Assembly: GCF_000517445.1 (NCBI RefSeq)
Contig: NZ_CP006965.1
Span: 1,464,681-1,528,680, forward strand
Origin: Thermococcus paralvinellae
GTDB taxonomy: Archaea > Methanobacteriota_B > Thermococci > Thermococcales > Thermococcaceae
Length of the DNA: 64,000 bases
Reading direction: 5' to 3'
Positions 1 through 64,000 of the stretch are shown here, one piece after another; the first letter of the stretch is position 1; every line of letters starts with the position of its first letter. The position numbers were made by a program, and so were the translations under genes. Under the pieces are notes generated by a model, which ran no database searches, was not told where the DNA came from, and worked only from the letters and a program-made list of their open reading frames with translations.

Positions 1-603
1 AACAAACACTTAGAGATGGTAAAGCTTACATTGGAAAAATTCAAAGAAATGATGGAAGTTTACCTTGAAGGAGATTTTGAAAAAGCAGAAGGATTAATGA
101 GAGAAGTTGAACAGTATGAAAGGGAAGCAGATCACCTCAGAAGAGAGATTGAAACAATGCTTTATCAAGGGGCATTTCTACCTGCAAACAGGGGAGATTA
201 CGTTAGACTTTCAGAACTTATAGATAATACAGCTGATGCAGCTGAAAGTGCAGCTCATGTGCTTATTTTGGCAAAACCAAGAGTTCCAAAGGAGCTCAAA
301 GAGGAAATAATGCAGCTTGTTAATGAATCTCTTAAAACCTATGAACTAGTAAAGAAGGCAACAGAACTGTTGAATGAGGATGTAAATGAAGCTCTCGAGT
401 ATGCAAAGAGAACAGAGGAACAGGAAGAAGAAGCAGACAAGCTTGAGTATGATATACTCAAAAAGATATTTGAAAGCGAAAAAGTAACAACCTATGCAAA
501 GCTAATTTGGAATCAAGTCATAACTAAAATCGGAGACATCGCAGATAGGGCTGAAGATGCCTCAGACCAAGTTATGTTGATGGCAATAAAGAGGAGGGGT
601 TGA
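1..603 (+). CDS. DUF47 / PhoU-like protein, 5' end cut by window
   Basis: An all-helical, charge-rich protein of the DUF47 (TIGR00153) family, distantly related to PhoU. Members usually sit next to a Pit-type phosphate transporter and are thought to modulate it in the cytoplasm. The frame is open back to base 1 without a stop (N-K-H-L-E before the Met at 16), and family members are normally a little over 210 residues while the part from Met16 is 195. The true start is therefore probably upstream of the window. The ExxD pattern in 'QYEREADHLRREIE' and the repeat 'TEEQEEEADKLEYD' are the metal-binding-type motifs of PhoU-like three-helix repeats. It ends 1 bp before serA, suggesting co-transcription. 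Family call is good; the exact role is inferred. Confidence 0.85.
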   Translation, partial: NKHLEMVKLTLEKFKEMMEVYLEGDFEKAEGLMREVEQYEREADHLRREIETMLYQGAFLPANRGDYVRLSELIDNTADAAESAAHVLILAKPRVPKELKEEIMQLVNESLKTYELVKKATELLNEDVNEALEYAKRTEEQEEEADKLEYDILKKIFESEKVTTYAKLIWNQVITKIGDIADRAEDASDQVMLMAIKRRG

Positions 604-604
604 T

Positions 605-1528
605 GTGAAAATCTTAGTTGCCGCACCATTGCACCCAAAGGCCATCGAACTTCTAAAGAGCGAAGGTTTTGAGGTTATCTATGAAGAATATCCGGATGAA
701 GAGAGACTCATTGAACTTGCAAAGAACGTTGATGCTATAATCGTCAGAAGCAAGCCAAAAGTTACAAGAAAAGTAATTGAAGCCGCAGAGAAACTCAAGG
801 TAATTGGAAGAGCTGGAGTTGGCTTGGATAACATTGACCTTGAAGCTGCAAAGGAAAAGGGAATTGAAGTCGTAAATTCACCAGCAGCATCAAGCAGGAG
901 CGTTGCTGAGCTAACTTGGGCTTTAATTTTAGCAGTTGCAAGAAAAGTTGCCTTTGCCGACAGAAAGATGAGGGAAGGAGTTTGGGCAAAGAAGCAGTGC
1001 ATGGGAATTGAGCTTGAAGGTAAGACGATTGGAATCATAGGATTTGGAAGAATTGGCTACAACGTTGCGAAAATAGCAAAGGGCTTCGGAATGAGAATTC
1101 TTCTCTACGATGTCATCAAGAACTATGAGAAAGCTGAAGAAGTTGGTGGAAAGTTCGTCGAGCTTGAGGAGCTTTTGAGAGAGAGTGATGTTATAACAAT
1201 TCACGTTCCGCTCTTAGACAGCACGTACCATCTCATTAACGAGGAAAAGCTCAAGCTCATGAAGAAGAATGCAATTCTGATCAACCCAGCGAGAGGCCCA
1301 ATAGTTGACACAGAAGCTCTGGTTAAGGCACTCAAAGAAGGCTGGATTTATGGTGCTGGATTGGATGTATTCGAGGAAGAACCACTTCCAAAAGACCATC
1401 CGCTAACAAAGCTTGACAATGTTGTCCTAACACCTCACATTGGAGCAAGCACCTGGGAGGCTCAAGAGAGAGCTGGCGTCCAAGTTGTAGAAAAGGTCAT
1501 AGAGATCCTCAAGCAGAAAAAGGGATGA
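605..1528 (+). CDS. serA: D-3-phosphoglycerate dehydrogenase (short SerA)
   Basis: Oxidises 3-phosphoglycerate to 3-phosphohydroxypyruvate with NAD, the first step of serine biosynthesis, in the cytoplasm. The 307-residue protein is the short archaeal form without a C-terminal ACT/regulatory domain. The Rossmann motif GFGRIG is near residue 140. Catalytic residues of the D-2-hydroxyacid dehydrogenase family are visible: Arg in 'INPARG', Glu in 'DVFEEEP', His in 'TPHIGAS'. The start is GTG at 605, preceded by a GGAGGGG Shine-Dalgarno. It follows the DUF47 gene directly. Related 2-hydroxyacid dehydrogenases (glyoxylate reductase) are the main alternative, but length and motif spacing fit SerA. 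Confidence 0.9.
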   Translation: MKILVAAPLHPKAIELLKSEGFEVIYEEYPDEERLIELAKNVDAIIVRSKPKVTRKVIEAAEKLKVIGRAGVGLDNIDLEAAKEKGIEVVNSPAASSRSVAELTWALILAVARKVAFADRKMREGVWAKKQCMGIELEGKTIGIIGFGRIGYNVAKIAKGFGMRILLYDVIKNYEKAEEVGGKFVELEELLRESDVITIHVPLLDSTYHLINEEKLKLMKKNAILINPARGPIVDTEALVKALKEGWIYGAGLDVFEEEPLPKDHPLTKLDNVVLTPHIGASTWEAQERAGVQVVEKVIEILKQKKG

Positions 1529-1567
1529 TATTTTCTTAATTTTCTTTTTATACCCTTCCTCGGCGAA

Positions 1568-1578
1568 ATATTTAAATA
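1568..1578 (+). promoter_or_regulatory. TATA box of tRNA-Ala
   Basis: AT-rich TATTTAAATAG-like element about 30-39 bp upstream of the tRNA 5' end, the usual archaeal spacing for a TBP site. A T-rich stretch just before it (about 1530-1552) may end serA transcription. Confidence 0.6.
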
Positions 1579-1606
1579 GCCAGTTTTGGTTTTCATCAAT
1601 GGGTGT

Positions 1607-1683
1607 GGGCCGGTAGCTCAGCCTGGGAGAGCGCTGCCCTCGCAAGGCAGAGGCCGCGGGTTCAAATCCCGCCCGGTCCACCA
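1607..1683 (+). tRNA. tRNA-Ala (anticodon CGC)
   Basis: A complete cloverleaf can be drawn: acceptor GGGCCGG pairs with CCGGTCC, the D stem is GCTC/GAGC, the anticodon stem is CTGCC/GGCAG around loop CTCGCAA (anticodon CGC, reading GCG), and the T arm is GCGGG/CCCGC around TTCAAAT. The third acceptor pair is G:U, the alanine identity element. The 3' CCA is encoded (1681-1683). No intron. No second copy of its 3' end is seen in the window, so this tRNA is not an integration site here. Confidence 0.97.
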
Positions 1684-1863
1684 ATACTTTGTCTTTTCTG
1701 AAAATTCAAAAAGAAGAATTAGCCATAGATCATATCAACTTACTTTCCCAGCTGTATTGAATTTTAAAGTCTATTTCTTTGATCTCTGAGTCTAGTAGAG
1801 ATGAAATAAAACATAGGACAAACGTTAATAAACTTAATAACGTAATAACACATGGTGATATTT

Positions 1864-2967
1864 GTGGAAGTTGAATTGTTGAAAAAACTTGTTTCTATAC
1901 CATCCCACTTTGGTAAAGAAGAAAGGATTTCTGAATTCATAGCTTCGTTTCTTGAGCCTTATGCCAAAGTCGAAGTTCAAAAAGTCAATGGATTTGGGAA
2001 CAATGTTATTGCATATTTAAAAGGTGTGAAAAATACAGTTGTGCTTAATGGTCATATGGATACGGTTGGATTGAGTAATGGATGGACAAAAAACCCATGG
2101 GGGCAAATTGAAGAGGACAGATTTTACGGCCTCGGAAGCGCTGACATGAAAGGAGGCTTAGCAGCATTAATGAGCGCTTTTGTTGAAATTGCAGAGCTTT
2201 CACGGCGTGAAAGACCCAATATAATATTTACTGCCGTCGTTGACGAAGAAGGTTATTCTCGAGGTGCTTGGGAATTGATCAAAAGTAAAAAACTTAACAA
2301 GGTGGATGTTGTTTTATTAGGAGAACCTACAAATGAAAAACTCATGTTAGGGGCAAGAGGAAGGTTTGTTATTCAAATTGAAGCATTTGGTAAGAAAGCT
2401 CATGCTGCAAGGCCTGATCAAGGTATCAACGCAATAGAAGAGCTTTCAAAGCTTCTAGCGAATTTAGGTAAGGCAAAACTAAAAAAGCATCGAAAACTGG
2501 GGGAAGGAGGTTTCTGCACACTTGAAATTGAAGGAAAAGCAGATGGACTAAGTGTTCCCGAATATGCAAAGGCAATAGTTGACAGGCATACGGTAGTTGG
2601 AGAAGACTGGGAATTTGTCAAGGGGACACTTGAAAAGCTTGCTCAGAAACTTAAAATAAAAGCCCAGCTGAAAATTGAGAAATTCAAGAGACCTACTCCA
2701 GAAATGCTACCCTACTATGTTAAAGAGAACCTTAAGATTGTAAAAACATTTAGGCGTATATTTAAACAGAAAACAGGCAGAGAAGTGGAAATAACCTATG
2801 GAAAGAGTGTTGGAGATTTTAACTACTTTGGCACTTATTTAGGAAAGCCGACGTTAGTTTTTGGCCCAATCGGAGGAAACTGGCACTCTGCCGACGAATG
2901 GGTCAGTATAAGCTCAGTGAAGAGAGTTAAGAAAATATATTTGAGCTTCTTGAAAGCCTTAGTTTGA
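1864..2967 (+). CDS. M20-family metallopeptidase / deacylase
   Basis: A cytoplasmic zinc hydrolase of the ArgE/DapE/carboxypeptidase G2 family (M20). Metal-binding and catalytic signatures are present: 'NGHMDTV' (His and Asp ligands), 'GSADMKGG', 'DEEGYSRGA' (Glu base and ligand) and a C-terminal 'WHSADEW' His. A dimerisation lid domain lies between about residues 160 and 270. The frame opens at ATG 1852, but GTG 1864 has GGTGAT just upstream and gives the usual family N terminus (MEVELLKKL), so I prefer it. It is monocistronic, with AT-rich promoter sequence before it. The substrate (acyl amino acid, lysine-pathway intermediate or dipeptide) cannot be read from the sequence. The long LysW-type carrier pathway genes are not adjacent. 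Confidence 0.85.
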   Translation: MEVELLKKLVSIPSHFGKEERISEFIASFLEPYAKVEVQKVNGFGNNVIAYLKGVKNTVVLNGHMDTVGLSNGWTKNPWGQIEEDRFYGLGSADMKGGLAALMSAFVEIAELSRRERPNIIFTAVVDEEGYSRGAWELIKSKKLNKVDVVLLGEPTNEKLMLGARGRFVIQIEAFGKKAHAARPDQGINAIEELSKLLANLGKAKLKKHRKLGEGGFCTLEIEGKADGLSVPEYAKAIVDRHTVVGEDWEFVKGTLEKLAQKLKIKAQLKIEKFKRPTPEMLPYYVKENLKIVKTFRRIFKQKTGREVEITYGKSVGDFNYFGTYLGKPTLVFGPIGGNWHSADEWVSISSVKRVKKIYLSFLKALV

Positions 2968-3033
2968 TCCCCTTCTTTGTCTTTCAAGAAGTTTATAACT
3001 GAAAGTTAGGAGCTTAATTATGGGTGTTAGATA

Positions 3034-3897
3034 TTGGAAGAAAACCTTATCAAAGCAACTGTTGAAGCAATTCAGCTGGCTGTGACAAATCTTCCCAAAG
3101 ACGTTGTTAACGCAATAAAAGAAGCATATGAAAGAGAAGAAAGCAAAATTGCAAAATTTAACCTCGAGAACATTCTTAAATCGATTGAAATCAGCAAATC
3201 CGAGAAAATTCCAATCTGCCAAGATACTGGAACGATAACTTTTTTCGTTGAAGCCGGGATCAAAAATCCGTATCTTAGCGAAATTAGAGAAATTTTAGTG
3301 GAAGCGACAAAACAGGCCACACAGAAAATTCCTTTAAGACCTAATGCTGTCGATATTCTCACAAACAAAAATTCCGGAGATAATACCGGTAGATTTACTC
3401 CAATACTCCACTGGGAACTTGTTGATGGAGATAAGATCAGAATCGCAGTTCTGCCTAAGGGTGGCGGGAGTGAAAACTGCTCCGCTTTGGCAATGTTGAA
3501 CCCAGGTGAAGGCTTTGAAGGGGTTAAAAAGTTTGTTATAGAAAGAGTCAAAGAATGCGGAGGAAAACCATGTCCTCCAATTGTTTTAGGCATTGGAATC
3601 GGGGGAAGTGCAGATTTGGCTTTAAAGCTTGCTAAAAAATCACTTTTAAGACCTCTTGGAATAAGGCATGAGAATGAAAAAATTGCCCAATTGGAGAAAG
3701 AAATCCTGGAAGAGATTAATTCACTTGGAATTGGGCCGATGGGTATGGGAGGTAGAACAACGGCTTTGGACGTTAAGATAGAATACGCTCACAGACATCC
3801 AGCATCTCAGCCCGTTGGATTGATAGTTCAGTGCTGGGCTCACAGAAAAGCGTTCATAGAGATAGACAAAGAAGGGAGTACTAAGATCTGGCAGTAA
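3034..3897 (+). CDS. Class I fumarate hydratase, alpha (N-terminal) subunit
   Basis: One half of the two-subunit, oxygen-sensitive [4Fe-4S] fumarase that interconverts fumarate and malate. Cluster cysteines are visible in 'PICQDTGT', 'ENCSAL' and 'ECGGKPCPP', along with the 'GIGIGGSADLA' and 'GPMGMGG' segments typical of this subunit. The start is TTG at 3034 with GGTG about 10 bp upstream. The related alternative is the L-tartrate dehydratase alpha subunit. The partner beta subunit is not next door but at 8932-9456, unlike the common adjacent arrangement. Its 3' end overlaps the convergent regulator gene by 17 bp. Confidence 0.9.
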   Translation: MEENLIKATVEAIQLAVTNLPKDVVNAIKEAYEREESKIAKFNLENILKSIEISKSEKIPICQDTGTITFFVEAGIKNPYLSEIREILVEATKQATQKIPLRPNAVDILTNKNSGDNTGRFTPILHWELVDGDKIRIAVLPKGGGSENCSALAMLNPGEGFEGVKKFVIERVKECGGKPCPPIVLGIGIGGSADLALKLAKKSLLRPLGIRHENEKIAQLEKEILEEINSLGIGPMGMGGRTTALDVKIEYAHRHPASQPVGLIVQCWAHRKAFIEIDKEGSTKIWQ

Positions 3898-6157
3898 TTT
3901 TTGAGACATCAAATACCTTCCCAAGTTCCTCCAAAACAGCATCATAAAGCCAGGTGTACTCTTTCAATCTCTTCTTTCCAATTACAAAATACTCTTTTCC
4001 ACCTTCTCCGTTAAGGTCCTTAACGGCACCTAAAAAGATGTACCCAGCCCAGCCAAGAGGATAATTCGTGCTTTGAGCAATTCTTATCATTTCTTCAGCA
4101 TCTTTTTCAGCATCATCAAGCTTCCCTAGTGCTATGTAAGCAAGGCATCTATATGAAAGAGTATCAGCGGCCCTACGGTAGTTTCTGACTCTGATGAAAT
4201 AATCCACAGCTTTCTTTCCATATTCAACAGCTCTTTCGTAGTCTTTGAGGAGGAAATAAGCTTTTATAAGTTCCATATAGGACATATGCTCCAAAAACAA
4301 CAGATTGTATGCCCTTGCAACTTCCAGTGCCTGTAAGTAATACTTTAGCCCATCTTCAAGTTTTTCCATTTCTGTATAAATATCTCCGATATGAAGCAAT
4401 ACAACGGCTTCAAGTTCTGGATACAGCTCCATTTTCCTTATTATCTCAAGCTCTTTAAAAGCACTTTTGAAGGCATCTTCAAGCTTTTCCATATAGAAAT
4501 AGAACTTCGTGAGTTGCACATAATACCAGAGCTCGATCTCTGCATCATCTATACCTTTTACAATGCTTTCAAGCTCTTTCAAGTATTTTTCCGCTTTCTT
4601 GAAGTCATTAAGCTCCATGTAAACATCCGCCAGGGAGCTTATGACATCTGCCCTGTGAATCCCATCAATATCATCCTCAATTTCAAGCCAGAGCTTGAGA
4701 GCTTTTTCAAAGAAGCCCTTCTGAAAGTATATATTCCCCAGTTCTTTTTTAGCGTAGGGATTATCTTTGATCTGAAAGAGAATCTTCATGTATGCATCAG
4801 GAAAATCTTGGACAACTCTCTTAAATTTCCTCACTCTCAACTCAGTCAGATCTTTAATTCTCTTTTCATCGCCAAGCTTAACCGCATATCTAAATGCCGT
4901 CAAGAAATTCTTGGCAGTATTCCTTTTCAGCAGATAATCTAAATACTCCAAATAGTATTCCTTTTCATCAATTTCTCTTAGTTCCCTTGCAAAACCTTTG
5001 AGCAAATCATGGAGAAAGTAAACTTCCCCTCTCTTTTCGATTATTCCTTTGTTCAACAAAGAATACAGGACAACAAATGAGTTCTTCTTTCCATATAGTG
5101 CCTTAATTGCCTCATATTCAAGAGGTTCATCAAACAAAGAAATTATCTGGAGCATTAGCTTTTCATCGGAGTTCAACTGCTGATATACCTCACTGAAGAG
5201 GAAATCAAAAACGTTGTCTGCTTTTATTCTTTTATTTTCTTTATATGCTTCCCCAAAGAGAGTTAGAGCCAGAGGGTGGCCCTTCTTTAAATTGTAAATC
5301 TCAACGAAGTCAGATACATCAAGATTCAAGCCCTTCGCTCTTAAGAGGGTATACGCATCCTTAAGACCGAGACCCTTTAAGTGGAAATACAAAATATTTT
5401 CACTAGCACCAAGATGTAACCTTTCTCTGGATATCAAAACAAGCCTTCCCTTTCTTATCCTCAGAGCTAAAAATGAAAGTAACTTGAGTATCTTTTCATC
5501 AGAGCACTTATACACATCATCAACGACAATTTTGGCTTTTGTATTTTCCACCCCTTCCAGCATCAGCTCAAATATATCCCTTTCCTCCTTACCTCCACTC
5601 CTCAAGTACTCCAAAAGCAGAGAATAATCAAGGGTGTTTAAAAACAAACCAATTTGCCAGACAAAATAATCAAAACTATCAATCTCGCTCATCTGGTACC
5701 AGAAAGCGTCTCCAAAAACTTTTGCTGCCAAAGTCGTTTTTCCAATTCCTGCTATTCCGTAAATCACTATTACAGATTTTTCTGAGGATAACAATGTCTC
5801 TACCTCAGTCTTTCTTCCGAAGAATTTCTCCACATTTGGTATCTTGCTTTCAAGGAGGGACACTTCATAGCTTTTATTCTCAGAAGTTTTGATTATCACT
5901 TCTCCAGGTTCAAAGCTAATTTTAACTTCCCTAACTTTTAAGGAGTAAACTCTGATATTCTTTCCCCTAACTCTCGTCCATTTGCCTTGAACAAATCCCA
6001 GTCTCTCTAGCATCTTTAAACGTCTTGAAATGTCAGTCTCATCCTTTTGAAGAATCCTGGCAAGTTCTCTGGGGTTGAATGATCCAGATTTAAGAATAGA
6101 CAAAATCTGGAGATTTACTTCACTGGAGAGAACTTTCATTAGTTGAGGAGTGTCCAT
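3881..6157 (-). CDS. HTH / STAND ATPase / TPR-type regulator
   Basis: A 758-residue multidomain protein. An N-terminal winged helix of ArsR type (about residues 1-70, 'NPRELARILQKDETDISRRLKML') is followed by a STAND-type P-loop NTPase (Walker A 'GIAGIGKTTLA' near 135, Walker B-like 'KIVVDDVY' near 210) and then a long helical C-terminal half (about 430-750) with TPR-like repeats. The architecture resembles MalT/LuxR-class signal-integrating regulators, with the DNA-binding domain at the N terminus. The ligand and targets are unknown. Start ATG 6157 has AAGGTG upstream. Its terminus overlaps the convergent fumarase alpha gene by 17 bp, so the two transcripts are antisense at their ends. Confidence 0.8.
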   Translation of the reverse strand: MDTPQLMKVLSSEVNLQILSILKSGSFNPRELARILQKDETDISRRLKMLERLGFVQGKWTRVRGKNIRVYSLKVREVKISFEPGEVIIKTSENKSYEVSLLESKIPNVEKFFGRKTEVETLLSSEKSVIVIYGIAGIGKTTLAAKVFGDAFWYQMSEIDSFDYFVWQIGLFLNTLDYSLLLEYLRSGGKEERDIFELMLEGVENTKAKIVVDDVYKCSDEKILKLLSFLALRIRKGRLVLISRERLHLGASENILYFHLKGLGLKDAYTLLRAKGLNLDVSDFVEIYNLKKGHPLALTLFGEAYKENKRIKADNVFDFLFSEVYQQLNSDEKLMLQIISLFDEPLEYEAIKALYGKKNSFVVLYSLLNKGIIEKRGEVYFLHDLLKGFARELREIDEKEYYLEYLDYLLKRNTAKNFLTAFRYAVKLGDEKRIKDLTELRVRKFKRVVQDFPDAYMKILFQIKDNPYAKKELGNIYFQKGFFEKALKLWLEIEDDIDGIHRADVISSLADVYMELNDFKKAEKYLKELESIVKGIDDAEIELWYYVQLTKFYFYMEKLEDAFKSAFKELEIIRKMELYPELEAVVLLHIGDIYTEMEKLEDGLKYYLQALEVARAYNLLFLEHMSYMELIKAYFLLKDYERAVEYGKKAVDYFIRVRNYRRAADTLSYRCLAYIALGKLDDAEKDAEEMIRIAQSTNYPLGWAGYIFLGAVKDLNGEGGKEYFVIGKKRLKEYTWLYDAVLEELGKVFDVSKITARS

Positions 6158-6418
6158 TACCTACACCTTTCCTTGTTTAATTATGCATTATTATGTTTTT
6201 ATATTCATCGCTGGATAATTTGAAACATACATTGAATTAAACCTTTCATAAATTACATTCAGAATTGCTAAAGCTAAAAAAGTTGAGGAAGAGGAAAAAA
6301 TAAAAACCACGTTTGGAAGGTTTGAATCATCTCCATAGTTGGTTTATATAGATTTACACTTTCTTATATGTATCAGTTCTTGATATCTAGTTGATTACAT
6401 ATGCCACCATGCCAAAAT

Positions 6419-6577
6419 TTAAAGAGGAGGAGAACCGTTTTTCTTTTCAAGAGCCTTTTTAATCTGCATCATGAAAAAAGCTTCTTCAGCCCTCAGTACC
6501 TCAATAACAGTCCTCTTATCGACCCCCGTACTTCTGCTTATGTACTCCACAAGCTCCTTCTTTATCTCCCTGATCAT
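6419..6577 (-). CDS. Small conserved-looking protein, 52 aa
   Basis: A short gene translationally coupled to the upstream gene: its ATG at 6577 overlaps the previous stop in an ATGA. The product starts MIREIKKELVEYI and continues with a predicted helix-turn-helix-like stretch (STGVDKRTVIEVLRAEE) before a Lys-rich tail ending SPPL. Base composition and codon use match the neighbours. The shape suggests a small DNA- or protein-binding helical domain, but I do not recognise a family. It is the last gene of the 8819-to-6419 operon. Confidence 0.65.
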   Translation of the reverse strand: MIREIKKELVEYISRSTGVDKRTVIEVLRAEEAFFMMQIKKALEKKNGSPPL

Positions 6578-7203
6578 TGCTTTTCCCTCTTCAGAGGAAT
6601 ATTGAGAATTACAAGACCAGCTATTGCAAGCCCAGCAAGGGCCAAGAAAACAGGATTCTTGCTGCTCTCATTGTATGGGAGTTCATACTTAATGACCCCA
6701 TTTTCAAAGCGAATGTTCTTTGCATCCTCAGGCAGGACGATTGTGATTGTCTCAACCAGTCTTCCCTGCCCTCCAAAGAGCGGCTGAACTGCTGTGAGAA
6801 CAACGGTGTTTCCAGTTTGCGTTGAAAGGGTCAAGTCACTTTCTCCAAGCTTGAACTCCCAATATGAGCCTTTATTTACAGCTGCTCCAAGCATTACATA
6901 GCTTGCTTTAATCTGATTGTTTGAATCATCCCACTCAATCTTCATATTCTTGTACTCTGTGTCGCTTCTCTTGTTTTCAAACTCCCTCCTCAGCATGTAT
7001 GTAGTTGGATAAGCTTGCTTCATCTGGAGGTAAAGGTTTGGGGTGAACTTCCACATCTCAGTAACGTGGGCATTACCAACCTTATCAACCGTGACCTTCA
7101 TTGTTCCATCAATTTTGTACTCAACAATCTTAATCTCCTGAGCCACAGCGAGAGGAAGGAGCAGGAGGAAGAATAAAACCAGGACCTTCCTCATTTTCAT
7201 CAC
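6574..7203 (-). CDS. Secreted, C-terminally anchored protein of unknown function
   Basis: 209 residues with an N-terminal signal peptide (Met followed by KVLVLFFLLLLPLAVAQ; probable cleavage after AVA) and a C-terminal membrane segment (about 183-202, 'VFLALAGLAIAGLVILNI') ending in KREKQ. This makes it a cell-surface protein facing out. The middle is beta-rich with no recognised domain. Its start overlaps the stop of the upstream transglutaminase-like gene by 4 bp (ATGA), so the two are made together. Some archaeal surface proteins with DUF4897-like domains look similar, but I cannot assign one with confidence. Confidence 0.75.
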   Translation of the reverse strand: MMKMRKVLVLFFLLLLPLAVAQEIKIVEYKIDGTMKVTVDKVGNAHVTEMWKFTPNLYLQMKQAYPTTYMLRREFENKRSDTEYKNMKIEWDDSNNQIKASYVMLGAAVNKGSYWEFKLGESDLTLSTQTGNTVVLTAVQPLFGGQGRLVETITIVLPEDAKNIRFENGVIKYELPYNESSKNPVFLALAGLAIAGLVILNIPLKREKQ

Positions 7204-8819
7204 CCCAGCTTAAAGGTACTCACAATGTACTCACCCAGCTGGTTGTACTCACTGTTGCCAGCCGGGAAGTCGTAAACAACCGCAAATCCCATTCCATTCG
7301 CTGTGAAGTACCTTGCAACTGCTGAGTAGTCCCCATAACCTGTGTCAATTGTGTAAAGAACTGTGTAAACTGTTTGACCAGCTATGCTTGCCTGAGTTTC
7401 CTGCCTATCTTTTATCGTTGCTCCTATATCAGCTAAGCTCTGCTCAAATGCATAAACCATGTCCTGAACACTTGCCCCATGAGAGTAAAGCACCATGAAC
7501 TCAAACTCCCCATCAGGGCTCATCAGATAGACGTAGCCGCCATAATCTTCAGGAGCATCCCAGTTGGCTGGATAGTCAAAGGAGAAGTAGTCGCTAAGAT
7601 AGGTGTTCCATTGGGTCTGTGTGCCTCCACTAGTTTCTCCGCCCGTTCCGCCTCCTGTACCTCCAGTACCCCCAGTTACACCACCAGTTGTCCCTCCCGT
7701 AGCTCCTCCACCAGCAGGCTGCAGTGTTATCCCCCACCTGCTGAGGATATCAGCTGGCAGCTGTGGAAGCTCCGGGGGTACTATGCCTTCACTGTGAAGC
7801 TTAGCTATGTCGATTATTATGTGGGGTCCGCTCATGGCCTCCTGCCAGGTCTTTTGTATGCCAACTTGAACAGCTTGCTGGAATGAAACGCCCGCGTTTA
7901 TCGCCGTTGCTTCAACAGGAATTATTGCTCCACTGGGCAGCTCTATCAGAGGGAAGGCATGCCCTGGCATCAGGACTATGTATGCCTTAAGTCCCTGGGA
8001 CATGGCCAAAGAAGCAAACCACAGTGCTAGATCAATGCATGTCCCGCTCTTATCCCTGATTACGTCACGTGGAAACATTACGTGCTGGGAAGCTTTGCCT
8101 GTCCAGTATCCTGTGGGCTCTGTCTTGTAGGAGAAGCCGTTCATCACCGCTAGAGCCCACATGCCGCTGAGGCTTTTGATGGCTTCTTCATCACTTAAAC
8201 TTGCACCTGCTCCTCCAGCCAGTTTATTACCCATATCAGCGAACTCTCTAACGATGGGATCACTCGGCGTCACCCATGCCGTCAAAAGCGGAGCGTTGCT
8301 GAAGGTGTCATAAAAGCTACCGGTGCTTTCCTCCGGACTGAGTGAAGAGAACACAAAGTCGTTAACTCCCAGTATGTTCAAAGGCTTTGTTATACTCTCC
8401 TCTTTGATCTCTCCGTTCACTTCGTAGGTTATGGTTATCCTGAGATTCGATGGGGTCGCCGCTGTCAGTTTTGTAACCTCACTTGAGAGAATCGGATAGT
8501 AAAGATCAACTATCGTCCCGTTGGGCACAAGAATTGGGTAACTTTTCTCAGTCTCCGAAGCATAGTTGTCAATAAAGTACCTTATTTTTATGTTCTTTAT
8601 CGCACCGTTTCCTGAATTGTGAAGAACGATCTTTGCAACCCAAAAGCCGAGTTTTGGATTGCCGTAGACTTTGTATGCTCCAGACATTATTTGCTCCTTT
8701 GAGTAAACTTTGTACTCAAGCTTTCCTTCTCCTCCGCCTCCAAATGCTCCGACGTAACCCGCTATGGAAAACACAAGCAGTGCAACGAGAACTCCCGAAC
8801 CAATAATTTTGGCATTCAT
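7200..8819 (-). CDS. Exported transglutaminase-like protein with Gly/Thr linker
   Basis: 539 residues. An N-terminal hydrophobic signal/anchor (about 5-25) is followed by a beta-rich CARDB-like region (about 40-150) and a transglutaminase-like cysteine hydrolase core (about 200-330). In the core, Cys in 'KSGTCIDLAL' and His in 'MPGHAFPLIE' form the visible dyad. A low-complexity Gly-Thr linker (about 370-400, runs of TGGTGG) leads to a PsbP-like C-terminal domain (about 410-539). It probably acts outside the cell, cutting or cross-linking surface proteins. Start ATG 8819 has AGGTGATACC before it. It leads a three-gene operon with the anchored protein and the 52-residue protein. Function is inferred from the fold family only. 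Confidence 0.8.
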   Translation of the reverse strand: MNAKIIGSGVLVALLVFSIAGYVGAFGGGGEGKLEYKVYSKEQIMSGAYKVYGNPKLGFWVAKIVLHNSGNGAIKNIKIRYFIDNYASETEKSYPILVPNGTIVDLYYPILSSEVTKLTAATPSNLRITITYEVNGEIKEESITKPLNILGVNDFVFSSLSPEESTGSFYDTFSNAPLLTAWVTPSDPIVREFADMGNKLAGGAGASLSDEEAIKSLSGMWALAVMNGFSYKTEPTGYWTGKASQHVMFPRDVIRDKSGTCIDLALWFASLAMSQGLKAYIVLMPGHAFPLIELPSGAIIPVEATAINAGVSFQQAVQVGIQKTWQEAMSGPHIIIDIAKLHSEGIVPPELPQLPADILSRWGITLQPAGGGATGGTTGGVTGGTGGTGGGTGGETSGGTQTQWNTYLSDYFSFDYPANWDAPEDYGGYVYLMSPDGEFEFMVLYSHGASVQDMVYAFEQSLADIGATIKDRQETQASIAGQTVYTVLYTIDTGYGDYSAVARYFTANGMGFAVVYDFPAGNSEYNQLGEYIVSTFKLG

Positions 8820-8931
8820 GGTATCACCTACGTTAAATTGCCTAAACTGGTACTTACGAGCTGGGTTTGAAAGAATTAGTCAAACCCAAAAAAGCTTTAA
8901 GGTTGGAGTTAAACCTTATTATGGTGATGTC

Positions 8932-9456
8932 ATGAAGCTAAAAGTCCCTTTGAGCGAGAAAGATGTCCTAAAACTTAAAACTGGCGACATCGTTCATCTT
9001 TCTGGAATCATATACACGGCAAGGGATTTAGCCCACAGAAAGATCATCGAGCTTGCTAAACGAGATGAACTGCCCTTTAACTTAGAAGGCACTGTTATTT
9101 ACCACTGCGGACCTGTTGTCCGAAAAAATGAGGGAGAATTTGAAATAGTCTCAGCTGGCCCAACAACAAGTGCAAGGATGAACTACTATCTCGACGAAAT
9201 TCTGTCCTTGGGAGTTAAGGGAGTTATCGGGAAGGGAGGAATGAACCCAGAGCCTTTCAAAAGACACAAAGCCGTTTACTTTGCCTTCACAGGCGGAGCT
9301 GGATCTTTAGCAGCCAAAAGTATTAAGAGAATCCTAGATGTTTACTGGCTCGATGAACTTGGCATCCCTGAGGCAGTTTGGGTTTTAGAGGTTGAAAAGT
9401 TTCCGCTTTTAGTTGCCATTGATTCACATGGAAATTCGATCTACAAAAAGAGTTAA
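8932..9456 (+). CDS. Class I fumarate hydratase, beta (C-terminal) subunit
   Basis: Partner of the alpha subunit encoded at 3034-3897. The 174-residue product has the beta-subunit signatures 'GDIVHLSGIIYTARDLAHRK' near the start, 'YHCGPV', 'GPTTSARM' and 'GKGGM', which form the substrate pocket and swivelling domain. The frame extends upstream to 8764, but the extra part has no family similarity. ATG 8932 has GGTGAT a few bases upstream and gives the usual N terminus, so it is the likely start. It is divergent from the exported transglutaminase operon. Tartrate dehydratase beta is the alternative, but a fumarase fits a host that also has malic enzyme in this window. Confidence 0.9.
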   Translation: MKLKVPLSEKDVLKLKTGDIVHLSGIIYTARDLAHRKIIELAKRDELPFNLEGTVIYHCGPVVRKNEGEFEIVSAGPTTSARMNYYLDEILSLGVKGVIGKGGMNPEPFKRHKAVYFAFTGGAGSLAAKSIKRILDVYWLDELGIPEAVWVLEVEKFPLLVAIDSHGNSIYKKS

Positions 9457-9478
9457 AAGCTAAACAAAGCTATTCACT

Positions 9479-9542
9479 ATAGCCGATGATGGCAACAGGG
9501 TAGCTGCCGATTGATGACGAAGCCGTTCCAGTCTGAGGCTAT
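9479..9542 (+). ncRNA. C/D box sRNA (2'-O-methylation guide)
   Basis: A compact 64-nt unit between fumarase beta and the stress protein gene has all parts of an archaeal C/D box sRNA in order. These are a 6-bp terminal stem (ATAGCC at 9479-9484 with GGCTAT at 9537-9542), a C box ATGATGG (9486-9492), a first guide of about 14 nt, a D'-like CCGA (9507-9510), a C' box TTGATGA (9511-9517), a second guide of about 15 nt and a D box CTGA (9533-9536). Size and spacing are normal for Thermococcales. Its 3' stem overlaps the stop codon of the convergent gene. Targets were not determined. Strand is chosen from box order. Confidence 0.75.
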
Positions 9543-10381
9543 TCGCACGGCACCAAAAGCACAGGCAGCTTTGAATCTCTTATGACCCTTTCTGCCGTGC
9601 TTCCAAGGAGCAAATCTTTAATGATGCTTCGCCCCTTCTTGCCCATTACAATAAGCGTTGCACCTTTTGCTATTGAGAATCCAATTATTCCCTGAGATGC
9701 GACGCCAGCAAAGACCTCCCTTTCAACCGGGAACTTCACGATTTTTGCATATTTCTCAAGGTTCTGCTTAGCCTTTGCTATATTTTCTTCAAGCTCCTCA
9801 GCTTTACCATAATCAACAATATGAAGAAGGATTCCTTCCTTAACAAGCTCCTCAAACTTCTTAACAGCCTCCATTATCCGTATTGAACATGGTGAGAAAT
9901 CCAAAGCCACCAGTGGTTTGTCAAAAATTTTCTCGCAGTCACTCAGACACTTTATCCTCTTCTCTTCCTCATCCCATTCGTATCTAATTAAGAGAACAGG
10001 CTTTTTAGTTGCCCTTACAAGATTTGAGGCAGTACTGCCTAAAAACATCTGGCGCAAGATGTTTTCTCCTTTTGAGGGGCTTATAATAAGATCAACATTC
10101 TTTTCTTTGGCAATCTCCGCTATCTCCAATGAAGGAATTCCAAGCTTTACAATTGGTTCAACTTCTATTCCTCTCCCTCTAAGCTCATCCGCCAAGTTGT
10201 TTAGTTGTTCCTCATCAATCTTCATAAGCTCAAGAGCTTCAATATCGGTTGCAGTAATATCAACTATGTGTACAAGGTAGAGCTTTTTAGCTCCAAGCTC
10301 AAAGAACTTTGGGACACAGTTCCTTAAAGCATGTAAGGACACTTCAGAAAAATCCGTTGGGAAAAGTATCTTCTCAAACAT
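9539..10381 (-). CDS. Tandem universal stress protein (UspA family)
   Basis: Two UspA domains in one chain of about 280 residues. The first covers about residues 1-140 and ends with 'LGSTASNLV'. The second covers about 150-280 and holds a full ATP-binding signature of the G-2x-G-9x-G(S/T) type in 'MGKKGRSIIKDLLLGSTAERV'. Such proteins bind ATP or AMP in the cytoplasm and are linked to stress and growth arrest. The frame opens at 10393, but ATG 10381 has GGTGA five bases upstream and gives the canonical MFEKILFPTDFS N terminus. It is monocistronic. Confidence 0.85.
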   Translation of the reverse strand: MFEKILFPTDFSEVSLHALRNCVPKFFELGAKKLYLVHIVDITATDIEALELMKIDEEQLNNLADELRGRGIEVEPIVKLGIPSLEIAEIAKEKNVDLIISPSKGENILRQMFLGSTASNLVRATKKPVLLIRYEWDEEEKRIKCLSDCEKIFDKPLVALDFSPCSIRIMEAVKKFEELVKEGILLHIVDYGKAEELEENIAKAKQNLEKYAKIVKFPVEREVFAGVASQGIIGFSIAKGATLIVMGKKGRSIIKDLLLGSTAERVIRDSKLPVLLVPCE

Positions 10382-10466
10382 CGGATTCACCATAATATTT
10401 TATGCTGTTGAAGTATTTAGGTGTTGCCGAAGGGAATATAAACACTCACACGTATTATCCTTTGTA

Positions 10467-11162
10467 ATGGAGCGAAGAGTCGTCTTAGAGACCGTCAATC
10501 TTGTTAAGAATTATTACATTGGGAGAAAGATAGTGGTTCCAGCTCTTAGAGGGGTTAGTCTAAAGATTTATGAAGGAGAATTTGTTGCAATAATTGGACC
10601 CAGCGGAAGCGGAAAAACTACACTTCTTAATATGCTCGGCCTATTAGACAGACCCACAAGCGGAAAAGTGTATATTGATGGAATTGATGTTAGCAATCTT
10701 AACGATAATCAGCTTTCTGAAATCAGATTGAGGAAAATTGGCTTTGTTTTCCAATATTACAACTTGGTTCCCATTTTGACAGCATTAGAAAACGTTGAGC
10801 TACCAATGCTTCTAGCAGGAATCCCAAAGAAGAAGAGGATCAAAAGAGCAAAAGAGCTTCTCAAATCCGTTGGATTGGAAAAGTTCATGCATCACAAACC
10901 AAATGAAATGAGCGGAGGACAACAACAAAGAGTTGCTATTGCAAGAGCTTTAGCTAATAATCCAAGCATAGTCTTAGCAGATGAACCAACTGGAAATCTT
11001 GACACCCAGACATCGAAAGAGATAATAGCTTTAATGAAGAAAATAAATCAAGAGAAAGGAACAACCTTCGTAATAGTGACTCACGATGTTGAGATCGCAA
11101 AAGAAGCAGAAAGAATTCTTCAAATAAGAGATGGGAAGATTAGTGGGGTGGAAAAGTTATGA
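10467..11162 (+). CDS. ABC transporter ATP-binding protein (MacB/LolD type)
   Basis: 231-residue ATPase with Walker A 'GPSGSGKTT', Q-loop 'FVFQYYNLVP', signature 'MSGGQQQRVA', Walker B 'IVLADEPTGNLD' and switch His 'VTHD'. The EPTGNLD D-loop is typical of MacB/LolD/FtsE-type mechanotransmission ABC systems rather than importers. It is the first gene of a three-gene unit with a surface CARDB-like protein and an FtsX-type permease, joined by overlaps of 4 and 11 bp. A TATA-like AATATAAAC lies about 30 bp upstream of the start, suggesting a short or absent leader. Confidence 0.9.
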   Translation: MERRVVLETVNLVKNYYIGRKIVVPALRGVSLKIYEGEFVAIIGPSGSGKTTLLNMLGLLDRPTSGKVYIDGIDVSNLNDNQLSEIRLRKIGFVFQYYNLVPILTALENVELPMLLAGIPKKKRIKRAKELLKSVGLEKFMHHKPNEMSGGQQQRVAIARALANNPSIVLADEPTGNLDTQTSKEIIALMKKINQEKGTTFVIVTHDVEIAKEAERILQIRDGKISGVEKL

Positions 11163-13009
11163 AAAAGATCACCATCATGCTGTTAATATTCATGTTAACT
11201 GTATCAAGCATAATCAATGCCCAGCGTCAAGAAGAAGATGGAGAGGAATATTTACTGACCTTTTCTGGTTATTTAGGAATCGGAGATGTCTTAACTTTCG
11301 GGAACTACACCTTGACTGTTATAGACGTACTCTCCAGCCCCAAAACTGGAGTTGCCAGTAGTGTTTTGTTTAAGCTTAGAGATAATACTGCGTTTGAGGA
11401 GACCACATTCTCCCTTAAAGAAGGTGAAGAGTATCAGTACAAAGACGTGAAGATTAAGCTCGTTGTTATAACTCTTGAGGATAATCCCAGGGCATTAATC
11501 AGAATTTACTCAAAAGCCGTTGATGTGTTTTATGGAGATGCCTACGAGAGGTCAATCTTTAGATACGGGCCTATAAAGTTCATAATCCTTGAAATAGAAA
11601 ATGAAACATTTCTGGCGAGATATGAGAAGAAGGGAGAGGCCGACTACCGTTATTTTGGAACTGGTTATTACTACTGGAATGATCTTTCCATCTATGTGGA
11701 AAACATAACAAACAAGACAGTGAGACTGAAAATTAGAGCACCAAAATATGCCCAGTATGCAATTATCAGAGGAGCGGAAATAACTATTGAGAAAGTTGAT
11801 TTTGGAGAGGTTGAAATAGGTTCACCCTTTAAGCTGACTATAACGCTGAGAAATGTAGGGAACAAAAACGCCCGATTCATAAGCATCTATTTGTATTCCA
11901 AAGAGCAGATCCAAGAAGAACAAGTCCAAACGATTCTCCCAACAATCACGATTCCCCAATTTGAATCTTCTTTGCCCTTCGCTGCCTACAGAGAAAGTCC
12001 AATTAAATATCTCGAAGTTTTAGCTCCAGGAGATGAGAAGACAATTGTTTTCACATTAATTTCCTCAAAGAACCTCAAAGAAGATGTTTATCCACTTTAC
12101 ATTAGGATTGAATACCAAGACGAAGATGGAGCAAAGAAAAGCAAGGAAGTTCAGGTGGGAATTCCGGTTGAGGACAAGATAAGACCAAAAGTCATTATCG
12201 AGGAGTTTAAAGTAATTCCGTCTGTTGTTCAGCCCGATTCAAACTTCACAGTTAGAATAAAGCTCAGAAATATTGGAAATTCAATTGCTAAGCATGTTAA
12301 AGTCAAAGTTACGAGTGAAAAGCCGGAAGAAGAAAGGCAGGTAACCTATCCATACTTCCCCTCCAGCGAAGGAACAGTGCAGCAAGAGATTGACATATTC
12401 CCCATAAGCAGACAAAACCTCCTTTACTTCTCTGAAGTCAATACGACCGCTGAAGGGGAACTATACTTCAAGATAAAGCAGGTTCAGAGAGGGATCTATC
12501 CCCTCTATGTCACAATCACCTACGAAGATGAAAATGGTGTTATCTATAAGGAAAAAACTATGTTTGGGGTTGAGGTGAGTGCCTATCCTCTTCTCGACCT
12601 TTATATAGGGAACATCTGGGAGAGTGGCGGAAGATATAACTTTGAAGTTTATGTTGTCAATGAAGGCAAAGACGTTGCAAGAGGGGTAACTCTTGATGTC
12701 ACTTCAGAGCAGCTTGAGCTGTTTCCAGTTGGTCAAAGATACGTGGGGAGTATTGCTGGATTGGACTACGACAGTGTAAACTTCCAAATTCTAAACAGGA
12801 CTATTCCGAAGGGAGAATACGTTATTCATGCCAAGGTATATTATAAAGACGAAAAAGGTCAGGAAAAGAGTTTCGAAAAAGATTTAGTCATTAGAATCCC
12901 CGAAACTTTAACATATTCAGAGAAAAAGCCCTATGAGTACTACATCGGTGGAGGAATTCTATTGCTGCTCATAATAATCCTTCTGTGGAGGAGAAAAGGT
13001 GTGGAGTGA
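11159..13009 (+). CDS. Surface protein with CARDB/S-layer-like repeats, export cassette partner
   Basis: 616 residues with a signal peptide (Lys-Lys then ILE-rich core, cleavage near SIINA), several immunoglobulin-like beta domains of the COG1361/CARDB type ('FTVRIKLRNIGNSIAKHVKVKV', 'FEVYVVNEGKDVARGVTLDV') and a single C-terminal membrane helix (about 590-609) followed by RRK. It faces the outside. The gene lies between the ATPase and permease of a MacB-like system, where bacterial systems place a periplasmic adaptor. It may play a comparable role with the S-layer, but that is inference. It overlaps both neighbours. Confidence 0.8.
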   Translation: MKKITIMLLIFMLTVSSIINAQRQEEDGEEYLLTFSGYLGIGDVLTFGNYTLTVIDVLSSPKTGVASSVLFKLRDNTAFEETTFSLKEGEEYQYKDVKIKLVVITLEDNPRALIRIYSKAVDVFYGDAYERSIFRYGPIKFIILEIENETFLARYEKKGEADYRYFGTGYYYWNDLSIYVENITNKTVRLKIRAPKYAQYAIIRGAEITIEKVDFGEVEIGSPFKLTITLRNVGNKNARFISIYLYSKEQIQEEQVQTILPTITIPQFESSLPFAAYRESPIKYLEVLAPGDEKTIVFTLISSKNLKEDVYPLYIRIEYQDEDGAKKSKEVQVGIPVEDKIRPKVIIEEFKVIPSVVQPDSNFTVRIKLRNIGNSIAKHVKVKVTSEKPEEERQVTYPYFPSSEGTVQQEIDIFPISRQNLLYFSEVNTTAEGELYFKIKQVQRGIYPLYVTITYEDENGVIYKEKTMFGVEVSAYPLLDLYIGNIWESGGRYNFEVYVVNEGKDVARGVTLDVTSEQLELFPVGQRYVGSIAGLDYDSVNFQILNRTIPKGEYVIHAKVYYKDEKGQEKSFEKDLVIRIPETLTYSEKKPYEYYIGGGILLLLIIILLWRRKGVE

Positions 13010-14222
13010 GCTAGTTAAAATTGCAGTTAGAAACTTAACAAGAAGAAAGCTTAGAACACTCTTCACAATGTTAGGAATTATAATAGCCGTTGGCTCAGTT
13101 ACTGCCTTAGTTTCCATAACTCAAGGTTCTCGAATGGCAATAGAGCAGGAACTTGAGAGCACAAGCAATGTTCTCATGGTGATGCCCGGAGTGAGTGTTT
13201 CCATAATTAGAGCAGCAACTAGTACAATGAGCGAGGACATAGTGAAGAAAATAGAAAAAATCGACCATGTCGAAGCTGTAAACCCCGCTTTAATAAAGTT
13301 TACGACGATTAAGTATGATGACTGGATTCTTGAGCTCACAATCATGGGAGTTGATCCAAAGCGGGCAGAGAAGTTTTTCGCTCTCCGTGGACTTCACTTA
13401 GAGAGGGGTGTATTTTTGAGGAAAAACGATAGATACAAGGCTATTCTCGGCTATCTGTTAGCTCATGGGAAGTTCGCAACTTTTGACGGAGAACCTGTTA
13501 ACTGGGACATCATGCCCGGACAGAGAATAATAATCTACGATGACCAGGGGAATGCATACGAGTTTAAGGTTATTGGAAACTTTGAGGAGAGCGGACAGTC
13601 TTTCTTAGCGGGTTTCTTGGATATGATGGTAGTTGTTCCGTTAGATACACTTCAAGAAATGTTCCATGAAGAAGGAAAAGTCAGCATAGTTGATGTATGG
13701 GTTGATGACGTTACGTTCATTGATGAAGTTAAGAAAGAAATTGAAAAAGAAGTCCCCGGGGTTACAGTCATCACGGCAAGGCAGAGCGTTCAAATGGTTC
13801 TTATGATTCAAAAAATGATGCACAATCTTTTGATTGGAATTGGTAGCATTGCTCTATTTGTAGGGGCCCTTGGAGTTATGAACACGCTTTTAACTTCAGT
13901 AATGGAGAGGACAAGGGAGATTGGAACTTATAGGGCAATTGGGGCAAAGAAGAGCTTTATCCTAAAAATGATTTTCATTGAGGGAATAATATTGACAAGC
14001 ATTGGTGGCATTTTGGGCTTTTTCTTTGGAATTGGGGCTGCGAAAATGGTGGTCTTCATCTTCAGGCAGAGAGGCCAGTTGTTACCTGATCCAATAATTG
14101 ACATGAATGTCATTGCAATAGCTTTTGTAATAACAATCCTAATTGGAATAATCTCAAGTCTGTATCCAGCAAAGAAGGCATCAGACCTGAGCCCAGTTGA
14201 GGCTTTGAGGTATGTTGAATGA
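12999..14222 (+). CDS. MacB/FtsX-type ABC permease
   Basis: 407 residues with the MacB_PCD plus FtsX layout. There is one N-terminal membrane helix (about 20-42, after [13 protein letters not shown]), a large extracytoplasmic domain (about 45-270), then three membrane helices (about 280-400) including the conserved '[14 protein letters not shown]' loop and a C-terminal '[11 protein letters not shown]'. Start GTG 12999 is preceded by GGAGGAG. Together with the ATPase and the surface protein it forms a complete export or mechanotransmission complex; the substrate is unknown. Confidence 0.88.
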
Positions 14223-14266
14223 AAAGGATTATATTCTCATCGAAGCAATTCAATTTGGGTGGTATC

Positions 14267-15460
14267 ATGAAGAGGGTTCACCTTTTTGACTGGCATAAGG
14301 AGCATGCAAAGAAGGTTGAGGAGTTTGCTGGTTGGGAAATGCCAATCTGGTATTCAAGCATAAAAGAGGAGCACTTGGCTGTTAGAAATGGTGTTGGAAT
14401 TTTTGATGTCTCCCACATGGGAGAGATATTCTTCCGTGGTAAAGATGCCTTAAAGTTTTTGCAATATGTTACAACAAACGATATCTCAAGACCTCCAGCG
14501 ATAAGCGGAACTTACACACTTGTTTTAAATGAGAGAGGAGCTGTTAAGGATGAGACTTTGGTTTTCAATATGGGTAACGATACATACATGATGGTCTGTG
14601 ACAGTGATGCCTTTGAAAAGCTCTATGCGTGGTTTGTCTCAATAAAAGGGGCAATTGAGCAGTACACCGAGCTGGATTTGGAGATAGAGAATAAAACCTA
14701 TGACATGGCAATGTTTTCAATCCAAGGGCCTAAAGCAGGAGATGTAGCTATGGAGCTCTTTGGAATTGACATAAACGAGCTCTGGTGGTTCCAGGCTAAA
14801 GAGGTTGAGCTTGATGGAATAAAGATGATTCTCTCAAGGAGCGGGTACACTGGAGAGAACGGATTTGAGGTTTACTTTGAGGATGCAAATCCATACCATC
14901 CTGATCCAGAGAAGAGAGGAAAGCCAGAGAAGGCTCTCTATGTCTGGGAGAAAATCCTTGAAGTTGGCAAGAAGTACGGAATAAAGCCAGCTGGCCTTGG
15001 AGCAAGAGATACACTTAGATTGGAAGCTGGCTATACACTCTATGGAAACGAGACGAAGGAATTGCAGCTTTTGAGCACTGACATTGATGAGGTAACACCT
15101 CTGCAAGCTAACCTCGAATTTGCAATCTTCTGGGACAAGGAGTTCATAGGAAAAGAGGCCTTACTCAAGCAGAAAGAGAGAGGGTTGCCGAGCAAGATGG
15201 TGCATTTCAAGATGGTAGACAAGGGCATTCCAAGGGCTGGCTATAAGGTTTACAAAGACGGAAAAGAGATCGGAGAAGTCACAAGCGGTACAATGTCTCC
15301 GCTCTTGGGCATTGGAATTGGTATAGCTTTTGTTAAGCCAGAGTATGCTGTTCCTGGAGTTGAGATTGAAGTCGAAATTAGAGGTCAGAAGAAGAAAGCA
15401 ATAACAGTTAACCCACCGTTCTATGACCCGAAGAAGTACGGAGCATTTAGAGAAGAGTGA
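14267..15460 (+). CDS. gcvT: Glycine cleavage system aminomethyltransferase (T protein)
   Basis: Transfers the aminomethyl carbon from lipoyl-H protein to tetrahydropterin, releasing ammonia, as part of glycine cleavage/synthesis. The protein has the GcvT folate-binding domain ('FDVSHMGE', '[10 protein letters not shown]', '[14 protein letters not shown]', '[13 protein letters not shown]') and the C-terminal barrel ('[12 protein letters not shown]'). Met at 14267 has GGTGGT upstream and matches the start of homologues. The longer frame from 14219 adds 16 atypical residues. The resulting 397 aa fits the family. No other gcv genes are adjacent. The T-rich stretch after its stop is a likely terminator. 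Confidence 0.93.
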
Positions 15461-15465
15461 GGACG

Positions 15466-15492
15466 GAGGTTTCTTTTTCCTTCTTTTTCTGC
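15466..15492 (+). terminator. T-rich terminator after gcvT
   Basis: Pyrimidine tract with three runs of five or six T between the convergent gcvT and taw3 genes, the usual form of intrinsic archaeal termination sites. Confidence 0.5.
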
Positions 15493-15509
15493 CACTAAAC
15501 ATTTGTTAA

Positions 15510-16127
15510 CTAAGTCAAAAACTTCCTTTTAACCTCATAAAACAGCTCATCCTCGCCAAGTTCATCTTTCAGCTTTTTAAAGTTCTCTTTAAGTCTCGGA
15601 AGACGAGATTTTGCTCTCATAAGCATTGTATTGCCCAACTCAACGGCAAACTTTAGGTATTCATCATCAACCAGAATTTTGCCATCTTTTCCTAAAGGCG
15701 CTGTTAGATACTCAGTTCCGTTTATCTCGACGAGAATTCTCTCTTTCACAGCTTTGAATGTTGTGTACTTGAAGCCGGAGGCTAAGCCAAGTTCATGGAG
15801 CTTTTTAGCTACATCAAAGCTCTCCGCAACTATATGGAAAATTGGGGGTTGGGATTTTAAGAAGATGAATCCCCTTTGAGCTTTCTTTAGACTCTCTTTT
15901 GCCTCTTCAAATGTTATTGGTCTGTGCTCTTTTATGAGCCATCTTGAGAGGGGCTTTGCACCTAAATCTGGCTCTTCGATAATTCCTATTCTTCCTGAGC
16001 ATGAGCTTGTGGTGTAAACGCCTTTGATTGAGTTGATAAGCATGAGAAGGTCAACAATGTCCTCATCAACTTTTTTCTCTCTTATCGCTGTGAACAGGCT
16101 TTGGAGTGCTTCTCTCTTGGCTTTCAT
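15510..16127 (-). CDS. taw3: tRNA(Phe) wyosine methyltransferase Taw3
   Basis: Methylates the N4 position of the yW-86 intermediate at G37 of tRNA-Phe in the archaeal wyosine pathway, using S-adenosylmethionine. The 205-residue protein has the TYW3 family pattern: a Ser/Cys motif 'TTSSCSGRI' near residue 42, a Trp-containing strand 'SRWLIKEH', and 'ASGFKYTTFK' near 120. Length matches archaeal Taw3. Start ATG 16127 has GGTGAAATT upstream. It stands alone between gcvT and tRNA-His; other wyosine genes (taw1, taw2, trm5) are not in the window. Confidence 0.88.
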   Translation of the reverse strand: MKAKREALQSLFTAIREKKVDEDIVDLLMLINSIKGVYTTSSCSGRIGIIEEPDLGAKPLSRWLIKEHRPITFEEAKESLKKAQRGFIFLKSQPPIFHIVAESFDVAKKLHELGLASGFKYTTFKAVKERILVEINGTEYLTAPLGKDGKILVDDEYLKFAVELGNTMLMRAKSRLPRLKENFKKLKDELGEDELFYEVKRKFLT

Positions 16128-16179
16128 TGCAATTTCACCCCTAACAGCTCGACTGATTTAAAACTCCACAAATTCTGGG

Positions 16180-16533
16180 TTAAACTGGATTAAATGCTCT
16201 GAGATTTGTTCTTTGATGTATTTTGGCGAAAACTTTATAAAGATATCCCAAAAAGTTAAGCTGGAAGTGGCCGGGGTGGTGTAGCCTGGTTAGCACAGGG
16301 GACTGTGGATCCCCTAGCCCGGGTTCAAATCCCGGCCCCGGCCCCAGAATTATTGTTCTCCCAGAATAAAAAGCTTCCAAAGCCAACTCCAGCAAACGCG
16401 ACATGTTAATGCCCTCTTTCCTTGCAAACTCAACCAAATCAGCCCGGATTCTCAGCGTTACATTACGCGTCTCTGAACGCTTCCGTACATCACCCGTGCA
16501 AATGCACGTGTATTTACACGTGTTTGGTCCCAT
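16180..16533 (-). CDS. Integrase N-terminal fragment (IntN), ribbon-helix-helix-like, running through attL
   Basis: The first 62 or so residues carry a CopG/Arc-like ribbon-helix-helix pattern: a basic beta strand 'RNVTLRIRADL' followed by two helices ('VEFARKEG', 'MSRLLELALEAF'). From residue 63 the frame reads through the antisense of tRNA-His (GPGPGFEPGLGDPQ) and into host DNA, so its present C terminus is an accident of integration. If the element is excised at att, the frame continues instead into the recombinase at 36858-37871, giving one protein of about 407 residues. The extant 117-residue product is thus the N part of a split SSV-type integrase. Start ATG 16533 has GGTGTCAGG upstream. 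Alternative: a free-standing CopG repressor whose end is tRNA read-through. Confidence 0.7.
   Translation of the reverse strand: MGPNTCKYTCICTGDVRKRSETRNVTLRIRADLVEFARKEGINMSRLLELALEAFYSGRTIILGPGPGFEPGLGDPQSPVLTRLHHPGHFQLNFLGYLYKVFAKIHQRTNLRAFNPV
16234..16242 (+). promoter_or_regulatory. TATA box of tRNA-His
   Basis: TTTATAAAG about 30 bp upstream of the tRNA-His 5' end in otherwise AT-rich sequence. It lies on the host side, so the tRNA promoter is not disturbed by the integration. Confidence 0.65.
16269..16346 (+). tRNA. tRNA-His (anticodon GTG), integration site
   Basis: A cloverleaf forms with an extra encoded G(-1) opposite discriminator C73, the histidine identity feature. The acceptor is GCCGGGG/CCCCGGC, the anticodon stem GGGGA/TCCCC encloses CTGTGGA (anticodon GTG), and the T arm is CCGGG/CCCGG around TTCAAAT. 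CCA is encoded at 16344-16346. The 3' part from 16303 onward belongs to the integrated element, which restores a complete gene, so the host keeps a working tRNA. Confidence 0.96.
16303..16346 (+). repeat. attL: 3' end of tRNA-His
   Basis: From CTGTGGATCCCCTAG through the T arm and CCA. It matches 37851-37893 at every position except one extra G after CCCCTA. It forms the left boundary of the element and the 3' half of the functional tRNA. Confidence 0.9.
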
Positions 16534-16593
16534 AGCCTGACACCAAAAAGAGTGAAGAACCCCGATTTAAACAACTTTCGCACGCAGAAACCG

Positions 16594-16615
16594 GTGTAAG
16601 GCAAATGCCTTACAC
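16594..16615. repeat. Palindromic repeat, copy 1
   Basis: Perfect 9-bp arms GTGTAAGGC / GCCTTACAC around AAAT. It lies upstream of IntN and just downstream of the 16642-17031 gene, so it could fold as a terminator or act as a binding site. Read on the minus strand, similarity to copy 2 continues for about 45 bp beyond the palindrome (TCGCAAAA-like, GTTG, then AATC.GGGGTTC-like segments). Confidence 0.75.
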
Positions 16616-16641
16616 TGAAAGCCAAAAAATAATAAAGGGCA

Positions 16642-17031
16642 TTAATCCACCTCGCCGTAAGCGAGAATGAAGAACGCCTCAAGGGCGGTGACGGAAGGAA
16701 CCCTCACACAGTCCTGCCTCCTTGGGAACAGCACGTGCTCGAAGTACTCAACGAATATCCGAAGCTTAAGAGCACTCTTTAAATCAACCAACCCCCGCTC
16801 AACAAAGTCGTCGAGGACGTGATTGAAGAGGTTCCTGGCATCAAGGAGAGCCTCACGGTCTGCATAAGTCCCAATCAGCAGGGAGTAAACCTCCCGCCAG
16901 AACTCTTTTGGCACGTCAAGTTCGCTCAAACGCTCAACCAGTGCCCCAGCCACCTTCTCATGGACCTCCTCAAGGTTTAGGCTTCCAATTTCCTGGAAGA
17001 GTTTGGATACAACCACTCCGACCGCTTCCAT
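16642..17031 (-). CDS. Helical protein of unknown function (element gene)
   Basis: 129 residues from ATG 17031, which has GGTGG upstream; a longer frame to a TTG at 17067 exists but is less likely. It is predicted almost wholly helical, acidic, with Leu/Val-rich amphipathic stretches ('MEAVGVVVSKLFQEIGSL', 'LFNHVLDDFVERGLVDLKSALKL'). I recognise no family. It sits between two copies of the palindromic repeat and next to IntN. A TTATGTTTAATT motif about 35-45 bp upstream of the start is also found upstream of the primase gene, so both may share a promoter type. Confidence 0.6.
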   Translation of the reverse strand: MEAVGVVVSKLFQEIGSLNLEEVHEKVAGALVERLSELDVPKEFWREVYSLLIGTYADREALLDARNLFNHVLDDFVERGLVDLKSALKLRIFVEYFEHVLFPRRQDCVRVPSVTALEAFFILAYGEVD

Positions 17032-17120
17032 CGCCAACCACCAACACCCGCCCCTCAAGATGAGCAATTAAACATAACTCTTGACCACTGAGTGAAGTCA
17101 TTAAGAAATCCCCTTTGGCT

Positions 17121-17144
17121 CGAGTTATCAAATTTGATAACTCG
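17121..17144. repeat. Perfect 24-bp palindrome
   Basis: Arms CGAGTTATCAAA and TTTGATAACTCG with no loop, so a dimeric protein site is more likely than an RNA hairpin. The CGAGTT half-site recurs at 17154 and 17248. Confidence 0.7.
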
Positions 17145-17499
17145 GAAGCCCCCCGAGTTTCATTTTTTGCAACTCGTGAAGTGTAAAAGAAGAGCGGAGA
17201 GGGCCTCTTTTCATTGGGCTGTTTTCATTAATTTTTGCATTTGAATGCGAGTTGCAAAAAATGCAACGCATAAACTTGTACATTCACTAAATCACGTCCA
17301 AAAAAGAAGGCACGAGAAGGCTTGAATTAGCTGAAAAACGATGCTAAAACAAAAAGTCTCACGAAAGGTGCGATACAGCGTTTTCCCATAATTTCCGGGC
17401 AACCCCCTTGGGCGGTTTGTGGCGCGACAATGGGGTGGACGAGCCCTCAGAAAACCCCGTTTTCATGTGGGTGTACAGAAATGTGCTCTTAGAGATGCC

Positions 17500-17523
17500 G
17501 GTGTAAGGCGTTTGCCTTACACC
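17500..17523. repeat. Palindromic repeat, copy 2
   Basis: GGTGTAAGGC / GCCTTACACC around GTTT. It lies downstream of the EVE gene's stop and extends as an imperfect longer repeat in opposite orientation to copy 1, so the pair brackets about 0.9 kb. Confidence 0.75.
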
Positions 17524-17562
17524 GAACCGTTCGCAAAAAAGTTGGTGAAGAAATCTGGGGGT

Positions 17563-17994
17563 TCAAAGAAGGCCTTCAATCAGCTTGTAATCCTCTTCCG
17601 GGATTTCTCTCATTGCCTTGCCCATCAGGTGGCCGCTCCAGCGCTTCTTGTTGGTGATGAACTTCAGCTTTGGAATGAGGGGCTTGAAGTCAAGTTCGCC
17701 GAGCTTTAGGGGCTTGATCTTAATCCTAAGTGGATAAGTCTCGTTGAGGTGAGGCGGGCTCTTGAAGATTCTGCTTGAGTCGGTGTAAGGCTCGCTAACG
17801 ACCTCAAAGATGCCGACGATTTTGGGTTCGAGAACTTCTTTGTTCTTCCTTTCCTGCTTGACGTAAAAGACGAGCCTGTCGCCAGGTTTAACCTTGGCGA
17901 TGGTGTTCTTGTGTCTCTTAGCCACGCCCCAGACGTTCTTCTTTTTGACAACCTCCCAGTTGTCGCGATTGGTGATGCAGAGCCAGTACTTCAT
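17563..17994 (-). CDS. EVE-domain protein
   Basis: 143 residues with the EVE (UPF0310, PUA-like) fold pattern: N-terminal '[23 protein letters not shown]', '[13 protein letters not shown]' and '[13 protein letters not shown]', then '[24 protein letters not shown]'. EVE proteins form an aromatic cage that binds modified bases in DNA or RNA and are often found with restriction systems. Here it is the last gene of the restriction operon, 15 bp after the transglutaminase-like gene, with GCGGTGG upstream. It may sense modified invader DNA, which is inference. Confidence 0.85.
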
Positions 17995-18009
17995 TTCAAA
18001 CCACCGCTT

Positions 18010-19074
18010 TTACTGTTGTCTTTGATACACATATCTTTTGTGGATTACCACCACAAGGACTCCAGTGGGAATAATTATCAGAGCCCACAATATCACAGTT
18101 GTTACGTAATCAACTCCCAGTTCAAGCTTCGCATAAGTTGTGGAGCCAGCAATGACTTTTCCGGTGCTTTCTCCCTTCCAACATACGGGAAAAGAACATT
18201 TTTTGCCCACAATCTGGTATTCCTTCGGACCAAGTTTAAACTGAGTTGTCCCCTCTTTTCCAGTCTCATTAGCCACAACACGCCGGGGTGCATCATACCT
18301 TTCGGGGAACCTTTCCATAAGATAAGTGCTCAGCACCTCCACGGTTGCACCTGAAACAGGCTCGTTGCCTTTAACGACTTTAACAACAAGCGTTCCCCTT
18401 TCGATGTACTCGTCTGAGACATCTTCCTTGTGATCGGGATTTGCGAGATCATAAGCCTCGACATATGAGAAATTCTTAAGCTGGCCAAACTGCTTGGGAT
18501 TCACGATGACAGGATTCTTGGGATTGCTTGGGTCGAATATTATTTTATAATTTCCGACATAATACTCAGCCCAGCTGTGATCTTCTCCAGGGGCTCTTAC
18601 GATTCTCGCCTTAACTCCCTCTTGGTTCATTAGGTACACAAAGACCTTGGCGTACTCTTCACAGTTTGCGAGTTTTGAATGGAGAACCCACTGAGGGGGA
18701 ACGGGAAAAGAGTTAAAGGGTCTGAACAGGTGAAGTTCACCCTGATTATTATGATAAAAACCGTATCCAGCCAATAACTTCTCAATGAGCGACATATTCT
18801 CAGGTTGTACAAAGTAAGGATTCGCAAAGTTTTGCTGTTCCCACGAGTATATTCTCAAAGCAAGTTCGTTTGGGTTCGTTGTGTTTAGACCAATTTGATC
18901 GAGGACTTCACTCATTATTTTGTCTCCTCTGATAAATTTGTAAGCTTGTGGAATGGTGATAAGTACCAAAGATATGACCACATATGCCATAAGGGTTTTC
19001 ATGATCACTCTTGTGATTTTCTTCAGAGCATATTTAAGAGTGACTTTCCGGATGTCTGGCTCCTTTGAATCCAT
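18010..19074 (-). CDS. Membrane transglutaminase-like protein in defence operon
   Basis: 354 residues. One membrane helix near the N terminus (about 28-45, 'LMAYVVISLVLITI') and one at the C terminus (about 320-342, 'VTTVILWALIIIPTGVLVVVI') suggest an outside-facing body. The transglutaminase-like core shows the catalytic triad order Cys138 ('LANCEEYA'), His166 ('DHSWAEYY') and Asp181 ('IIFDPS'). After it comes a beta domain (about 225-310, 'GTLVVKVVKGNEPVSGATVEV') of carboxypeptidase-regulatory/Ig type. It overlaps the upstream coiled-coil membrane gene by 41 bp, so the two are probably partners. The role is not known. Confidence 0.78.
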   Translation of the reverse strand: MDSKEPDIRKVTLKYALKKITRVIMKTLMAYVVISLVLITIPQAYKFIRGDKIMSEVLDQIGLNTTNPNELALRIYSWEQQNFANPYFVQPENMSLIEKLLAGYGFYHNNQGELHLFRPFNSFPVPPQWVLHSKLANCEEYAKVFVYLMNQEGVKARIVRAPGEDHSWAEYYVGNYKIIFDPSNPKNPVIVNPKQFGQLKNFSYVEAYDLANPDHKEDVSDEYIERGTLVVKVVKGNEPVSGATVEVLSTYLMERFPERYDAPRRVVANETGKEGTTQFKLGPKEYQIVGKKCSFPVCWKGESTGKVIAGSTTYAKLELGVDYVTTVILWALIIIPTGVLVVVIHKRYVYQRQQ

Positions 19075-19570
19075 TTTTACGCTCTTCCCCCTTTTCTTTC
19101 TCCTCCTTTTCTTGTGGGGGCTTGTCTCTTCGTTTCTCGAAGGCGTAATACACGAGGCTGTTTAACAGCGTAACTCCAACAATTGATCCAAACGCTAATT
19201 CAACAGACCAAACTTTGATGTCATATATCTTCCTCTCAATATTCACAAGAGACATGTTAAGTTGCTGTATCTGCTGGTTGAGAATCGTTATATTCTGCTT
19301 TATTTGGATAAGCTCCAAGTTTGTGACGTTTACAGTTACATTCTCATAGAGGGTTTTGTAATAATCCCTTTCTCTGGTGACGTTTTCAAGAGTCTGATTC
19401 AGTCCCTGTAATTGTTGCTGAAGGAGAGATAAATTCGCTTCACACTCTGCAAGCTCATTGTTTGATGTCTGAGAGGTCTGTTGTGGAGAAGTTTGCGGGT
19501 CACCCGCCAAAACAAAGGATACAAAGAGGAGTAAAATCAAAAACGTCAGGGATACCATCCTTTTCTCCAT
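19034..19570 (-). CDS. Signal-peptide coiled-coil membrane protein
   Basis: 178 residues with four parts. A signal peptide ('MVSLTFLILLLFVSFVLAG') precedes an extracytoplasmic Gln/Asn-rich coiled coil (about 35-120, heptads such as 'LSLLQQQLQGLNQTLENV' with several N-x-S/T sites). A membrane helix follows (about 122-145) and then a highly charged cytoplasmic tail rich in Glu and Lys. Start ATG 19570 has GAGGTGATGGG. It lies 9 bp after the metallopeptidase gene and overlaps the transglutaminase-like gene. No family recognised; it looks like a surface sensor or scaffold. Confidence 0.72.
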   Translation of the reverse strand: MEKRMVSLTFLILLLFVSFVLAGDPQTSPQQTSQTSNNELAECEANLSLLQQQLQGLNQTLENVTRERDYYKTLYENVTVNVTNLELIQIKQNITILNQQIQQLNMSLVNIERKIYDIKVWSVELAFGSIVGVTLLNSLVYYAFEKRRDKPPQEKEEKEKGEERKNGFKGARHPESHS

Positions 19571-19579
19571 CCCATCACC

Positions 19580-19897
19580 TCATACCATTTTCCTGTGGAG
19601 TTTCATCATTACATTGTCTTCCAATTCTTTGGCCCTCTCCCTTGGAAATGCCTTTTCAACTTCCATCCAGAAGGCGGAGGAATGATACGTCGTCTCTGCC
19701 TTCAAGTGTGCAAGTTCATGGACGAGCACGTAAAGTATCTCTTCCTCCTCCAGCTTAAGGACCGAAGGGTCGAGGGTAATTGTGCCATACCTGAATGAAA
19801 CCCTGGCGATTGAGGTTTTCAATGGCCTAACCTTGACCTTCACGTCCCTCTGGCAGTCCAAAAGTTCTCTGGCACGCTCAAGCAGCTCCTCCAACAT
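19580..19897 (-). CDS. YgjP/SprT-like zinc metallopeptidase
   Basis: 105 residues starting at ATG 19897 (GAGGTGCGCAGGC upstream); the longer frame to 20017 only shadows hsdR. The zinc motif is H60-E61-L-A-H64 with a third ligand at H72 ('YHSSAFW'), the pattern of the YgjP (DUF45/COG1451) branch of SprT-like peptidases. The product is short compared with typical YgjP proteins. Genes of this family are often next to type I restriction hsdR genes, and here it overlaps hsdR's end by 20 bp. The substrate is unknown. Confidence 0.82.
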   Translation of the reverse strand: MLEELLERARELLDCQRDVKVKVRPLKTSIARVSFRYGTITLDPSVLKLEEEEILYVLVHELAHLKAETTYHSSAFWMEVEKAFPRERAKELEDNVMMKLHRKMV

Positions 19898-22800
19898 GCC
19901 TGCGCACCTCTGGAACAACGGATTCCTCCACGAGCCTGTCAATCTCCTTAGAAAGTTCCCGGTATTTCTCGAGGTCGTCCCCTGTAACGGCCTCCATAAT
20001 GTCCTCAAAGAGGGCACTTGAGAGTCTTCTAACCGTTCTCGGATTCAGCTTTCTGAGACGCTTGAGCTCCCTCTGGAACCTCTTAAGCTCAACGTTCTCA
20101 AGCCCCAGATAATTTGAGGCGTAGAACTTAACCGACTCAACGAGGGACTCCTGCCATGTTCTTCCTGCCTTCTTCTTTTCATACTCCTCGGCCTGCTCCT
20201 CAAGGAGCTTCACCTGCTTTGCAAGGGCCTTAAGGTCCATATTCCTGTTGAGCCACTCCTCAAGGAGACGGTTGAGCCTCTCAAGGATGGCCTTGTAAAC
20301 GGGGTCGTGGGCGTTGTCTTCCGCCTGATAATACAGCTTATAGAAGCGCGCAACAATCTCGAAGGACGCCTCTTTTCCAGAAAGCTCGCCGAGCCTCACC
20401 TTAACAAGCTCCCTCATCGGCCCGACTTCCATATGCTCGTGGACGAAGCGGAGCAAATCGTCCCAGAACTTGCTCTTTTTACCCGTGAATCCAACGAGGC
20501 GGACGAAGGCAGAGTAAACCGCACCAACCGCCACCATGTCGTCCATGTAAGCGAGCCTCGCCGGGTGTGCCCCAAGGGAGCGGTACATTGAAACAACTTC
20601 ACGCAAGTCGTTGAAGAGCCTCACGGCCCTTGGCTCGTTGCCCTTGAAGTCGAGTGCGATCGGTGCGAGTATATTACGAACCCTGTCCATCTCCCCCTCA
20701 AGCTCCTTCCACCTGCCCTGTTTCCGGAAGGCCTTGAGAACATCGACCTCGATACCAATCCTTGAGAGCTCTTCCTTAACGCTCTGGAGTTTGTCCTCGA
20801 ACTCCTTCACCTTCTCTTCAATGCTCCTCGCAAAGTTGCGCTGGAAGTCCTCAAGCACCTTGGGATCCTGCTTTGCCAGCATCTCGTAAATGCTCTTCAC
20901 GCGGATTACCGCGGGCAAGAGGCCAACGCCGTCCACCACCACCCCAGTCTCTTTGTTTGGGTAAGGCCGGTTCACCCTCGTGACCGCCTGAAGGAGCCTG
21001 TGCTCGAATATCGGCTTGTAAAGGTACATTACTCTTAGAATCGGCGCATCGAAGCCCGTTAGGAGCATGTCGGTAACGATGAGAACCTTGGGATAATCCT
21101 CCTCTTGGAACCGCTCAACGATGAGCCTGTTAATGGTGTCATAATCTTTCTTTTGGAATTCTCTTCTCGTCTTGAGCCACCTCTTGAACTCCTCGATTAC
21201 TTCGCTCGTCTCGTTGTGCTGGTAGGTCATGACGACCTCGGAAAGCCTTTCAGCGTTCTCGCAGAGCTCTCTGAAGTGCTCGGCAACCTCAACTTTCCCC
21301 TCCTTTTCGAGCTCCCTAACCCTGGAGCAGAAGTATTCCCTAAACGCCCTGTCGAGGGCTTTCTTGAAGTGCACGCAGGCCTCCCTGTTCACAGCAACAA
21401 CCATCGCCTTGAAGCTGAAACCCATTGTGTCGTCATAAATCCTCTTGGCGATGTATTCGGCAAAGCGCTCGATTTCCCTGGGGCTCTCAAGGAAGACCCT
21501 CGACTTTCTGAGCTCTTCGGCGAGTTCCCTTGAGCTCATCTTCAGGCCCTTCTTTCGGCCCATGAGGAAGGCCTCGACCTCCTCGGGGTCGTTGAGCTGG
21601 TAAGCATTGATGAACGCCTTGAGCTTGTTCTCGTCGAGGGCAATTGAGACGCCTTCCTCCTCGATGACCTCATGGGTTATGTCGAGGGTGAAGCCGTCCC
21701 TGATGGAGTCGCTTATGAAGTAAACGTCGAGGAAGTACTCGCCGTCTTTGGGGTAAGCGAACTCCTGGAAGGTGTTTCTGCTCCTCTTGAATATCGGCGT
21801 CCCCGTGAATCCGAAGAACATCGCCCTCGGGAAGAGAGCCCTCATAACCGCGGCAAGCCGGCCATACTGGGTTCTGTGGGCCTCGTCGATGAGGAAGAGG
21901 ACCTCAGGCTTTTTAACGGCCTTCTCGGCCTCGAACTTCTCCTCACCTTTGACTTTCCTCACCCTTACCAGGTCCTTGAACTTGCCGTACTGGAACTTCT
22001 GAATCGTTGTTATGTGCAAACCGGTGGGGATAACCCTTCCGGTTTCCTCGCTCTTCATCATCTCCTCGATGCGCTTCCTCAGTTCGGAGATGTTCTTTAT
22101 GACATCAAAGTGTTCCCTGAACTCCCTGTCCTCAACCGCCTCGAAAACACCGGAGTGTTGCTCCTTGAGGTCGGTCCTGTCCACGACGAAGAACACAACG
22201 GGGTTCCGCCCTTTGTACCTGTTGAGAAACCAGTTCGCCACGAAGAACATTATGAACGTCTTCCCGCTCCCCTGCCACTGCCAGACAAGGCCGTTCCTCT
22301 TCCCGTCGCTTTGGGAGAGGTATTCCTCGATTCTCTCGATAATCCTCTTCGTTGCCCTGTACTGGTTCCACCTCGCGATGACCTTAATCCTTTTCGCGCC
22401 CCTCTCGTTCTTCCTGAAGAAGAAGGTGTAATACCTTAACACGTCGAGGAGCCTTTCGGGGGAGAGGAGGTCGAAGACATCGGGCCTTTCCTCGTTCGGA
22501 TACCTCCACTCGAAGGCCGGGGCACCCCCGGATTCCCTCGGCATCGTGGGGGTGTAAAGCTGCTTATCACCGTATGCCACTCCAAGCTGGACGAATCGGA
22601 AGAGTGGCTTGGAATATCTCTCATACCTCCTTATCTGGGTTAAGGCCTCCTCTTCCGTGCCATGAACCTTCGACCACCTTCTCCAGTCGATGTCCTCAAG
22701 CTCGATGATGCCCTTGGCCTTCGCCTCGATGATGACGACTGGAATGCCGTTTATGAAGAGAGTAAAGTCGGGCTTGATGTTCTCGGGAAAGCCCGGATAC

Positions 22801-23201
22801 TTGGCTTCATGAAGGAAGAAAAAGACGTTGTTGGCTGGATTGTCGTAATCAATGAGAATAACCCTGTCGTGCCTGCCCAGGGACGTGAGCGGAAGACCGT
22901 ACTTGATGTATTCCAGCATCTCAACCTCGTCGGCCTTTTCGAGGTTGCCCCTTATCTCCTCCCAGACCTTCTCCTCTTCCTCCTCAGTCAGGTTGGCAAA
23001 GAAGCCCCTGTTGAGCTCGCGTATCTTCTCTTCAAGGACGTTCCAGAGAAGGAAGCTTCCGAGCGAGCCTTCAAGCCCGCTGTACTTTGAAACCATCTTG
23101 TGCTCCTCAATTCCAAACTTTTCATTGCCGTCCTCCCAGCCGATTCGGAGAAGATTCTCCTTTATCTCCCGATGAACGGCGGACTCAGGTATCAGAGCCA
23201 T
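19878..23201 (-). CDS. hsdR: Type I restriction endonuclease subunit R
   Basis: 1107-residue motor and nuclease subunit. An N-terminal PD-(D/E)xK-type nuclease region ('PDFTLFINGIPVVIIEAKAKG', about 150-170) is followed by superfamily 2 helicase motifs: Walker A 'QWQGSGKTFIM' (about 310), DEAH 'FLIDEAHRTQYG' (about 425), 'GFTGTPIF' (motif III) and 'LTGFDAPILRVMYL', with 'HRLLQAVTRVNRP' as motif VI. The long helical C terminus binds the methylase. Length and motif order are complete, so the enzyme should work. Start ATG 23201 has GAGGTGAAAGG. It overlaps the small NTase-like gene and the peptidase gene. Confidence 0.93.
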   Translation of the reverse strand: MALIPESAVHREIKENLLRIGWEDGNEKFGIEEHKMVSKYSGLEGSLGSFLLWNVLEEKIRELNRGFFANLTEEEEEKVWEEIRGNLEKADEVEMLEYIKYGLPLTSLGRHDRVILIDYDNPANNVFFFLHEAKYPGFPENIKPDFTLFINGIPVVIIEAKAKGIIELEDIDWRRWSKVHGTEEEALTQIRRYERYSKPLFRFVQLGVAYGDKQLYTPTMPRESGGAPAFEWRYPNEERPDVFDLLSPERLLDVLRYYTFFFRKNERGAKRIKVIARWNQYRATKRIIERIEEYLSQSDGKRNGLVWQWQGSGKTFIMFFVANWFLNRYKGRNPVVFFVVDRTDLKEQHSGVFEAVEDREFREHFDVIKNISELRKRIEEMMKSEETGRVIPTGLHITTIQKFQYGKFKDLVRVRKVKGEEKFEAEKAVKKPEVLFLIDEAHRTQYGRLAAVMRALFPRAMFFGFTGTPIFKRSRNTFQEFAYPKDGEYFLDVYFISDSIRDGFTLDITHEVIEEEGVSIALDENKLKAFINAYQLNDPEEVEAFLMGRKKGLKMSSRELAEELRKSRVFLESPREIERFAEYIAKRIYDDTMGFSFKAMVVAVNREACVHFKKALDRAFREYFCSRVRELEKEGKVEVAEHFRELCENAERLSEVVMTYQHNETSEVIEEFKRWLKTRREFQKKDYDTINRLIVERFQEEDYPKVLIVTDMLLTGFDAPILRVMYLYKPIFEHRLLQAVTRVNRPYPNKETGVVVDGVGLLPAVIRVKSIYEMLAKQDPKVLEDFQRNFARSIEEKVKEFEDKLQSVKEELSRIGIEVDVLKAFRKQGRWKELEGEMDRVRNILAPIALDFKGNEPRAVRLFNDLREVVSMYRSLGAHPARLAYMDDMVAVGAVYSAFVRLVGFTGKKSKFWDDLLRFVHEHMEVGPMRELVKVRLGELSGKEASFEIVARFYKLYYQAEDNAHDPVYKAILERLNRLLEEWLNRNMDLKALAKQVKLLEEQAEEYEKKKAGRTWQESLVESVKFYASNYLGLENVELKRFQRELKRLRKLNPRTVRRLSSALFEDIMEAVTGDDLEKYRELSKEIDRLVEESVVPEVRRHVGGAA

Positions 23202-23394
23202 ACCCTTTCACCTCTGATCCAGATAACAACTCCTCAAGGGAACTAATAAACTTATCCAGACCTGAACTCCTCAGGCCCTTCAAAGCGAGGTTTCCGCTCC
23301 CGATGGGGTAAAGGCGAATCACCTCCGAGCCCATGAGCCGGGCCTTCTCATCGAGCAGGGCAAACTCTTCAAGCAGTCTCTCCCTTGTTATCAT
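23185..23394 (-). CDS. Shortened nucleotidyltransferase-like protein (probable remnant)
   Basis: 69 residues from ATG 23394, which overlaps the end of the winged-helix gene by 26 bp. The segment 'IRLYPIGSGNLALKGLRSS' resembles the glycine-rich strand-turn of nucleotidyltransferase-fold (DUF6036/MNT-like) proteins. The catalytic Asp-x-Asp that should follow ('KDID'-like) is missing, and the frame jumps to 'LDKFISSLEELLSG'. The usual family length is about 180 or more, so an internal in-frame deletion is likely. Paired with a winged-helix regulator, such genes form toxin-antitoxin-like modules. Whether the short form is functional is unknown. Confidence 0.5.
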   Translation of the reverse strand: MITRERLLEEFALLDEKARLMGSEVIRLYPIGSGNLALKGLRSSGLDKFISSLEELLSGSEVKGYGSDT

Positions 23395-24316
23395 CGCGGG
23401 AACCTCCAAAGTATTGACGGCAGAGCTCTTCGACCTCCTCGCGAGAGGGGAACGGATACGGCTTATCCACACCGCTGAGGTATTCAAGCAGTTCCCCAAC
23501 GATATCGGAGACATCGAATTTGGCCGCGAGCCTCTTGAGTTTGCGCTCATCAAAGCCCTTTCCCCTGAGGAGAACGATGGAGTAAAGCAGTCCCCTCGCG
23601 TCCCGGCCAAGCTTCAACGCATGAACGATGACCTCTTCGAGGCTGAGCTTTTGCCCGGGCCAGTAATAATGATAAACCCCCGATGAGATTAGCGGTAGCC
23701 CAAAGTCCGCGAACCGAGCCAGACCGGTGAGCTGAAACTCGCCGACGCTTTTTCCTTTAAAGGAGCTTGTGGCAAGGATCAGCTCTTCAACACCACTCCA
23801 GACGACGGAGGCGTTTGGGTCGAGTTCTTTCGCCTTAATCGAGTTCTGGAGGTAAAAGTATTCATCCGCGAAGGCCTTGAAGGGGGCAAAGCGCTCGCTT
23901 ACGAAGTAACCCTCCTTTTTCCTTCCCACAACCAGCGGTTCCATGAGCCCGTTGAGAACCCTGTGAAGCGTTGCCCTGCTCACGTTGGCCTTCAGCTGAA
24001 TGAGCCAAAGGGGCTGAGGTTTTTCAACTTCGAGGGTCGAAAGGACTTTGAGACGGCTTCCGGTTAGAATGTCCTCCATTTTGACGTGGGGGTACTCCAG
24101 CTTTATGCTTCTGAGGAGGTGGTTCACCCTGTTCTCAGCGGGCTTAACAACCATCGGCTTCTTCCCTTCAAGCTCGACGAGACCCTTCCCCTCAAGGGAG
24201 TGCAGGAGGGCGGAGAGCGTGCCCTTCGAGAGGCTGAGCTTATTGGCTAACTCGGTCATTGTGATTGGTTCTTCAATTGAGAGGAGGACCCTAAGCTCGG
24301 CCTTCGTGAGTGTCAT
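23369..24316 (-). CDS. Two-domain winged-helix regulator within the restriction locus
   Basis: 315 residues. It has an MarR-like winged helix at about 1-60 ('ITMTELANKLSLSKGTLSALLHSLEGKGLVEL'), a second helix-turn-helix at about 85-140 ('ANVSRATLHRVLNGLMEP') and a C-terminal domain ending 'EEVEELCRQYFGG' that I do not recognise. AbiEi-like or TA-associated archaeal regulators have a comparable layout. A TATA box and a flanking inverted repeat lie directly upstream, so it probably has its own promoter and represses itself. It sits between hsdS and hsdR and overlaps the shortened NTase-like gene. Confidence 0.72.
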   Translation of the reverse strand: MTLTKAELRVLLSIEEPITMTELANKLSLSKGTLSALLHSLEGKGLVELEGKKPMVVKPAENRVNHLLRSIKLEYPHVKMEDILTGSRLKVLSTLEVEKPQPLWLIQLKANVSRATLHRVLNGLMEPLVVGRKKEGYFVSERFAPFKAFADEYFYLQNSIKAKELDPNASVVWSGVEELILATSSFKGKSVGEFQLTGLARFADFGLPLISSGVYHYYWPGQKLSLEEVIVHALKLGRDARGLLYSIVLLRGKGFDERKLKRLAAKFDVSDIVGELLEYLSGVDKPYPFPSREEVEELCRQYFGGSRDDNKGETA

Positions 24317-24365
24317 GTCTCAAACTTCCGAACGATTTTATAAAAATGTTTGGGTTTTTGAGACA
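24316..24365 (-). promoter_or_regulatory. Leaderless promoter with flanking inverted repeat (operator)
   Basis: On the minus strand, a TATA box TTTATAAAA (about 24336-24346) lies about 22 bp before the ATG of the winged-helix gene, so transcription should begin at or next to the start codon. A 9-bp inverted repeat, TGTCTCAAA (24316-24324) and TTTGAGACA (24357-24365), brackets the TATA box and overlaps the start. This is the right place for an autorepressor. Confidence 0.6.
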
Positions 24366-24432
24366 GGACAATGTATTAATATTCCACGCTGAAACATTAA
24401 AGGAATGAAGGTGGGGGTTGCCCGCCCGACCT

Positions 24433-25776
24433 TCACCTCACCCTCACCTCGCCGGTGAGGAGCTTCTCCATGACGGCCCTCTTCATGCGTTCGAGCTTCT
24501 CCCGCTTTTCCCTCTTTGCCTCGATGGCCCCGTCGATGGTTCTGAGGATTTCGGCGATTTTCTTCTGCTCTTCGATGGGGGGGAGGGGGATTTTGAGTTT
24601 CATGAATTTATTTGGGTTAATTCTTTGTCTGCTGGGAGTACTTCCTGTTACAACCTGTTGGGAAATCTGGATGAAGTATTTGTCTTGAAGTGCATAATAA
24701 AGGAATTCAGACTTTAAATTTCTGACTGGTTTCAGAGGTATAAACTCTGTTGAGGATATTTTTTTGTAGTCGCTCTCTCCAGTAACAAGCCATATTTTTG
24801 GTATCCTTGGGTTAAGCTTTCCGAAAAGAACAACTCCCACATCTATAACAAATTTTGTGCTTTTTATAGAACTTCCTTTCACGATTTCAGGTTTTCCTGT
24901 TTCGTGAAATGCTGGAATGCTGTAAAGTTCAAATAACTCGTTCGGGAGCTTCTGTGGATCAATTGACTTTTTTATTCTCTCGGCGACTTCTCCAAGTTCA
25001 ACAACCTCCCACTCCTCCGGGATCTCGACCTTCCGCCCGTTCAGCTCGACGGTCTTGAAGCGGGTGTGGTTTATGCCCCTCGTTAAAAGCGTCTCCATCG
25101 TCCCCTTCTTGAGCCTCTCCAGCTTGGCGATGCTCTCCTCGATTGCCTGAATCGCCTCGTCAATCGAGCGGAGCACCCCGGCGATTTTCTTCTGCTCTTC
25201 GAGGGGTGGGAGAACCACTTTTACAGTTTTAACCAGATCGTGGTTAAGATGTTGTACATTAAGACCTTGAGAGAATGCTTTCATTATTGTCCTCACTGTG
25301 CCCCAAGAGAGCCAGTAAAAGAGGAAATGACTGTTGATATTCTCCTTGTCAAAGATTAATTTGGTGAGATCCATTGAGAATACTGCAATCCCATCCTCTG
25401 GAATAAGGTCGGAAGTTATAATCAGTGGGGCTCCGATGATAAATCCCTTTGTCATGTCTGTATTCGCGATTAAAATGTCTCCAGGGGAAAGGATGAATCT
25501 CTCTTTAACTTGAACAGACTCCTTAAGGTATATCCTTTCCGCAGTTCGCTTTACTCCACCCTCCTTCTCAAGGTCATTTATCGTGATGAACCTCTTTGAG
25601 GTTCTTGTCTCTGAAAGATCTGCCCTCCGATATGAGTACCCCCTCTGAAACTTTGCAATCTCTCCAAGCTCAACAACCTCCCACTCCTCAGGAATCCTCA
25701 CCTTCCTGCCGTTCAGCTCGACCTCCTTGAGCCTCGTCTCCCTGTAAAACTGGAAAGCTGGGAGGGCCTCACTCAT
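24433..25776 (-). CDS. hsdS: Type I restriction-modification specificity subunit S
   Basis: 447 residues with two target recognition domains separated by conserved helical spacers. Each half begins with a near-identical module (ELNGRKV.IPEEWEVVELGE at about residues 20 and 246) and ends with 'LPP(L/I)EEQKKIA..LR.IDxAI' coiled-coil spacers (about 190-230 and 400-440). The recognition domains differ, as needed for a bipartite asymmetric site. The start ATG 25776 overlaps the end of hsdM by 8 bp. It determines both methylation and cutting specificity. The recognition sequence cannot be predicted by reading. Confidence 0.92.
   Translation of the reverse strand: MSEALPAFQFYRETRLKEVELNGRKVRIPEEWEVVELGEIAKFQRGYSYRRADLSETRTSKRFITINDLEKEGGVKRTAERIYLKESVQVKERFILSPGDILIANTDMTKGFIIGAPLIITSDLIPEDGIAVFSMDLTKLIFDKENINSHFLFYWLSWGTVRTIMKAFSQGLNVQHLNHDLVKTVKVVLPPLEEQKKIAGVLRSIDEAIQAIEESIAKLERLKKGTMETLLTRGINHTRFKTVELNGRKVEIPEEWEVVELGEVAERIKKSIDPQKLPNELFELYSIPAFHETGKPEIVKGSSIKSTKFVIDVGVVLFGKLNPRIPKIWLVTGESDYKKISSTEFIPLKPVRNLKSEFLYYALQDKYFIQISQQVVTGSTPSRQRINPNKFMKLKIPLPPIEEQKKIAEILRTIDGAIEAKREKREKLERMKRAVMEKLLTGEVRVR
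24990..25050. repeat. hsdS internal direct repeat, distal copy
   Basis: 61 bp matching 25662-25722 with about eight differences; encodes the conserved module before the second recognition domain. Such repeats allow recombination that swaps recognition domains. Confidence 0.7.
25662..25722. repeat. hsdS internal direct repeat, proximal copy
   Basis: Partner of 24990-25050, 672 bp away, encoding the same module before the first recognition domain. Confidence 0.7.
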
Positions 25777-27628
25777 CGCCCATCACCCTGATTATGCCCT
25801 CAATGTAGGTTTTGGCCTTCTCCACTAACTCCTTCTCCCTCTCCTCGATTTCCCTGAAATCCTTGAACTCCTTGGCTAAGTCGATGTGCTCCCTCTCGTC
25901 CTCTGGGAAGACGTAGAGGCTGACGTTGAGGTTGTAGTCGTTCTTTCTTATCTCATCAAGGGCCACAACCCTCGAAAAGCCTTCCACCTCCTTGAACTCC
26001 CTGTAAGCCTTCACGATTTTCTCGATATGCTCCGGAGCGAGCTGGTTGAGCTTCCTGACCTCGGGGTGCTTCCTGAACTCCTTCGAGGCGTTGATGAAGA
26101 GTATCTTGCCCTTCCGCTCCTCGGGCTTGTTCGGGTTGAGCACCATTATGATTCCCGGCGCGCCGGTGTTGTAAAACAGCTTCTCTGGAAGGAGAACAAC
26201 GGCCTCGATGAGGTCGTCCTCGACGATTCCCTGCCTTATGGCCTTCTCGGCCCCGCCCCTGAAGAGGGCCCCGCTGTCGAGGACGATGCCGACCTTTCTC
26301 CGGGCGTAGTAGAGCATCAGCTGGACCCACGCCCAGTCCGCGGACTGCTTGGTCGTGTACCCGTACCTGTAAATGTGCTTTATCCTCCTGTCGCTTAGAC
26401 GGGCTTCATCGTAGCCGTCCTGGTTCCAGGGCGGGTTGGCAATGACGTAATCAACCTTTCCGTCCTCGACCCCGTTCTCCCTGAGCTCCTCCTCCCACCG
26501 GGGGTTTACGAGGCTGTCGGCGCCTTCGAATATCCTGAACTCCTGAATGCCGTGCAGGATGAGGTTGAGCTTTGACAGCGCCGCGGTGGTCTCGTTGAGC
26601 TCCTGGCCGTAGAGCATTATCGCGGGCTCACCGTCGAGGCCTTCCCTTTCGAGTTTCTCCTTGACGTACCTGTACGCCTCGATGAGCATTCCGCCGGAAC
26701 CGCTGGCCGGGTCGAGGACGTCGCTCCCGTCTTCAATGTCGAGCAACTCGACGAGGAGCCTTATCACTTCCCTCGGCGTGTAAACCTCCCCCTCCTTGGC
26801 CTTCTGGGGTGCGAAGTACGAGAGGATCCACTCGTATGCATCGCCCAGTATGTCGCTGTCGAACTCCGCAAAATCAACGCGGTTGAATATCTTGACGATC
26901 TCCTCAAGCTTGTGGAGGTTGTCCTCCTTGATGAAGCCGATAAGGCCGAGAACCTCGACGAGCTTCTTGAGGTCGCTTAGCTCTTCGTTCATCTCCGAGA
27001 TCTTTATGAGTGCATTTGCCATCTCCTTGATGCTTTCCCTGCTCTTCACAACCTCGTGCCAGGTGTAAAGTTTTCCAGTCTCCTCGTCGAAGAGTTTGTA
27101 ATACCTCTTGTTTGTGATGATGTAAGCCTGAACCTTGGGTTTGCCTTCCTTCATGAGATCCTGGGCAATTTTCATCCAGCGGTCGCTGATTGCCTTGTAA
27201 AACAGGAACACGAGCAAAGCTTTGTAATCGAGGCCGCCCCTTATCTGGTCGGCCGCGGCCTTGAGGAGTGAGATGAGCCTGTCGCGGGTGATTTTGCTCT
27301 CAGCCGGGAACTTCAGGCGGTAATATGTCCTTCTGAAGTCGTACACGTCTTTCCTGGCCGTTATCAGGCCGGCCTTTCTTAGGATTGAGAGAACTTCACC
27401 CACGTTTTTAGTCGTGAATTTTGGTTCTTTGATGCCCTTCTCCATGAGTTCCTTTCTCTTTTCCTCAAAGAGCTTTTCCACGTCTTCCTGGGTGAATTCT
27501 TTGTCCCTGAATGCGTCTTTTATCAGAAGGTATCTTTCGCGAACCCAGGACTGGAGTTCTTCGAGAATCGCCCACTCGTCGGCACCGTTTTTAACACCGT
27601 TCTTGGTCTTTGCCTTTGACCTCGGCAT
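25769..27628 (-). CDS. hsdM: Type I restriction-modification methylase subunit M
   Basis: N6-adenine methyltransferase of about 619 residues. An N-terminal HsdM helical domain contains 'DQIRGGLDYKALLVFLFYKAISDRW'. The SAM-binding motif I is 'VLDPASGSGGMLIEAY' (about 305-320), the catalytic motif IV is 'VIANPPWNQ' (about 405), and the C-terminal tail binds HsdS. Start ATG 27628 has GGTGACACCC upstream; the extra four residues back to 27640 are unlikely. First gene of the hsdMS unit; an AT-rich promoter with an inverted TAAGTTAAA/TTTAACTTA pair lies about 70-90 bp upstream. Confidence 0.93.
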   Translation of the reverse strand: MPRSKAKTKNGVKNGADEWAILEELQSWVRERYLLIKDAFRDKEFTQEDVEKLFEEKRKELMEKGIKEPKFTTKNVGEVLSILRKAGLITARKDVYDFRRTYYRLKFPAESKITRDRLISLLKAAADQIRGGLDYKALLVFLFYKAISDRWMKIAQDLMKEGKPKVQAYIITNKRYYKLFDEETGKLYTWHEVVKSRESIKEMANALIKISEMNEELSDLKKLVEVLGLIGFIKEDNLHKLEEIVKIFNRVDFAEFDSDILGDAYEWILSYFAPQKAKEGEVYTPREVIRLLVELLDIEDGSDVLDPASGSGGMLIEAYRYVKEKLEREGLDGEPAIMLYGQELNETTAALSKLNLILHGIQEFRIFEGADSLVNPRWEEELRENGVEDGKVDYVIANPPWNQDGYDEARLSDRRIKHIYRYGYTTKQSADWAWVQLMLYYARRKVGIVLDSGALFRGGAEKAIRQGIVEDDLIEAVVLLPEKLFYNTGAPGIIMVLNPNKPEERKGKILFINASKEFRKHPEVRKLNQLAPEHIEKIVKAYREFKEVEGFSRVVALDEIRKNDYNLNVSLYVFPEDEREHIDLAKEFKDFREIEEREKELVEKAKTYIEGIIRVMGDE

Positions 27629-27696
27629 GGGTGTCACCAAAGTAATTAATGTCGTTATCGCTTAAAAGCTTTTTGGTTTTAGTTTAGCTTAATTGA

Positions 27697-27718
27697 TAAG
27701 TTAAAATCATTTAACTTA
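27697..27718. promoter_or_regulatory. Inverted TAAGTTAAA / TTTAACTTA pair upstream of hsdM
   Basis: Two 9-bp half-sites in inverted orientation four bases apart (27697-27705, 27710-27718) within the AT-rich hsdM upstream region. The same half-site brackets the divergent promoter at 33756-33836. Confidence 0.5.
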
Positions 27719-27773
27719 ATTATTCTCTGGTCTTTGAAGAACCCCAAACGCTGCGAACAATCATTATTGATTC

Positions 27774-27799
27774 CAGTGTCAGGCGATTACTTGACACTG
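27774..27799. repeat. Degenerate palindromic repeat
   Basis: CAGTGTCAG / CTTGACACTG arms around a short loop, similar to the GTGTAAGGC family but diverged. It lies between hsdM and the 27887 gene. Confidence 0.4.
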
Positions 27800-27886
27800 A
27801 GGAGCTCATATTTAGCACCAGCCGATGCACTCTGAGGCTGAAGAATTCTCAAACCTCAATCTTCCCCTCATAGTGTATTCTATCAG

Positions 27887-28285
27887 TTATGAACTTTTTC
27901 TGAGATCCATGAGGAGCCGATAAAGACCAATGAGAAGCTCCTCCATGTCTTCTCCATATATTCTCCTCAGCTCTTCTGCGAGCTCAGGCATGGTCTTGGT
28001 GCCCCAAGGCTTGACGTCCTCGATTCTGACGAGGTCACCGTCCACAATGTACGCGTCGCGGGTCTCAAGATAATCCAAAAGGTGGATGAGGTATCTGCGT
28101 ATGATGTGAGGCGACTTGTATGGAAGGTATGTCGCTGAGAGGGAGAGAGCAACGCGGTCAAGGTCTTCGGGGAAGTTGACGATATAGCGGTCTTCTTCGG
28201 TCCTGAGGTCGAAGGCCCACAGCCCGTGAGGAGTGAGGGACACAATCACTGGCATGACGTCACGGAACTTTGTCCGTGGTTTCAT
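27887..28285 (-). CDS. Hypothetical element protein, 132 aa
   Basis: Soluble, mixed alpha/beta protein without a family I recognise. The N-terminal half is beta-rich ('VMPVIVSLTPHGLWAFDLRTEEDRYIVNF') and the C-terminal half helical and acidic ('TMPELAEELRRIYGEDMEELLIGLYRLL'). It is translationally coupled to a short upstream frame (28282-28356) through an ATGA overlap. GC-rich like the cargo. It lies between the restriction locus and the replication gene. Confidence 0.6.
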   Translation of the reverse strand: MKPRTKFRDVMPVIVSLTPHGLWAFDLRTEEDRYIVNFPEDLDRVALSLSATYLPYKSPHIIRRYLIHLLDYLETRDAYIVDGDLVRIEDVKPWGTKTMPELAEELRRIYGEDMEELLIGLYRLLMDLRKSS

Positions 28286-28356
28286 TTTCTCACCCCCACG
28301 ATGGCCACTTCCACAGGCTCGGCGATTAACTCGTTTTTAAACACCCCAAACTCCAT
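28282..28356 (-). CDS. Possible 24-aa leader peptide or small protein
   Basis: Reads MEFGVFKNELIAEPVEVAIVGVRK, from an ATG with GGTGTGGAT upstream (GGTG about five bases before). Its stop overlaps the next start (ATGA), a typical coupling arrangement. Too short to judge by composition. It could be a real small protein or only a translational coupler for the 132-residue gene. Confidence 0.35.
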   Translation of the reverse strand: MEFGVFKNELIAEPVEVAIVGVRK

Positions 28357-28460
28357 ATCCACACCCCTTGGTGTTATTTTGCGGAGAAGGAAAAACGAAA
28401 AGTTCACAGGGCGGGAAAAGGGTTTTATGTGGTGTTGATTTGGTGTTGTATGTGTGTCCC

Positions 28461-28507
28461 CCATACATAGCAATCCCGTCAACAAAAATGTAGGATTTTT
28501 GCAAAGG
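28461..28507. repeat. Direct repeat unit A
   Basis: Starts CCATACATAG, ends ATTTTTGCAAAG; about 75% like unit B at 28563-28609. Spacing from start to start is 102 bp. Confidence 0.65.
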
Positions 28508-28562
28508 GCTTAAGGCCTCGGTGGTGGTTACTGGGGAGGGGTGTTGGGTGTATGTGGTGTTT

Positions 28563-28609
28563 CCATACATAGTAAAATTCGAAACAAAAATACAAGATTT
28601 TTGCAAAGC
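28563..28609. repeat. Direct repeat unit B
   Basis: Second copy of the block at 28461-28507, in the same orientation, 78 bp before the end of the replication gene. Confidence 0.65.
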
Positions 28610-28686
28610 CTTAGGGCACTTAAGGGTTCGGATTGTGTGGGCGTTTGACGTTAGCAGAAGAAAGAAAAAGGTGTTGGTTTGAGATA

Positions 28687-31600
28687 TCATCCTGGGGCGG
28701 CTTGATTCGCTGTTCCCGGGGCTCTCTTACTGATAAATGTTTCCACAATGTTAAACCCAGCCTCTTTGGCCTTCTTTTCATTGAGCTTGTACCTGCCCTC
28801 TTTTGGGAGCACGATTCCATTATCAATGAGCCATCTGACAGTCTTTGAAAGCTCTTCTTCTGGGGCATTGATTCGTTCAATGAGCTCGTCAAAGGTCAGA
28901 TTTGGCTCCATGGAGAGCACGTTAACGACCTCATCTGCCAGTTTAAGGCCGATCTCGCCATCTTCTGTAATGTGCCCGTTGATTACCTCGTTAATGATCT
29001 CCCAGGGGAGTATTACCCCGTAAACCTGCTTCTTGAGCTCGGGAACATACACTCCTTTCTGGGGCAGGATTTCTTCCAGCTTGTATCCCATACCCTCAAG
29101 GTACTTTGCAACGATTCTTGGCTTGCGTGGGATTTTCCATCCTGGATAATCTTTTCTGAGTTCTGCGAGAGTTTTGGTCGATATTAAAAGGCCCCTCTCA
29201 AGGATTATGCCTTTCTTCTCGATGGAAACGGCCTGAATGAGGTCTTCAAGCTCCGGCGGAATGCGAGTTTCTCTTTCGTGGAACACTTTAGAGATATGCC
29301 GCGCCGCTTCCCCAATATCGAACTCAAGGCCGTGCCTGTGAAGGAGTGCGGCGAGGAGCTCCGCACCGACCATGAGAGTCGCAAACTTCTCTGGATCACG
29401 GCCCTCGATTATGTTGTTTTGGACTGCATAATCGTACCACCTTCTAAACCTTCCCTTGATGAAGTGCTTTCCACCCAGATCGTTGGCGACATCAACGAGT
29501 TGTTTAACGAAGTACGGAGCATAAACAATGCCTCGTGTAATTCCGACAGGCCCGTCGAGTTCTTGGCGGTATCTCTGCTTCTTCTTGTTATCGAGGGGAG
29601 TGTTGAGCTCAAGTATTATCAGCCTGTCCATTAGTGCGGTGTCGTTTTCGAATTCTGGGACGAGCTTGTTTGCCGTGAACACGGGCACAGCAGTAAGTTC
29701 GTAAAGCTTAACGCTTGCGATTCCACGACCTCTGAAGCTCTTCGCGTTTGAGGTGAGGATTGCCTTAAGGTCCGCGAGTTTCTTTGAGTTATATTCGTGA
29801 ATGTCATCGAGAAGCACGGGGAAGGTTGAGGCGCTGAAAAGCTCGTCGAATCTGAAATCCGAACGGTATGCTGAGGACTCCCAGACGTATGAGCCGTAAG
29901 CGTTTACTGCGATGAACTGGGCGATGTGGCTCTTGCCGGTTCCTGCCGTTCTTCCAAGGAAGAGCAGTGCTGGCTTTATGCCCGTGAGGTCGATTATCGC
30001 GGAGAGGAACCCAGCAATGCCCATATAGGCCATTGAGGCATAGTAAACGTGAGGCGGCAGGAATTCCCGATACTTAATTATTCCTTCAAGGAACTCTTCG
30101 TACTCTTCCTCTGTAATTTTCAGGCTCCATTCTTTTAGCTTATCCGTTACTTCTGCTGCAAGTGGAGAGTTTGGCAGGAGAACATCGGTTGTGTTTGGAA
30201 GTGCAGCGACAAAATTCCCATGATTCGCCTCATAAATTCCCGGAGCAAAATAAGCGTGCCCATTGTGTATCTGGCTCAGCCATGTGAAGTACTTCTTTAG
30301 AAGTTCCTTTTCGTGGCTCGTTGTTATTCCATTCCTCGCGAGATCCTCGACAACTTTCTCGACAGAGCCCTCAATTACAGCTCCTCCCACATAAAGCTTG
30401 ATAAAAGTCATGCCCCGGTAAAATATTGCCTTGATGAGTTCGATGGGTTTGGACGTCAGAGGAGTTTCAGTTATGAGCTCTGAGTCAAAAATTTCCCACG
30501 GGCGTTCTTCATATTTAAAATAATACAGCTTCTTCTTCCCTTTCCACACAATGCCCTTCTTGTCTTGGAATATTACCCTCTGAACCCTAATTTTGAAATA
30601 AAGGTTCTTCAGAGCTCTTGGGGGAACTGGAAGATCGGGATCAATCAGTTCTAATTTGTGAGCTAGGAAGCCAAAGAGATCGCTCCGGGGGGAGATATGT
30701 CGTTCATTCAAAACCCCCATCACATATACTCGCGTATTGCGGGCAAACTGTTCGACTTTTCTCCTGGCAGGCTTCACAGCAGATATAATACGGCGAACAA
30801 TCCTTGATGCCTCCTCCTTGGCCATTTCGGGACTTACTGACTTTCCCTCCTGCTCATACCTGCGCTGTATTGCGTCTGCAATCATCTCTGTGAGAGCAGG
30901 TATTCCCCTTAAACGTTCTCGGGAGCCCGAATTCGGTGCATACCACCAGTCCTGCCGAATCGAGTCGGTAAATAATTCAGAGCGCTCTTTCAGAAGGGTT
31001 ATGAACTCGTTTTTAATTTCAGGGAAGTCCTCTTCAAGGGATTTTCCACGAAGTGTTATCCAAGCGTTATTGTACGCGTATACCCATGCCTGAACCCTTT
31101 TCTTCGCCTCCTGTGATGGCTGGCCGTCGCTGGGGCTTCTCTTTCTGGTAAATTCGGGATCGTCAAGGAGGTTGGCAAGGATCTCGGCAGATTTGAGTGG
31201 GTGGAGTCCCAGCCGGGCAAGTGCTGATGCGAGAGTTAATGTGAAATCCTGACGAGGTAAGTATTTGAGATATTGCCGAACAAGTTCGGCGATTGTCGCT
31301 GAGTTGACATCCTCTGTAACGGGAAGCTTCGCGTAAAATCTTTCAGATATCTGGGGGATTTCCGAGGGCTTTCGTGGAGGCTGAAGTTCAATTTCCTGAT
31401 ATGACGGATAAAGCTCAGAGAGAATACCATGAAGCTCCTCGAACTTTATGGATGTTATATCTCCAGTTTTTGCATACGTGTAAAGAAGAATGGCGTATTC
31501 TCTTGAAGTTATGGTTCTAATGGGGAGGTACGGCCCCAGAATAAATTTATATCGAGTCCCGCTGGGATGTACGCTGGGAGGAGCAACGACGAGGGCCCCC

Positions 31601-32022
31601 TCTCCCCGTATCTCAAGCGACGAGAAGAATTTCCCGAGGCTTATGGTCTTCATCATCACCGAGGCATTTGGGTCTTTCCAGTCAACTAAAAAGTAAACAT
31701 GGACACCTTTTCCGGTTTCAACGATCCAAGTCTCAAAGAGCTCTGTGAGCCCGTATTCTTCGAGAACAACATAATGCTCTGAAATGGCCTCTTGGCTTTC
31801 ATAATCGAATACGATTAATCCTCCGCTTTTCTTACCGCAAAGGATACCGATGTTCCAAGGGCCGTCTTCAAGCTGTTCGGAGAAATTCTTGCGGGTTATT
31901 GTGGCACTTTCCCAGGGCCCAGCAGGGGCCTTGTCTCTGAATTTGACCTTTATGGGGGTTAAACCCATCTTGAGATAATGCTCGGTGTACTCCTTGAGCT
32001 CTGTGATGAACTCCTCCATCAT
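28687..32022 (-). CDS. Primase-polymerase / helicase replication protein
   Basis: About 1111 residues from ATG 32022, which has GGTGAAAGG upstream; the frame extends to 32232 but the extra 70 residues look non-coding. The N-terminal archaeo-eukaryotic primase-polymerase domain (about 1-170) has the metal-binding Asp in 'GLIVFDYES' (D73), 'GVHVYFLVDW' and the 'APPSVHPSG' His. The C-terminal part holds a superfamily 3/AAA-type helicase with Walker A 'LGRTAGTGKSH' (about 695) and Walker B 'FPVLLDDIHEY' (about 735), then a winged-helix tail (about 1020-1090, 'LTFDELIERINAPEEELSKTVRWLIDNG'). Fused enzymes like this start and unwind replication in archaeal plasmids. It is the element's main replication protein. 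Confidence 0.85.
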   Translation of the reverse strand: MMEEFITELKEYTEHYLKMGLTPIKVKFRDKAPAGPWESATITRKNFSEQLEDGPWNIGILCGKKSGGLIVFDYESQEAISEHYVVLEEYGLTELFETWIVETGKGVHVYFLVDWKDPNASVMMKTISLGKFFSSLEIRGEGALVVAPPSVHPSGTRYKFILGPYLPIRTITSREYAILLYTYAKTGDITSIKFEELHGILSELYPSYQEIELQPPRKPSEIPQISERFYAKLPVTEDVNSATIAELVRQYLKYLPRQDFTLTLASALARLGLHPLKSAEILANLLDDPEFTRKRSPSDGQPSQEAKKRVQAWVYAYNNAWITLRGKSLEEDFPEIKNEFITLLKERSELFTDSIRQDWWYAPNSGSRERLRGIPALTEMIADAIQRRYEQEGKSVSPEMAKEEASRIVRRIISAVKPARRKVEQFARNTRVYVMGVLNERHISPRSDLFGFLAHKLELIDPDLPVPPRALKNLYFKIRVQRVIFQDKKGIVWKGKKKLYYFKYEERPWEIFDSELITETPLTSKPIELIKAIFYRGMTFIKLYVGGAVIEGSVEKVVEDLARNGITTSHEKELLKKYFTWLSQIHNGHAYFAPGIYEANHGNFVAALPNTTDVLLPNSPLAAEVTDKLKEWSLKITEEEYEEFLEGIIKYREFLPPHVYYASMAYMGIAGFLSAIIDLTGIKPALLFLGRTAGTGKSHIAQFIAVNAYGSYVWESSAYRSDFRFDELFSASTFPVLLDDIHEYNSKKLADLKAILTSNAKSFRGRGIASVKLYELTAVPVFTANKLVPEFENDTALMDRLIILELNTPLDNKKKQRYRQELDGPVGITRGIVYAPYFVKQLVDVANDLGGKHFIKGRFRRWYDYAVQNNIIEGRDPEKFATLMVGAELLAALLHRHGLEFDIGEAARHISKVFHERETRIPPELEDLIQAVSIEKKGIILERGLLISTKTLAELRKDYPGWKIPRKPRIVAKYLEGMGYKLEEILPQKGVYVPELKKQVYGVILPWEIINEVINGHITEDGEIGLKLADEVVNVLSMEPNLTFDELIERINAPEEELSKTVRWLIDNGIVLPKEGRYKLNEKKAKEAGFNIVETFISKRAPGTANQAAPG

Positions 32023-32558
32023 TCCTTTCACCCAGCGATTGGATGAGAAGGGGGAATTAAACATAACGCCTTTGAGCAGATTGTGAGGACCATGGTGAAT
32101 GTTCTGGAAGTTCTTGGGGGAATTATGGAAAGCACCAAGTGTGTACATCGATGGTTCTCCCGCCTTTCGCAGGGAATAAAGGTGTTTGGGAAGCCTTTGG
32201 ATTTTATGGAAAACACGGAATGTATTCCCCACCCTCTTTAATTCCCCTCATGAAGGTTGTCATGTGCTCCCTTGATTTCTTTCCACAATCTCCATAAATT
32301 CCAAGCCACAGTTCATGAACCTTAATAACTTAATAACACGTTATGGAACATTTATTAGAACATGACATTAATTGGAAAACATGATGTCGCAATCTGCTCG
32401 TCTCATGGGAATCACGGAAAACTGGGAATGCTAATTTTCCTGAAACCAGCAGAAAGAAGGTAAGCCAAAAGAACAATCAGTGTAAGGCAGGAGCCTGACG
32501 CAGTTCTTTTAAACTTCAGCCTCCCACAGTCTTCTTCGGGGTCGTGAAGGTGGTGCCG
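32023..32558. other. Non-coding region between the replication gene and the 32559 gene
   Basis: Divergent promoter region of about 0.5 kb. It contains a TTATGTTTAATT motif about 40 bp upstream of the primase start (minus strand), the short palindrome ATAACACGTTAT near 32330-32345, a TTTTAAAC box near 32506 for the rightward gene, and a diverged palindromic repeat (32480-32501). No further gene could be supported. Confidence 0.5.
32480..32501. repeat. Palindromic repeat, diverged copy
   Basis: GTGTAAGGC AGGA GCCTGACGC: left arm exact, right arm with two changes. It lies upstream of the 32559 gene. Confidence 0.55.
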
Positions 32559-33020
32559 ATGGACGAGGAGAACTTAACTCCCTCCGAGATTGTGGTCAAA
32601 CTAATCAAAGATAACCCGGACTTGAAACTCGAAGAAGCACAGCCAGGGGACATTGGTATTGACCCAATCGCCGATGGATACTTCTCGCCCGATCTCGACG
32701 TCAGCATCAATATCAAAAAAGTCAAAATATTTAAAGTTCACAACGGAGAAGACGTTAAGGCATTTTGGATTAACGGTTTTATGTTAATTTCCCGAGGAAT
32801 GGTTATACGGAATCATAAAACGGGTGCAATTGCAGATTTGATTCTCATTAAACTCTCCAAGGACAGGGTTCTCCTAAAGGGAGCACTTAACGGGAAGCCC
32901 ATTATGGCATACTTCGAGGTCGAGCCGAGCGAGTGGTTCATCGACGCGCTCATCCACGCGGCTGGAATACTCCTCAAAGATTACGGCGAGAGGAGTCTCA
33001 CGCCCGTTCGAGATGGTTGA
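32559..33020 (+). CDS. Hypothetical element protein, 153 aa
   Basis: Starts at ATG 32559 with GGTGGTG upstream; a GTG at 32544 is possible. The first third is acidic and helical ('LTPSEIVVKLIKDNPDLKLEEAQPGD'), followed by beta-rich segments ('VSINIKKVKIFKVHNGEDVKAFWINGFMLIS') and a helical end. I recognise no family. It is divergent from the replication gene and followed by palindromic repeat copy 3, which may end its transcript. Confidence 0.6.
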   Translation: MDEENLTPSEIVVKLIKDNPDLKLEEAQPGDIGIDPIADGYFSPDLDVSINIKKVKIFKVHNGEDVKAFWINGFMLISRGMVIRNHKTGAIADLILIKLSKDRVLLKGALNGKPIMAYFEVEPSEWFIDALIHAAGILLKDYGERSLTPVRDG

Positions 33021-33077
33021 AATCCCCTTGTGCATTTTGTTTCATTTTCGAACCCAATAAGCGGGATTGCTCTGGCC

Positions 33078-33092
33078 CAATTTGTCAAATTG
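33078..33092. repeat. 15-bp palindrome CAATTTG-T-CAAATTG
   Basis: Perfect 7-bp arms around one base, between the 153-residue gene and palindromic repeat copy 3. Confidence 0.45.
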
Positions 33093-33116
33093 TGTTAAGT
33101 AAAAAATCCTTTACTG

Positions 33117-33138
33117 GTGTAAGGCAAATGCCTTACAC
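33117..33138. repeat. Palindromic repeat, copy 3
   Basis: Identical over 22 bp to copy 1 (GTGTAAGGC AAAT GCCTTACAC). It lies in the gap between the convergent 33020 and 33184 gene ends. Confidence 0.75.
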
Positions 33139-33183
33139 TGAATTAACACTTGTGTAAGTATTCTTTGGAATTGTCCGGAGGAC

Positions 33184-33732
33184 TTAGATCGAATCTAATC
33201 TCAGGAGCAGTTCGTGGGCGGCCTTCTCCTGCGTGTAATGCAGGATATAATCTAGCCTTTTGTGGCCAGTTATTTTGGCAATGAGTTGGGGTGGATACTT
33301 TTTTTCTGCTAAGTAACCCACGAACGCGTATCTTAGGCTGTGGGTGTTGAAGCCGTATGTTTTCTTCACCCACGTTGATATTTTGATGACGACTCCTTTC
33401 TTACCATGCTTCTGAAGTTCCCGTTCAAGGAGCCCCTCGAGGGCCAATAAATCCGCTTTTTTGACCTCTCTGGGCAAGATCATCAATCGTTGATATCCGT
33501 CTCGCCGTTTCTCAACTGTAATGAATGCTTCCCGTGAGTATTCTCTTGAGACCTTGGAGATGAATTCAATTGCCTCTCCAATTCGTGAACCGTTTCTAAG
33601 CTGTGTCAAAAGTATCACTAAGTACATTCTTCTCTTGAGTGCCTTTACACCTTCCTTCTTTCTTGCCTCTCTGAGATCTTTGAGCAGAAGCCGATAAGTC
33701 TCTTCGTAATCCAGGCCTTGGTCCCAGCCCAT
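33184..33732 (-). CDS. Minimal tyrosine recombinase (catalytic domain only)
   Basis: 182 residues from ATG 33732 (AGGTGG upstream). All catalytic residues of the tyrosine recombinase family are in order: Arg50 ('LRNGSRIGEA'), H131-S-L-R134 ('NTHSLRYAF'), His157 ('ITGHKRL') and Tyr166 ('LHYTQEKA'). It lacks the usual N-terminal core-binding domain, so it is a stand-alone catalytic domain. It could act in resolution of multimers, in inversion, or as a regulator of the main integrase. It is divergent from the 33895 gene, across a region with an inverted repeat. Confidence 0.78.
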   Translation of the reverse strand: MGWDQGLDYEETYRLLLKDLREARKKEGVKALKRRMYLVILLTQLRNGSRIGEAIEFISKVSREYSREAFITVEKRRDGYQRLMILPREVKKADLLALEGLLERELQKHGKKGVVIKISTWVKKTYGFNTHSLRYAFVGYLAEKKYPPQLIAKITGHKRLDYILHYTQEKAAHELLLRLDSI

Positions 33733-33755
33733 GATGGCCACCTAATTGTGTTTTT

Positions 33756-33836
33756 TGTTTAACTTAAATGCAAATTTTGCTTATAAGTTTTACTTTTTGG
33801 TGGCAATTTGTTGAGCTTAGGGTCGTAAGTTAAACA
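33756..33836. promoter_or_regulatory. Divergent promoter region with 11-bp inverted repeat
   Basis: TGTTTAACTTA (33756-33766) and its exact complement TAAGTTAAACA (33826-33836) flank the space between the minimal recombinase and the 33895 gene. The core TTTAACTTA half-site is the same as the pair upstream of hsdM, suggesting one element regulator. Confidence 0.5.
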
Positions 33837-33894
33837 CAGAAGTGATCCGTTAGTTTTAACTCCCCACCCCCCGCTCGGAGCCGAGGTGTTAGAC

Positions 33895-34311
33895 ATGATG
33901 AGGCAGGTTCGGAAAATCGGCTCCCTAACCATCGAACTCGAACCTGAACCCACTGCAGTGCTGAAGGCAACTGACCTGCCAAAATACTTCGGAGGGGTAA
34001 CCACCCTGCACCTGCCCCCAGAATCCGTAACCGCTTTAGCCAGTGCCATTCAGGATAAAGAGTTCGATACCTTCTTCATATATGTCGATACATTCAGGGT
34101 TGATACCCGCATTGAGGCAAGAATATGGAAGGTCCAGGGTACCAAGGATGGTCACAATCGACGACGAAACATCCTGATAAAAGCTCCCGAAGCTAGGAAC
34201 ATCATCCAGCTAACCCTGCACCTAAGCGATGGCAACCGGGAGAAGGTCTTCTTGAAGATGCTCAATTACGCCACGAAGGGCCTGGAGTTTAAGCTCCTTA
34301 CCAAATTTTAA
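33895..34311 (+). CDS. Hypothetical element protein, 138 aa
   Basis: ATG 33895 has GAGGTG about seven bases upstream; a GTG at 33886 opens the same frame. Mixed beta/alpha protein ('KIGSLTIELEPEPTAVLKAT', 'FDTFFIYVDTFRVDTRIEARIWKV') with a basic 'GHNRRRNILIKA' loop. No family recognised. AT-rich sequence before and after separates it from the second integrase. Confidence 0.6.
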   Translation: MMRQVRKIGSLTIELEPEPTAVLKATDLPKYFGGVTTLHLPPESVTALASAIQDKEFDTFFIYVDTFRVDTRIEARIWKVQGTKDGHNRRRNILIKAPEARNIIQLTLHLSDGNREKVFLKMLNYATKGLEFKLLTKF

Positions 34312-34472
34312 TTTTTTAGTGAAGAGCAGGCCCCCTGAAGTTCATGTACCTTTTCATTCGTCGGTTTACCCTCAACTTCTCGCTGTCCATTTCCATATGA
34401 CATCTTCTTCATTCAATCGGGGGAGTTATATTTAATTGCCCACTCCCAACTTCAGATTTTGGGTGGATTTGT

Positions 34473-35636
34473 ATGGCAGAGGCGATGGTGAAAAGTGTAT
34501 ACGAGGCCCAGCTTCCAGCCGGAATCCAAATCGTCCAGAGGACACGCGGGGAAAGATACGGAATACCAGCCAGCGAAATCGAGAGGTACCTCAACGAGCT
34601 GGAGCTCAAAGACATCAGTGAGAAGCACAAGAAAAAGCAAATCCAGTTCCTCAAAGAGTTTCTCTCAGTCCTGCCCGTGCTCGGCCAGTCATCGGAGCAG
34701 ATTTACGTTGTAAGTGCTGTGACCATCGAAGAGTACCTGGAATACCTGGACTCCCTCAAGGGCAAGGACGGCCAGAATCTCGGATACAAGGTGAAAAAGG
34801 ACAGAATCGCGACTGTGAGAAGGTTCTTGACGGCAGTTGGTATCAACGACCCTGAGATAATAAACAGGCTCAAAGCCGTGGAAACAGAGCTCAGGAGAAA
34901 GTGGAAGATGCACGTTGCAATGAACACCAAAACGGTCACCAAGGAAGACATTGACAACCTCTTTCGGGCCCTCGAAGACCTCTTTGAGGATTATGAAATA
35001 AAGGAGGAGCAGTACTGCAAGACGCTCGCGTTCCTGCTGTTGCTGGCAACGACGGGCAGAAGGAAAGAAGAAATCGCGAGGGCGCACATTAGCTGGTTCG
35101 ACTTTGAGCACAACATAATCAGACTTCCCCACTCAGCGACTAAAGTCGGCAGACAGTTGAAGGAAGTGGAAGGCTTCGAGATTCTCCCGTTGCATCCGGA
35201 GGCAAGGGCCTGCCTCAAAATGTACACAACCAAATTCAAATACGCTGTCGAAGCGAACGATGGATACCTCTTCGCCGTGCCGACAAGAAAATCCGAGAAC
35301 CCGACGTTCTTCGATGCACTCATCAAAAAGCACAAGAGCCTGAGGGTGAAGCTCATTTACAGCCCGGGGACGCTCACGGCGGGCATGTTCAGGAAGTTCT
35401 TCATCCAATATTGGTATGAAAAGGGCGGAAACGAGCTCATACTCAAAAAACTCGTCGGGCACTCGCCGAGCACGGTTCACGAGCTCCATTATGCAAGGGG
35501 ATTGCACCACAAGAAGCTCTTTGAGGAATACAACAGGGTCTTCGGCAACGTCCAATTCCTGACGAAGAAACAGCGGGCGATGGTTTCACGGTATCTCCCC
35601 AAAAAGGGCAAAAGAAAGCGCAGGAGAAGAAGGTGA
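34473..35636 (+). CDS. Second tyrosine recombinase / integrase-like protein
   Basis: 387 residues. The N-terminal SAM-like core-binding domain covers about 35-150 ('SEKHKKKQIQFLKEFLSVL', 'GYKVKKDRIATVRRFLTAVG') and the catalytic domain about 155-360. Visible catalytic residues are Arg196 ('ATTGRRKEEI'), Lys224 ('SATKVGR'), Arg307 in 'TAGMFRKFF', His330 ('VGHSPST') and Tyr340 ('LHYARG'). The first position of the HxxR box is Gly (G304), where the att-linked integrase has Lys. The C terminus is a strongly basic KKGKRKRRRRR tail. It is intact and not at an att site, so it may be a paralogue or a relic of an earlier element. Confidence 0.8.
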   Translation: MAEAMVKSVYEAQLPAGIQIVQRTRGERYGIPASEIERYLNELELKDISEKHKKKQIQFLKEFLSVLPVLGQSSEQIYVVSAVTIEEYLEYLDSLKGKDGQNLGYKVKKDRIATVRRFLTAVGINDPEIINRLKAVETELRRKWKMHVAMNTKTVTKEDIDNLFRALEDLFEDYEIKEEQYCKTLAFLLLLATTGRRKEEIARAHISWFDFEHNIIRLPHSATKVGRQLKEVEGFEILPLHPEARACLKMYTTKFKYAVEANDGYLFAVPTRKSENPTFFDALIKKHKSLRVKLIYSPGTLTAGMFRKFFIQYWYEKGGNELILKKLVGHSPSTVHELHYARGLHHKKLFEEYNRVFGNVQFLTKKQRAMVSRYLPKKGKRKRRRRR

Positions 35637-35727
35637 GATTTCCTGTGTCTTTCTTTTTTCTTGGTTCCAAAGTTGGGCTTAGTTCGCTTTTCATGTCTCA
35701 GGGTGTCAAAGACTTCTGCATGGAAAC

Positions 35728-35761
35728 CTTTAAAAGTGACGGCCCGTCACTAGTGATGGGG
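35728..35761 (+). promoter_or_regulatory. Leaderless promoter with 17-bp palindromic operator
   Basis: A TATA box TTTAAAA at about 35729-35735 lies 26-32 bp before the GTG start of the ATPase gene. Immediately after it is AGTGACGG-C-CCGTCACT (35735-35751), a perfect palindrome, with a further AGTGAT half-site. A protein bound here would block initiation. Confidence 0.6.
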
Positions 35762-36852
35762 TGTTCACTTTGTTCAGCACGCGCCCGATAAGGGATGAGA
35801 AAAACCTCCATGGAGAAGCACACAGGAGGGCGGTTAGGGAACTCAAAAATGCTGTTGATGAAGGCGACTTTGTGGCGATTTTGGGTTCGAGGAGGGTCGG
35901 CAAAACCAGCGTCATCAACGTCTTTCTCAACAAGCACCGCTCGAAATACAATTACCTTTATTATGACCTGGCCTTTGGAATGGGGCGTGAGGCAATAAGT
36001 TACACCGAACTCGTCCCCGTTTCGACGAACATACCAGAAGAGCTAGAATACTCCGCCACACTGAGCCTCGGAGTCGTGAAGATGGATGTTAAGCCAAAGG
36101 GAATCGCCGAGTTCCAGAATGCGTTTCTGAACCTCCTCAGGCACCTGAACAGGTCGGGAAAAAAGACGGTGGTGGTATTTGATGAAGCCCAGGTCCTTCC
36201 GAGGTTCGCTCCACTGAACATGCTCGGCATGCTTCAGACGATTTCAGACGGCTTTGAGAATGTAACGGTTGTCCTCTCTGGCTCGATGCCTGGCCTTCTG
36301 GAGAGGATAATAAACCCCTCAGGAGATAAGCCATTCTTCGCGAGATACGTTGAGAAAATTCACATCTCTAGGTGGACGGTTGAGGAAAGTGTTGAGTACT
36401 TGAGGAAGGGTCTTCCAGATGCCCCAGAGGAGGAGCTTTATGAGGCCGCCCGGGAGCTTTCAAATGTTCCAGGTTTTCTGGCGTATTACGGTAAGCTGAG
36501 GGTTAAGGTGGATTCCCACAGGGAAGCGTTGGCGAGGACGATTCATCACGCTGTCAGGCTTTGGAAGAAGGATTTGAGAGACTTCATCAGGATATACAGG
36601 TCTCCCGCGTATATAATCGCCCTGAAAAGGATCGCCAAGGGGCCCTCGTATGGCGTGACGACCGAGGAAGTCCTTACTGAAATAACGTCCGTTGTGGGAA
36701 TCTCCGAAAGACGGGCAAAGGAGGTCCTCAAGAACCTCGTTGATGGGGGTTTCTTAGTAAAACCCAAGCGGGGCGTTTACCAGATTCCAGAGCGTCCCTT
36801 ACGGCAGGCGATTCTCGAAACGAGATTGGAAGAAATTGAGAAATCCATCTAA
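35761..36852 (+). CDS. Archaeal-type AAA/STAND ATPase with C-terminal winged helix
   Basis: 363 residues of the archaeal ATPase family (PF01637-like). Walker A 'GSRRVGKTS' is near 42, Walker B 'TVVVFDEAQVLP' near 137, sensor 'VVLSGSMPGLLE' near 175, and a winged helix at about 285-345 ('GVTTEEVLTEITSVVGISERRAKEVLKNLVDGGF'). The start is GTG 35761; no Shine-Dalgarno is seen, in keeping with a leaderless transcript from the TATA box just upstream. Such ATPases are common on archaeal mobile elements, and their job is not settled. It converges on the integrase gene with a gap of 5 bp. Confidence 0.82.
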   Translation: MFTLFSTRPIRDEKNLHGEAHRRAVRELKNAVDEGDFVAILGSRRVGKTSVINVFLNKHRSKYNYLYYDLAFGMGREAISYTELVPVSTNIPEELEYSATLSLGVVKMDVKPKGIAEFQNAFLNLLRHLNRSGKKTVVVFDEAQVLPRFAPLNMLGMLQTISDGFENVTVVLSGSMPGLLERIINPSGDKPFFARYVEKIHISRWTVEESVEYLRKGLPDAPEEELYEAARELSNVPGFLAYYGKLRVKVDSHREALARTIHHAVRLWKKDLRDFIRIYRSPAYIIALKRIAKGPSYGVTTEEVLTEITSVVGISERRAKEVLKNLVDGGFLVKPKRGVYQIPERPLRQAILETRLEEIEKSI

Positions 36853-36857
36853 GGCAC

Positions 36858-37781
36858 TCATACGAGCTTTGCCCCGAATTTCAATTTTTTGAAGACTTTA
36901 TCGTAAACGCTCTGAAGGCTCTCCGTTGTGTGGTGGGAGTAATGGAGCGCGTTTATATCGCCCCTGATTGAGTGCCCCATGAGAAGCTTCTTAACCGTTG
37001 CATTGCCGTTCCGCCTGTCCCATTCCTGCGAGAAGAATTTCCTCATGTGCTTGGGCCGGATCGGCTGGTTGGCCAGCTCTTCCTTTCGAATGAATGGTTT
37101 TTCGAGGCTGAAGTAAGAGATGACTGGCTTATCGGGGTTTGGGCTGTATCTCTCGACATACTGCTTCAGCAGGCTCTGAACTTCCTTTGTTATGAACGTT
37201 ACCCGCGCCTGGCCCGTTTTGGCGACGTTTGGTGGCACTTTGATGAGTCCTCGGTCAATGTCAATATACAAAAGGGGTAATTTTGTGAGCTCATACACTC
37301 TAAGACCGCTCGTCGCCATTATTAAGAGGCCCAGCATGATTTTGTTGGCAATTCTTCCGGAGACTTCTTCCCTTTTCGCAAACTGAACCCTGTGTATTAC
37401 CTTTAGGAGGGTTTGGACGTCCTGAACGGTGATGACTGTCATGTCCACTCCAACATATCTCGGGCTTTTGAGGTTGTGTTCAAGCGGAATGCCGGCGATT
37501 CTGAAGAGCTTTTTGAGATATGTGATGTGCTTGCGATACATGGAGGGGGAATACTGTTTCTGAAGGTTCTGGAGGTGTGAAATCAAGTCTTCGACCGTGA
37601 ACGACCAGTAATCGCCATGTTGGGTTGTTTTGTCCAGGAATTTATGAACCACACGGTTCACGAACTTTAGATGGTGTTCAGCAACGTTGTTGGCCTTTAG
37701 TTCGAGTAAAAGAATGTCGAGGTGTCTTTTTGTTATTATGTACTGGTTGTCGTCCGCTCGTTCATGTACAAATGCTGGCAT
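36858..37781 (-). CDS. Integrase catalytic fragment (IntC), abutting attR
   Basis: Tyrosine recombinase fragment of 307 residues from ATG 37781. The core-binding domain is at about 15-115 and the catalytic domain at about 118-300. Catalytic residues are Arg161 ('TSGLRVYEL'), Lys188 ('AKTGQAR'), K244-H-M-R247 in place of HxxR, His270 ('MGHSIRG') and Tyr281 ('LHYSHH'). Lys in the first position of this box is known from SSV-type archaeal integrases. The frame stays open upstream through 37871, into attR, and there reads GDPQ in the same frame as IntN at attL. It is therefore the C-terminal part of a split gene. It has no obvious promoter of its own. Confidence 0.85.
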   Translation of the reverse strand: MPAFVHERADDNQYIITKRHLDILLLELKANNVAEHHLKFVNRVVHKFLDKTTQHGDYWSFTVEDLISHLQNLQKQYSPSMYRKHITYLKKLFRIAGIPLEHNLKSPRYVGVDMTVITVQDVQTLLKVIHRVQFAKREEVSGRIANKIMLGLLIMATSGLRVYELTKLPLLYIDIDRGLIKVPPNVAKTGQARVTFITKEVQSLLKQYVERYSPNPDKPVISYFSLEKPFIRKEELANQPIRPKHMRKFFSQEWDRRNGNATVKKLLMGHSIRGDINALHYSHHTTESLQSVYDKVFKKLKFGAKLV

Positions 37782-37850
37782 GGCGACGTTTTGTCCTTCA
37801 AAATTTTCTGCTGTCTCCGTCCTTCTTTTGGCGAATAAAGCCCTTTCAGG

Positions 37851-37893
37851 CTGTGGATCCCCTACCCGGGTTCAAATCCCGGCCCCGGCCCCA
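37851..37893 (+). repeat. attR: duplicated 3' end of tRNA-His
   Basis: 43 bp matching attL (16303-16346) with one G missing after CCCCTA. It is not part of a functional tRNA, so free to drift. It marks the right end of the element. Confidence 0.9.
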
Positions 37894-38220
37894 TAACAGC
37901 CCTTGCTTCCGCAAGCGCTGGCGGAAAGTTTCTAACTGCTTTTAAAATACTGATTTTTTGAGATGCACATCTCAAAAGGAGTGTTTTTGTGCTGGATTTC
38001 CTCTCAATTCGCTGCTCTTCAGCGAGTCCCTCCAAGTATAATACCTTTTGGGCATTAAAAAGAAGAAGGACTCAAGATTAGAAAGCTGGATATTTTTGTG
38101 AAAACCACACATAACAGGCAGAACTGGCAGACACACTCTTAAAATGACTAATCTATCAGGCAATCTGGACCAAAGCTCATAAACTCCTTATTTGTGAATT
38201 AACTCCCCAGACTAATAGTC
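37894..38220. other. Host intergenic region downstream of attR
   Basis: No gene supported. A perfect 22-bp palindrome (37956-37977, arms TTTTGAGATG / CATCTCAAAA around CA) lies 63 bp past attR. Before integration it would have followed tRNA-His directly. Confidence 0.5.
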
Positions 38221-38430
38221 TCAATGCTTCACAGCCCTAACCAACGTATAAATCCCAGCCTCTTCTTTTATGAGCCCTCTCTCTTTGGCAATCTCCAGCA
38301 AGGGTTTCAAATCAAGGAGAGGAATCCCATACTTGTTGCAATTATTCACAAGGACTGGCCAAGAAGCACTACCACCAAAGTCCCTAATCATTTTCAACAA
38401 CGCTCTCAACTCAGAAGCTTCCCCACTCAT
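38221..38430 (-). CDS. Small winged-helix-like protein, 69 aa
   Basis: ATG 38430 is preceded by a strong GGAGGTGAG. The sequence ('LRALLKMIRDFGGSASWPVLVNNCNKYGIPLLDLKPLLEIAKERGLIKEEAGIYTLV') has the helix pattern of a single winged-helix domain, with the final hairpin formed by 'EEAGIYTLV'. It may be a small DNA-binding regulator. No close family recognised; first host gene to the right of the element. Confidence 0.6.
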   Translation of the reverse strand: MSGEASELRALLKMIRDFGGSASWPVLVNNCNKYGIPLLDLKPLLEIAKERGLIKEEAGIYTLVRAVKH

Positions 38431-38653
38431 AGTCTCACCTCCCCATAAGTCTGATTTAAAGAAAAGACAAGATAAAGTTGGCAAAAGTTGTATTTATATG
38501 TTATTATAACACAAGCGAATTACCTCTGAATCCTACATTCATAGCAAGCAGATTTTGTTTTATTTGTCGAAGATTTTACCAAGTTTCTGACTAAATGGTC
38601 ATAAAGACGATAAACAGAACATAAAAGACCCAAAAATTAGAATTTAAAGAGGC

Positions 38654-39484
38654 TCATCCCTTGATTGCACCGCTCGTGTATCCTCTTATGAGATATTTAC
38701 CTAAAGCTATCATAATGATCAGCGTGGGGAGAGCAACCATTAGAGCTCCAGCCATTTGAACGTTCCAGTTTGCAACAAAGCTTCCCTTAAGGTTTGCAAG
38801 CATAACAGTCGCTGGCATTGCTTCTTCTCCTCTTGTAAGCACAACTCCGAAGAGATAGTCATTCCAAATGCTTGTGAATTGATAGATAGCAGTAACGACA
38901 AATGCTGGCATTGAGAGAGGTAGAATAATCTTTGTATAGATTCCAGCAGCACTTGCTCCATCAACTTTTGCAGCCTCAACGAGCTCATCTGGGATCTCAT
39001 AGTAATAGTTTGTGAAGAGCAAAGTGGTTATTGGGATTCCATATGCGGTATGAGTTAGAACAAGTCCTGGAATAGTATTGTAGAGGCCAAGGCTCGAAAT
39101 TAGCCTTACTAAGGGTATCAGGATTGACTGATATGGTAAGAATACACCGAATGTTATTAAAATTAACAATTTTCTTGAAACACTACCTCTTATGAGTTTT
39201 GCCAATGTAAAGCCAGCTAAAGACCCAAGCACAGTTGAAAAAATAGTTGCAAGGGTAGTAAAGATTAAACTGTTTATAATAGGTCTCTTGAGATTTTCAA
39301 AGGCAATTTTATATGCTCCAAAATATGGAGGAAGAACAAGCTGTATTGGAGTGGTTAAAGCGACTTGTTCCCCTGTTTTTGTTGAGGTTGTTATAGCACT
39401 CCAAATTGGAAGAAGATACCCAAAAGCAAGGAGGATTAAGATCATGTACATAAGAACCCTCACTGGTGTTAGTTTTACCTTCAT
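38654..39484 (-). CDS. CUT1-type sugar ABC permease (MalG-like)
   Basis: 276 residues with six predicted membrane helices and the EAA loop 'ELVEAAKVDGASAAGIYTKIILPLSMP' near 160-185 that contacts the ATPase. It forms the membrane channel with the MalF-like protein encoded upstream (4-bp overlap). Start ATG 39484 has GGGGTGAAAAAGA. The operon has no ATPase gene, so a shared MsmX/MalK-type ATPase from elsewhere must serve it. Confidence 0.88.
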   Translation of the reverse strand: MKVKLTPVRVLMYMILILLAFGYLLPIWSAITTSTKTGEQVALTTPIQLVLPPYFGAYKIAFENLKRPIINSLIFTTLATIFSTVLGSLAGFTLAKLIRGSVSRKLLILITFGVFLPYQSILIPLVRLISSLGLYNTIPGLVLTHTAYGIPITTLLFTNYYYEIPDELVEAAKVDGASAAGIYTKIILPLSMPAFVVTAIYQFTSIWNDYLFGVVLTRGEEAMPATVMLANLKGSFVANWNVQMAGALMVALPTLIIMIALGKYLIRGYTSGAIKG

Positions 39485-40359
39485 TCTTTTTCACCCCTGT
39501 AACTCCAGTACAAATAGGGCAACACAACAGCAAGCGCCATTAAAAGGAGAATTGTTGCTATTGCAGCTCCATATGCAAAGTTCGTCTTTGCAAAGGTCTC
39601 TTTATACATCTGAATAGCCAAGATAAATGTCGAGGTTCCAGGCCCTCCACGAGTGAGCACCCAGATAAAGTCGAACGCTTTCAAGGAAAACACCATGAGG
39701 ACTACGAAAGCACTAAGCGTTGGTTTAACTAGCTGAGGAATCACAACATATCTGTAAACCTGCCACGTACTTGCACCATCTATTACAGCGGCCTCATAGT
39801 GATCTATCGGAATAGATCTTATTCCCGCCAAATAAATTATCATTGTATAACCCGAAAACTGCCAGATTAAAGCTATTATTATGCAGTACATAGCAATATT
39901 CGGGTCAGTTATCCATCTACTTTTCAAAAATTCCAAGTGTAACTTTCCAAAAAGAGTATTCAGTACACCGCTAGATGGATCATACATCCATGCCCATAGA
40001 GTTGCAGTAACTACAAATGACAGAGCAAAAGGAAGGGCATAAATTGTCCTAAATCCTCCCTCAAATTTAATCTTTCTGTCAAGCATGATCGCAAGGATAA
40101 GACCCATTAAAATTGAACCCGGCACAAAGAGAAGTAACAGTAGGATGTTATTTTTCAGAGAAGTCCAGAAAACAGGATCATGAAAGAGCTGTTTGTATTG
40201 AAGGAGACCAACGAAACGATAAGAGGGAAGTAGGCCTCTCCAATCTGTGAGAGAGATGTATATATTCCACAAAACAGCAACATACACAAAAACTCCCACA
40301 AGAATTACTGCGGGCCCCAAAAATAAAAGAATATAAGGAAGATCGGGGGATTTTCGCAT
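39481..40359 (-). CDS. CUT1-type sugar ABC permease (MalF-like)
   Basis: About 292 residues from ATG 40359 (GGGGGGAGATTA upstream); the longer frame to 40389 overlaps the binding protein gene and is less likely. Six membrane helices with EAA loop 'IDHYEAAVIDGASTWQVYRYVVIPQL' near 200. Pairs with the downstream MalG-like permease. Confidence 0.88.
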   Translation of the reverse strand: MRKSPDLPYILLFLGPAVILVGVFVYVAVLWNIYISLTDWRGLLPSYRFVGLLQYKQLFHDPVFWTSLKNNILLLLLFVPGSILMGLILAIMLDRKIKFEGGFRTIYALPFALSFVVTATLWAWMYDPSSGVLNTLFGKLHLEFLKSRWITDPNIAMYCIIIALIWQFSGYTMIIYLAGIRSIPIDHYEAAVIDGASTWQVYRYVVIPQLVKPTLSAFVVLMVFSLKAFDFIWVLTRGGPGTSTFILAIQMYKETFAKTNFAYGAAIATILLLMALAVVLPYLYWSYRGEKE

Positions 40360-40373
40360 TAATCTCCCCCCGA

Positions 40374-41696
40374 TCAGCTGAGCTTCCACTCTTTTATCTT
40401 GTTTGGAATCAAGTCCTTCTTCATGGCATTGACGATTTCTGTCATTGCTTTGTTCACATCTTTGCTTGTTGCAAGTTCGGAGATTATATCATTAAGATCA
40501 GCTGCAAATGCCTCTGGAACTGCACTTCCGTGAGCGATACTTGGGATCATCTTTGTATTCGGTGACTTAAGTTCTTCCATGAAAGACTTCTGAATTGGAT
40601 CATATGGATCGGCAGGGGCATCCATCCTTGGTGGTATTGATCCCTTTATTGGGTTGAAGGTGTTCTGAGCCTCAACAGTCCCTATAAAGCTGAGCCACTT
40701 CTTAGCAGCATCAGGATGAGCAGCCTTTGCTGGCAGGACAAATGTGTCTATAACAAGGTCATAGACTCCAGCTGGTATTGGAATAGCCCCATAGTCAACG
40801 TTTGGCTTCCAGCCCTTTGCTTTGAAGTAACCGTTTGCCCAATCACCCATGAGAGTCATGGCAGCTTCTCCCTTGTAAACCATTGCACATGCTTCATCCC
40901 ATGTTTTTGCCGCATGGTCCGGATTTGAATACTCAACGTACTTTACAAAATACTCAAGAACCTTTTTGAGAGTTGGATCGTTATCACTTATCTCGCCGTT
41001 TATGAACTTCTGATAGTAATCAATTCCTCCCACTGCAACAAGCATGACCTCAAAGACCTGAGTTGCTGGCCACTTATTTCTATCTCCGAGTGCAAATGGC
41101 GTGACACCATTCTCCTTAAGCTTCTCAGCAACAGCAAAGAGATCATCAATGGTCTTTATGCTCGCAGGGTCAATTCCATATTTCTCAAATATCTTTTTGT
41201 TGTACCAGATGACATTTGCCCTGTGAACGTTAATTGGAACAGCATAATAGTGGTTGTTGAAAATCACCATTTGCTCAATCACATCTGGATAATTCTTTTT
41301 CATATCATCTGTCCAGATGTCATCAATTGGAGAAAGCTGGTCAGCTTTAATGTATCTCGCCATCTCATAACCTGCGTGAACCTGGAATGTGTCAGGGGGC
41401 TTTCCAGCGAGCATTAAAGACTGAAGAATCATTTTCATGTTAACTCCAGCACCACCACTTACAGGATTTGCCTTTATCTCAATGTTGGGATACTTCTCTT
41501 GGAATTTCTTGGCAATAGCATCAAAAGCCTCTTTTTCACCACCAGCAGTCCACCAGTGGTAAATTTCAAGAACTTCTTTTTGGGCTTGAGTTGCAGTAGG
41601 TGTTGTTGTTTCTTTTTGGGAGACACATCCAGAAACTATTGCAGCCGCCAAAATTCCAATTAGCAAATATACAAAGAGTTGTCTCATTTTGGGCAC
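40374..41696 (-). CDS. Extracellular sugar-binding lipoprotein (ABC family 1)
   Basis: A solute-binding protein of about 440 residues. It has a lipobox-like signal 'AAAIVSGC' and a Thr-rich linker, then the family 1 binding fold ('EVLEIYHWWTAGGEKEAFDAIAKKFQEKYPNI', 'GGAGVNMKMILQSLMLAGKPPD', 'GEAAMTLMGDWANGYFKAKG'). The Trp/Tyr-rich pocket suggests a mono- or disaccharide. Three starts are possible (GTG 41711, GTG 41696, ATG 41687). GTG 41696 has GGTG six bases upstream, and that GGTG lies in the 3' arm of a short GC hairpin (CCCCC/GGGGG). First gene of the sugar operon. Confidence 0.87.
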   Translation of the reverse strand: MPKMRQLFVYLLIGILAAAIVSGCVSQKETTTPTATQAQKEVLEIYHWWTAGGEKEAFDAIAKKFQEKYPNIEIKANPVSGGAGVNMKMILQSLMLAGKPPDTFQVHAGYEMARYIKADQLSPIDDIWTDDMKKNYPDVIEQMVIFNNHYYAVPINVHRANVIWYNKKIFEKYGIDPASIKTIDDLFAVAEKLKENGVTPFALGDRNKWPATQVFEVMLVAVGGIDYYQKFINGEISDNDPTLKKVLEYFVKYVEYSNPDHAAKTWDEACAMVYKGEAAMTLMGDWANGYFKAKGWKPNVDYGAIPIPAGVYDLVIDTFVLPAKAAHPDAAKKWLSFIGTVEAQNTFNPIKGSIPPRMDAPADPYDPIQKSFMEELKSPNTKMIPSIAHGSAVPEAFAADLNDIISELATSKDVNKAMTEIVNAMKKDLIPNKIKEWKLS

Positions 41697-42013
41697 AGAT
41701 AGCACCCCCACGGGGGTTCTTCATAACTTATACGGATGTAAAACTTAAATACTTATCGGTAAAGCAAGTAAAAATATTCCTATATCTCAATTTATACTCT
41801 TTTACATTGAGCTTAAGCTAAATTGTAACATAACGTATTCTCAATTTTTGCTCCTTCTCTTATTTTAAATGACACAGTGTTTTACAATCCCATCAAGTAT
41901 GGTGCTATATCAAACTGTACAGAATCAAACAATTAGTCATTATGTCCCAAATCTTGGAATTATCTGCAAGTTCACCATCTTTTGCAAAGTGTTTAAAAAG
42001 CAAACAGAACTCA
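41697..42013. other. Intergenic region with sugar operon promoter
   Basis: AT-rich. On the minus strand a TATA-like GTATTTAAG lies about 40-50 bp before the binding protein gene, and the leader holds a GC hairpin (about 41705-41716). The rest, toward 42013, shows no supported gene. Confidence 0.4.
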
Positions 42014-42709
42014 TCACCACACCACACTTAATAACTCACCACCATAAAACAGCCACAGCAAGACAGCAGTGCTCATTGGAACTGTGAACTCATCCCAAGC
42101 GGAGTAAATGGGTAAACTCTCCATGAATGTAGCAACTGAGGCGACGAATGCCAAGAGCCCAAGCCCATAAGAAGCTCCAACCACCTTGTGAGCAGCTATC
42201 AATGCAAAGATTGACACAACAAACATCGTTAAGCTGCCAATTACTGTTTTATTCTTGTTCCACGGGATTCTAACTCCACCGATTGCTTGTCCAACAATGG
42301 CGTTGAAGCAGTCACCAAACGTGGAGACCCAAAGAGCTGCTAAAGCTATAAGCTTTGGGAAAACTGTGCATATCATTCCCATAGTTACCCAAAAGAGAAA
42401 GCTCCCCATGTAGTGATTTCCCTTGAGCTCATCTTCTCTCGCCATCTGCCTGTAGCTAATCTCAGCAATCGGAACCTTAATTTTCCAACCCCTTCTCAGC
42501 TTAAGATGCTGCAAGGTGTAGATGAATGCTAAGAACCAGACAACAAAGAGAGTAACATATTTTGGTGTGAAAAGTATTATCGGTGCTCCTAAAATGCCGG
42601 GAGAAATGTGCCAAGCCTTTCTAATTAATTCACGCTTGCTAATTCTGTTCTCAATTTTACTGAAAATCTTTGATTTAAATTCCATCTGATACGTCCTTTC
42701 TGCCTCCAT
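42014..42709 (-). CDS. Polyprenol/diacylglycerol kinase-like membrane protein
   Basis: 231 residues with about six membrane segments. It has the conserved loop 'WVSTFGDCFNAIVGQAIGG....PWNKNKTVIGSLTMF', the signature of the dolichol kinase/CTP-dependent lipid kinase and CDP-diglyceride synthetase superfamily (PF01148). It probably acts on archaeal isoprenoid lipids or geranylgeranylglycerol. The start may be ATG 42709 or Met9 at 42685. It follows the dipeptide/racemase operon after 57 bp and may be its own unit. Confidence 0.75.
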   Translation of the reverse strand: MEAERTYQMEFKSKIFSKIENRISKRELIRKAWHISPGILGAPIILFTPKYVTLFVVWFLAFIYTLQHLKLRRGWKIKVPIAEISYRQMAREDELKGNHYMGSFLFWVTMGMICTVFPKLIALAALWVSTFGDCFNAIVGQAIGGVRIPWNKNKTVIGSLTMFVVSIFALIAAHKVVGASYGLGLLAFVASVATFMESLPIYSAWDEFTVPMSTAVLLWLFYGGELLSVVW

Positions 42710-42766
42710 GGAGAAAAGTTAGAAGAAAAAGAATATTTAAAGTTTTCTGCAAATGTCAACACAGCT

Positions 42767-43819
42767 TTATACAGTTGTCGAATCTATCAGATCCTCCCCA
42801 AGCTTCTTCAGTTTTGGATGCACGTATTCTCCGTCTTTTAGAATATACCCCCCATCTCCTTTAACTGTTGCGTTCAAACATATCCCATCAGTATGACTTT
42901 TTGCAGAGCCAACTTTTCCCCTAAAGCTCTCCGCTTGATTTCCAAGACCCCATTCCACAGCTCCCCATACCCTCTCATCCTCCAAGATGTTGCCAGTTAA
43001 CTTTGCTCCCGGATTGCATCCGTAAGACAAATGAGCAATTCGGAACATGTTTAGGTCATTAAAGCTCTTCAGCCATCTTTCAAATCTCTTCGCCTCCCAT
43101 GCACCCCTTATTTTCGTAACTGTCCCATTCTCAACTTCCAGCACAATTGGATTCTTTAAAATCCCAAGTTCCTGTGGAGGCCATACAGAGCCATCAAATA
43201 CAATAGTTCCATTAATCGTTTCCTCAATTGGGGCCCAATCCACTTGTCCCACCAGCATGTAATCCCCCGGCCCTTTTACGTCTCCTTCTGTAAAAATTGG
43301 TCTCTCTGGGTCATTTTCAAACTCAACATCAGTTCCTGCTGGAGTGGTTATTCGCATTTTTCTGCTTTCTCTAGTAATTTCAGCGAGAAGTTCTTGAAAT
43401 TCAAGCAGTTTTGGGATATTTATTCTGCCTATAGTTCTTACAAGCATCTCTGAGTCCATGCCAACAAGACAGATATACCTAACTGTTCCTTGTTCCATAA
43501 CCCTATCCCATGGCGTTGAATATAAAAGCCAGCTTTTGTTGAATTCTACCCATACATCAGCGTTCTTTAACGCCGCCTCCAGTGGTTTCATTGGCAGATA
43601 AGGGTCTGCAGCTTTTCCTACATGAGGGGGCATGGGATACCACAGGAGTAAAGGTTTTGCCTTCAGAAGCTTTGCCGCCTGAACTGTTGCCTCAATAACT
43701 TGCCAATCACTTCCGGTATCAGCTGTAATTACTACAGTTTCGCCTTGTTGAACCTTCATTATCTCTTTCAATAGTTTATGAGCACTTTCTAAAACTTCAG
43801 CAGAGTATAAGCCGGGCAT
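42767..43819 (-). CDS. M29-type aminopeptidase / dihydroxypyridine dioxygenase-like protein (AmpS fold)
   Basis: 350 residues of COG2309, which includes M29 aminopeptidases (AmpS/aminopeptidase T) and the fold-related 2,5-dihydroxypyridine 5,6-dioxygenase. Visible segments are 'GETVVITADTGSDWQVIEA', 'RMRITTPAGTDVEF' (read as KMRITTPAGTDVEF), 'HLSYGCNPGAKLTGNILEDERVWGAVEWGLG' and 'KSHTDGICLNATVKGDGGYIL', carrying the likely metal ligands Glu, His and Asp. ATG 43819 has GGTGGTGTATA. It is the last gene of the Opp/racemase/DUF917 operon, so it may release amino acids from an imported peptide or act on a cyclic compound; the sequence does not decide. Confidence 0.78.
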   Translation of the reverse strand: MPGLYSAEVLESAHKLLKEIMKVQQGETVVITADTGSDWQVIEATVQAAKLLKAKPLLLWYPMPPHVGKAADPYLPMKPLEAALKNADVWVEFNKSWLLYSTPWDRVMEQGTVRYICLVGMDSEMLVRTIGRINIPKLLEFQELLAEITRESRKMRITTPAGTDVEFENDPERPIFTEGDVKGPGDYMLVGQVDWAPIEETINGTIVFDGSVWPPQELGILKNPIVLEVENGTVTKIRGAWEAKRFERWLKSFNDLNMFRIAHLSYGCNPGAKLTGNILEDERVWGAVEWGLGNQAESFRGKVGSAKSHTDGICLNATVKGDGGYILKDGEYVHPKLKKLGEDLIDSTTV

Positions 43820-43831
43820 TATACACCACCA

Positions 43832-44509
43832 TTAACCAAAATACCTCTTTCTGCTGTGCATTAAGCCTAAGGATACAAGAGCCTCTGCAACCTTAATTGC
43901 AACTCCCGCGGGATCAATTACTGGGATACCAACTTCTTGTTCAATCTCCTTTGCAAGCCCAGCAAATCCGATACATCCAAGAAGAACAACATCTGCTCCT
44001 TCTTCTTCAGCTTTTTTGCACTCTTTGATAAGTAATGCCTTGGTTCTCCCCAAATCTTTATCAATTTCTGGAACTGAAAGCTCTATCGCCCTAATTGATG
44101 TAACAAGTTTATCAAACTTGTATTTCAAAACAAGCTCTTCAAATATGGGAATTCCGGTTTTTGAGACAGTAACTATGGCTAGTTTCTTTCCAAGGAGTGA
44201 TGCAAGTGCAAGTGATGCCTCACAAGGCCCTATTACCGGTTTATCAAGCAACGTCCTCAAAACGTCAACGGCAGGGTCTGCACAACAATTCACGATAATA
44301 GCGTCATACTCCTCATGAAGCTCCAATGCAAGCTCAACTATCTTTGGAACTGCAATAGCTTCAGAGTACCTTGTTTCTATAGAAATCGGACCATCTTCCA
44401 AGCTTACAACGTCAATTTTAGTATCTCCCGAGGCAAAGCTTTCATAAATTTTCTTGTCACTCTCATTCCATACATCCGTCCCAACCGGGTTTATCACCAA
44501 AATTTTCAT
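43832..44509 (-). CDS. Asp/Glu/hydantoin racemase-family protein (1)
   Basis: 225 residues from ATG 44509 (AAGGTGCTGACA upstream); the frame to 44545 adds an atypical hydrophobic stretch. The two cofactor-independent racemase cysteines are in 'IIVNCCADPAVD' (about 80) and 'VVLLGCIGFAG' (about 180), with 'NPVGTD' near the start. The protein should invert a chiral centre at a C-alpha acidified by a hydantoin or carboxylate. It lies 12 bp before the M29 gene. A second, diverged copy is in the same operon. Confidence 0.83.
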   Translation of the reverse strand: MKILVINPVGTDVWNESDKKIYESFASGDTKIDVVSLEDGPISIETRYSEAIAVPKIVELALELHEEYDAIIVNCCADPAVDVLRTLLDKPVIGPCEASLALASLLGKKLAIVTVSKTGIPIFEELVLKYKFDKLVTSIRAIELSVPEIDKDLGRTKALLIKECKKAEEEGADVVLLGCIGFAGLAKEIEQEVGIPVIDPAGVAIKVAEALVSLGLMHSRKRYFG

Positions 44510-44541
44510 TGTCAGCACCTTACAAAGAAATAATATAAAAA

Positions 44542-45627
44542 TCACCGAGAGAACTTCCTTTCAATTGGAGTGTAGGGAATGTTTAAACCGAGATAAGCTG
44601 GTCCAAACACCTCAAGACCTTTTGGGGTCCTCCAAAGCTCTGGAGCAGGGAAACCAACAACAATGTATTCCTTTCCTTCTTTGACGTGTGGATTCGTTAC
44701 TGGGTATCCTTCGGGAGTCAGGACTGAAATCAAATCTGGTATAGTTACATCAATTTCGCCGTTTCTCCATGATATTAAGTTCTCATTTTTGAACCATACC
44801 CTATAGGTTTCCCCTTTAAACTCTTCAATGCCCTCAAGTTCAAATTCGCCTATTGTGAAACCATTTTTGTCTTCCCATGTTGATTTCACGGCAATTCCCT
44901 TGAACAATAGGAATCCATTACCCGCTTCGAGTAAGGCGTTTATGGGATCTGTCCCTTCTTCCCTTGCTGTCCTAAGGGCTCTACCAAGTGATAAGGCATA
45001 ACTTATTGCATTTTTCACAACAGAGTTTCTCAACTCTTTTCCCCGAATTGGATGTGATGTAACTCCAACATTTGTTCTTAGAGATGCTGCTATCGATCTC
45101 ACAATTTTCTCTGCTTGAAAGTCATCTTTAACCTTCGAAACAATCATCTCATCCCCGAATGGTGTAACAACTGAAAATGGGGCAATATTAATTCCAACAA
45201 TATAATAAGTCGTGTGTTGTAATTCTGGAACAGACCTTCCAGCTGGATCACCATCAACTATTGGTTTTCCAAGTCTTGCAGCTGTTGCCAAGGCTACAGC
45301 TGTGTTTGCACCACCGAGTTCTGTTGAAATTACCCCAGCAAACTCTTTTCTCATAAATTCTTCCAGAAGTCTGTAGGATCTAACAGCTTCTCCCTCTTCA
45401 TAAACCGATTTTACTTTTTCATCAGAAAGAGAGCCTACGAAATACGGCATTGGGACGATACCGTTGTCGGGGATTTCTTCTAGACTAACGAGTTTAAACT
45501 CCCTCCCTGCTTTTAGCTCCCTTTCAATAAGTTCCCATCCCTCTTTTGGTTCACCCCCTCCACCGGTTCCTAAAACAGTGCATCCTTCAATCAAATCTTT
45601 TAAGTCCTGTTCAGTCAGCACTCTCAT
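44542..45627 (-). CDS. DUF917 protein
   Basis: About 361 residues from ATG 45627 (GGGAGGTGAAAAG upstream). Family signatures are the glycine-rich 'TVLGTGGGGEPKEG' near the N terminus, 'ELGGANTAVALATAARLGKPIVDGDPAGRSVPE', and 'GYPVTNPHVKEGKEYIVVGFPAP' near the C terminus. DUF917 (PF06032/COG3535) has no settled function but is regularly found near hydantoinase and carbamoylase genes and peptide transporters. Here it lies between two racemase-like genes, which suggests a chemical step on their product. Confidence 0.82.
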   Translation of the reverse strand: MRVLTEQDLKDLIEGCTVLGTGGGGEPKEGWELIERELKAGREFKLVSLEEIPDNGIVPMPYFVGSLSDEKVKSVYEEGEAVRSYRLLEEFMRKEFAGVISTELGGANTAVALATAARLGKPIVDGDPAGRSVPELQHTTYYIVGINIAPFSVVTPFGDEMIVSKVKDDFQAEKIVRSIAASLRTNVGVTSHPIRGKELRNSVVKNAISYALSLGRALRTAREEGTDPINALLEAGNGFLLFKGIAVKSTWEDKNGFTIGEFELEGIEEFKGETYRVWFKNENLISWRNGEIDVTIPDLISVLTPEGYPVTNPHVKEGKEYIVVGFPAPELWRTPKGLEVFGPAYLGLNIPYTPIERKFSR

Positions 45628-45631
45628 CTTT

Positions 45632-46312
45632 TCACCTCCCAGAAAACAATCCTTTCTTTCCGTGTTTGACAATATTAAACAAGGAGCGTGCAACGGAGTA
45701 AGTCGTCAAAAGAGGTTCTAAAACGGGAACTTTGTATTCATCCCAAATCTCTTTTCTTAAATTCTCTGCAATTACGCTAAACCCCGTACATCCCAGAACA
45801 ACTACATCTGCCCCATCTTCGATAACTCTTTCGCATGCTTTCTTCGTTTCTTCATATAACTCACTGCTATTCTCCAAAATATCTTCGACAGAGAATTTTA
45901 TCCTCCTGATTGATATGAGTTTGTCAAATACTCCATATTCCCTTGCCTGCATTCTTGTCCATGATATCAAGTTATCTCCGGGACCAATAACTGAAAATTC
46001 CCCGAGCATTGCTGCGATATGCATCGTTGTTTCTCCGGCTCCAAAAACTGGAATATCGAGGTTCTCCCTCAGTTCAAATAAACAAGGATCAGCAAAGCAA
46101 TCTATCACAATTGCAGATGAATTTTTAAGTTCATCAAGGATTTTTAGAACTTTTGAGCATGCAAAGGTTTTATCTGTGAAGTTTTCTATAGTTTTAGGAC
46201 CATCTTTAAGTGTTATGACTCTGAACTCATCTTTCGGGAAATATTTCTTTAGATAATCCCTTACGATTTTCTCGAACTCTTTCCCCTTTATTGGATCCAA
46301 AATCGTCAACAT
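45632..46312 (-). CDS. Asp/Glu/hydantoin racemase-family protein (2)
   Basis: 226 residues with catalytic cysteines in 'AIVIDCFADPCLF' (about 72) and 'VVVLGCTGFSV' (about 177). It shares only moderate similarity with the product of 43832-44509, so the two may have different substrates or form a heteromer. The ATG at 46312 overlaps the preceding ATPase gene's stop by one base (TAATG), showing tight coupling to the transporter. Confidence 0.82.
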   Translation of the reverse strand: MLTILDPIKGKEFEKIVRDYLKKYFPKDEFRVITLKDGPKTIENFTDKTFACSKVLKILDELKNSSAIVIDCFADPCLFELRENLDIPVFGAGETTMHIAAMLGEFSVIGPGDNLISWTRMQAREYGVFDKLISIRRIKFSVEDILENSSELYEETKKACERVIEDGADVVVLGCTGFSVIAENLRKEIWDEYKVPVLEPLLTTYSVARSLFNIVKHGKKGLFSGR

Positions 46313-47271
46313 TATAACTCACCTGCAAAGTGGCACTTAACTAAGTGTCCTCTTTCAACTTCACTCATTTCAGGCTCTTTGGCATCACAAACCCCGGGTT
46401 TATAGAAAGGACATCTGGGATGGAATTTACAGCCTTTTGGTGGGTTAAGCGGACTGGGGATTTCCCCAATAACGACACCTTTCTTGAGTGATCTCGCTTT
46501 TGGGTCTGGAATTGGAATTGAACTTAGGAGCATTCTCGTATATGGATGCATGGGATTGTCAAAAACCTGATCCAATGTTCCCACTTCAACAAGGTTTCCA
46601 AGATACATAACACCAACCTTATCTGCTAGATACCTCACAACACCCAAATCATGGGAAATAAAGAGGTACGTCAAATTCATCTCCTTCTGCAAGCTATCTA
46701 ACAGGTTGAGAACCTGAGCCTGAACAGAGACATCTAAAGCTGATGTTGGTTCATCTAAAACTAAGAACTCTGGATCCAATGCTAGGGCCCTTGCTATTGC
46801 CACCCTCTGACACTGTCCACCGCTCAATTCATCAGGATACTTCTTTGCATGCTCTTCACTGAGTCCAACTGCTTCAAGAAGTTCAAGAACCCTGTCCTCA
46901 ATGTTCTCATGACCATATTCTCTCAATGGTTCAGCAATTATGTCGAAGATCGTTAATCTCGGATTCAAAGAAGAATAGGGGTCCTGATAGATTATTTGCA
47001 TTTTAGGCCTTATTCTCTTTAGCTCCTCTTTGGATAAAGCCGTGATTTCGATGTCATTAAAATAAACCTTTCCTCCCGTTGGTTCGTATAATCTCAAAAT
47101 CGTTCTTCCCGTTGTGGATTTACCGCTTCCACTCTCACCTACGAGTCCAAAAGTTTCACCATCTTGAATTTCAAAAGATACATCATCCACAGCTTTGAGC
47201 CAAAGAACCTTTTTTCGCAGAAATCCTTGAGTTACGGGGAAATACTTTTTGAGATGTTCAACTTTAATCAT
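46312..47271 (-). CDS. Oligopeptide ABC transporter ATPase (OppF/DppF-like)
   Basis: About 319 residues from ATG 47271, with GGAGGGGAT upstream. Walker A 'GESGSGKSTTG', Q-loop 'IIYQDPYSSLNPR', signature 'LSGGQCQRVA', Walker B 'FLVLDEPTSALD', then the Opp-type C-terminal 'GEIPSPLNPPKGCKFHPRCPF', a Cys-rich motif that binds an Fe-S cluster in related transporters. It overlaps the OppD-like gene by 8 bp. Confidence 0.9.
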   Translation of the reverse strand: MIKVEHLKKYFPVTQGFLRKKVLWLKAVDDVSFEIQDGETFGLVGESGSGKSTTGRTILRLYEPTGGKVYFNDIEITALSKEELKRIRPKMQIIYQDPYSSLNPRLTIFDIIAEPLREYGHENIEDRVLELLEAVGLSEEHAKKYPDELSGGQCQRVAIARALALDPEFLVLDEPTSALDVSVQAQVLNLLDSLQKEMNLTYLFISHDLGVVRYLADKVGVMYLGNLVEVGTLDQVFDNPMHPYTRMLLSSIPIPDPKARSLKKGVVIGEIPSPLNPPKGCKFHPRCPFYKPGVCDAKEPEMSEVERGHLVKCHFAGEL

Positions 47272-48232
47272 CCAAATCCCCTCCATAAAGGTGACATGCA
47301 ACAAAATGCCCCGAAGAATACTCTATGAGTTCAGGTTTTGCTTTTTTGCAGATGTCCTTCATATGGTCACATCTAGGATGAAACCTGCATCCACTTGGCG
47401 GATTTATTAAGCTTGGAACGCTTCCTCTGAGAGGCTTAAGTGGTTTCTTCTGTCTTGGATCTGGAACAACCGAAAGCAATCCCTTGGTGTATGGATGAAG
47501 TGGGTTTTCAAAGAGCTCCTCGGTTTCTGTAATTTCCACTATGTTTCCGGCGTACATGACGCCAACCCTATCACATACTTCAGCGACGACTCCTAAATCG
47601 TGAGTTATCAGCAAAACCGAGAAGTTGTACTGATTTTTCAAGTCTAAAATTAACTCAAGAATTTGCTTTTGAATTGTAACATCCAAAGCTGTTGTTGGTT
47701 CATCAGCTATCAGAAGTGAGGGATTGGAGGAAAGTGCCATTGCAATCATTACTCTCTGTCTCATTCCACCACTGAGCTCATGAGGATAAGAATTTAACAC
47801 TCTATCTGCCGGTAGACCAACTGCTTTAAGAAGTTTCTTCGCATGCTCAATTGCCCGCTCTTTTTCAAGACCTTCATGAAGCATTATCACGTCAATCATT
47901 TGATCTTTTATTTTGAAAAGAGGATTTAGAGATGTCATTGGGTCTTGGAAGATTATCGAGATTTCTTTGCCCCTTATCTTCCTCATTTCTTCTTCTGATT
48001 TCTCAAGTAAGTTTTCCCCCTTGAACAGTATTTTACCAGAAACCTCTGCATTTGATGGCAAGAGTCGTAAGATGCTAAGTGCAGTAACACTCTTTCCACA
48101 TCCAGTTTCTCCAACAAGGCCAAAGACTTCTCCCTTATGTATTGTCAGATTCACACCATTAAGGACCTTTGCGATTCCCCAAAGGGTTCTAAAGTTAACA
48201 TATAGGTCTTTTATCTGGAGGAGCTCTTTCAT
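47264..48232 (-). CDS. Oligopeptide ABC transporter ATPase (OppD/DppD-like)
   Basis: 322 residues. Walker A 'GETGCGKSVTA', signature 'LSGGMRQRVM', Walker B 'LLIADEPTTALD', and the C-terminal 'LINPPSGCRFHPRCDHM' Opp motif. ATG 48232 follows GGAGGAGATTCCT and overlaps the permease gene by 4 bp. Works with the OppF-like ATPase as a heterodimer. Confidence 0.9.
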   Translation of the reverse strand: MKELLQIKDLYVNFRTLWGIAKVLNGVNLTIHKGEVFGLVGETGCGKSVTALSILRLLPSNAEVSGKILFKGENLLEKSEEEMRKIRGKEISIIFQDPMTSLNPLFKIKDQMIDVIMLHEGLEKERAIEHAKKLLKAVGLPADRVLNSYPHELSGGMRQRVMIAMALSSNPSLLIADEPTTALDVTIQKQILELILDLKNQYNFSVLLITHDLGVVAEVCDRVGVMYAGNIVEITETEELFENPLHPYTKGLLSVVPDPRQKKPLKPLRGSVPSLINPPSGCRFHPRCDHMKDICKKAKPELIEYSSGHFVACHLYGGDLDD

Positions 48233-49083
48233 AGGAATCTCCTCCTGAGCCTTGGATCAATAACTTCCCTAACTGCGTCACCCAGCAAGTTGAATGCAAT
48301 AACTGTAATGAATATTGCCAAACCTGGGAAAACAGGATACCACCAATAGTTGAGGAAGTAATCCTTTCCTTCGCTTACCATAAGCCCCCAATCTGGTGTT
48401 GGTGGCTGGACACCCAAACCAAGGAAGCTCAATGCTGCAGCTTCAAGTATAGCTGATCCCATGTCCATCGTTGCTTGGACTATAACAGGAGAAATGGAGT
48501 TCGGCAATATATGCCTAAGCATTATTTTCCAATCAGCAATTCCCATTGCCTTTGCAGCTTCGACATATGGTCTTTCCTTAACTGATATTGCCATCCCCCT
48601 AGCAAGTCTCGTATACCATGGCCACCAGCTTATTGCCAAAGCCAAGATTGCATTGACCATTCCTCTTCCTAGAGTTGTGGCTATTAACAATGCCAAGAGA
48701 AGCGGTGGAAACGCCAAGAATATGTCAGTTATACGCATTACTGCCAAATCTACTTTGCCACCAAAGTACCCTGCTATTAGTCCCAGAGGCACTCCAATTA
48801 ACAGGGCAAGAGCTACAACAGAAAATCCTATTATCAAAGATGTTCTTGTACCATAAATAACCCTACTTAACACATCTCTCCCTAGGTGATCTGTCCCAAA
48901 TGGATGTTTCCAGCTTGGAGGCTGCAAACGCTCCTTTAAATTAGGCTCACCCAAAGCTTGTTCTGGATATGGGGCCAATATTGGAGCAAGAATGGCTATT
49001 AAAACCAATGCAATAATTATGGATAACCCTAAAATTGAAAGCTTATTCCTGAACAGGATTTTAAGCATTTCTTCCTTTCTCAT
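48229..49083 (-). CDS. Oligopeptide ABC permease (DppC/OppC-like)
   Basis: About 284 residues from Met at 49083, which has GAGGG six bases upstream (an ATG at 49089 is possible). N-terminal 'HPFGTDHLGRDVLSRVIYGTRTSL', typical of OppC, then five to six membrane helices and the EAA loop 'YVEAAKAMGIADWKIMLRHILPN'. It should form the heterodimeric channel with the DppB-like protein. Confidence 0.9.
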   Translation of the reverse strand: MRKEEMLKILFRNKLSILGLSIIIALVLIAILAPILAPYPEQALGEPNLKERLQPPSWKHPFGTDHLGRDVLSRVIYGTRTSLIIGFSVVALALLIGVPLGLIAGYFGGKVDLAVMRITDIFLAFPPLLLALLIATTLGRGMVNAILALAISWWPWYTRLARGMAISVKERPYVEAAKAMGIADWKIMLRHILPNSISPVIVQATMDMGSAILEAAALSFLGLGVQPPTPDWGLMVSEGKDYFLNYWWYPVFPGLAIFITVIAFNLLGDAVREVIDPRLRRRFL

Positions 49084-49092
49084 TTCCATCCC

Positions 49093-50112
49093 TCACAGCT
49101 TTATTCTTGGATCAAGATAAACTTGGACTATGTCAACAATCAGGTTAATGAAGACATAAGCAGTTGCCGCAACAATTGTAACTCCAAGAACAGCTGGATA
49201 ATCCATGCTGAGAATTGAATATGCTGCATACCTTCCAAGTCCTGGCCAATTGAATATCAGCTCTACCAGAAATGCTCCAACAAGTGTATATGCAAAGGAT
49301 AATCCAATGGTTATCAACGCTGGAGCTATTGCATTTTTAAGGGCATATTTAAAATATATCCTTCTTGGTGGAATTCCATATGCCCAAGCCGTCCTTATGT
49401 AATTTTCTTGGAGAACCTCAATCATCATTGAGCGAACTTGTCTAGTTATTAATCCGATAGGATACATTGCCAAAGTAATTGCCGGTAATATAATATGCTT
49501 CAGTGCATCTATAAATACCGGAATGTTTCCTGTTATCAAAGAATCAATGAGATAAAATCCAGTTATAACTTTGAGGGGATGTTGCAAAAGTACAACTGTA
49601 TCAACTCTACCAGCCAGAGGGAGCAACTGCAGGTGTTTGAAAAATATCAGCTGAAGAACAATTCCAAACCAAAATGCAGGTAAAGAGACGCCACTTATCG
49701 CAAAAAGCCTGCTAAGATTATCTAACCAAGAATCCTTTTTAACAGCCGAGTAAACGCCAAGGGGAATTCCAATGAGTATTGCAATAAATTCCGCAACAAG
49801 GATAAGCTCAAACGTTGCAGTAAAAGCTGATTTTAAATCTTGAACAACAGGATTATGAGTTCTTATTGAAATCCCCAAATCTCCATGAAGAAGTGACCAG
49901 AGATAATAAGCGTATTGTTTTATCAGAGGGTCATTTAAATGAAGCTGTTCCCTTGCTTTCTCTATAGCTTCTGGGGTTGGGTGGGCACCAACATATAACG
50001 CTGCTGGGTCTGAGGGGATTACTCTAGATACAAAGAACACAAGTGTAACAACACCAATAATGACAAAAATCGCCAACACGAGTCTATAGGCAACATATTC
50101 CCTGAACTTCAT
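49093..50112 (-). CDS. Oligopeptide ABC permease (DppB/OppB-like)
   Basis: 339 residues with six membrane helices, the N-terminal 'RLVLAIFVIIGVVTLVFFVSRVIPSDPA' of OppB-type permeases and the EAA loop 'NYIRTAWAYGIPPRRIYFKYALKN'. Start ATG 50112 has GGGTGATAAA. It lies 35 bp after the binding protein gene. Confidence 0.9.
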   Translation of the reverse strand: MKFREYVAYRLVLAIFVIIGVVTLVFFVSRVIPSDPAALYVGAHPTPEAIEKAREQLHLNDPLIKQYAYYLWSLLHGDLGISIRTHNPVVQDLKSAFTATFELILVAEFIAILIGIPLGVYSAVKKDSWLDNLSRLFAISGVSLPAFWFGIVLQLIFFKHLQLLPLAGRVDTVVLLQHPLKVITGFYLIDSLITGNIPVFIDALKHIILPAITLAMYPIGLITRQVRSMMIEVLQENYIRTAWAYGIPPRRIYFKYALKNAIAPALITIGLSFAYTLVGAFLVELIFNWPGLGRYAAYSILSMDYPAVLGVTIVAATAYVFINLIVDIVQVYLDPRIKL

Positions 50113-50147
50113 TTTATCACCCTCTTAAATTAGAAAAAAGAAAGGAG

Positions 50148-51764
50148 CTAAGCCTTATGCAGTTCATAGAAGAACACAACTTGTGGATATCCTGGGTTGT
50201 CCTTGAATCCCTTTATGCTCTTGTGATAGACATAGACATCGTCAGGGTAGTAGAGGAATATCGCAGGGGCATCTTCAATCAGTATCTTTTCAGCCTTCTT
50301 GTAAAGCTCAGCAGCTTTTTCTGGTTGGGTTCCTTCCAATGTAACTGCCTCATCAATGAGCTTGTCAAACTCTGAATTACAGTAGTAACAGAGGTTGAAG
50401 TTTATCTCCTCTTCACAATGGAACATGTTAAAGAGGAAGTCATAGGGGGTTGGATATGTTGGCCACCAATACATCATGAATATGTCTTGGGCTTTCGCTG
50501 GGTCACTTTTTGCTAAAGCCCATTGTTGCTCCCAGTTCATTGGTCTTATTTCAACTTCAATACCAAGCTTTTTCCACTCTGCTTTGATTATCTCAGCAAC
50601 TTTTGCTTCCGCCTCATCACCTTGAGTGTATGTGAGAACTAGTTTAAAGCCTCCATTTGGATATCCAGCTTTTGCTAAAAGTTCTTTCGCTTTGTTGAGG
50701 TCATAATGATAAGTTGGCAAGTCCTCAAAGTAGCCAAACATTCCCTTTGGTATCGGACCCTTTGCTACCTCACCATATCCATGTAGGACATACTGAACGA
50801 TATCCTGGTAAGGAACAGCATAGCTTAGGGCTTGTCTAACGAGTTTGTTGTCTAAAGGTGGTTTCTTTGTGTTGAAGAATGCATACAGTTCTTGATAAGA
50901 AGGCGTTTGGTCAACGACAACATTTGGGTTCTCCTTAAGCTTGGGTATATCATCAAGAGGCAGGTCTCTTGTAATTTGGATTTCACCACTAACTACCATT
51001 TGTTCTCTCAGTGATGCGTCTGGAACAATTTTTATTATCGCCACATCGAACTGGTCATCACTCCATCCTCCCCAGTATTCAGGGAATTTCTTCAAAATGA
51101 CCTCCGTCTTTGGATCGTACTTATCTATCATATATGGTCCAGTTCCTGCATCATGTCCCTTGTTCAACCAGTCGGCGATTGCATTATCATCACCAAGTTT
51201 TGATAGATATTTGCTATCCATTATGTAGGCTCCATATGCGGATGAAGCTATTAATGGGAGATTTGCGGGATATTTTAGGTAGAATTTGATAGTATACTCA
51301 TCGACAATTTCAATTTTCTTTACAGGATCCCAGATAAATGCTGGTCCAAGTCCCATTCTAATTGTTCTCTCAATTGACCACTTGACGTCTTCAGCTGTCA
51401 TTTCATTACCTGTGTGGAATTTAACTCCCTTCCTTAAATGAAACGTCCAGACTGTTCCATTTTCGTTGCTTTCCCAAGATGTGGCAAGCCAGGGTTTTAA
51501 TCCCTCTGGAGTATATTTCACAAGACACTCATAGACATTTGCAAGAACCACTATTGAATTTGAAAATTCTGTGCTTGGATCCAAAGTTATCATTTCACTT
51601 CCATATCCATAAATTACAACATTTGTTGTTTCACTCGTTGATTGTGCAGAGGAAGTTGCGGGTTTTTGTGTTTGAGTTGTTGATGTTTCCCCTCCAATAC
51701 ATCCACTTGCAATCACTCCAAATATAATAACGGCTACTACCAAGATAGCAAACTCTTTTTTCAC
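50148..51764 (-). CDS. Extracellular solute-binding lipoprotein (family 5, DppA/OppA-like)
   Basis: About 538 residues. The start is probably GTG 51764, six bases after GAGGTG. The signal peptide ends in a lipobox 'GVIASGC', followed by a Ser/Thr linker. Family 5 signatures: 'PWLATSWESNENGTVWTFHLRKGVKFHTG', 'DVKWSIERTI' and 'KLVRQALSYAVPYQDIVQYVL'. It delivers peptides, or hydantoin-like or opine-like ligands, to the permease. First gene of the nine-gene operon. Confidence 0.9.
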   Translation of the reverse strand: MKKEFAILVVAVIIFGVIASGCIGGETSTTQTQKPATSSAQSTSETTNVVIYGYGSEMITLDPSTEFSNSIVVLANVYECLVKYTPEGLKPWLATSWESNENGTVWTFHLRKGVKFHTGNEMTAEDVKWSIERTIRMGLGPAFIWDPVKKIEIVDEYTIKFYLKYPANLPLIASSAYGAYIMDSKYLSKLGDDNAIADWLNKGHDAGTGPYMIDKYDPKTEVILKKFPEYWGGWSDDQFDVAIIKIVPDASLREQMVVSGEIQITRDLPLDDIPKLKENPNVVVDQTPSYQELYAFFNTKKPPLDNKLVRQALSYAVPYQDIVQYVLHGYGEVAKGPIPKGMFGYFEDLPTYHYDLNKAKELLAKAGYPNGGFKLVLTYTQGDEAEAKVAEIIKAEWKKLGIEVEIRPMNWEQQWALAKSDPAKAQDIFMMYWWPTYPTPYDFLFNMFHCEEEINFNLCYYCNSEFDKLIDEAVTLEGTQPEKAAELYKKAEKILIEDAPAIFLYYPDDVYVYHKSIKGFKDNPGYPQVVFFYELHKA

Positions 51765-52101
51765 ATATACCACCTCGTTTGTTTACACATGCAACTCTTC
51801 GTAAATCTTTCACATTTTTTTAAATTTTTTCAAAAATTCTTTGTCATTTTGTTAATTTCTTGAAAATATCTGTTAGGTCTTTCTGAATTTTTGAACTATC
51901 TTGATAATTTAAAGTTTAGTCAGAAATAATTAAAGATTTAATAATATTTAACATTATCTGTTCAATTTTTTCAACATATATTGACAAGATTGTTCACAAC
52001 ATGATTTTACTAATATTAACTGCTATGGAGTTATAACTTTATCATCTCTGAAAAGTTAAGAACATAGATGTACTATAACGAAATTTATAGTTGATAAATG
52101 T
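51765..52101. other. AT-rich regulatory region between the Lrp-like gene and the Opp operon
   Basis: About 80% A+T, with no open frame that could be supported. It carries the promoter of the Opp-type operon on the minus strand and lies just downstream of the Lrp-family gene. Multiple A/T runs would suit Lrp-type binding, but no clear operator could be picked out. Confidence 0.4.
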
Positions 52102-52662
52102 TCATCGAGCATGTTTGTATTTCATAGGCTTTGTAAAGAGCTTCGGACTTGATACTGCTGGTAAAATGAGGCTTTTTTGAATTATCTTACGTCCCGTGAT
52201 AAAATTCTCTATTGTTTTCTTGAGCTCTTTAAAATCCTTATCGAAAAATTTTATAACAATATCATACTCCCCTATATATTCATCTATTTCAAAGACCTTA
52301 GGATTTTCAATTGCCTCCTGTATAAAGGCCTCAATTTCTTCTTTCTCGGCATCTTCCCTAAACTTCAAAATAACATCAGCAGATGCTAGTCCAAATTCTT
52401 CAAAAATTAACATGCCCATTACTTGAAGATAGCCTTTTTCTTGAAGAGCAATTCTGTGTCTTCTTGCCGTTGGAACAGAAACTCCAAGCATTCTTGCTAA
52501 TTCTGTATCCGGTATTCTACCATTTTCTCTCAGGGCTAGATATATCATAACATCAATATCACTTAACTCCCCCTTGCTCATATGTTTCCAAAATTCAATC
52601 TCCTCTTTACTCCATTTAATAACTCCTCTTCTATTTCTACTTTTGTCATTTCTATTTTTCAT
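52102..52662 (-). CDS. Lrp/AsnC-family transcription regulator
   Basis: About 186 residues from ATG 52662, with GGTGATAAAG upstream. A basic N-terminal arm (KNRNDKSRNRRG) is followed by a helix-turn-helix ('IPDTELARMLGVSVPTARRHRIALQEKGYL', about 52-82) and a RAM-like C-terminal effector domain (about 95-165, 'GEYDIVIKFFDKDFKELKKTIENFI'). Its place upstream of the Opp/racemase operon suggests it controls that operon in response to an amino acid. Confidence 0.82.
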   Translation of the reverse strand: MKNRNDKSRNRRGVIKWSKEEIEFWKHMSKGELSDIDVMIYLALRENGRIPDTELARMLGVSVPTARRHRIALQEKGYLQVMGMLIFEEFGLASADVILKFREDAEKEEIEAFIQEAIENPKVFEIDEYIGEYDIVIKFFDKDFKELKKTIENFITGRKIIQKSLILPAVSSPKLFTKPMKYKHAR

Positions 52663-52759
52663 CTTTATCACCTAATTCCCATAGCTATTTTAATTTAGTT
52701 AAAAATTCCTTATAACTTTTAAAGAATAAACCAAAACAAGAGTAATGGAATTAAAAACT

Positions 52760-53056
52760 CTATTCACTTTTGAGTATCTTTGCAAGCTCTTTAGAGAGCT
52801 CATCAAGGAACTCTATGAACATTTCTTCATCATACATTACTAGATCCATTTTCTCTTTAATCATCTTTTGGAGCTTTATTATTTGTTCATTGACTTTCCC
52901 TTCTTTCCTCATAATTTCAATTAGTCTTGAGGCTGCATCCACTAACCTCAATGGGCCATAAAGCGGAGGTTCATCAACACATCCTCTTGCACTAGTTATT
53001 AAAAATGCCAACAACTTGAAATGATCATCCTTTAAAATGTCTTCCATATCTTTCAA
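52760..53056 (-). CDS. Hypothetical helical protein, 98 aa
   Basis: All-helical and acidic, with 'DHFKLLAFLITSARGCVDEPPLYGPLRLVDAASRLIEIM'; similar to small DUF6092-like proteins, which have no known function. The start is TTG 53056, eight bases after GGAGGT; ATG 53047 is an alternative. It overlaps the nitroreductase gene by 32 bp and is surely co-translated with it. Confidence 0.65.
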   Translation of the reverse strand: MKDMEDILKDDHFKLLAFLITSARGCVDEPPLYGPLRLVDAASRLIEIMRKEGKVNEQIIKLQKMIKEKMDLVMYDEEMFIEFLDELSKELAKILKSE

Positions 53057-53543
53057 CGTGCACTACCTCCTCCAGAGGTCTTCTTTTGGGAGGTTTAGGC
53101 CAAAACTTAGGATAACCCAAGCTTAATATCAAAACCGGCTCGACGTGTTCTGGAATACCTATCAGCTCTTTCCATGCTGATTTGCTGAAAGATACTATTG
53201 GACATGAGCCAATACCCATTGAATATGCAATCAGCATCATGTTTTGAGCTGCCATCGAAATATCCATCAATGCAGTAATTCCACCAAGTCTCCCACCTCT
53301 TTTAGCCCTTTCCCTATTAATGCATAAAACAACAATGGCAGTTGGATTCCCAAACAAACCCGGAGAAATTAGTTTTATCTTTTCTATCATAGCCTTTTCT
53401 GTCACAAGTATGAATTCCCAAGGCTGAATATTGCTCCCACTTGGTGCCCAAATTCCAGCCTCTAAAATAGCCATTAGTTTTTCTTTAGGAATTTCCTTAT
53501 CCCTAAAATCTCTAACGGCTCTCCTACCCTTAATTATTTCCAT
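53025..53543 (-). CDS. Nitroreductase-family flavoprotein
   Basis: About 172 residues, FMN-dependent oxidoreductase fold: 'MEIIKGRRAVRDFRDKEIP' (FMN phosphate-binding RR), 'APSGSNIQPWEFILV', 'GIGSCPIVSFSKSAWKELIGIPEHVEPVLILSLGYP'. Start ATG 53543 follows GGAGTGGATTTA. The physiological substrate is unknown. It overlaps the 98-residue gene. Confidence 0.87.
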   Translation of the reverse strand: MEIIKGRRAVRDFRDKEIPKEKLMAILEAGIWAPSGSNIQPWEFILVTEKAMIEKIKLISPGLFGNPTAIVVLCINRERAKRGGRLGGITALMDISMAAQNMMLIAYSMGIGSCPIVSFSKSAWKELIGIPEHVEPVLILSLGYPKFWPKPPKRRPLEEVVHVERYGRHFKG

Positions 53544-53610
53544 TAAATCCACTCCTTGTTCCTCCTAACTTATATCCTTGACCAAAATATACAAAAAAGA
53601 TAAAGAAAAA

Positions 53611-54924
53611 TTATTTAGCTGACCATTTCTTCCTCTCCTCATTTATTGGAGCTATGTACCTCTGATAGAACTCCCTGAGCTTCCTTGTATGCTCCTCAAC
53701 CCATTCTCCGCTAACCTTCCTTCTTGCCACCCCATCCTTGATCGCCTGTTCTGCCACGGCCCTAGCTTCTTTTGGATAAACATCCGGGTGAAGAGGCGTT
53801 GGGATTATGTAATCTTCGCTAAGCTCATCATCACTCACACAGCTTGCTATAGCCTCAGCGGCTGCAATGTTCATGTTCAATGTTATGTCGCTCGCTCTCA
53901 CATCCAATGCCCCTCTGAATATTCCTGGAAAACCAAGAACGTTGTTTATTTGATTCGGAAAGTCGCTCCTACCTGTTGCTACAATTCTTGCTCCCGCTTC
54001 TTTTGCATCATCTGGCATTATTTCCGGAACCGGATTTGCCATGGCGAAGACTATTGCATCATCTGCCATTCTGGCAACCATCTCTTTACTAACTATTCCT
54101 GCAACACTAACTCCAATAAAAACGTCTGCCCCTTCCATTGCCTTTGCAAGATTACCCTGAATGCCGTGAATATTGAACTTTGCAATCTCTTCTTTGTACG
54201 GATTCATGTTTTCCTTCCTTCCCTCATAGATTATTCCAGCTCTATCGACTACTATGATTTCTTTAACGCCAACATGATGCAAAAGCTTAGCTATTGCAAT
54301 TCCAGCGGCACCAGCTCCACTTATAGTAACTTTAATTTCTGTAAACTTCTTCCCTACAAGCTTTAGAGCATTTATGAGACCAGCTAAAGTCACCACAGCA
54401 GTTCCATGCTGATCATCATGGAAAACTGGGATATCTAACTCTTTTTTCAAACGTTCCTCTATTGCAAAGCATCTCGGAGCACTTATGTCTTCTAGGTTTA
54501 TTCCCCCAAACCCCTTAGCGATGAGTTTTATCGTATTCACAATCTCATCAACGTCTTTTGAATCTATGAGGATTGGAAAGGCATCAACCCCCGCTAATGC
54601 CTTAAAGAGAACGCATTTTCCCTCCATAACCGGCATTCCAGCCAAGATCCCAATGTTACCCAAACCCAAAATTGCCGTTCCATCTGTAACGACTGCCACA
54701 GTGTTCGGAATTATTGTGTATTCTTCATAACTCTCTCCACTTGCTATGGCTTTACAAGGCTCCGCAACACCAGGAGTATAGGCCAAGCTCAGGTCGTAAA
54801 AGTCTTTGAGCTTAACTTTTGGAATAACCTCAATCTTGCCATTTCCGGGGAAGTTATTCTTGTGATAAAGCAAGGCATCTTCTTTCAGTCTTTTTCTTTG
54901 CTCTTCAGTAAGTTTAGCCTTCAT
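53611..54924 (-). CDS. NAD(P)-dependent malic enzyme
   Basis: About 437 residues from ATG 54924 (GGAGGTGTTGGGC upstream). It converts malate to pyruvate and CO2. Signatures: 'AYTPGVAEPCKAIA', 'DGTAILGLGNIG', 'FHDDQHGTAVVTLAGL', the Rossmann 'ISGAGAAGIAIAKLL' and 'ATGRSDFPNQINNVLGFPGIFRGALD'. It overlaps the M20 gene by 11 bp and ends the DUF819-M20-malic enzyme operon, linking it to dicarboxylate use. Confidence 0.92.
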   Translation of the reverse strand: MKAKLTEEQRKRLKEDALLYHKNNFPGNGKIEVIPKVKLKDFYDLSLAYTPGVAEPCKAIASGESYEEYTIIPNTVAVVTDGTAILGLGNIGILAGMPVMEGKCVLFKALAGVDAFPILIDSKDVDEIVNTIKLIAKGFGGINLEDISAPRCFAIEERLKKELDIPVFHDDQHGTAVVTLAGLINALKLVGKKFTEIKVTISGAGAAGIAIAKLLHHVGVKEIIVVDRAGIIYEGRKENMNPYKEEIAKFNIHGIQGNLAKAMEGADVFIGVSVAGIVSKEMVARMADDAIVFAMANPVPEIMPDDAKEAGARIVATGRSDFPNQINNVLGFPGIFRGALDVRASDITLNMNIAAAEAIASCVSDDELSEDYIIPTPLHPDVYPKEARAVAEQAIKDGVARRKVSGEWVEEHTRKLREFYQRYIAPINEERKKWSAK

Positions 54925-56143
54925 GCCCAACACCTCCAAACAATTTGATGATTTCAACGTACACATTTAACACTTTCTCAATCTCATCTACTGTTGTGTA
55001 TTCATTAACAGCATGAGCTTGTCCCCCAACACCGGGACCATAAGCAATGCCTTCAACCCCCACACGCCTGTAATAGACCAAGTCATATCTGCCGGCATTC
55101 AGCATCAAAGTGGGTTCTATGCCGAGGACATTTTTGACTGCTCTTTTTGTTATCTGAACTATTTTAGACTCAATAGGTGTTGCAGAAGCTTCTATTAGGC
55201 TTTTAACAATAATTTCAATATCAACATTGACTTTTGAGGCGAAGTTTCTTAGATATTCCTCGAGTTCCCTAACAACTTCCTCAGCATCTTCTTCGGGAAT
55301 TATCCTCCTGTCAAAGCTGAAATAAAATTCTCCTGGAATTATGTTGTCCTTCTTTGCTGGACTTTCAGCATAGCCTCCCAATGCAATGGATGGATATGCA
55401 GAATTCTCGTCCTCAACAGGGAAGCAAGTCTTCCTATTTTTCAATAAGTTCCAATAGCTTGGGAGGAAGTTAGCAACAAGCTCGCAAGCTTTTTCAAACG
55501 CATTCACAGCTTTCCACGGCCTGCTCGCATGCCCTTGCCTGCCTATAACTCTAACGATTCCCCTCGCAAAGCCCTTGTGCCCTATTCCAATGAGTCTGTG
55601 ACTTGTGGGCTCTGGTATTATAACATAATCGGGTTTTACTTTCACTTCTTCGATCAGATATTTTGTCCCCATGCCACCACTTTCCTCATCCGGAACAAAA
55701 GCAACTTCAATCTTACAGTTAATGAGATTATTTTCAACCACATATTTCAGGGCAGCAAGTGTTGTAGCGATGCCTCCTTTCATATCTGTCGTTCCTCTGC
55801 CATAAATTTTGTTCCCCTCAATCGTTGGACTGAAGGGATTATGTCTCCACCCTTTTCCCGGAGGAACGACGTCATAATGTCCATTGAAATGCAAGGATTC
55901 ACCTTTTCCAATCTTGCCATAAACTATGAACCTTGGCTTCCCTTTATGTTGAGGCGAATAAGGGTAAGTTTTATCAAGGTATTCCTCTAGAACTTCAATT
56001 AGCTCTGTGTCAAAACCTATATTCTCGAGCTCTTTTTGTAAGAATTTTGCAATTCTTTCATAATTTTCACCTGGAGGATTTACTGTAGGAATTTTCACAA
56101 GCTCAAAGAGAGTTCTCAGAGCATAATTTAGGTATTCCTTCAT
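54914..56143 (-). CDS. M20-family deacylase (ArgE/DapE-like)
   Basis: 409 residues. Zinc site residues lie in 'HFNGHYDVVPPG', 'GRGTTDMKGGIA' and 'VPDEESGGMGTKYLIEE'; a C-terminal 'GGQAHAVNEYTTVDEIEKV' supplies the last His. It is longer than the 1864-2967 paralogue and closer to acetylornithine deacetylase/succinyl-diaminopimelate desuccinylase. The context (transporter before, malic enzyme after) suggests that it hydrolyses an N-acyl amino acid brought in by the DUF819 protein. Confidence 0.85.
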   Translation of the reverse strand: MKEYLNYALRTLFELVKIPTVNPPGENYERIAKFLQKELENIGFDTELIEVLEEYLDKTYPYSPQHKGKPRFIVYGKIGKGESLHFNGHYDVVPPGKGWRHNPFSPTIEGNKIYGRGTTDMKGGIATTLAALKYVVENNLINCKIEVAFVPDEESGGMGTKYLIEEVKVKPDYVIIPEPTSHRLIGIGHKGFARGIVRVIGRQGHASRPWKAVNAFEKACELVANFLPSYWNLLKNRKTCFPVEDENSAYPSIALGGYAESPAKKDNIIPGEFYFSFDRRIIPEEDAEEVVRELEEYLRNFASKVNVDIEIIVKSLIEASATPIESKIVQITKRAVKNVLGIEPTLMLNAGRYDLVYYRRVGVEGIAYGPGVGGQAHAVNEYTTVDEIEKVLNVYVEIIKLFGGVGHEG

Positions 56144-56196
56144 TTTTCACCACCTACTTAAGCTTAAGGGAAAAAGGAAAAAAGGAAAAGAATAGG

Positions 56197-57711
56197 TTAC
56201 AATCCCAAAGCTGCCAGAGCTCCGGGGGCCCAGAGCTTTAAGAATAGCAGACCAACGTAATAGCCCATATAGTTCGCTATTGCATATCCAATTGATGCCA
56301 TTATGACACCCAAAGGAACGAGTTCCTCAACACCGTAGGCAGTTGCACATAATGGCGCTGTAACTCCACCACCAATGTTTGCGACACTTGCTATCGCAGC
56401 GGTTGCCCAGTCAACCTTTACTGCCCTTGCACCAAGGAGGACTATGACGAGGTGTATTGCGAGCATTATGAAGAATATCACCATGAGTATGAGAACTATG
56501 TGAGCAGCACCCGCAATCTTTGCAAAGTCTGTCTTCTGGGCAATGTAGACAAATATTGTCAGGTATAGGAAGTACATGCCTATGGGTCTCAACAAGGGCA
56601 AGTCTCTGACTTTCGTATATGCACCGACTATCAGCGCTATGGTTGTTGCAACGATGACTGTTGGCAACAGTGAGCCAACTTTGAGGCCAAAGATTCTCTT
56701 TGAGCCGAACCATGCCTCAAATGCAAATGCAAGCATGACTATTACCAAAGCTGACATGCCAATTATGAACAAATCCCTCTCCTTCAGCTTTGGTGGCAGT
56801 TTCTTCTCTCCAACCTCCGCCTTGTACTGCTCAGCTATTACCTTTGCATTGTATTCCGGCTTGATGAAGCTGTTTATTCTGTTTACAAGTGCTTCGCTAC
56901 CACCAATGCTGAACATGAAAGTGATGTAAAGTGCATATGGTAGAACTCCAGCAAGAGTGTAGTAGGAGTAGAAGTCTCCACTCATTTTCAATGCAGAGAC
57001 ACCGACGGCAGCTGAGTTTTCGCTTCCACCAATCCAAGCTGCAATCTTTGCCGTTATTGCTTTTAATGCCTCAGCTTTTGTCGTTGGATCACCAAATATC
57101 GTTGCAACAAGGAATGCACCAACAAAACCAGCTACAACTGTTCCTAGGCTACCAATGAAGAACATTGCAAATGGTCTTCCTCCAATTGATTTCTTGATAG
57201 CTTTTAGATCTATCTCTAGCAGAAGGAACGTTATTGAGAGAGGAATACCAATCTCAACGAGTATTTTCTGCAGAGATAATGCCTTTTTACCAACAACAAC
57301 ATAATTTATACCAGCTTTGGTTAAGTTTGAAACAACAGGCTTAGCCAATCCAGCACTTGATGCTTTTGTAACAAAGTCAAGGTATATTGTTCTTGGGATT
57401 ATATAACAGTTTGTTGAGAGTATTGCAAGAATTAATGCCCATGTAAAGGGCCCAGCTTTTTTCATCCACTTGACCCTTGGGGTGAGCCATAGGACTATTG
57501 CGAGCTCAAGGTTAATTATTGCGAAATAGCCAACGATTAAGAATACCTTTTGGGTCTTACCAAGGCTGCCCTTGAGCGATGCTTTTCCAAGCCACTCAAG
57601 CAGTGTAATCCCTGTAACATGGTGGATCAAAAGTCCACCAATATGCAAAATTGCCAATACCAAAAAGGCATAGGTAATAAGTTTCTGCTCGTTTATCTTC
57701 CCTTCCCCCAA
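56197..57711 (-). CDS. DUF819-family membrane transporter
   Basis: About 504 residues and roughly 12 membrane helices. Family features are 'GSLGTVVAGFVGAFLV', 'AWIGGSENSAAVGVSAL' and the near-symmetric 'ASVANIGGGVTAPLCATAYG', which resembles substrate loops of anion symporters. The start is TTG 57711, four bases after GGAGGTGAT, rather than the GTG at 57720 that lies in the ribosome site. First gene of the operon with the M20 deacylase and malic enzyme. The substrate is not known; an acyl-amino acid or dicarboxylate is the best guess. Confidence 0.78.
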   Translation of the reverse strand: MGEGKINEQKLITYAFLVLAILHIGGLLIHHVTGITLLEWLGKASLKGSLGKTQKVFLIVGYFAIINLELAIVLWLTPRVKWMKKAGPFTWALILAILSTNCYIIPRTIYLDFVTKASSAGLAKPVVSNLTKAGINYVVVGKKALSLQKILVEIGIPLSITFLLLEIDLKAIKKSIGGRPFAMFFIGSLGTVVAGFVGAFLVATIFGDPTTKAEALKAITAKIAAWIGGSENSAAVGVSALKMSGDFYSYYTLAGVLPYALYITFMFSIGGSEALVNRINSFIKPEYNAKVIAEQYKAEVGEKKLPPKLKERDLFIIGMSALVIVMLAFAFEAWFGSKRIFGLKVGSLLPTVIVATTIALIVGAYTKVRDLPLLRPIGMYFLYLTIFVYIAQKTDFAKIAGAAHIVLILMVIFFIMLAIHLVIVLLGARAVKVDWATAAIASVANIGGGVTAPLCATAYGVEELVPLGVIMASIGYAIANYMGYYVGLLFLKLWAPGALAALGL

Positions 57712-57935
57712 GCTAATCACCTCCTAAAATGCAAATTATTGTTGAATAGTTGAACTATATAATCATTTTGATTGATATTAGCGTAAAATTTTATCGAATA
57801 AGTCTAAAATATTAACGTTAAAATTAATATTTGAGCCTTACAAAATGTATCATTATATCGGCAATTGTCTATACATTTAGTTCCAATTAACGTAAATATT
57901 AAATACAAAACAGACTATTCTTTTAAGGTGATACC

Positions 57936-58184
57936 ATGGCAGAGGGTCAGCTCTATGAAATCTTTGGAGAAGTTATCTCTTCGAGGCATTTCTTGAAAGC
58001 ATTCATAATAACTGCAACAGCAACATTCCTTATGTACTTTGCCGCTCCAACCATAGTAAAAGCACTCGGCAAGGAAGATTTCTTGAAGGCTTTGAGAGTA
58101 ACTTTAAGCGCTTTGGGGGCTTTTGTGGGCTTCATAATCTCCAGCGCAATAATTGAGCCAAAAAGAATAGTGGAGGAGGAGTAA
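57936..58184 (+). CDS. Small two-helix membrane protein (TctB-like position)
   Basis: 82 residues with membrane helices at about 20-40 ('FIITATATFLMYFAAPTIV') and 55-72 ('VTLSALGAFVGFIISSAII'). ATG 57936 has AGGTGATACC. It lies 2 bp before the TctA-like permease gene, exactly where tripartite tricarboxylate transporters have the small subunit TctB. It is shorter than TctB, so this is inferred from position. Confidence 0.65.
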   Translation: MAEGQLYEIFGEVISSRHFLKAFIITATATFLMYFAAPTIVKALGKEDFLKALRVTLSALGAFVGFIISSAIIEPKRIVEEE

Positions 58185-58186
58185 AA

Positions 58187-59542
58187 ATGGATATTGGCAT
58201 CTTACTGCTCCAGGCCACATTCTTAACAATTCTCTCAGTTCTCATGTACATCATAATTGGGATGATCCCTGGAACTGACGAAACTGCTACCATAGCGCCA
58301 ATAACTTTGGCTCTTCTTGCGGCAGGTTTTGATCCGTTATTGGTTTTAGCCTGGTTCATGGGGACGATAGTTGCATTTAAAGCTGCAGATGCTGTTCCTA
58401 CAGCCTTAGCGGCAATACCAGGTGGAGTTATGGCGGTCCCACAAGTTCCAGATGCATTAGTTGCAAGAAAATACGGTTATTCTGAGATAGTTTTGAGAAA
58501 AGGTATAACAGCAAGCGTGATTGGAACAGTTGTCGCTATAGTAATTGCTCTACCCCTATCATTCTACTTAACACCGTTGGGAGATCTGCTCAAAACACAG
58601 ATGGGGCCCTTAAACTGGCCAGGATGGGTTTATATAATAGTTGCTGGAATAATTGTGCTTGCCGTAATGTCAAAAGCAAAAATCTTGGCATTACTTGCAA
58701 TATTTCCATTTGCAATGCTTGTTCAAGGAATTAGAGCAGTTTATGGAAAACCAGTCTTCATAAGCATTTTCTTGGCAATCACAATTGGTCCAATACTCTA
58801 TGAGCTTCTCACACTAATTTCTCCACACAATCACCACTTAAAGCGCGATAGCTATGCAAGAATAAAGCTTGTAAAAACCGACAAAATAACCCTAAACCCA
58901 CTCCATCATTTGGACAAGCTTGAAGTTACATTATCTTCAATTTTTGCTGGAATAAGCAGCATCCTCTCAGCCTTCATGAGTCCAGTTGGATTAACAATCC
59001 TCTTTGGAGATCTCATAAAAGAGGCAGAAAAAGACGAGCTTAAAGGGTCTTTAAGGGCATATGCAGTTAGAGATGCAATAAAGAACGCCACTTACATAGG
59101 AGGAACACTCATTCCGCTGATAGCAATTGGAGTTCCAACTGGACCAATGTCCGCTGGTCCAGCGGCACCATTCTTTGCAAAGCTCGATGCCTTTAATGGA
59201 CTAAGTCCAAGGGATGTGCTCCTACAGAGGTATTCAACCCCCACAATAATGCTGGTAATAGCCTATGTCACACTGTTAGCAGCACTGCTAACTTATGTAA
59301 TCTTGATAAAATATTCAAAGCCACTAACTCGCTTTGTATTCAAAAAGATACCAGCTGAGGCCTTATACAGCACATTTTTAGCAATAGTCCTAGTTCTATC
59401 ATACATGGAGGCCGGAATTGCCGGAATCTTTGGTTCAATACTTGTGGGGTTAATTTCAGCAACCTTTGCAAGGAACGGTGTTTCAATAGGTGTTTTATTC
59501 ATGGTTCTAGTTGCAGCTCCATATTTGGTAGCCTTGCTCTGA
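58187..59542 (+). CDS. TctA-family carboxylate transporter permease
   Basis: 451 residues, about 11-12 membrane helices. The N-terminal 'IIIGMIPGTDETATIAPITLALL' and the C-terminal half 'GGTLIPLIAIGVPTGPMSAGPAAPFF' are the inverted-repeat substrate loops of the TctA family (PF01970). TctA normally needs a binding protein TctC; none is here, so it may work without or with a distant one. It is divergent from the DUF819 operon with a shared 215-bp promoter region. Confidence 0.8.
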   Translation: MDIGILLLQATFLTILSVLMYIIIGMIPGTDETATIAPITLALLAAGFDPLLVLAWFMGTIVAFKAADAVPTALAAIPGGVMAVPQVPDALVARKYGYSEIVLRKGITASVIGTVVAIVIALPLSFYLTPLGDLLKTQMGPLNWPGWVYIIVAGIIVLAVMSKAKILALLAIFPFAMLVQGIRAVYGKPVFISIFLAITIGPILYELLTLISPHNHHLKRDSYARIKLVKTDKITLNPLHHLDKLEVTLSSIFAGISSILSAFMSPVGLTILFGDLIKEAEKDELKGSLRAYAVRDAIKNATYIGGTLIPLIAIGVPTGPMSAGPAAPFFAKLDAFNGLSPRDVLLQRYSTPTIMLVIAYVTLLAALLTYVILIKYSKPLTRFVFKKIPAEALYSTFLAIVLVLSYMEAGIAGIFGSILVGLISATFARNGVSIGVLFMVLVAAPYLVALL

Positions 59543-59764
59543 TTATTCTTTACATTTTAATTTTTCCACTCCAACCATTTTAGCTATCTGGTTCAACTCC
59601 TTCGAGACTTTCTTGTAAATTGGTATGCCAATCTTTAAGCGAGTTTCCTGAGTTAAGAAGCCTTTTTCTCCATAAATCCAAATCCCATCAAAATCCTTAT
59701 GCCTCTCCGAACTTTTCAGTTCTTCAATATATTTATTTGGACTTTGTGGGTTAAACGCTTTGTG
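59543..59764 (-). pseudogene. C-terminal remnant of an unidentified gene
   Basis: The minus strand reads an open frame of 73 codons with good coding character (..'ERHKDFDGIWIYGEKGFLTQ'.. to ..'NQIAKMVGVEKLKCKE' and stop at 59543-59545). It is preceded by a TAG at 59765-59767 and has no ATG, GTG or TTG near its beginning. It looks like the 3' end of a once longer gene cut by the TATA box and start of the rightward ABC gene. Family not recognised. Confidence 0.45.
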
Positions 59765-59774
59765 CTAATCAAAG

Positions 59775-59782
59775 TTTATAAA
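59775..59782 (+). promoter_or_regulatory. TATA box of ABC permease gene
   Basis: TTTATAAA centred about 27 bp before ATG 59805, with no Shine-Dalgarno in between, pointing to a leaderless transcript. Confidence 0.55.
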
Positions 59783-59804
59783 AGAGCAAAACTAAGTTTT
59801 GAGC

Positions 59805-61427
59805 ATGAGAACAAAACTCATCCTGATAATCCCCATAACATTCCTGATTCTCTTCTTCTACCTTCCTCTCATCAGCATAATTCATGAAGGACTCTGGGAC
59901 AATGGATTCACACTCAAATACCTCAAAGCTGTTTTATCCAATAGCTATCACAGAAGAATAATTTTCTTTACAATTGAACAGGCTTTAGCTTCAACCTTGC
60001 TCACTTTAGCTTTAGGTCTGCCTGGAGCTTATATTTTTGCAAAATACGACTTTCCAGGAAAGAGCTTTGTGAAGGCAATTCTCACTGTCCCCTTCGTGAT
60101 GCCAAGCATAATGGTCGCTCTTGGTTTTATCCTGCTCTTTGGAAAGCAGGGCTTCTTTACACAGCTCATTGGAAGGGACTTAGGAATCCTCTACTCTTGG
60201 AAAGCCATTTTAATAGCCCATGCTTTTTACAACTTTCCAGTTGTCGTCAGAATGGTATCCTACCTTTGGCAGCGCATAAACCCCCATTATGAGGAGGTTG
60301 CAATGAGCCTTGGAGCTAAGGGATTCACGCTTTTTAGAAAAGTTACTTTGCCGATGCTTTTGCCCGGAATCTTCGCCTCCTCCATGCTCACGTTCATCTT
60401 CTGCTTCCTTAGCTTTTCAATTCCCCTTATTTTAGGAGGCTACAAGTACGCCACAATTGAAGTCGACATCTTTACCTCAATCATGACTCTGCTGGACTTC
60501 AAAATCGGCTCCGCCTTGGCTATAATCCAAATCATCCTAAGCTTTGCATTCATGTACATCTACATTAAAAGCCTCGACATGTATGCAAAAGCCGAAGAGC
60601 AGAGAATATTTAGAAAACCCCAACAGCTGACGTTGAGAGAGCTGGCGAGCTTAAAAGGCTTATTGATCGGAATTTACTCCCTGATTGTCTTTATTTTCAT
60701 AATCTCACCTCTCTTAGCAGTCCTCTATGACTCCTTAATTTTCCAAGGAAAATTCAGTCTTGAGTGGTATAGGAGAGTATTCAGTGCAAAATACAACCCA
60801 ATCTTTGGAGCTAACACTTTAATTGCAATCAAAAACTCGCTCCTTTTCGGGTTTTCATCTGTTCTGCTTTCAACAACAATCGCTTTAATCATAGCCTATG
60901 CCTTACATAGATGGCAGTTTAAAGGCAAAAACATCTTTGAGGCTTTGGTAATGCTCCCCCTTGGCTCTTCGGCCATAACTTTAGGTCTAGGCTATATAAG
61001 AACTTTCCACAAGCCCCCACTTGAGCTTTTGGGCACTTGGTACATCATCGTTTTTGCTCACACAATTATAGCTTATCCTTTCGTTTTAAGAGCAATCTCA
61101 GCTGTGCTGAAAAAGATAAAGCCAAACCTAAAAGAAGCAGCATTAAGCTTAGGAGCAAAAGAGTGGCAAGCATTTCTTAAAGTCGAGTTGCCTTTAGCTT
61201 TAGGAGGAATAATCGTTGGAGCAATTTTCGCCTTTGCAATGAGCATAGCAGAACTGGGAGCAACATATATGCTTTATCAACCTGAATATACGACGATAAC
61301 CATAGCAGTCTATAGATTTTTGAGTGCAAGACAGTGGGGAAGTGCATCTGCTCTATCTGTCATTTTGATGATTGTCTCCGCAGTAAGCTTTATGATAATT
61401 GAGAGGATTGGTGAAGAGATATGGTGA
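59805..61427 (+). CDS. Fused two-domain ABC permease (iron/thiamine type)
   Basis: 540 residues made of two permease domains in tandem, about 12 membrane helices, with an EAA loop in each ('YEEVAMSLGAKGFTLFRKVTLPMLLPGI' near 165 and 'LKEAALSLGAKEWQAFLKVELPLALGGI' near 440). This is the FbpB/ThiP layout. ATG 59805 fits the leaderless promoter; the TTG at 59799 would extend it by two residues. It overlaps the ATPase gene by 7 bp. The binding protein is not in the window, so the substrate stays open (iron, thiamine or similar). Confidence 0.87.
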   Translation: MRTKLILIIPITFLILFFYLPLISIIHEGLWDNGFTLKYLKAVLSNSYHRRIIFFTIEQALASTLLTLALGLPGAYIFAKYDFPGKSFVKAILTVPFVMPSIMVALGFILLFGKQGFFTQLIGRDLGILYSWKAILIAHAFYNFPVVVRMVSYLWQRINPHYEEVAMSLGAKGFTLFRKVTLPMLLPGIFASSMLTFIFCFLSFSIPLILGGYKYATIEVDIFTSIMTLLDFKIGSALAIIQIILSFAFMYIYIKSLDMYAKAEEQRIFRKPQQLTLRELASLKGLLIGIYSLIVFIFIISPLLAVLYDSLIFQGKFSLEWYRRVFSAKYNPIFGANTLIAIKNSLLFGFSSVLLSTTIALIIAYALHRWQFKGKNIFEALVMLPLGSSAITLGLGYIRTFHKPPLELLGTWYIIVFAHTIIAYPFVLRAISAVLKKIKPNLKEAALSLGAKEWQAFLKVELPLALGGIIVGAIFAFAMSIAELGATYMLYQPEYTTITIAVYRFLSARQWGSASALSVILMIVSAVSFMIIERIGEEIW

Positions 61428-62422
61428 GCGTTGAGCTTAGAGAAATCCTCAAGATACTTGGAGATTTCAGGCTTGAAATAGAAAGCTTAAAAGCTAAGGA
61501 AGGAGAATTTCTGACGCTTCTCGGCCCTTCTGGATGTGGAAAGACAACGACTCTTAGAATAATAGCAGGTTTTGAAAAACCAGACAGAGGCGAAGTTCTA
61601 TTTAACAGCAAAGTCATGAATGAAATTCCACCATATGAGAGGAATATTGGGATAGTTTTCCAAGACTATGCACTCTTCCCACACATGACTGTTTTTAAGA
61701 ACATTGCTTTTGGTTTAGAGCTTAGAAAGCTCCCAAGAGAAGAGATAGAGAAAAAAGTCCGCTGGGCCCTAAAGTTAGTCGGCTTGGAAGGATTCGAGAA
61801 CCGCTATCCAGAGCAGCTCAGTGGAGGGCAACAGCAGAGGGTCGCACTTGCAAGGGCTCTGGTAATTGAGCCAGAAGTTCTGCTTTTGGATGAACCTCTC
61901 TCAAATCTTGATGCAAAGATTAGGGAGAGGCTGAGAGGGGAAATAAAGCGCATTCAAAAGGAGCTCAGCATAACGACGATTTATGTTACTCATGATCAAG
62001 AAGAAGCAATGGCAATAAGCGACAGAATTGCAGTAATGAATGATGGCAGAATTGAACAAGTTGGGAAGCCCTTGGAACTCTATTATACCCCAAAAACAGA
62101 GTTCGTTGCAAAGTTTTTAGGATTGTCAAATATCATTGAGCTTGAAGCTGAAAATGGAAAAGCTCGTCTCGGAAAGCTGTGCTTCAATGTTAGCAAAGAT
62201 GGGAAAGTTAGGATATTCTTCAGGCCTGAAAGTGTTTACATAACTGAAGGAGATTTCGCTGAAATTGTTAGCTATGAACTATTGCCTGGAAGGATAAGAT
62301 TGAGGCTTTCCATTGAAGGAAAAGAGATAATTGCCGAGCGCTTTTTAGACGAACTGCCCTTTAAAGTCGAAAATATGCCAAAAAAGGTTGGTGTGCAGGT
62401 AAAATCATTTGCTCTCCTTTAA
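61421..62422 (+). CDS. ABC transporter ATPase (FbpC/PotA type)
   Basis: 333 residues: Walker A 'GPSGCGKTTTL', Q-loop 'IVFQDYALFPHM', signature 'LSGGQQQRVA', Walker B 'VLLLDEPLSNLD', switch 'VTHDQEEAM', and a C-terminal TOBE domain (about 240-333, 'VRIFFRPESVYI'). It powers the fused permease encoded just upstream. Confidence 0.9.
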   Translation: MVSVELREILKILGDFRLEIESLKAKEGEFLTLLGPSGCGKTTTLRIIAGFEKPDRGEVLFNSKVMNEIPPYERNIGIVFQDYALFPHMTVFKNIAFGLELRKLPREEIEKKVRWALKLVGLEGFENRYPEQLSGGQQQRVALARALVIEPEVLLLDEPLSNLDAKIRERLRGEIKRIQKELSITTIYVTHDQEEAMAISDRIAVMNDGRIEQVGKPLELYYTPKTEFVAKFLGLSNIIELEAENGKARLGKLCFNVSKDGKVRIFFRPESVYITEGDFAEIVSYELLPGRIRLRLSIEGKEIIAERFLDELPFKVENMPKKVGVQVKSFALL

Positions 62423-62559
62423 TTTTTAGATTTCATAACATTCACCCTCTAGCATATTATCCCTCTGCTCCATTGTTTAACATTTTTTTGTTGAAAAACT
62501 TTAAATATTATACAGATTTTTAACAAATTGATGCAAATTAATCGCTCAAGGTGATTTGG

Positions 62560-63924
62560 ATGGACGCCGTTAGGGATGTAGAAATTGGAATGAGGAAGAA
62601 CAAAAACTGGTTTGAGGAGTACTTTGATTTTGCATACCACAACACTGACCTTAGAACAGAGATTCTAGCTGGAATAACAACCTTCATGACCATGGCCTAC
62701 ATCCTCTTCGTTAATCCAGCGATTTTAAGCGATGCCATTGGTAAAGATGCTATTCCTTCACTGGTCACAGCAACAGCTCTCTCAGCTGGCCTGGCAACTA
62801 TCCTCATGGGTTTATACGCAAAGAAGCCATTTGCATTGGCTCCGGGAATGGGACTCAATGCTTACTTCACCTACGGTGTTGTTCTCGGAATGGGTTACTC
62901 ATGGCAAGTGGCTTTGGCTGCCGTTTTTGTGGAGGGTCTAATATTCATTGCACTAACCCTTACAAAAGTGAGAAGCGCTATTATACACGCAATTCCACTT
63001 TCACAGAAATATGCAATTGGTGCTGGAATTGGTCTGTTTCTGACAATCATTGGAATGCAAGAGGCTGGTTTTGTGGTTGACAGCCCAGCAACTCTTATAA
63101 CTTTCGGCGCTCAGAACGTTGCAAAGCCAGAGTTCTGGTTAGCTTTGTTCGGCCTCTTTTTGGCAGCAGTCCTCATCTCAAGAGGCATCAAAGGGGCTTT
63201 GCTAATCTCAATCCTTACAACAACAGTAATTGGAATTGCTCTAGGCATAACACCAGCTCCCGATAAGTTATTTGCAATGCCAACACTCAGCCACACATTC
63301 CTCCAAATGGATTTGAAAGGTCTCTTAAGTGTTGGAGCCATTGGTGTTGTCTTTGCATTCTTCATGGTGGACTTCTTCGACACATTAGGTACGATTACTG
63401 GATTAAGTGCAAAAGCTGGCTTCCTGACAAAGGACGGAAAAGTCCCAGATGCTGAGAAGGTTTTGCTAACAGACGCAATAGGAACAACAGTTGGTGCTGT
63501 CTTGGGAACATCAACAGTCACAACATATATTGAGAGCGCCGCAGGTATAGAGGAGGGCGGAAGAACAGGAATGACAGCTCTAGTCACTGGAGCACTGTTC
63601 TTGATTGTTGGTCTCTTCATTTCCCCAATTGCAGGGGTTATTCCAGCCTACGCAACTGCTCCTGCATTGATCATAGTCGGCTATTATATGCTGAGCGCCA
63701 TCAGAGGAGTTGACTTCAGTGATCCAACAGAAGCAATTCCAGCATTCATGGTCCTCGTTACAATCCCATTTACATACTCAATAGCGGATGGAATAGGCAT
63801 GGGCTTCATAAGCTATGCAATTGTGAAAACATTAAGCGGAAGATACAAAGAAGTACACCCGCTGTTATACATCTTAGCTGGTGTGTTTGTCTTCTATTTC
63901 CTCTACCTCGGAGGCGTCCTTTGA
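62560..63924 (+). CDS. Purine permease (NCS2 family, AzgA/PbuG-like)
   Basis: About 454 residues, 12-14 membrane helices. Signatures: 'EILAGITTFMTMAYILFVNPAIL', 'FALAPGMGLNAYFTYGVV', 'FFMVDFFDTLGTITGLSAKAG' and 'GTSTVTTYIESAAGIEEGGRTGMTALVTG', typical of hypoxanthine/guanine/adenine permeases. The start is ATG 62560 with GGTGAT four bases upstream; a GTG at 62551 lies within the ribosome site. Monocistronic; a TATA-like TTTAAATATTATA lies near 62502-62514. Confidence 0.9.
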   Translation: MDAVRDVEIGMRKNKNWFEEYFDFAYHNTDLRTEILAGITTFMTMAYILFVNPAILSDAIGKDAIPSLVTATALSAGLATILMGLYAKKPFALAPGMGLNAYFTYGVVLGMGYSWQVALAAVFVEGLIFIALTLTKVRSAIIHAIPLSQKYAIGAGIGLFLTIIGMQEAGFVVDSPATLITFGAQNVAKPEFWLALFGLFLAAVLISRGIKGALLISILTTTVIGIALGITPAPDKLFAMPTLSHTFLQMDLKGLLSVGAIGVVFAFFMVDFFDTLGTITGLSAKAGFLTKDGKVPDAEKVLLTDAIGTTVGAVLGTSTVTTYIESAAGIEEGGRTGMTALVTGALFLIVGLFISPIAGVIPAYATAPALIIVGYYMLSAIRGVDFSDPTEAIPAFMVLVTIPFTYSIADGIGMGFISYAIVKTLSGRYKEVHPLLYILAGVFVFYFLYLGGVL

Positions 63925-64000
63925 TTTCCTTTCTCCCTTTTCTATATGCTCCTTTATGAACTGCTTGATTACATAAGGACACTGCTCTTGAATGTACTTT
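63874..64000 (-). CDS. C-terminal part of an unidentified gene, cut by window edge
   Basis: The minus strand from the window's end reads an open frame (KYIQEQCPYVIKQFIKEHIE, then Lys/Glu-rich sequence ending EIEDKHTS) with a stop at 63874-63876. Composition is coding-like. It overlaps the end of the convergent purine permease by 51 bp. Too short to name a family; a single Cys is present. Confidence 0.45.
   Translation of the reverse strand, partial: KYIQEQCPYVIKQFIKEHIEKGERKSKDASEVEEIEDKHTS

Follow-up and report, generated by a model that had tools for sequence, protein, structure and literature searches.

A tRNA-His-seated element of Thermococcus paralvinellae with a split ribbon-helix-helix integrase and a predicted binding site inside the integrase gene

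Results

The integrated element and its target gene

The window, the whole stretch of DNA that was analysed, comprises 64 kb of Thermococcus paralvinellae contig NZ_CP006965.1 and contains a mobile element of 21.5 kb from this heat-loving archaeon, seated in a tRNA-His gene. The features of the locus are listed in Table 1. The attL and attR cores are identical but for one G, which is present in attL (CCCCTAGCCCGGG) and missing from attR (CCCCTA-CCCGGG). The one-base attR deletion was absent from a 97% identical element in genome G054 and from the element in G048. An empty site for the element was seen in G004. The 317 bp to the right of attR are absent from this empty site and were considered as element DNA, but the candidate was dropped because a dispersed repeat present in many Thermococcaceae genomes makes up their first 45-83 bp.

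Table 1. Features of the element and of its insertion site (positions in the window)
Feature	Position	Strand	Basis and remarks
IntN ORF, 117 aa: RHH (ribbon-helix-helix), linker, antisense tRNA-His, host flank	16180..16533	-	ORF and att comparison
tRNA-His(GTG), target gene	16270..16346	+	ARAGORN; single complete copy by genome search
attL core, from the anticodon loop to the 3' terminus of the tRNA	16303..16346	+	44/43-base match to 37851-37893, one gap
RHH domain, CcdA type, residues 23-54	16372..16467	-	Pfam CcdA
Three palindromic octamers, 12-bp period: ACACGTGT, ACACGTGC, GCACGGGT	16492..16523	-	predicted RHH site
GGTG ribosome-binding site ahead of ATG 16533	16541..16544	-	read from sequence
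BRE/TATA-like promoter element of IntN, gcgaaagttgtttaaatc	16564..16581	-	read from sequence; kept in G054, G048, G107
Second, intact tyrosine recombinase, 387 aa	34473..35636	+	same element; near IntC in several elements
IntC, catalytic fragment from ATG 37781, 307 aa	36858..37781	-	ORF list, Pfam
Upstream continuation of the IntC frame across attR (GDPQPERALFAKRR...)	37782..37864	-	would rejoin IntN on excision
attR core	37851..37893	+	one G missing; loss private to this genome

Domains of the two integrase fragments

The RHH domain of IntN matched Pfam CcdA with 22.8 bits (cutoff 22.4), and the same profile was matched by 12 of 12 IntN homologues. A profile search of the PDB with the RHH returned weak matches to CcdA, MazE7, CopG and omega (E 0.2-0.9), while two designed repeat proteins scored higher. 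A low-confidence fold of IntN from the single sequence presented a strand-helix-helix arrangement, the model being too poor for further use. The RHH part is under purifying selection (dN/dS mostly 0.06-0.4). The promoter, start and RHH were intact in integrated copies, for example those of G000, G054, G048, G107 and G052. Several IntN remnants in other genomes were truncated or broken; the fragment is therefore not always retained.

The catalytic residues of the joined protein are R261, K288, K344-H-M-R347, H370 and Y381, among which R261, K344-R347 and Y381 form the R...KxxR...Y signature of type I archaeal integrases. In keeping with this type, attP lies within the integrase ORF and att occupies the 3' half of the tRNA, including the anticodon. 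IntC itself matched PF00589 alone in Pfam. Phage_integr_3 (PF16795), which has been reported for the pTN3-like, pT26-2-like and SSV families as a trait of annotation and not as the definition of type I, gave 24.0 bits (4e-5) with the relative L040, below the cutoff of 27.

Rejoining of the reading frame across att

On the minus strand, the IntN frame is open into the attL core, where it reads ...ILGPGPGFEPGLGDPQSP, and the IntC frame is open through the attR core, where it reads ...VGDPQPERALFAKRR...MPAFV in the same phase as IntN. The sequence-only reading of this DNA had claimed that the two frames meet in phase across att and that excision would recreate an integrase of about 407 residues. 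Both claims held in silico when the crossover was placed in the anticodon loop, as the join gave an uninterrupted ORF of 407 aa; a join 3' of the attR deletion ended in FEPG and a stop. The crossover position thus decides the claim of a single frame, because the attR deletion gives a stop if the join falls beyond the deleted base. A single 407-aa frame would accordingly require strand exchange within the anticodon loop, ahead of the base missing from attR. The integrases of SSV1, pTN3 and pT26-2 cleave their target at this loop or close to it (PMC8371274).

The tRNA-derived peptide alone was uninformative, with many matches spanning 57-78, since any similar tRNA yields the same peptide. The shared phase is not trivial, given that the core peptide is read in one phase by both halves in five further split elements (G054, G048, G019, G102 and G015) and that unsplit genes exist. 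Split relatives at tRNA-His rejoin to 405-407 aa. Unsplit RHH-integrase fusions were found in G004, L040 and L032, their lengths being 424 aa in G004, 343 aa in a metagenomic contig and 362 aa in an Archaeoglobales contig; in these genes the RHH, att and the catalytic domain stand in a single frame. Both Pfam domains were above cutoff in the metagenomic fusion. The model of the L040 fusion displayed a good recombinase core, with XerA as the best PDB match, while its RHH was modelled with lower confidence. The joined RHH and integrase of G019 and G011 were rejected as functional intact genes, as they are older IntN remnants moved to attR by a later integration; G039 presents the earlier state, before that integration displaced the remnants.

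These comparisons bear on the remaining structural claims. The DNA-binding domain expected ahead of the catalytic domain is present as an RHH, of CcdA type in Pfam, and the unsplit fusions carry it in place. The opposing case, in which an integrase starts at ATG 37781 and the RHH gene is independent and ends in a stop of its own, was looked for and was absent from every intact homologue found, none of which had a stop between the RHH and att. Full-length homologues exist as the unsplit fusions; with the joined protein or the G004 fusion as query no free element was found in PLSDB plasmids or INPHARED phages. Two protein scans of viral contigs returned no free element of the RHH-integrase family.

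Palindromic octamers at the start of IntN

The octamers follow the consensus RCACGTGY (ACACGTGT) in this element and read ATACGTAT in a second class of relatives. The IntN start was the sole place with an octamer pair in the window, and exact pairs across 61 genomes occurred solely at IntN starts. Overall, the octamers are nearly unique in the searched genomes. The dyads are kept by paired symmetrical base changes which alter the protein. The octamer class tracks a residue of the RHH strand that faces the DNA (S versus R/T), an association that may reflect few evolutionary events and whose shuffle control takes no account of relatedness. The octamers are located 3' of the start codon and not over the TATA box, at a fixed distance of ∼200 bp from the att core and all on the same side of it. 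They lie directly at the gene start in every lineage seen, the distant L040 included. An RHH operator or arm site is therefore predicted inside the integrase's own gene. Among viral sequences, the ACACGTGT pair was seen in three stretches and the ATACGTAT pair in 33; the latter were treated as chance, since none had an RHH behind it.

Discussion

Integrase architecture and predicted self-regulation

We interpret the locus as a type I ('suicidal') archaeal tyrosine integrase that begins with a CcdA-type RHH and carries attP in the linker from there to the catalytic domain, and whose RHH would bind the octamers of its own gene and repress int. We assign this joint reading a probability of roughly 0.7. 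Comparison of the split and unsplit genes demonstrates that insertion into the anticodon loop of tRNA-His divides the gene in two and that the same architecture exists unsplit in other archaea; excision at that loop would restore the 407-aa ORF. The SSV-type 'suicidal' splitting proposed from the sequence is thus upheld by the attP inside the ORF and by the five further split elements in phase. A putative RHH dimer most probably binds the tandem octamers in the first codons, whose palindromic form lends indirect support to DNA binding by a dimer, and we infer with moderate confidence that this binding represses int.

The octamers could alternatively serve as arm-type sites, whereby the RHH of the full-length integrase would hold the attP arm and the catalytic domain the core, as with the N domain of lambda Int, leaving IntN without a task after integration. 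We regard this as rather unlikely. The fixed distance of ∼200 bp to the core agrees with it, as do the roles of archaeal integrase N domains in DNA recognition or multimerisation (PMC8371274). However, the octamers flank the core on one side only, their position at the gene start in all lineages seen, including L040, is typical of self-regulation, and IntpTN3 and IntpT26-2 need little beyond the core to recombine in vitro (PMC8371274). Unlikely as well is an ordinary suicidal integrase, in which the RHH merely aids multimerisation of the full-length enzyme and both fragments become pseudogenes once integrated. Multimerisation is controlled by the N terminus of IntSSV2 (PMC8371274) and several IntN remnants have decayed, whereas the palindromic octamers are conserved at the DNA level and the five integrated copies named above keep promoter, start and RHH.

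The repeats might also encode a conserved peptide, NTYxNTY, and be no DNA site, as they are coding and this peptide recurs in class A. The Thr codon, however, is always ACG, changes from Tyr to Cys come with a matching change in the other half of the dyad, and the peptide differs between octamer classes, which makes this reading improbable. It is hardly credible that a stand-alone RHH gene lies by chance beside attL and that the integrase starts at ATG 37781. That ATG is present, the catalytic domain of IntC is intact and the RHH-side frame meets a stop in the present attR, but this stop stems from the private deletion, and the phase is common to the five other split elements and accompanied by the three unsplit fusions.

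A possible role of the leftover fragment

If the self-regulating RHH integrase is taken as the starting point, insertion at the tRNA-His anticodon loop would cut the gene into IntN and IntC, and the leftover IntN would bind the octamers at its own gene start. It could still bind there because the promoter, ribosome-binding site, octamers and RHH are all kept after integration. IntN would then hold its own transcript low, a transcript antisense to the only tRNA-His gene, and might shut off the int of an incoming related element. Excision would require the intact integrase of a related element or possibly the element's own second recombinase, a candidate helper. Given the probable binding sites of the leftover protein at its own gene start, insertion may make a repressor gene from an integrase gene. 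We offer only tentatively the idea that the freed RHH silences int on both resident and incoming elements; repression and immunity by the leftover protein would be its two effects.

Self-splitting integrases are frequent in hyperthermophilic archaea, which is a standing puzzle, and their upkeep was called paradoxical in a 2021 review (PMC8371274). If the N fragment is a working repressor, the split would be a regulatory switch and not a mere cost. The system would then represent integration-dependent immunity in an archaeal form that needs a single gene, and the payoff of an integrase that destroys itself would be explained.

Comparison with known systems

The type I 'suicidal' integrases IntpT26-2 and IntpTN3 of Thermococcales (Badel et al., 2019, PMC6972569; Badel et al., 2021, PMC8371274; also Cossu et al., 2017, as cited by Badel et al.) share the attP within the ORF, the split into IntN and IntC, the target in the 3' half of a tRNA and the R...KxxR...Y signature. 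The CcdA-type RHH and the first-codon octamers set the present integrase apart from their descriptions; neither PMC6972569 nor PMC8371274, the two papers compared, mentions an RHH N terminus or the octamers. The split mechanism is already known from the SSV-type 'suicidal' integrases; the octamers at the IntN start and the tracking of their class are new here. The SSV1 and SSV2 integrases resemble the present one in the split principle and the catalytic signature. To our knowledge, their N part is not RHH-like in sequence. It is described as a multimerisation region (PMC8371274), in contrast to the RHH found here, and in SSV1 a separate RHH protein, F55, represses the integrase operon (PMC8371274).

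In the integration-dependent immunity of mycobacteriophage BPs and its relatives (PMC4557955), attP likewise lies in the gene of a DNA-binding regulator and integration leads to a C-terminally shortened form. The BPs regulator is a dedicated repressor carrying a degradation tag, whereas here it would be the integrase itself and repression is putative. Immunity of the BPs type requires that the truncated regulator act and protect while the full-length one does not, and the present gene is not placed in this class. Repression by its own product beside attL is also predicted for an autoregulated integrase gene, intS of KplE1 (PMC2951348). In KplE1 it is the complete IntS that occupies attL sites within the promoter. 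In the present element the predicted binder is a separate RHH domain, its sites would be dedicated octamers within the ORF, and no more than a fragment of the protein persists after integration. Because the predicted operator is so short, the repressor reading lends itself to a direct test that involves no more than a protein of 60 residues and a DNA probe of 40 bp.

Integration site and element borders

The window genome is a single contig of 1.96 Mb, and related members of its family carry similar elements. G+C content was raised (about 0.45–0.58 vs 0.40) at ∼16.3–37.9 kb, a block with a tRNA-His gene at its start and a second copy of the tRNA 3′ half at 37851–37893. A single base distinguishes the attL and attR copies: attR lacks a G. 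An empty site is present in a genome of the same genus (G004), where the left flank aligned with the window for 3.4 kb (89%), ending at the tRNA end, and the right flank matched 38211–38497 at 88%. This empty site lacks the ∼317 bp right of attR (37894–38210), of which the first 45–83 bp belong to an intergenic repeat dispersed in Thermococcaceae; near 37957–37978 there is a perfect inverted repeat (ttttgagatg-ca-catctcaaaa).

The integrase is split and its frame is restored on joining

On the minus strand, the frame of IntN, the integrase fragment at attL (ATG 16533), passes through attL reading ...GPGPGFEPGLGDPQSP, and that of the catalytic fragment IntC, traced back from ATG 37781, leaves through attR reading GDPQPERALFAKRR. 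Joining the two in the anticodon loop gave a single ORF of 407 codons; joining them beyond the missing G gave FEPG-stop. Strand exchange by the SSV1 integrase is placed at the anticodon loop, and the pTN3 and pT26-2 integrases require this loop (PMC8371274); an open join is therefore to be expected. The sequence-only reading, in which frames in the same phase across the att sites would form one integrase of ∼407 residues, was confirmed. The split by integration at tRNA-His, and the ORF that excision would restore, are visible in the sequence. In the joined numbering, the catalytic residues R261, K288, K344-x-x-R347, H370 and Y381 match the R...KxxR...Y signature of SSV-type integrases (PMC8371274).

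Five further genomes (G054, G048, G102, G019 and G015) showed an identical core peptide and identical phase in both halves of each split element. The rejoined tRNA-His proteins measured 407, 407, 407 and 405 aa; the G015 element targets tRNA-Gln. The missing G is private to the window genome, as attR is intact in relatives with 97% and 89% identical IntC. From the reconstructed attB, precise excision here would leave the host with a tRNA-His whose variable loop has lost one base; the element may be locked in.

An RHH domain precedes the catalytic domain

The trimmed window IntN matched Pfam CcdA at 22.8 bits (cutoff 22.4), and the match was recovered in 12 of 12 IntN homologues (best 1.1e-8). 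Between elements, dN/dS over the 36 RHH codons was mostly 0.06–0.4, which indicates purifying selection on the protein and fits selection in the free state or after integration alike.

Unsplit genes were also identified. The G004 gene is a single ORF comprising the RHH, a tRNA-antisense peptide and the catalytic domain; it lies among chromosomal genes of a 466-kb contig (L044:10546-11820), with no tRNA within 10 kb. A metagenomic contig (L040) encodes a 343-aa unsplit ORF with the tRNA-antisense peptide likewise between the two domains, both above cutoff (CcdA 24.0 bits, Phage_integrase 53.9 bits). An Archaeoglobales contig (L032) carries a 362-aa RHH-Int fusion and, downstream, a separate IntN-type RHH ORF running into tRNA-Leu. 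Together with the CcdA matches, these genes support the earlier proposal of an RHH domain fused before the catalytic domain, an architecture that, judged by sequence, occurs in several archaea. A separate RHH gene with its own stop before att, beside an integrase starting at ATG 37781, was found in none of the intact homologues.

Palindromic octamers at the IntN start

Directly after the IntN start codon, minus strand 16523–16492 reads ACACGTGT-AAAT-ACACGTGC-ATTT-GCACGGGT, three palindromic octamer copies with a 12-bp period. RCACGTGY occurs three times in the 64-kb window, twice at the IntN start, the only place with an octamer pair. Across 61 genomes, exact pairs were found at two IntN starts and nowhere else; with 0–1 mismatch (20 genomes), all matches but one were at IntN starts. 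The remaining window copy (16731–16738), inside the neighbouring ORF 16642–17067, is at the same place in G054, not in G048, and is possibly due to chance.

Repeats of ATACGTAT (class A) occupy the equivalent place in G015 (tRNA-Gln element), G019 (tRNA-His element), G004 and L040. Between class A and the RCACGTGY loci (class B), T:A becomes C:G on both dyad sides, and within class B (G052) A:T becomes G:C on both sides; the palindrome is thus preserved although the protein changes from Tyr to Cys. Over 11 loci, octamer 2 held 42 of 44 palindromic pairs, compared with 35 at the best alternative offset (midpoint between octamers 1 and 2), and 42 was reached in 4 of 20,000 column shuffles, which ignore the relatedness of loci. 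On the RHH strand, the second residue that faces outward (VTLSVR vs VTLRIR or VTVTIR), which we take to be base-contacting by alignment to F-plasmid CcdA, is Ser in all class A loci and Arg or Thr in class B, an association that may rest on few events. The octamers are a predicted operator inside the integrase's own gene.

Proposed regulation by the integrated IntN

We propose that an RHH dimer would bind the octamers and thereby control int. As read from the sequence, the entire RHH and the octamers are retained in the integrated IntN, as are a BRE/TATA-like box and a GGTG ribosome-binding site, which would allow the fragment to be expressed and to bind its own gene. Its transcript would be antisense to the sole tRNA-His gene, a reason for low expression. 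The leftover IntN, for which the sequence-only reading had suggested a repressor role, is predicted to act as such and could silence the int gene of an incoming element that shares its octamer class. Co-resident copies fit this in a small sample, being of different class or broken: G015 holds an intact class A and a class B copy without its first octamers, and G019 a class A copy and a truncated remnant. In the main competing explanation, the full-length enzyme would use the octamers as arm sites; the arm-site and regulatory roles could be compatible.

Suicidal integrases and their splitting are already well described. RHH or CopG is not mentioned in a 2021 review (PMC8371274), and the text of the 2019 pT26-2 paper held no match for ribbon-helix-helix; as far as checked in the literature, an N-terminal RHH domain accompanied by operator-like octamers of its own appears to be new. 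The closest functional parallels are found in integration-dependent immunity of the BPs type (PMC4557955) and in integrase genes under autoregulation (PMC2951348).

Successive integrations

An old truncated IntN (L016) adjoins tRNA-His in G039. In G019 (L049/L050), the same remnant (93% over 1.6 kb) was displaced to attR by a newer element and is in frame with its IntC; the same arrangement was observed in G011 (L047/L048). From sequence, such remnants are a natural route to hybrid integrases, in agreement with the published idea that suicidal integrases are put together again out of parts that differ in origin (PMC8371274).

Other genes of the element

Features of the insertion and its target
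Feature	Position	Strand	Remark
tRNA-His(GTG)	16270–16346		start of high-G+C block; sole complete tRNA-His gene in genome
EVE-domain protein	17563–17994	−	
HsdR, HsdS, HsdM	19878–27640	−	complete type I restriction-modification set
Prim-Pol replication protein	28687–32232	−	1181 aa
Third recombinase, short	33184–33741	−	185 aa, phrog_9208; lacks N-terminal part relative to family
Second tyrosine recombinase, intact	34473–35636	+	distant relative of IntC, catalytic residues kept

The second tyrosine recombinase lies near IntC on the opposite strand, as it does in the related elements of G054, G048, G019, G015, G041 and G102, and might resolve dimers or aid excision while Int is split. A MarR-like/HVO_2833 regulator lies between the restriction-modification genes.
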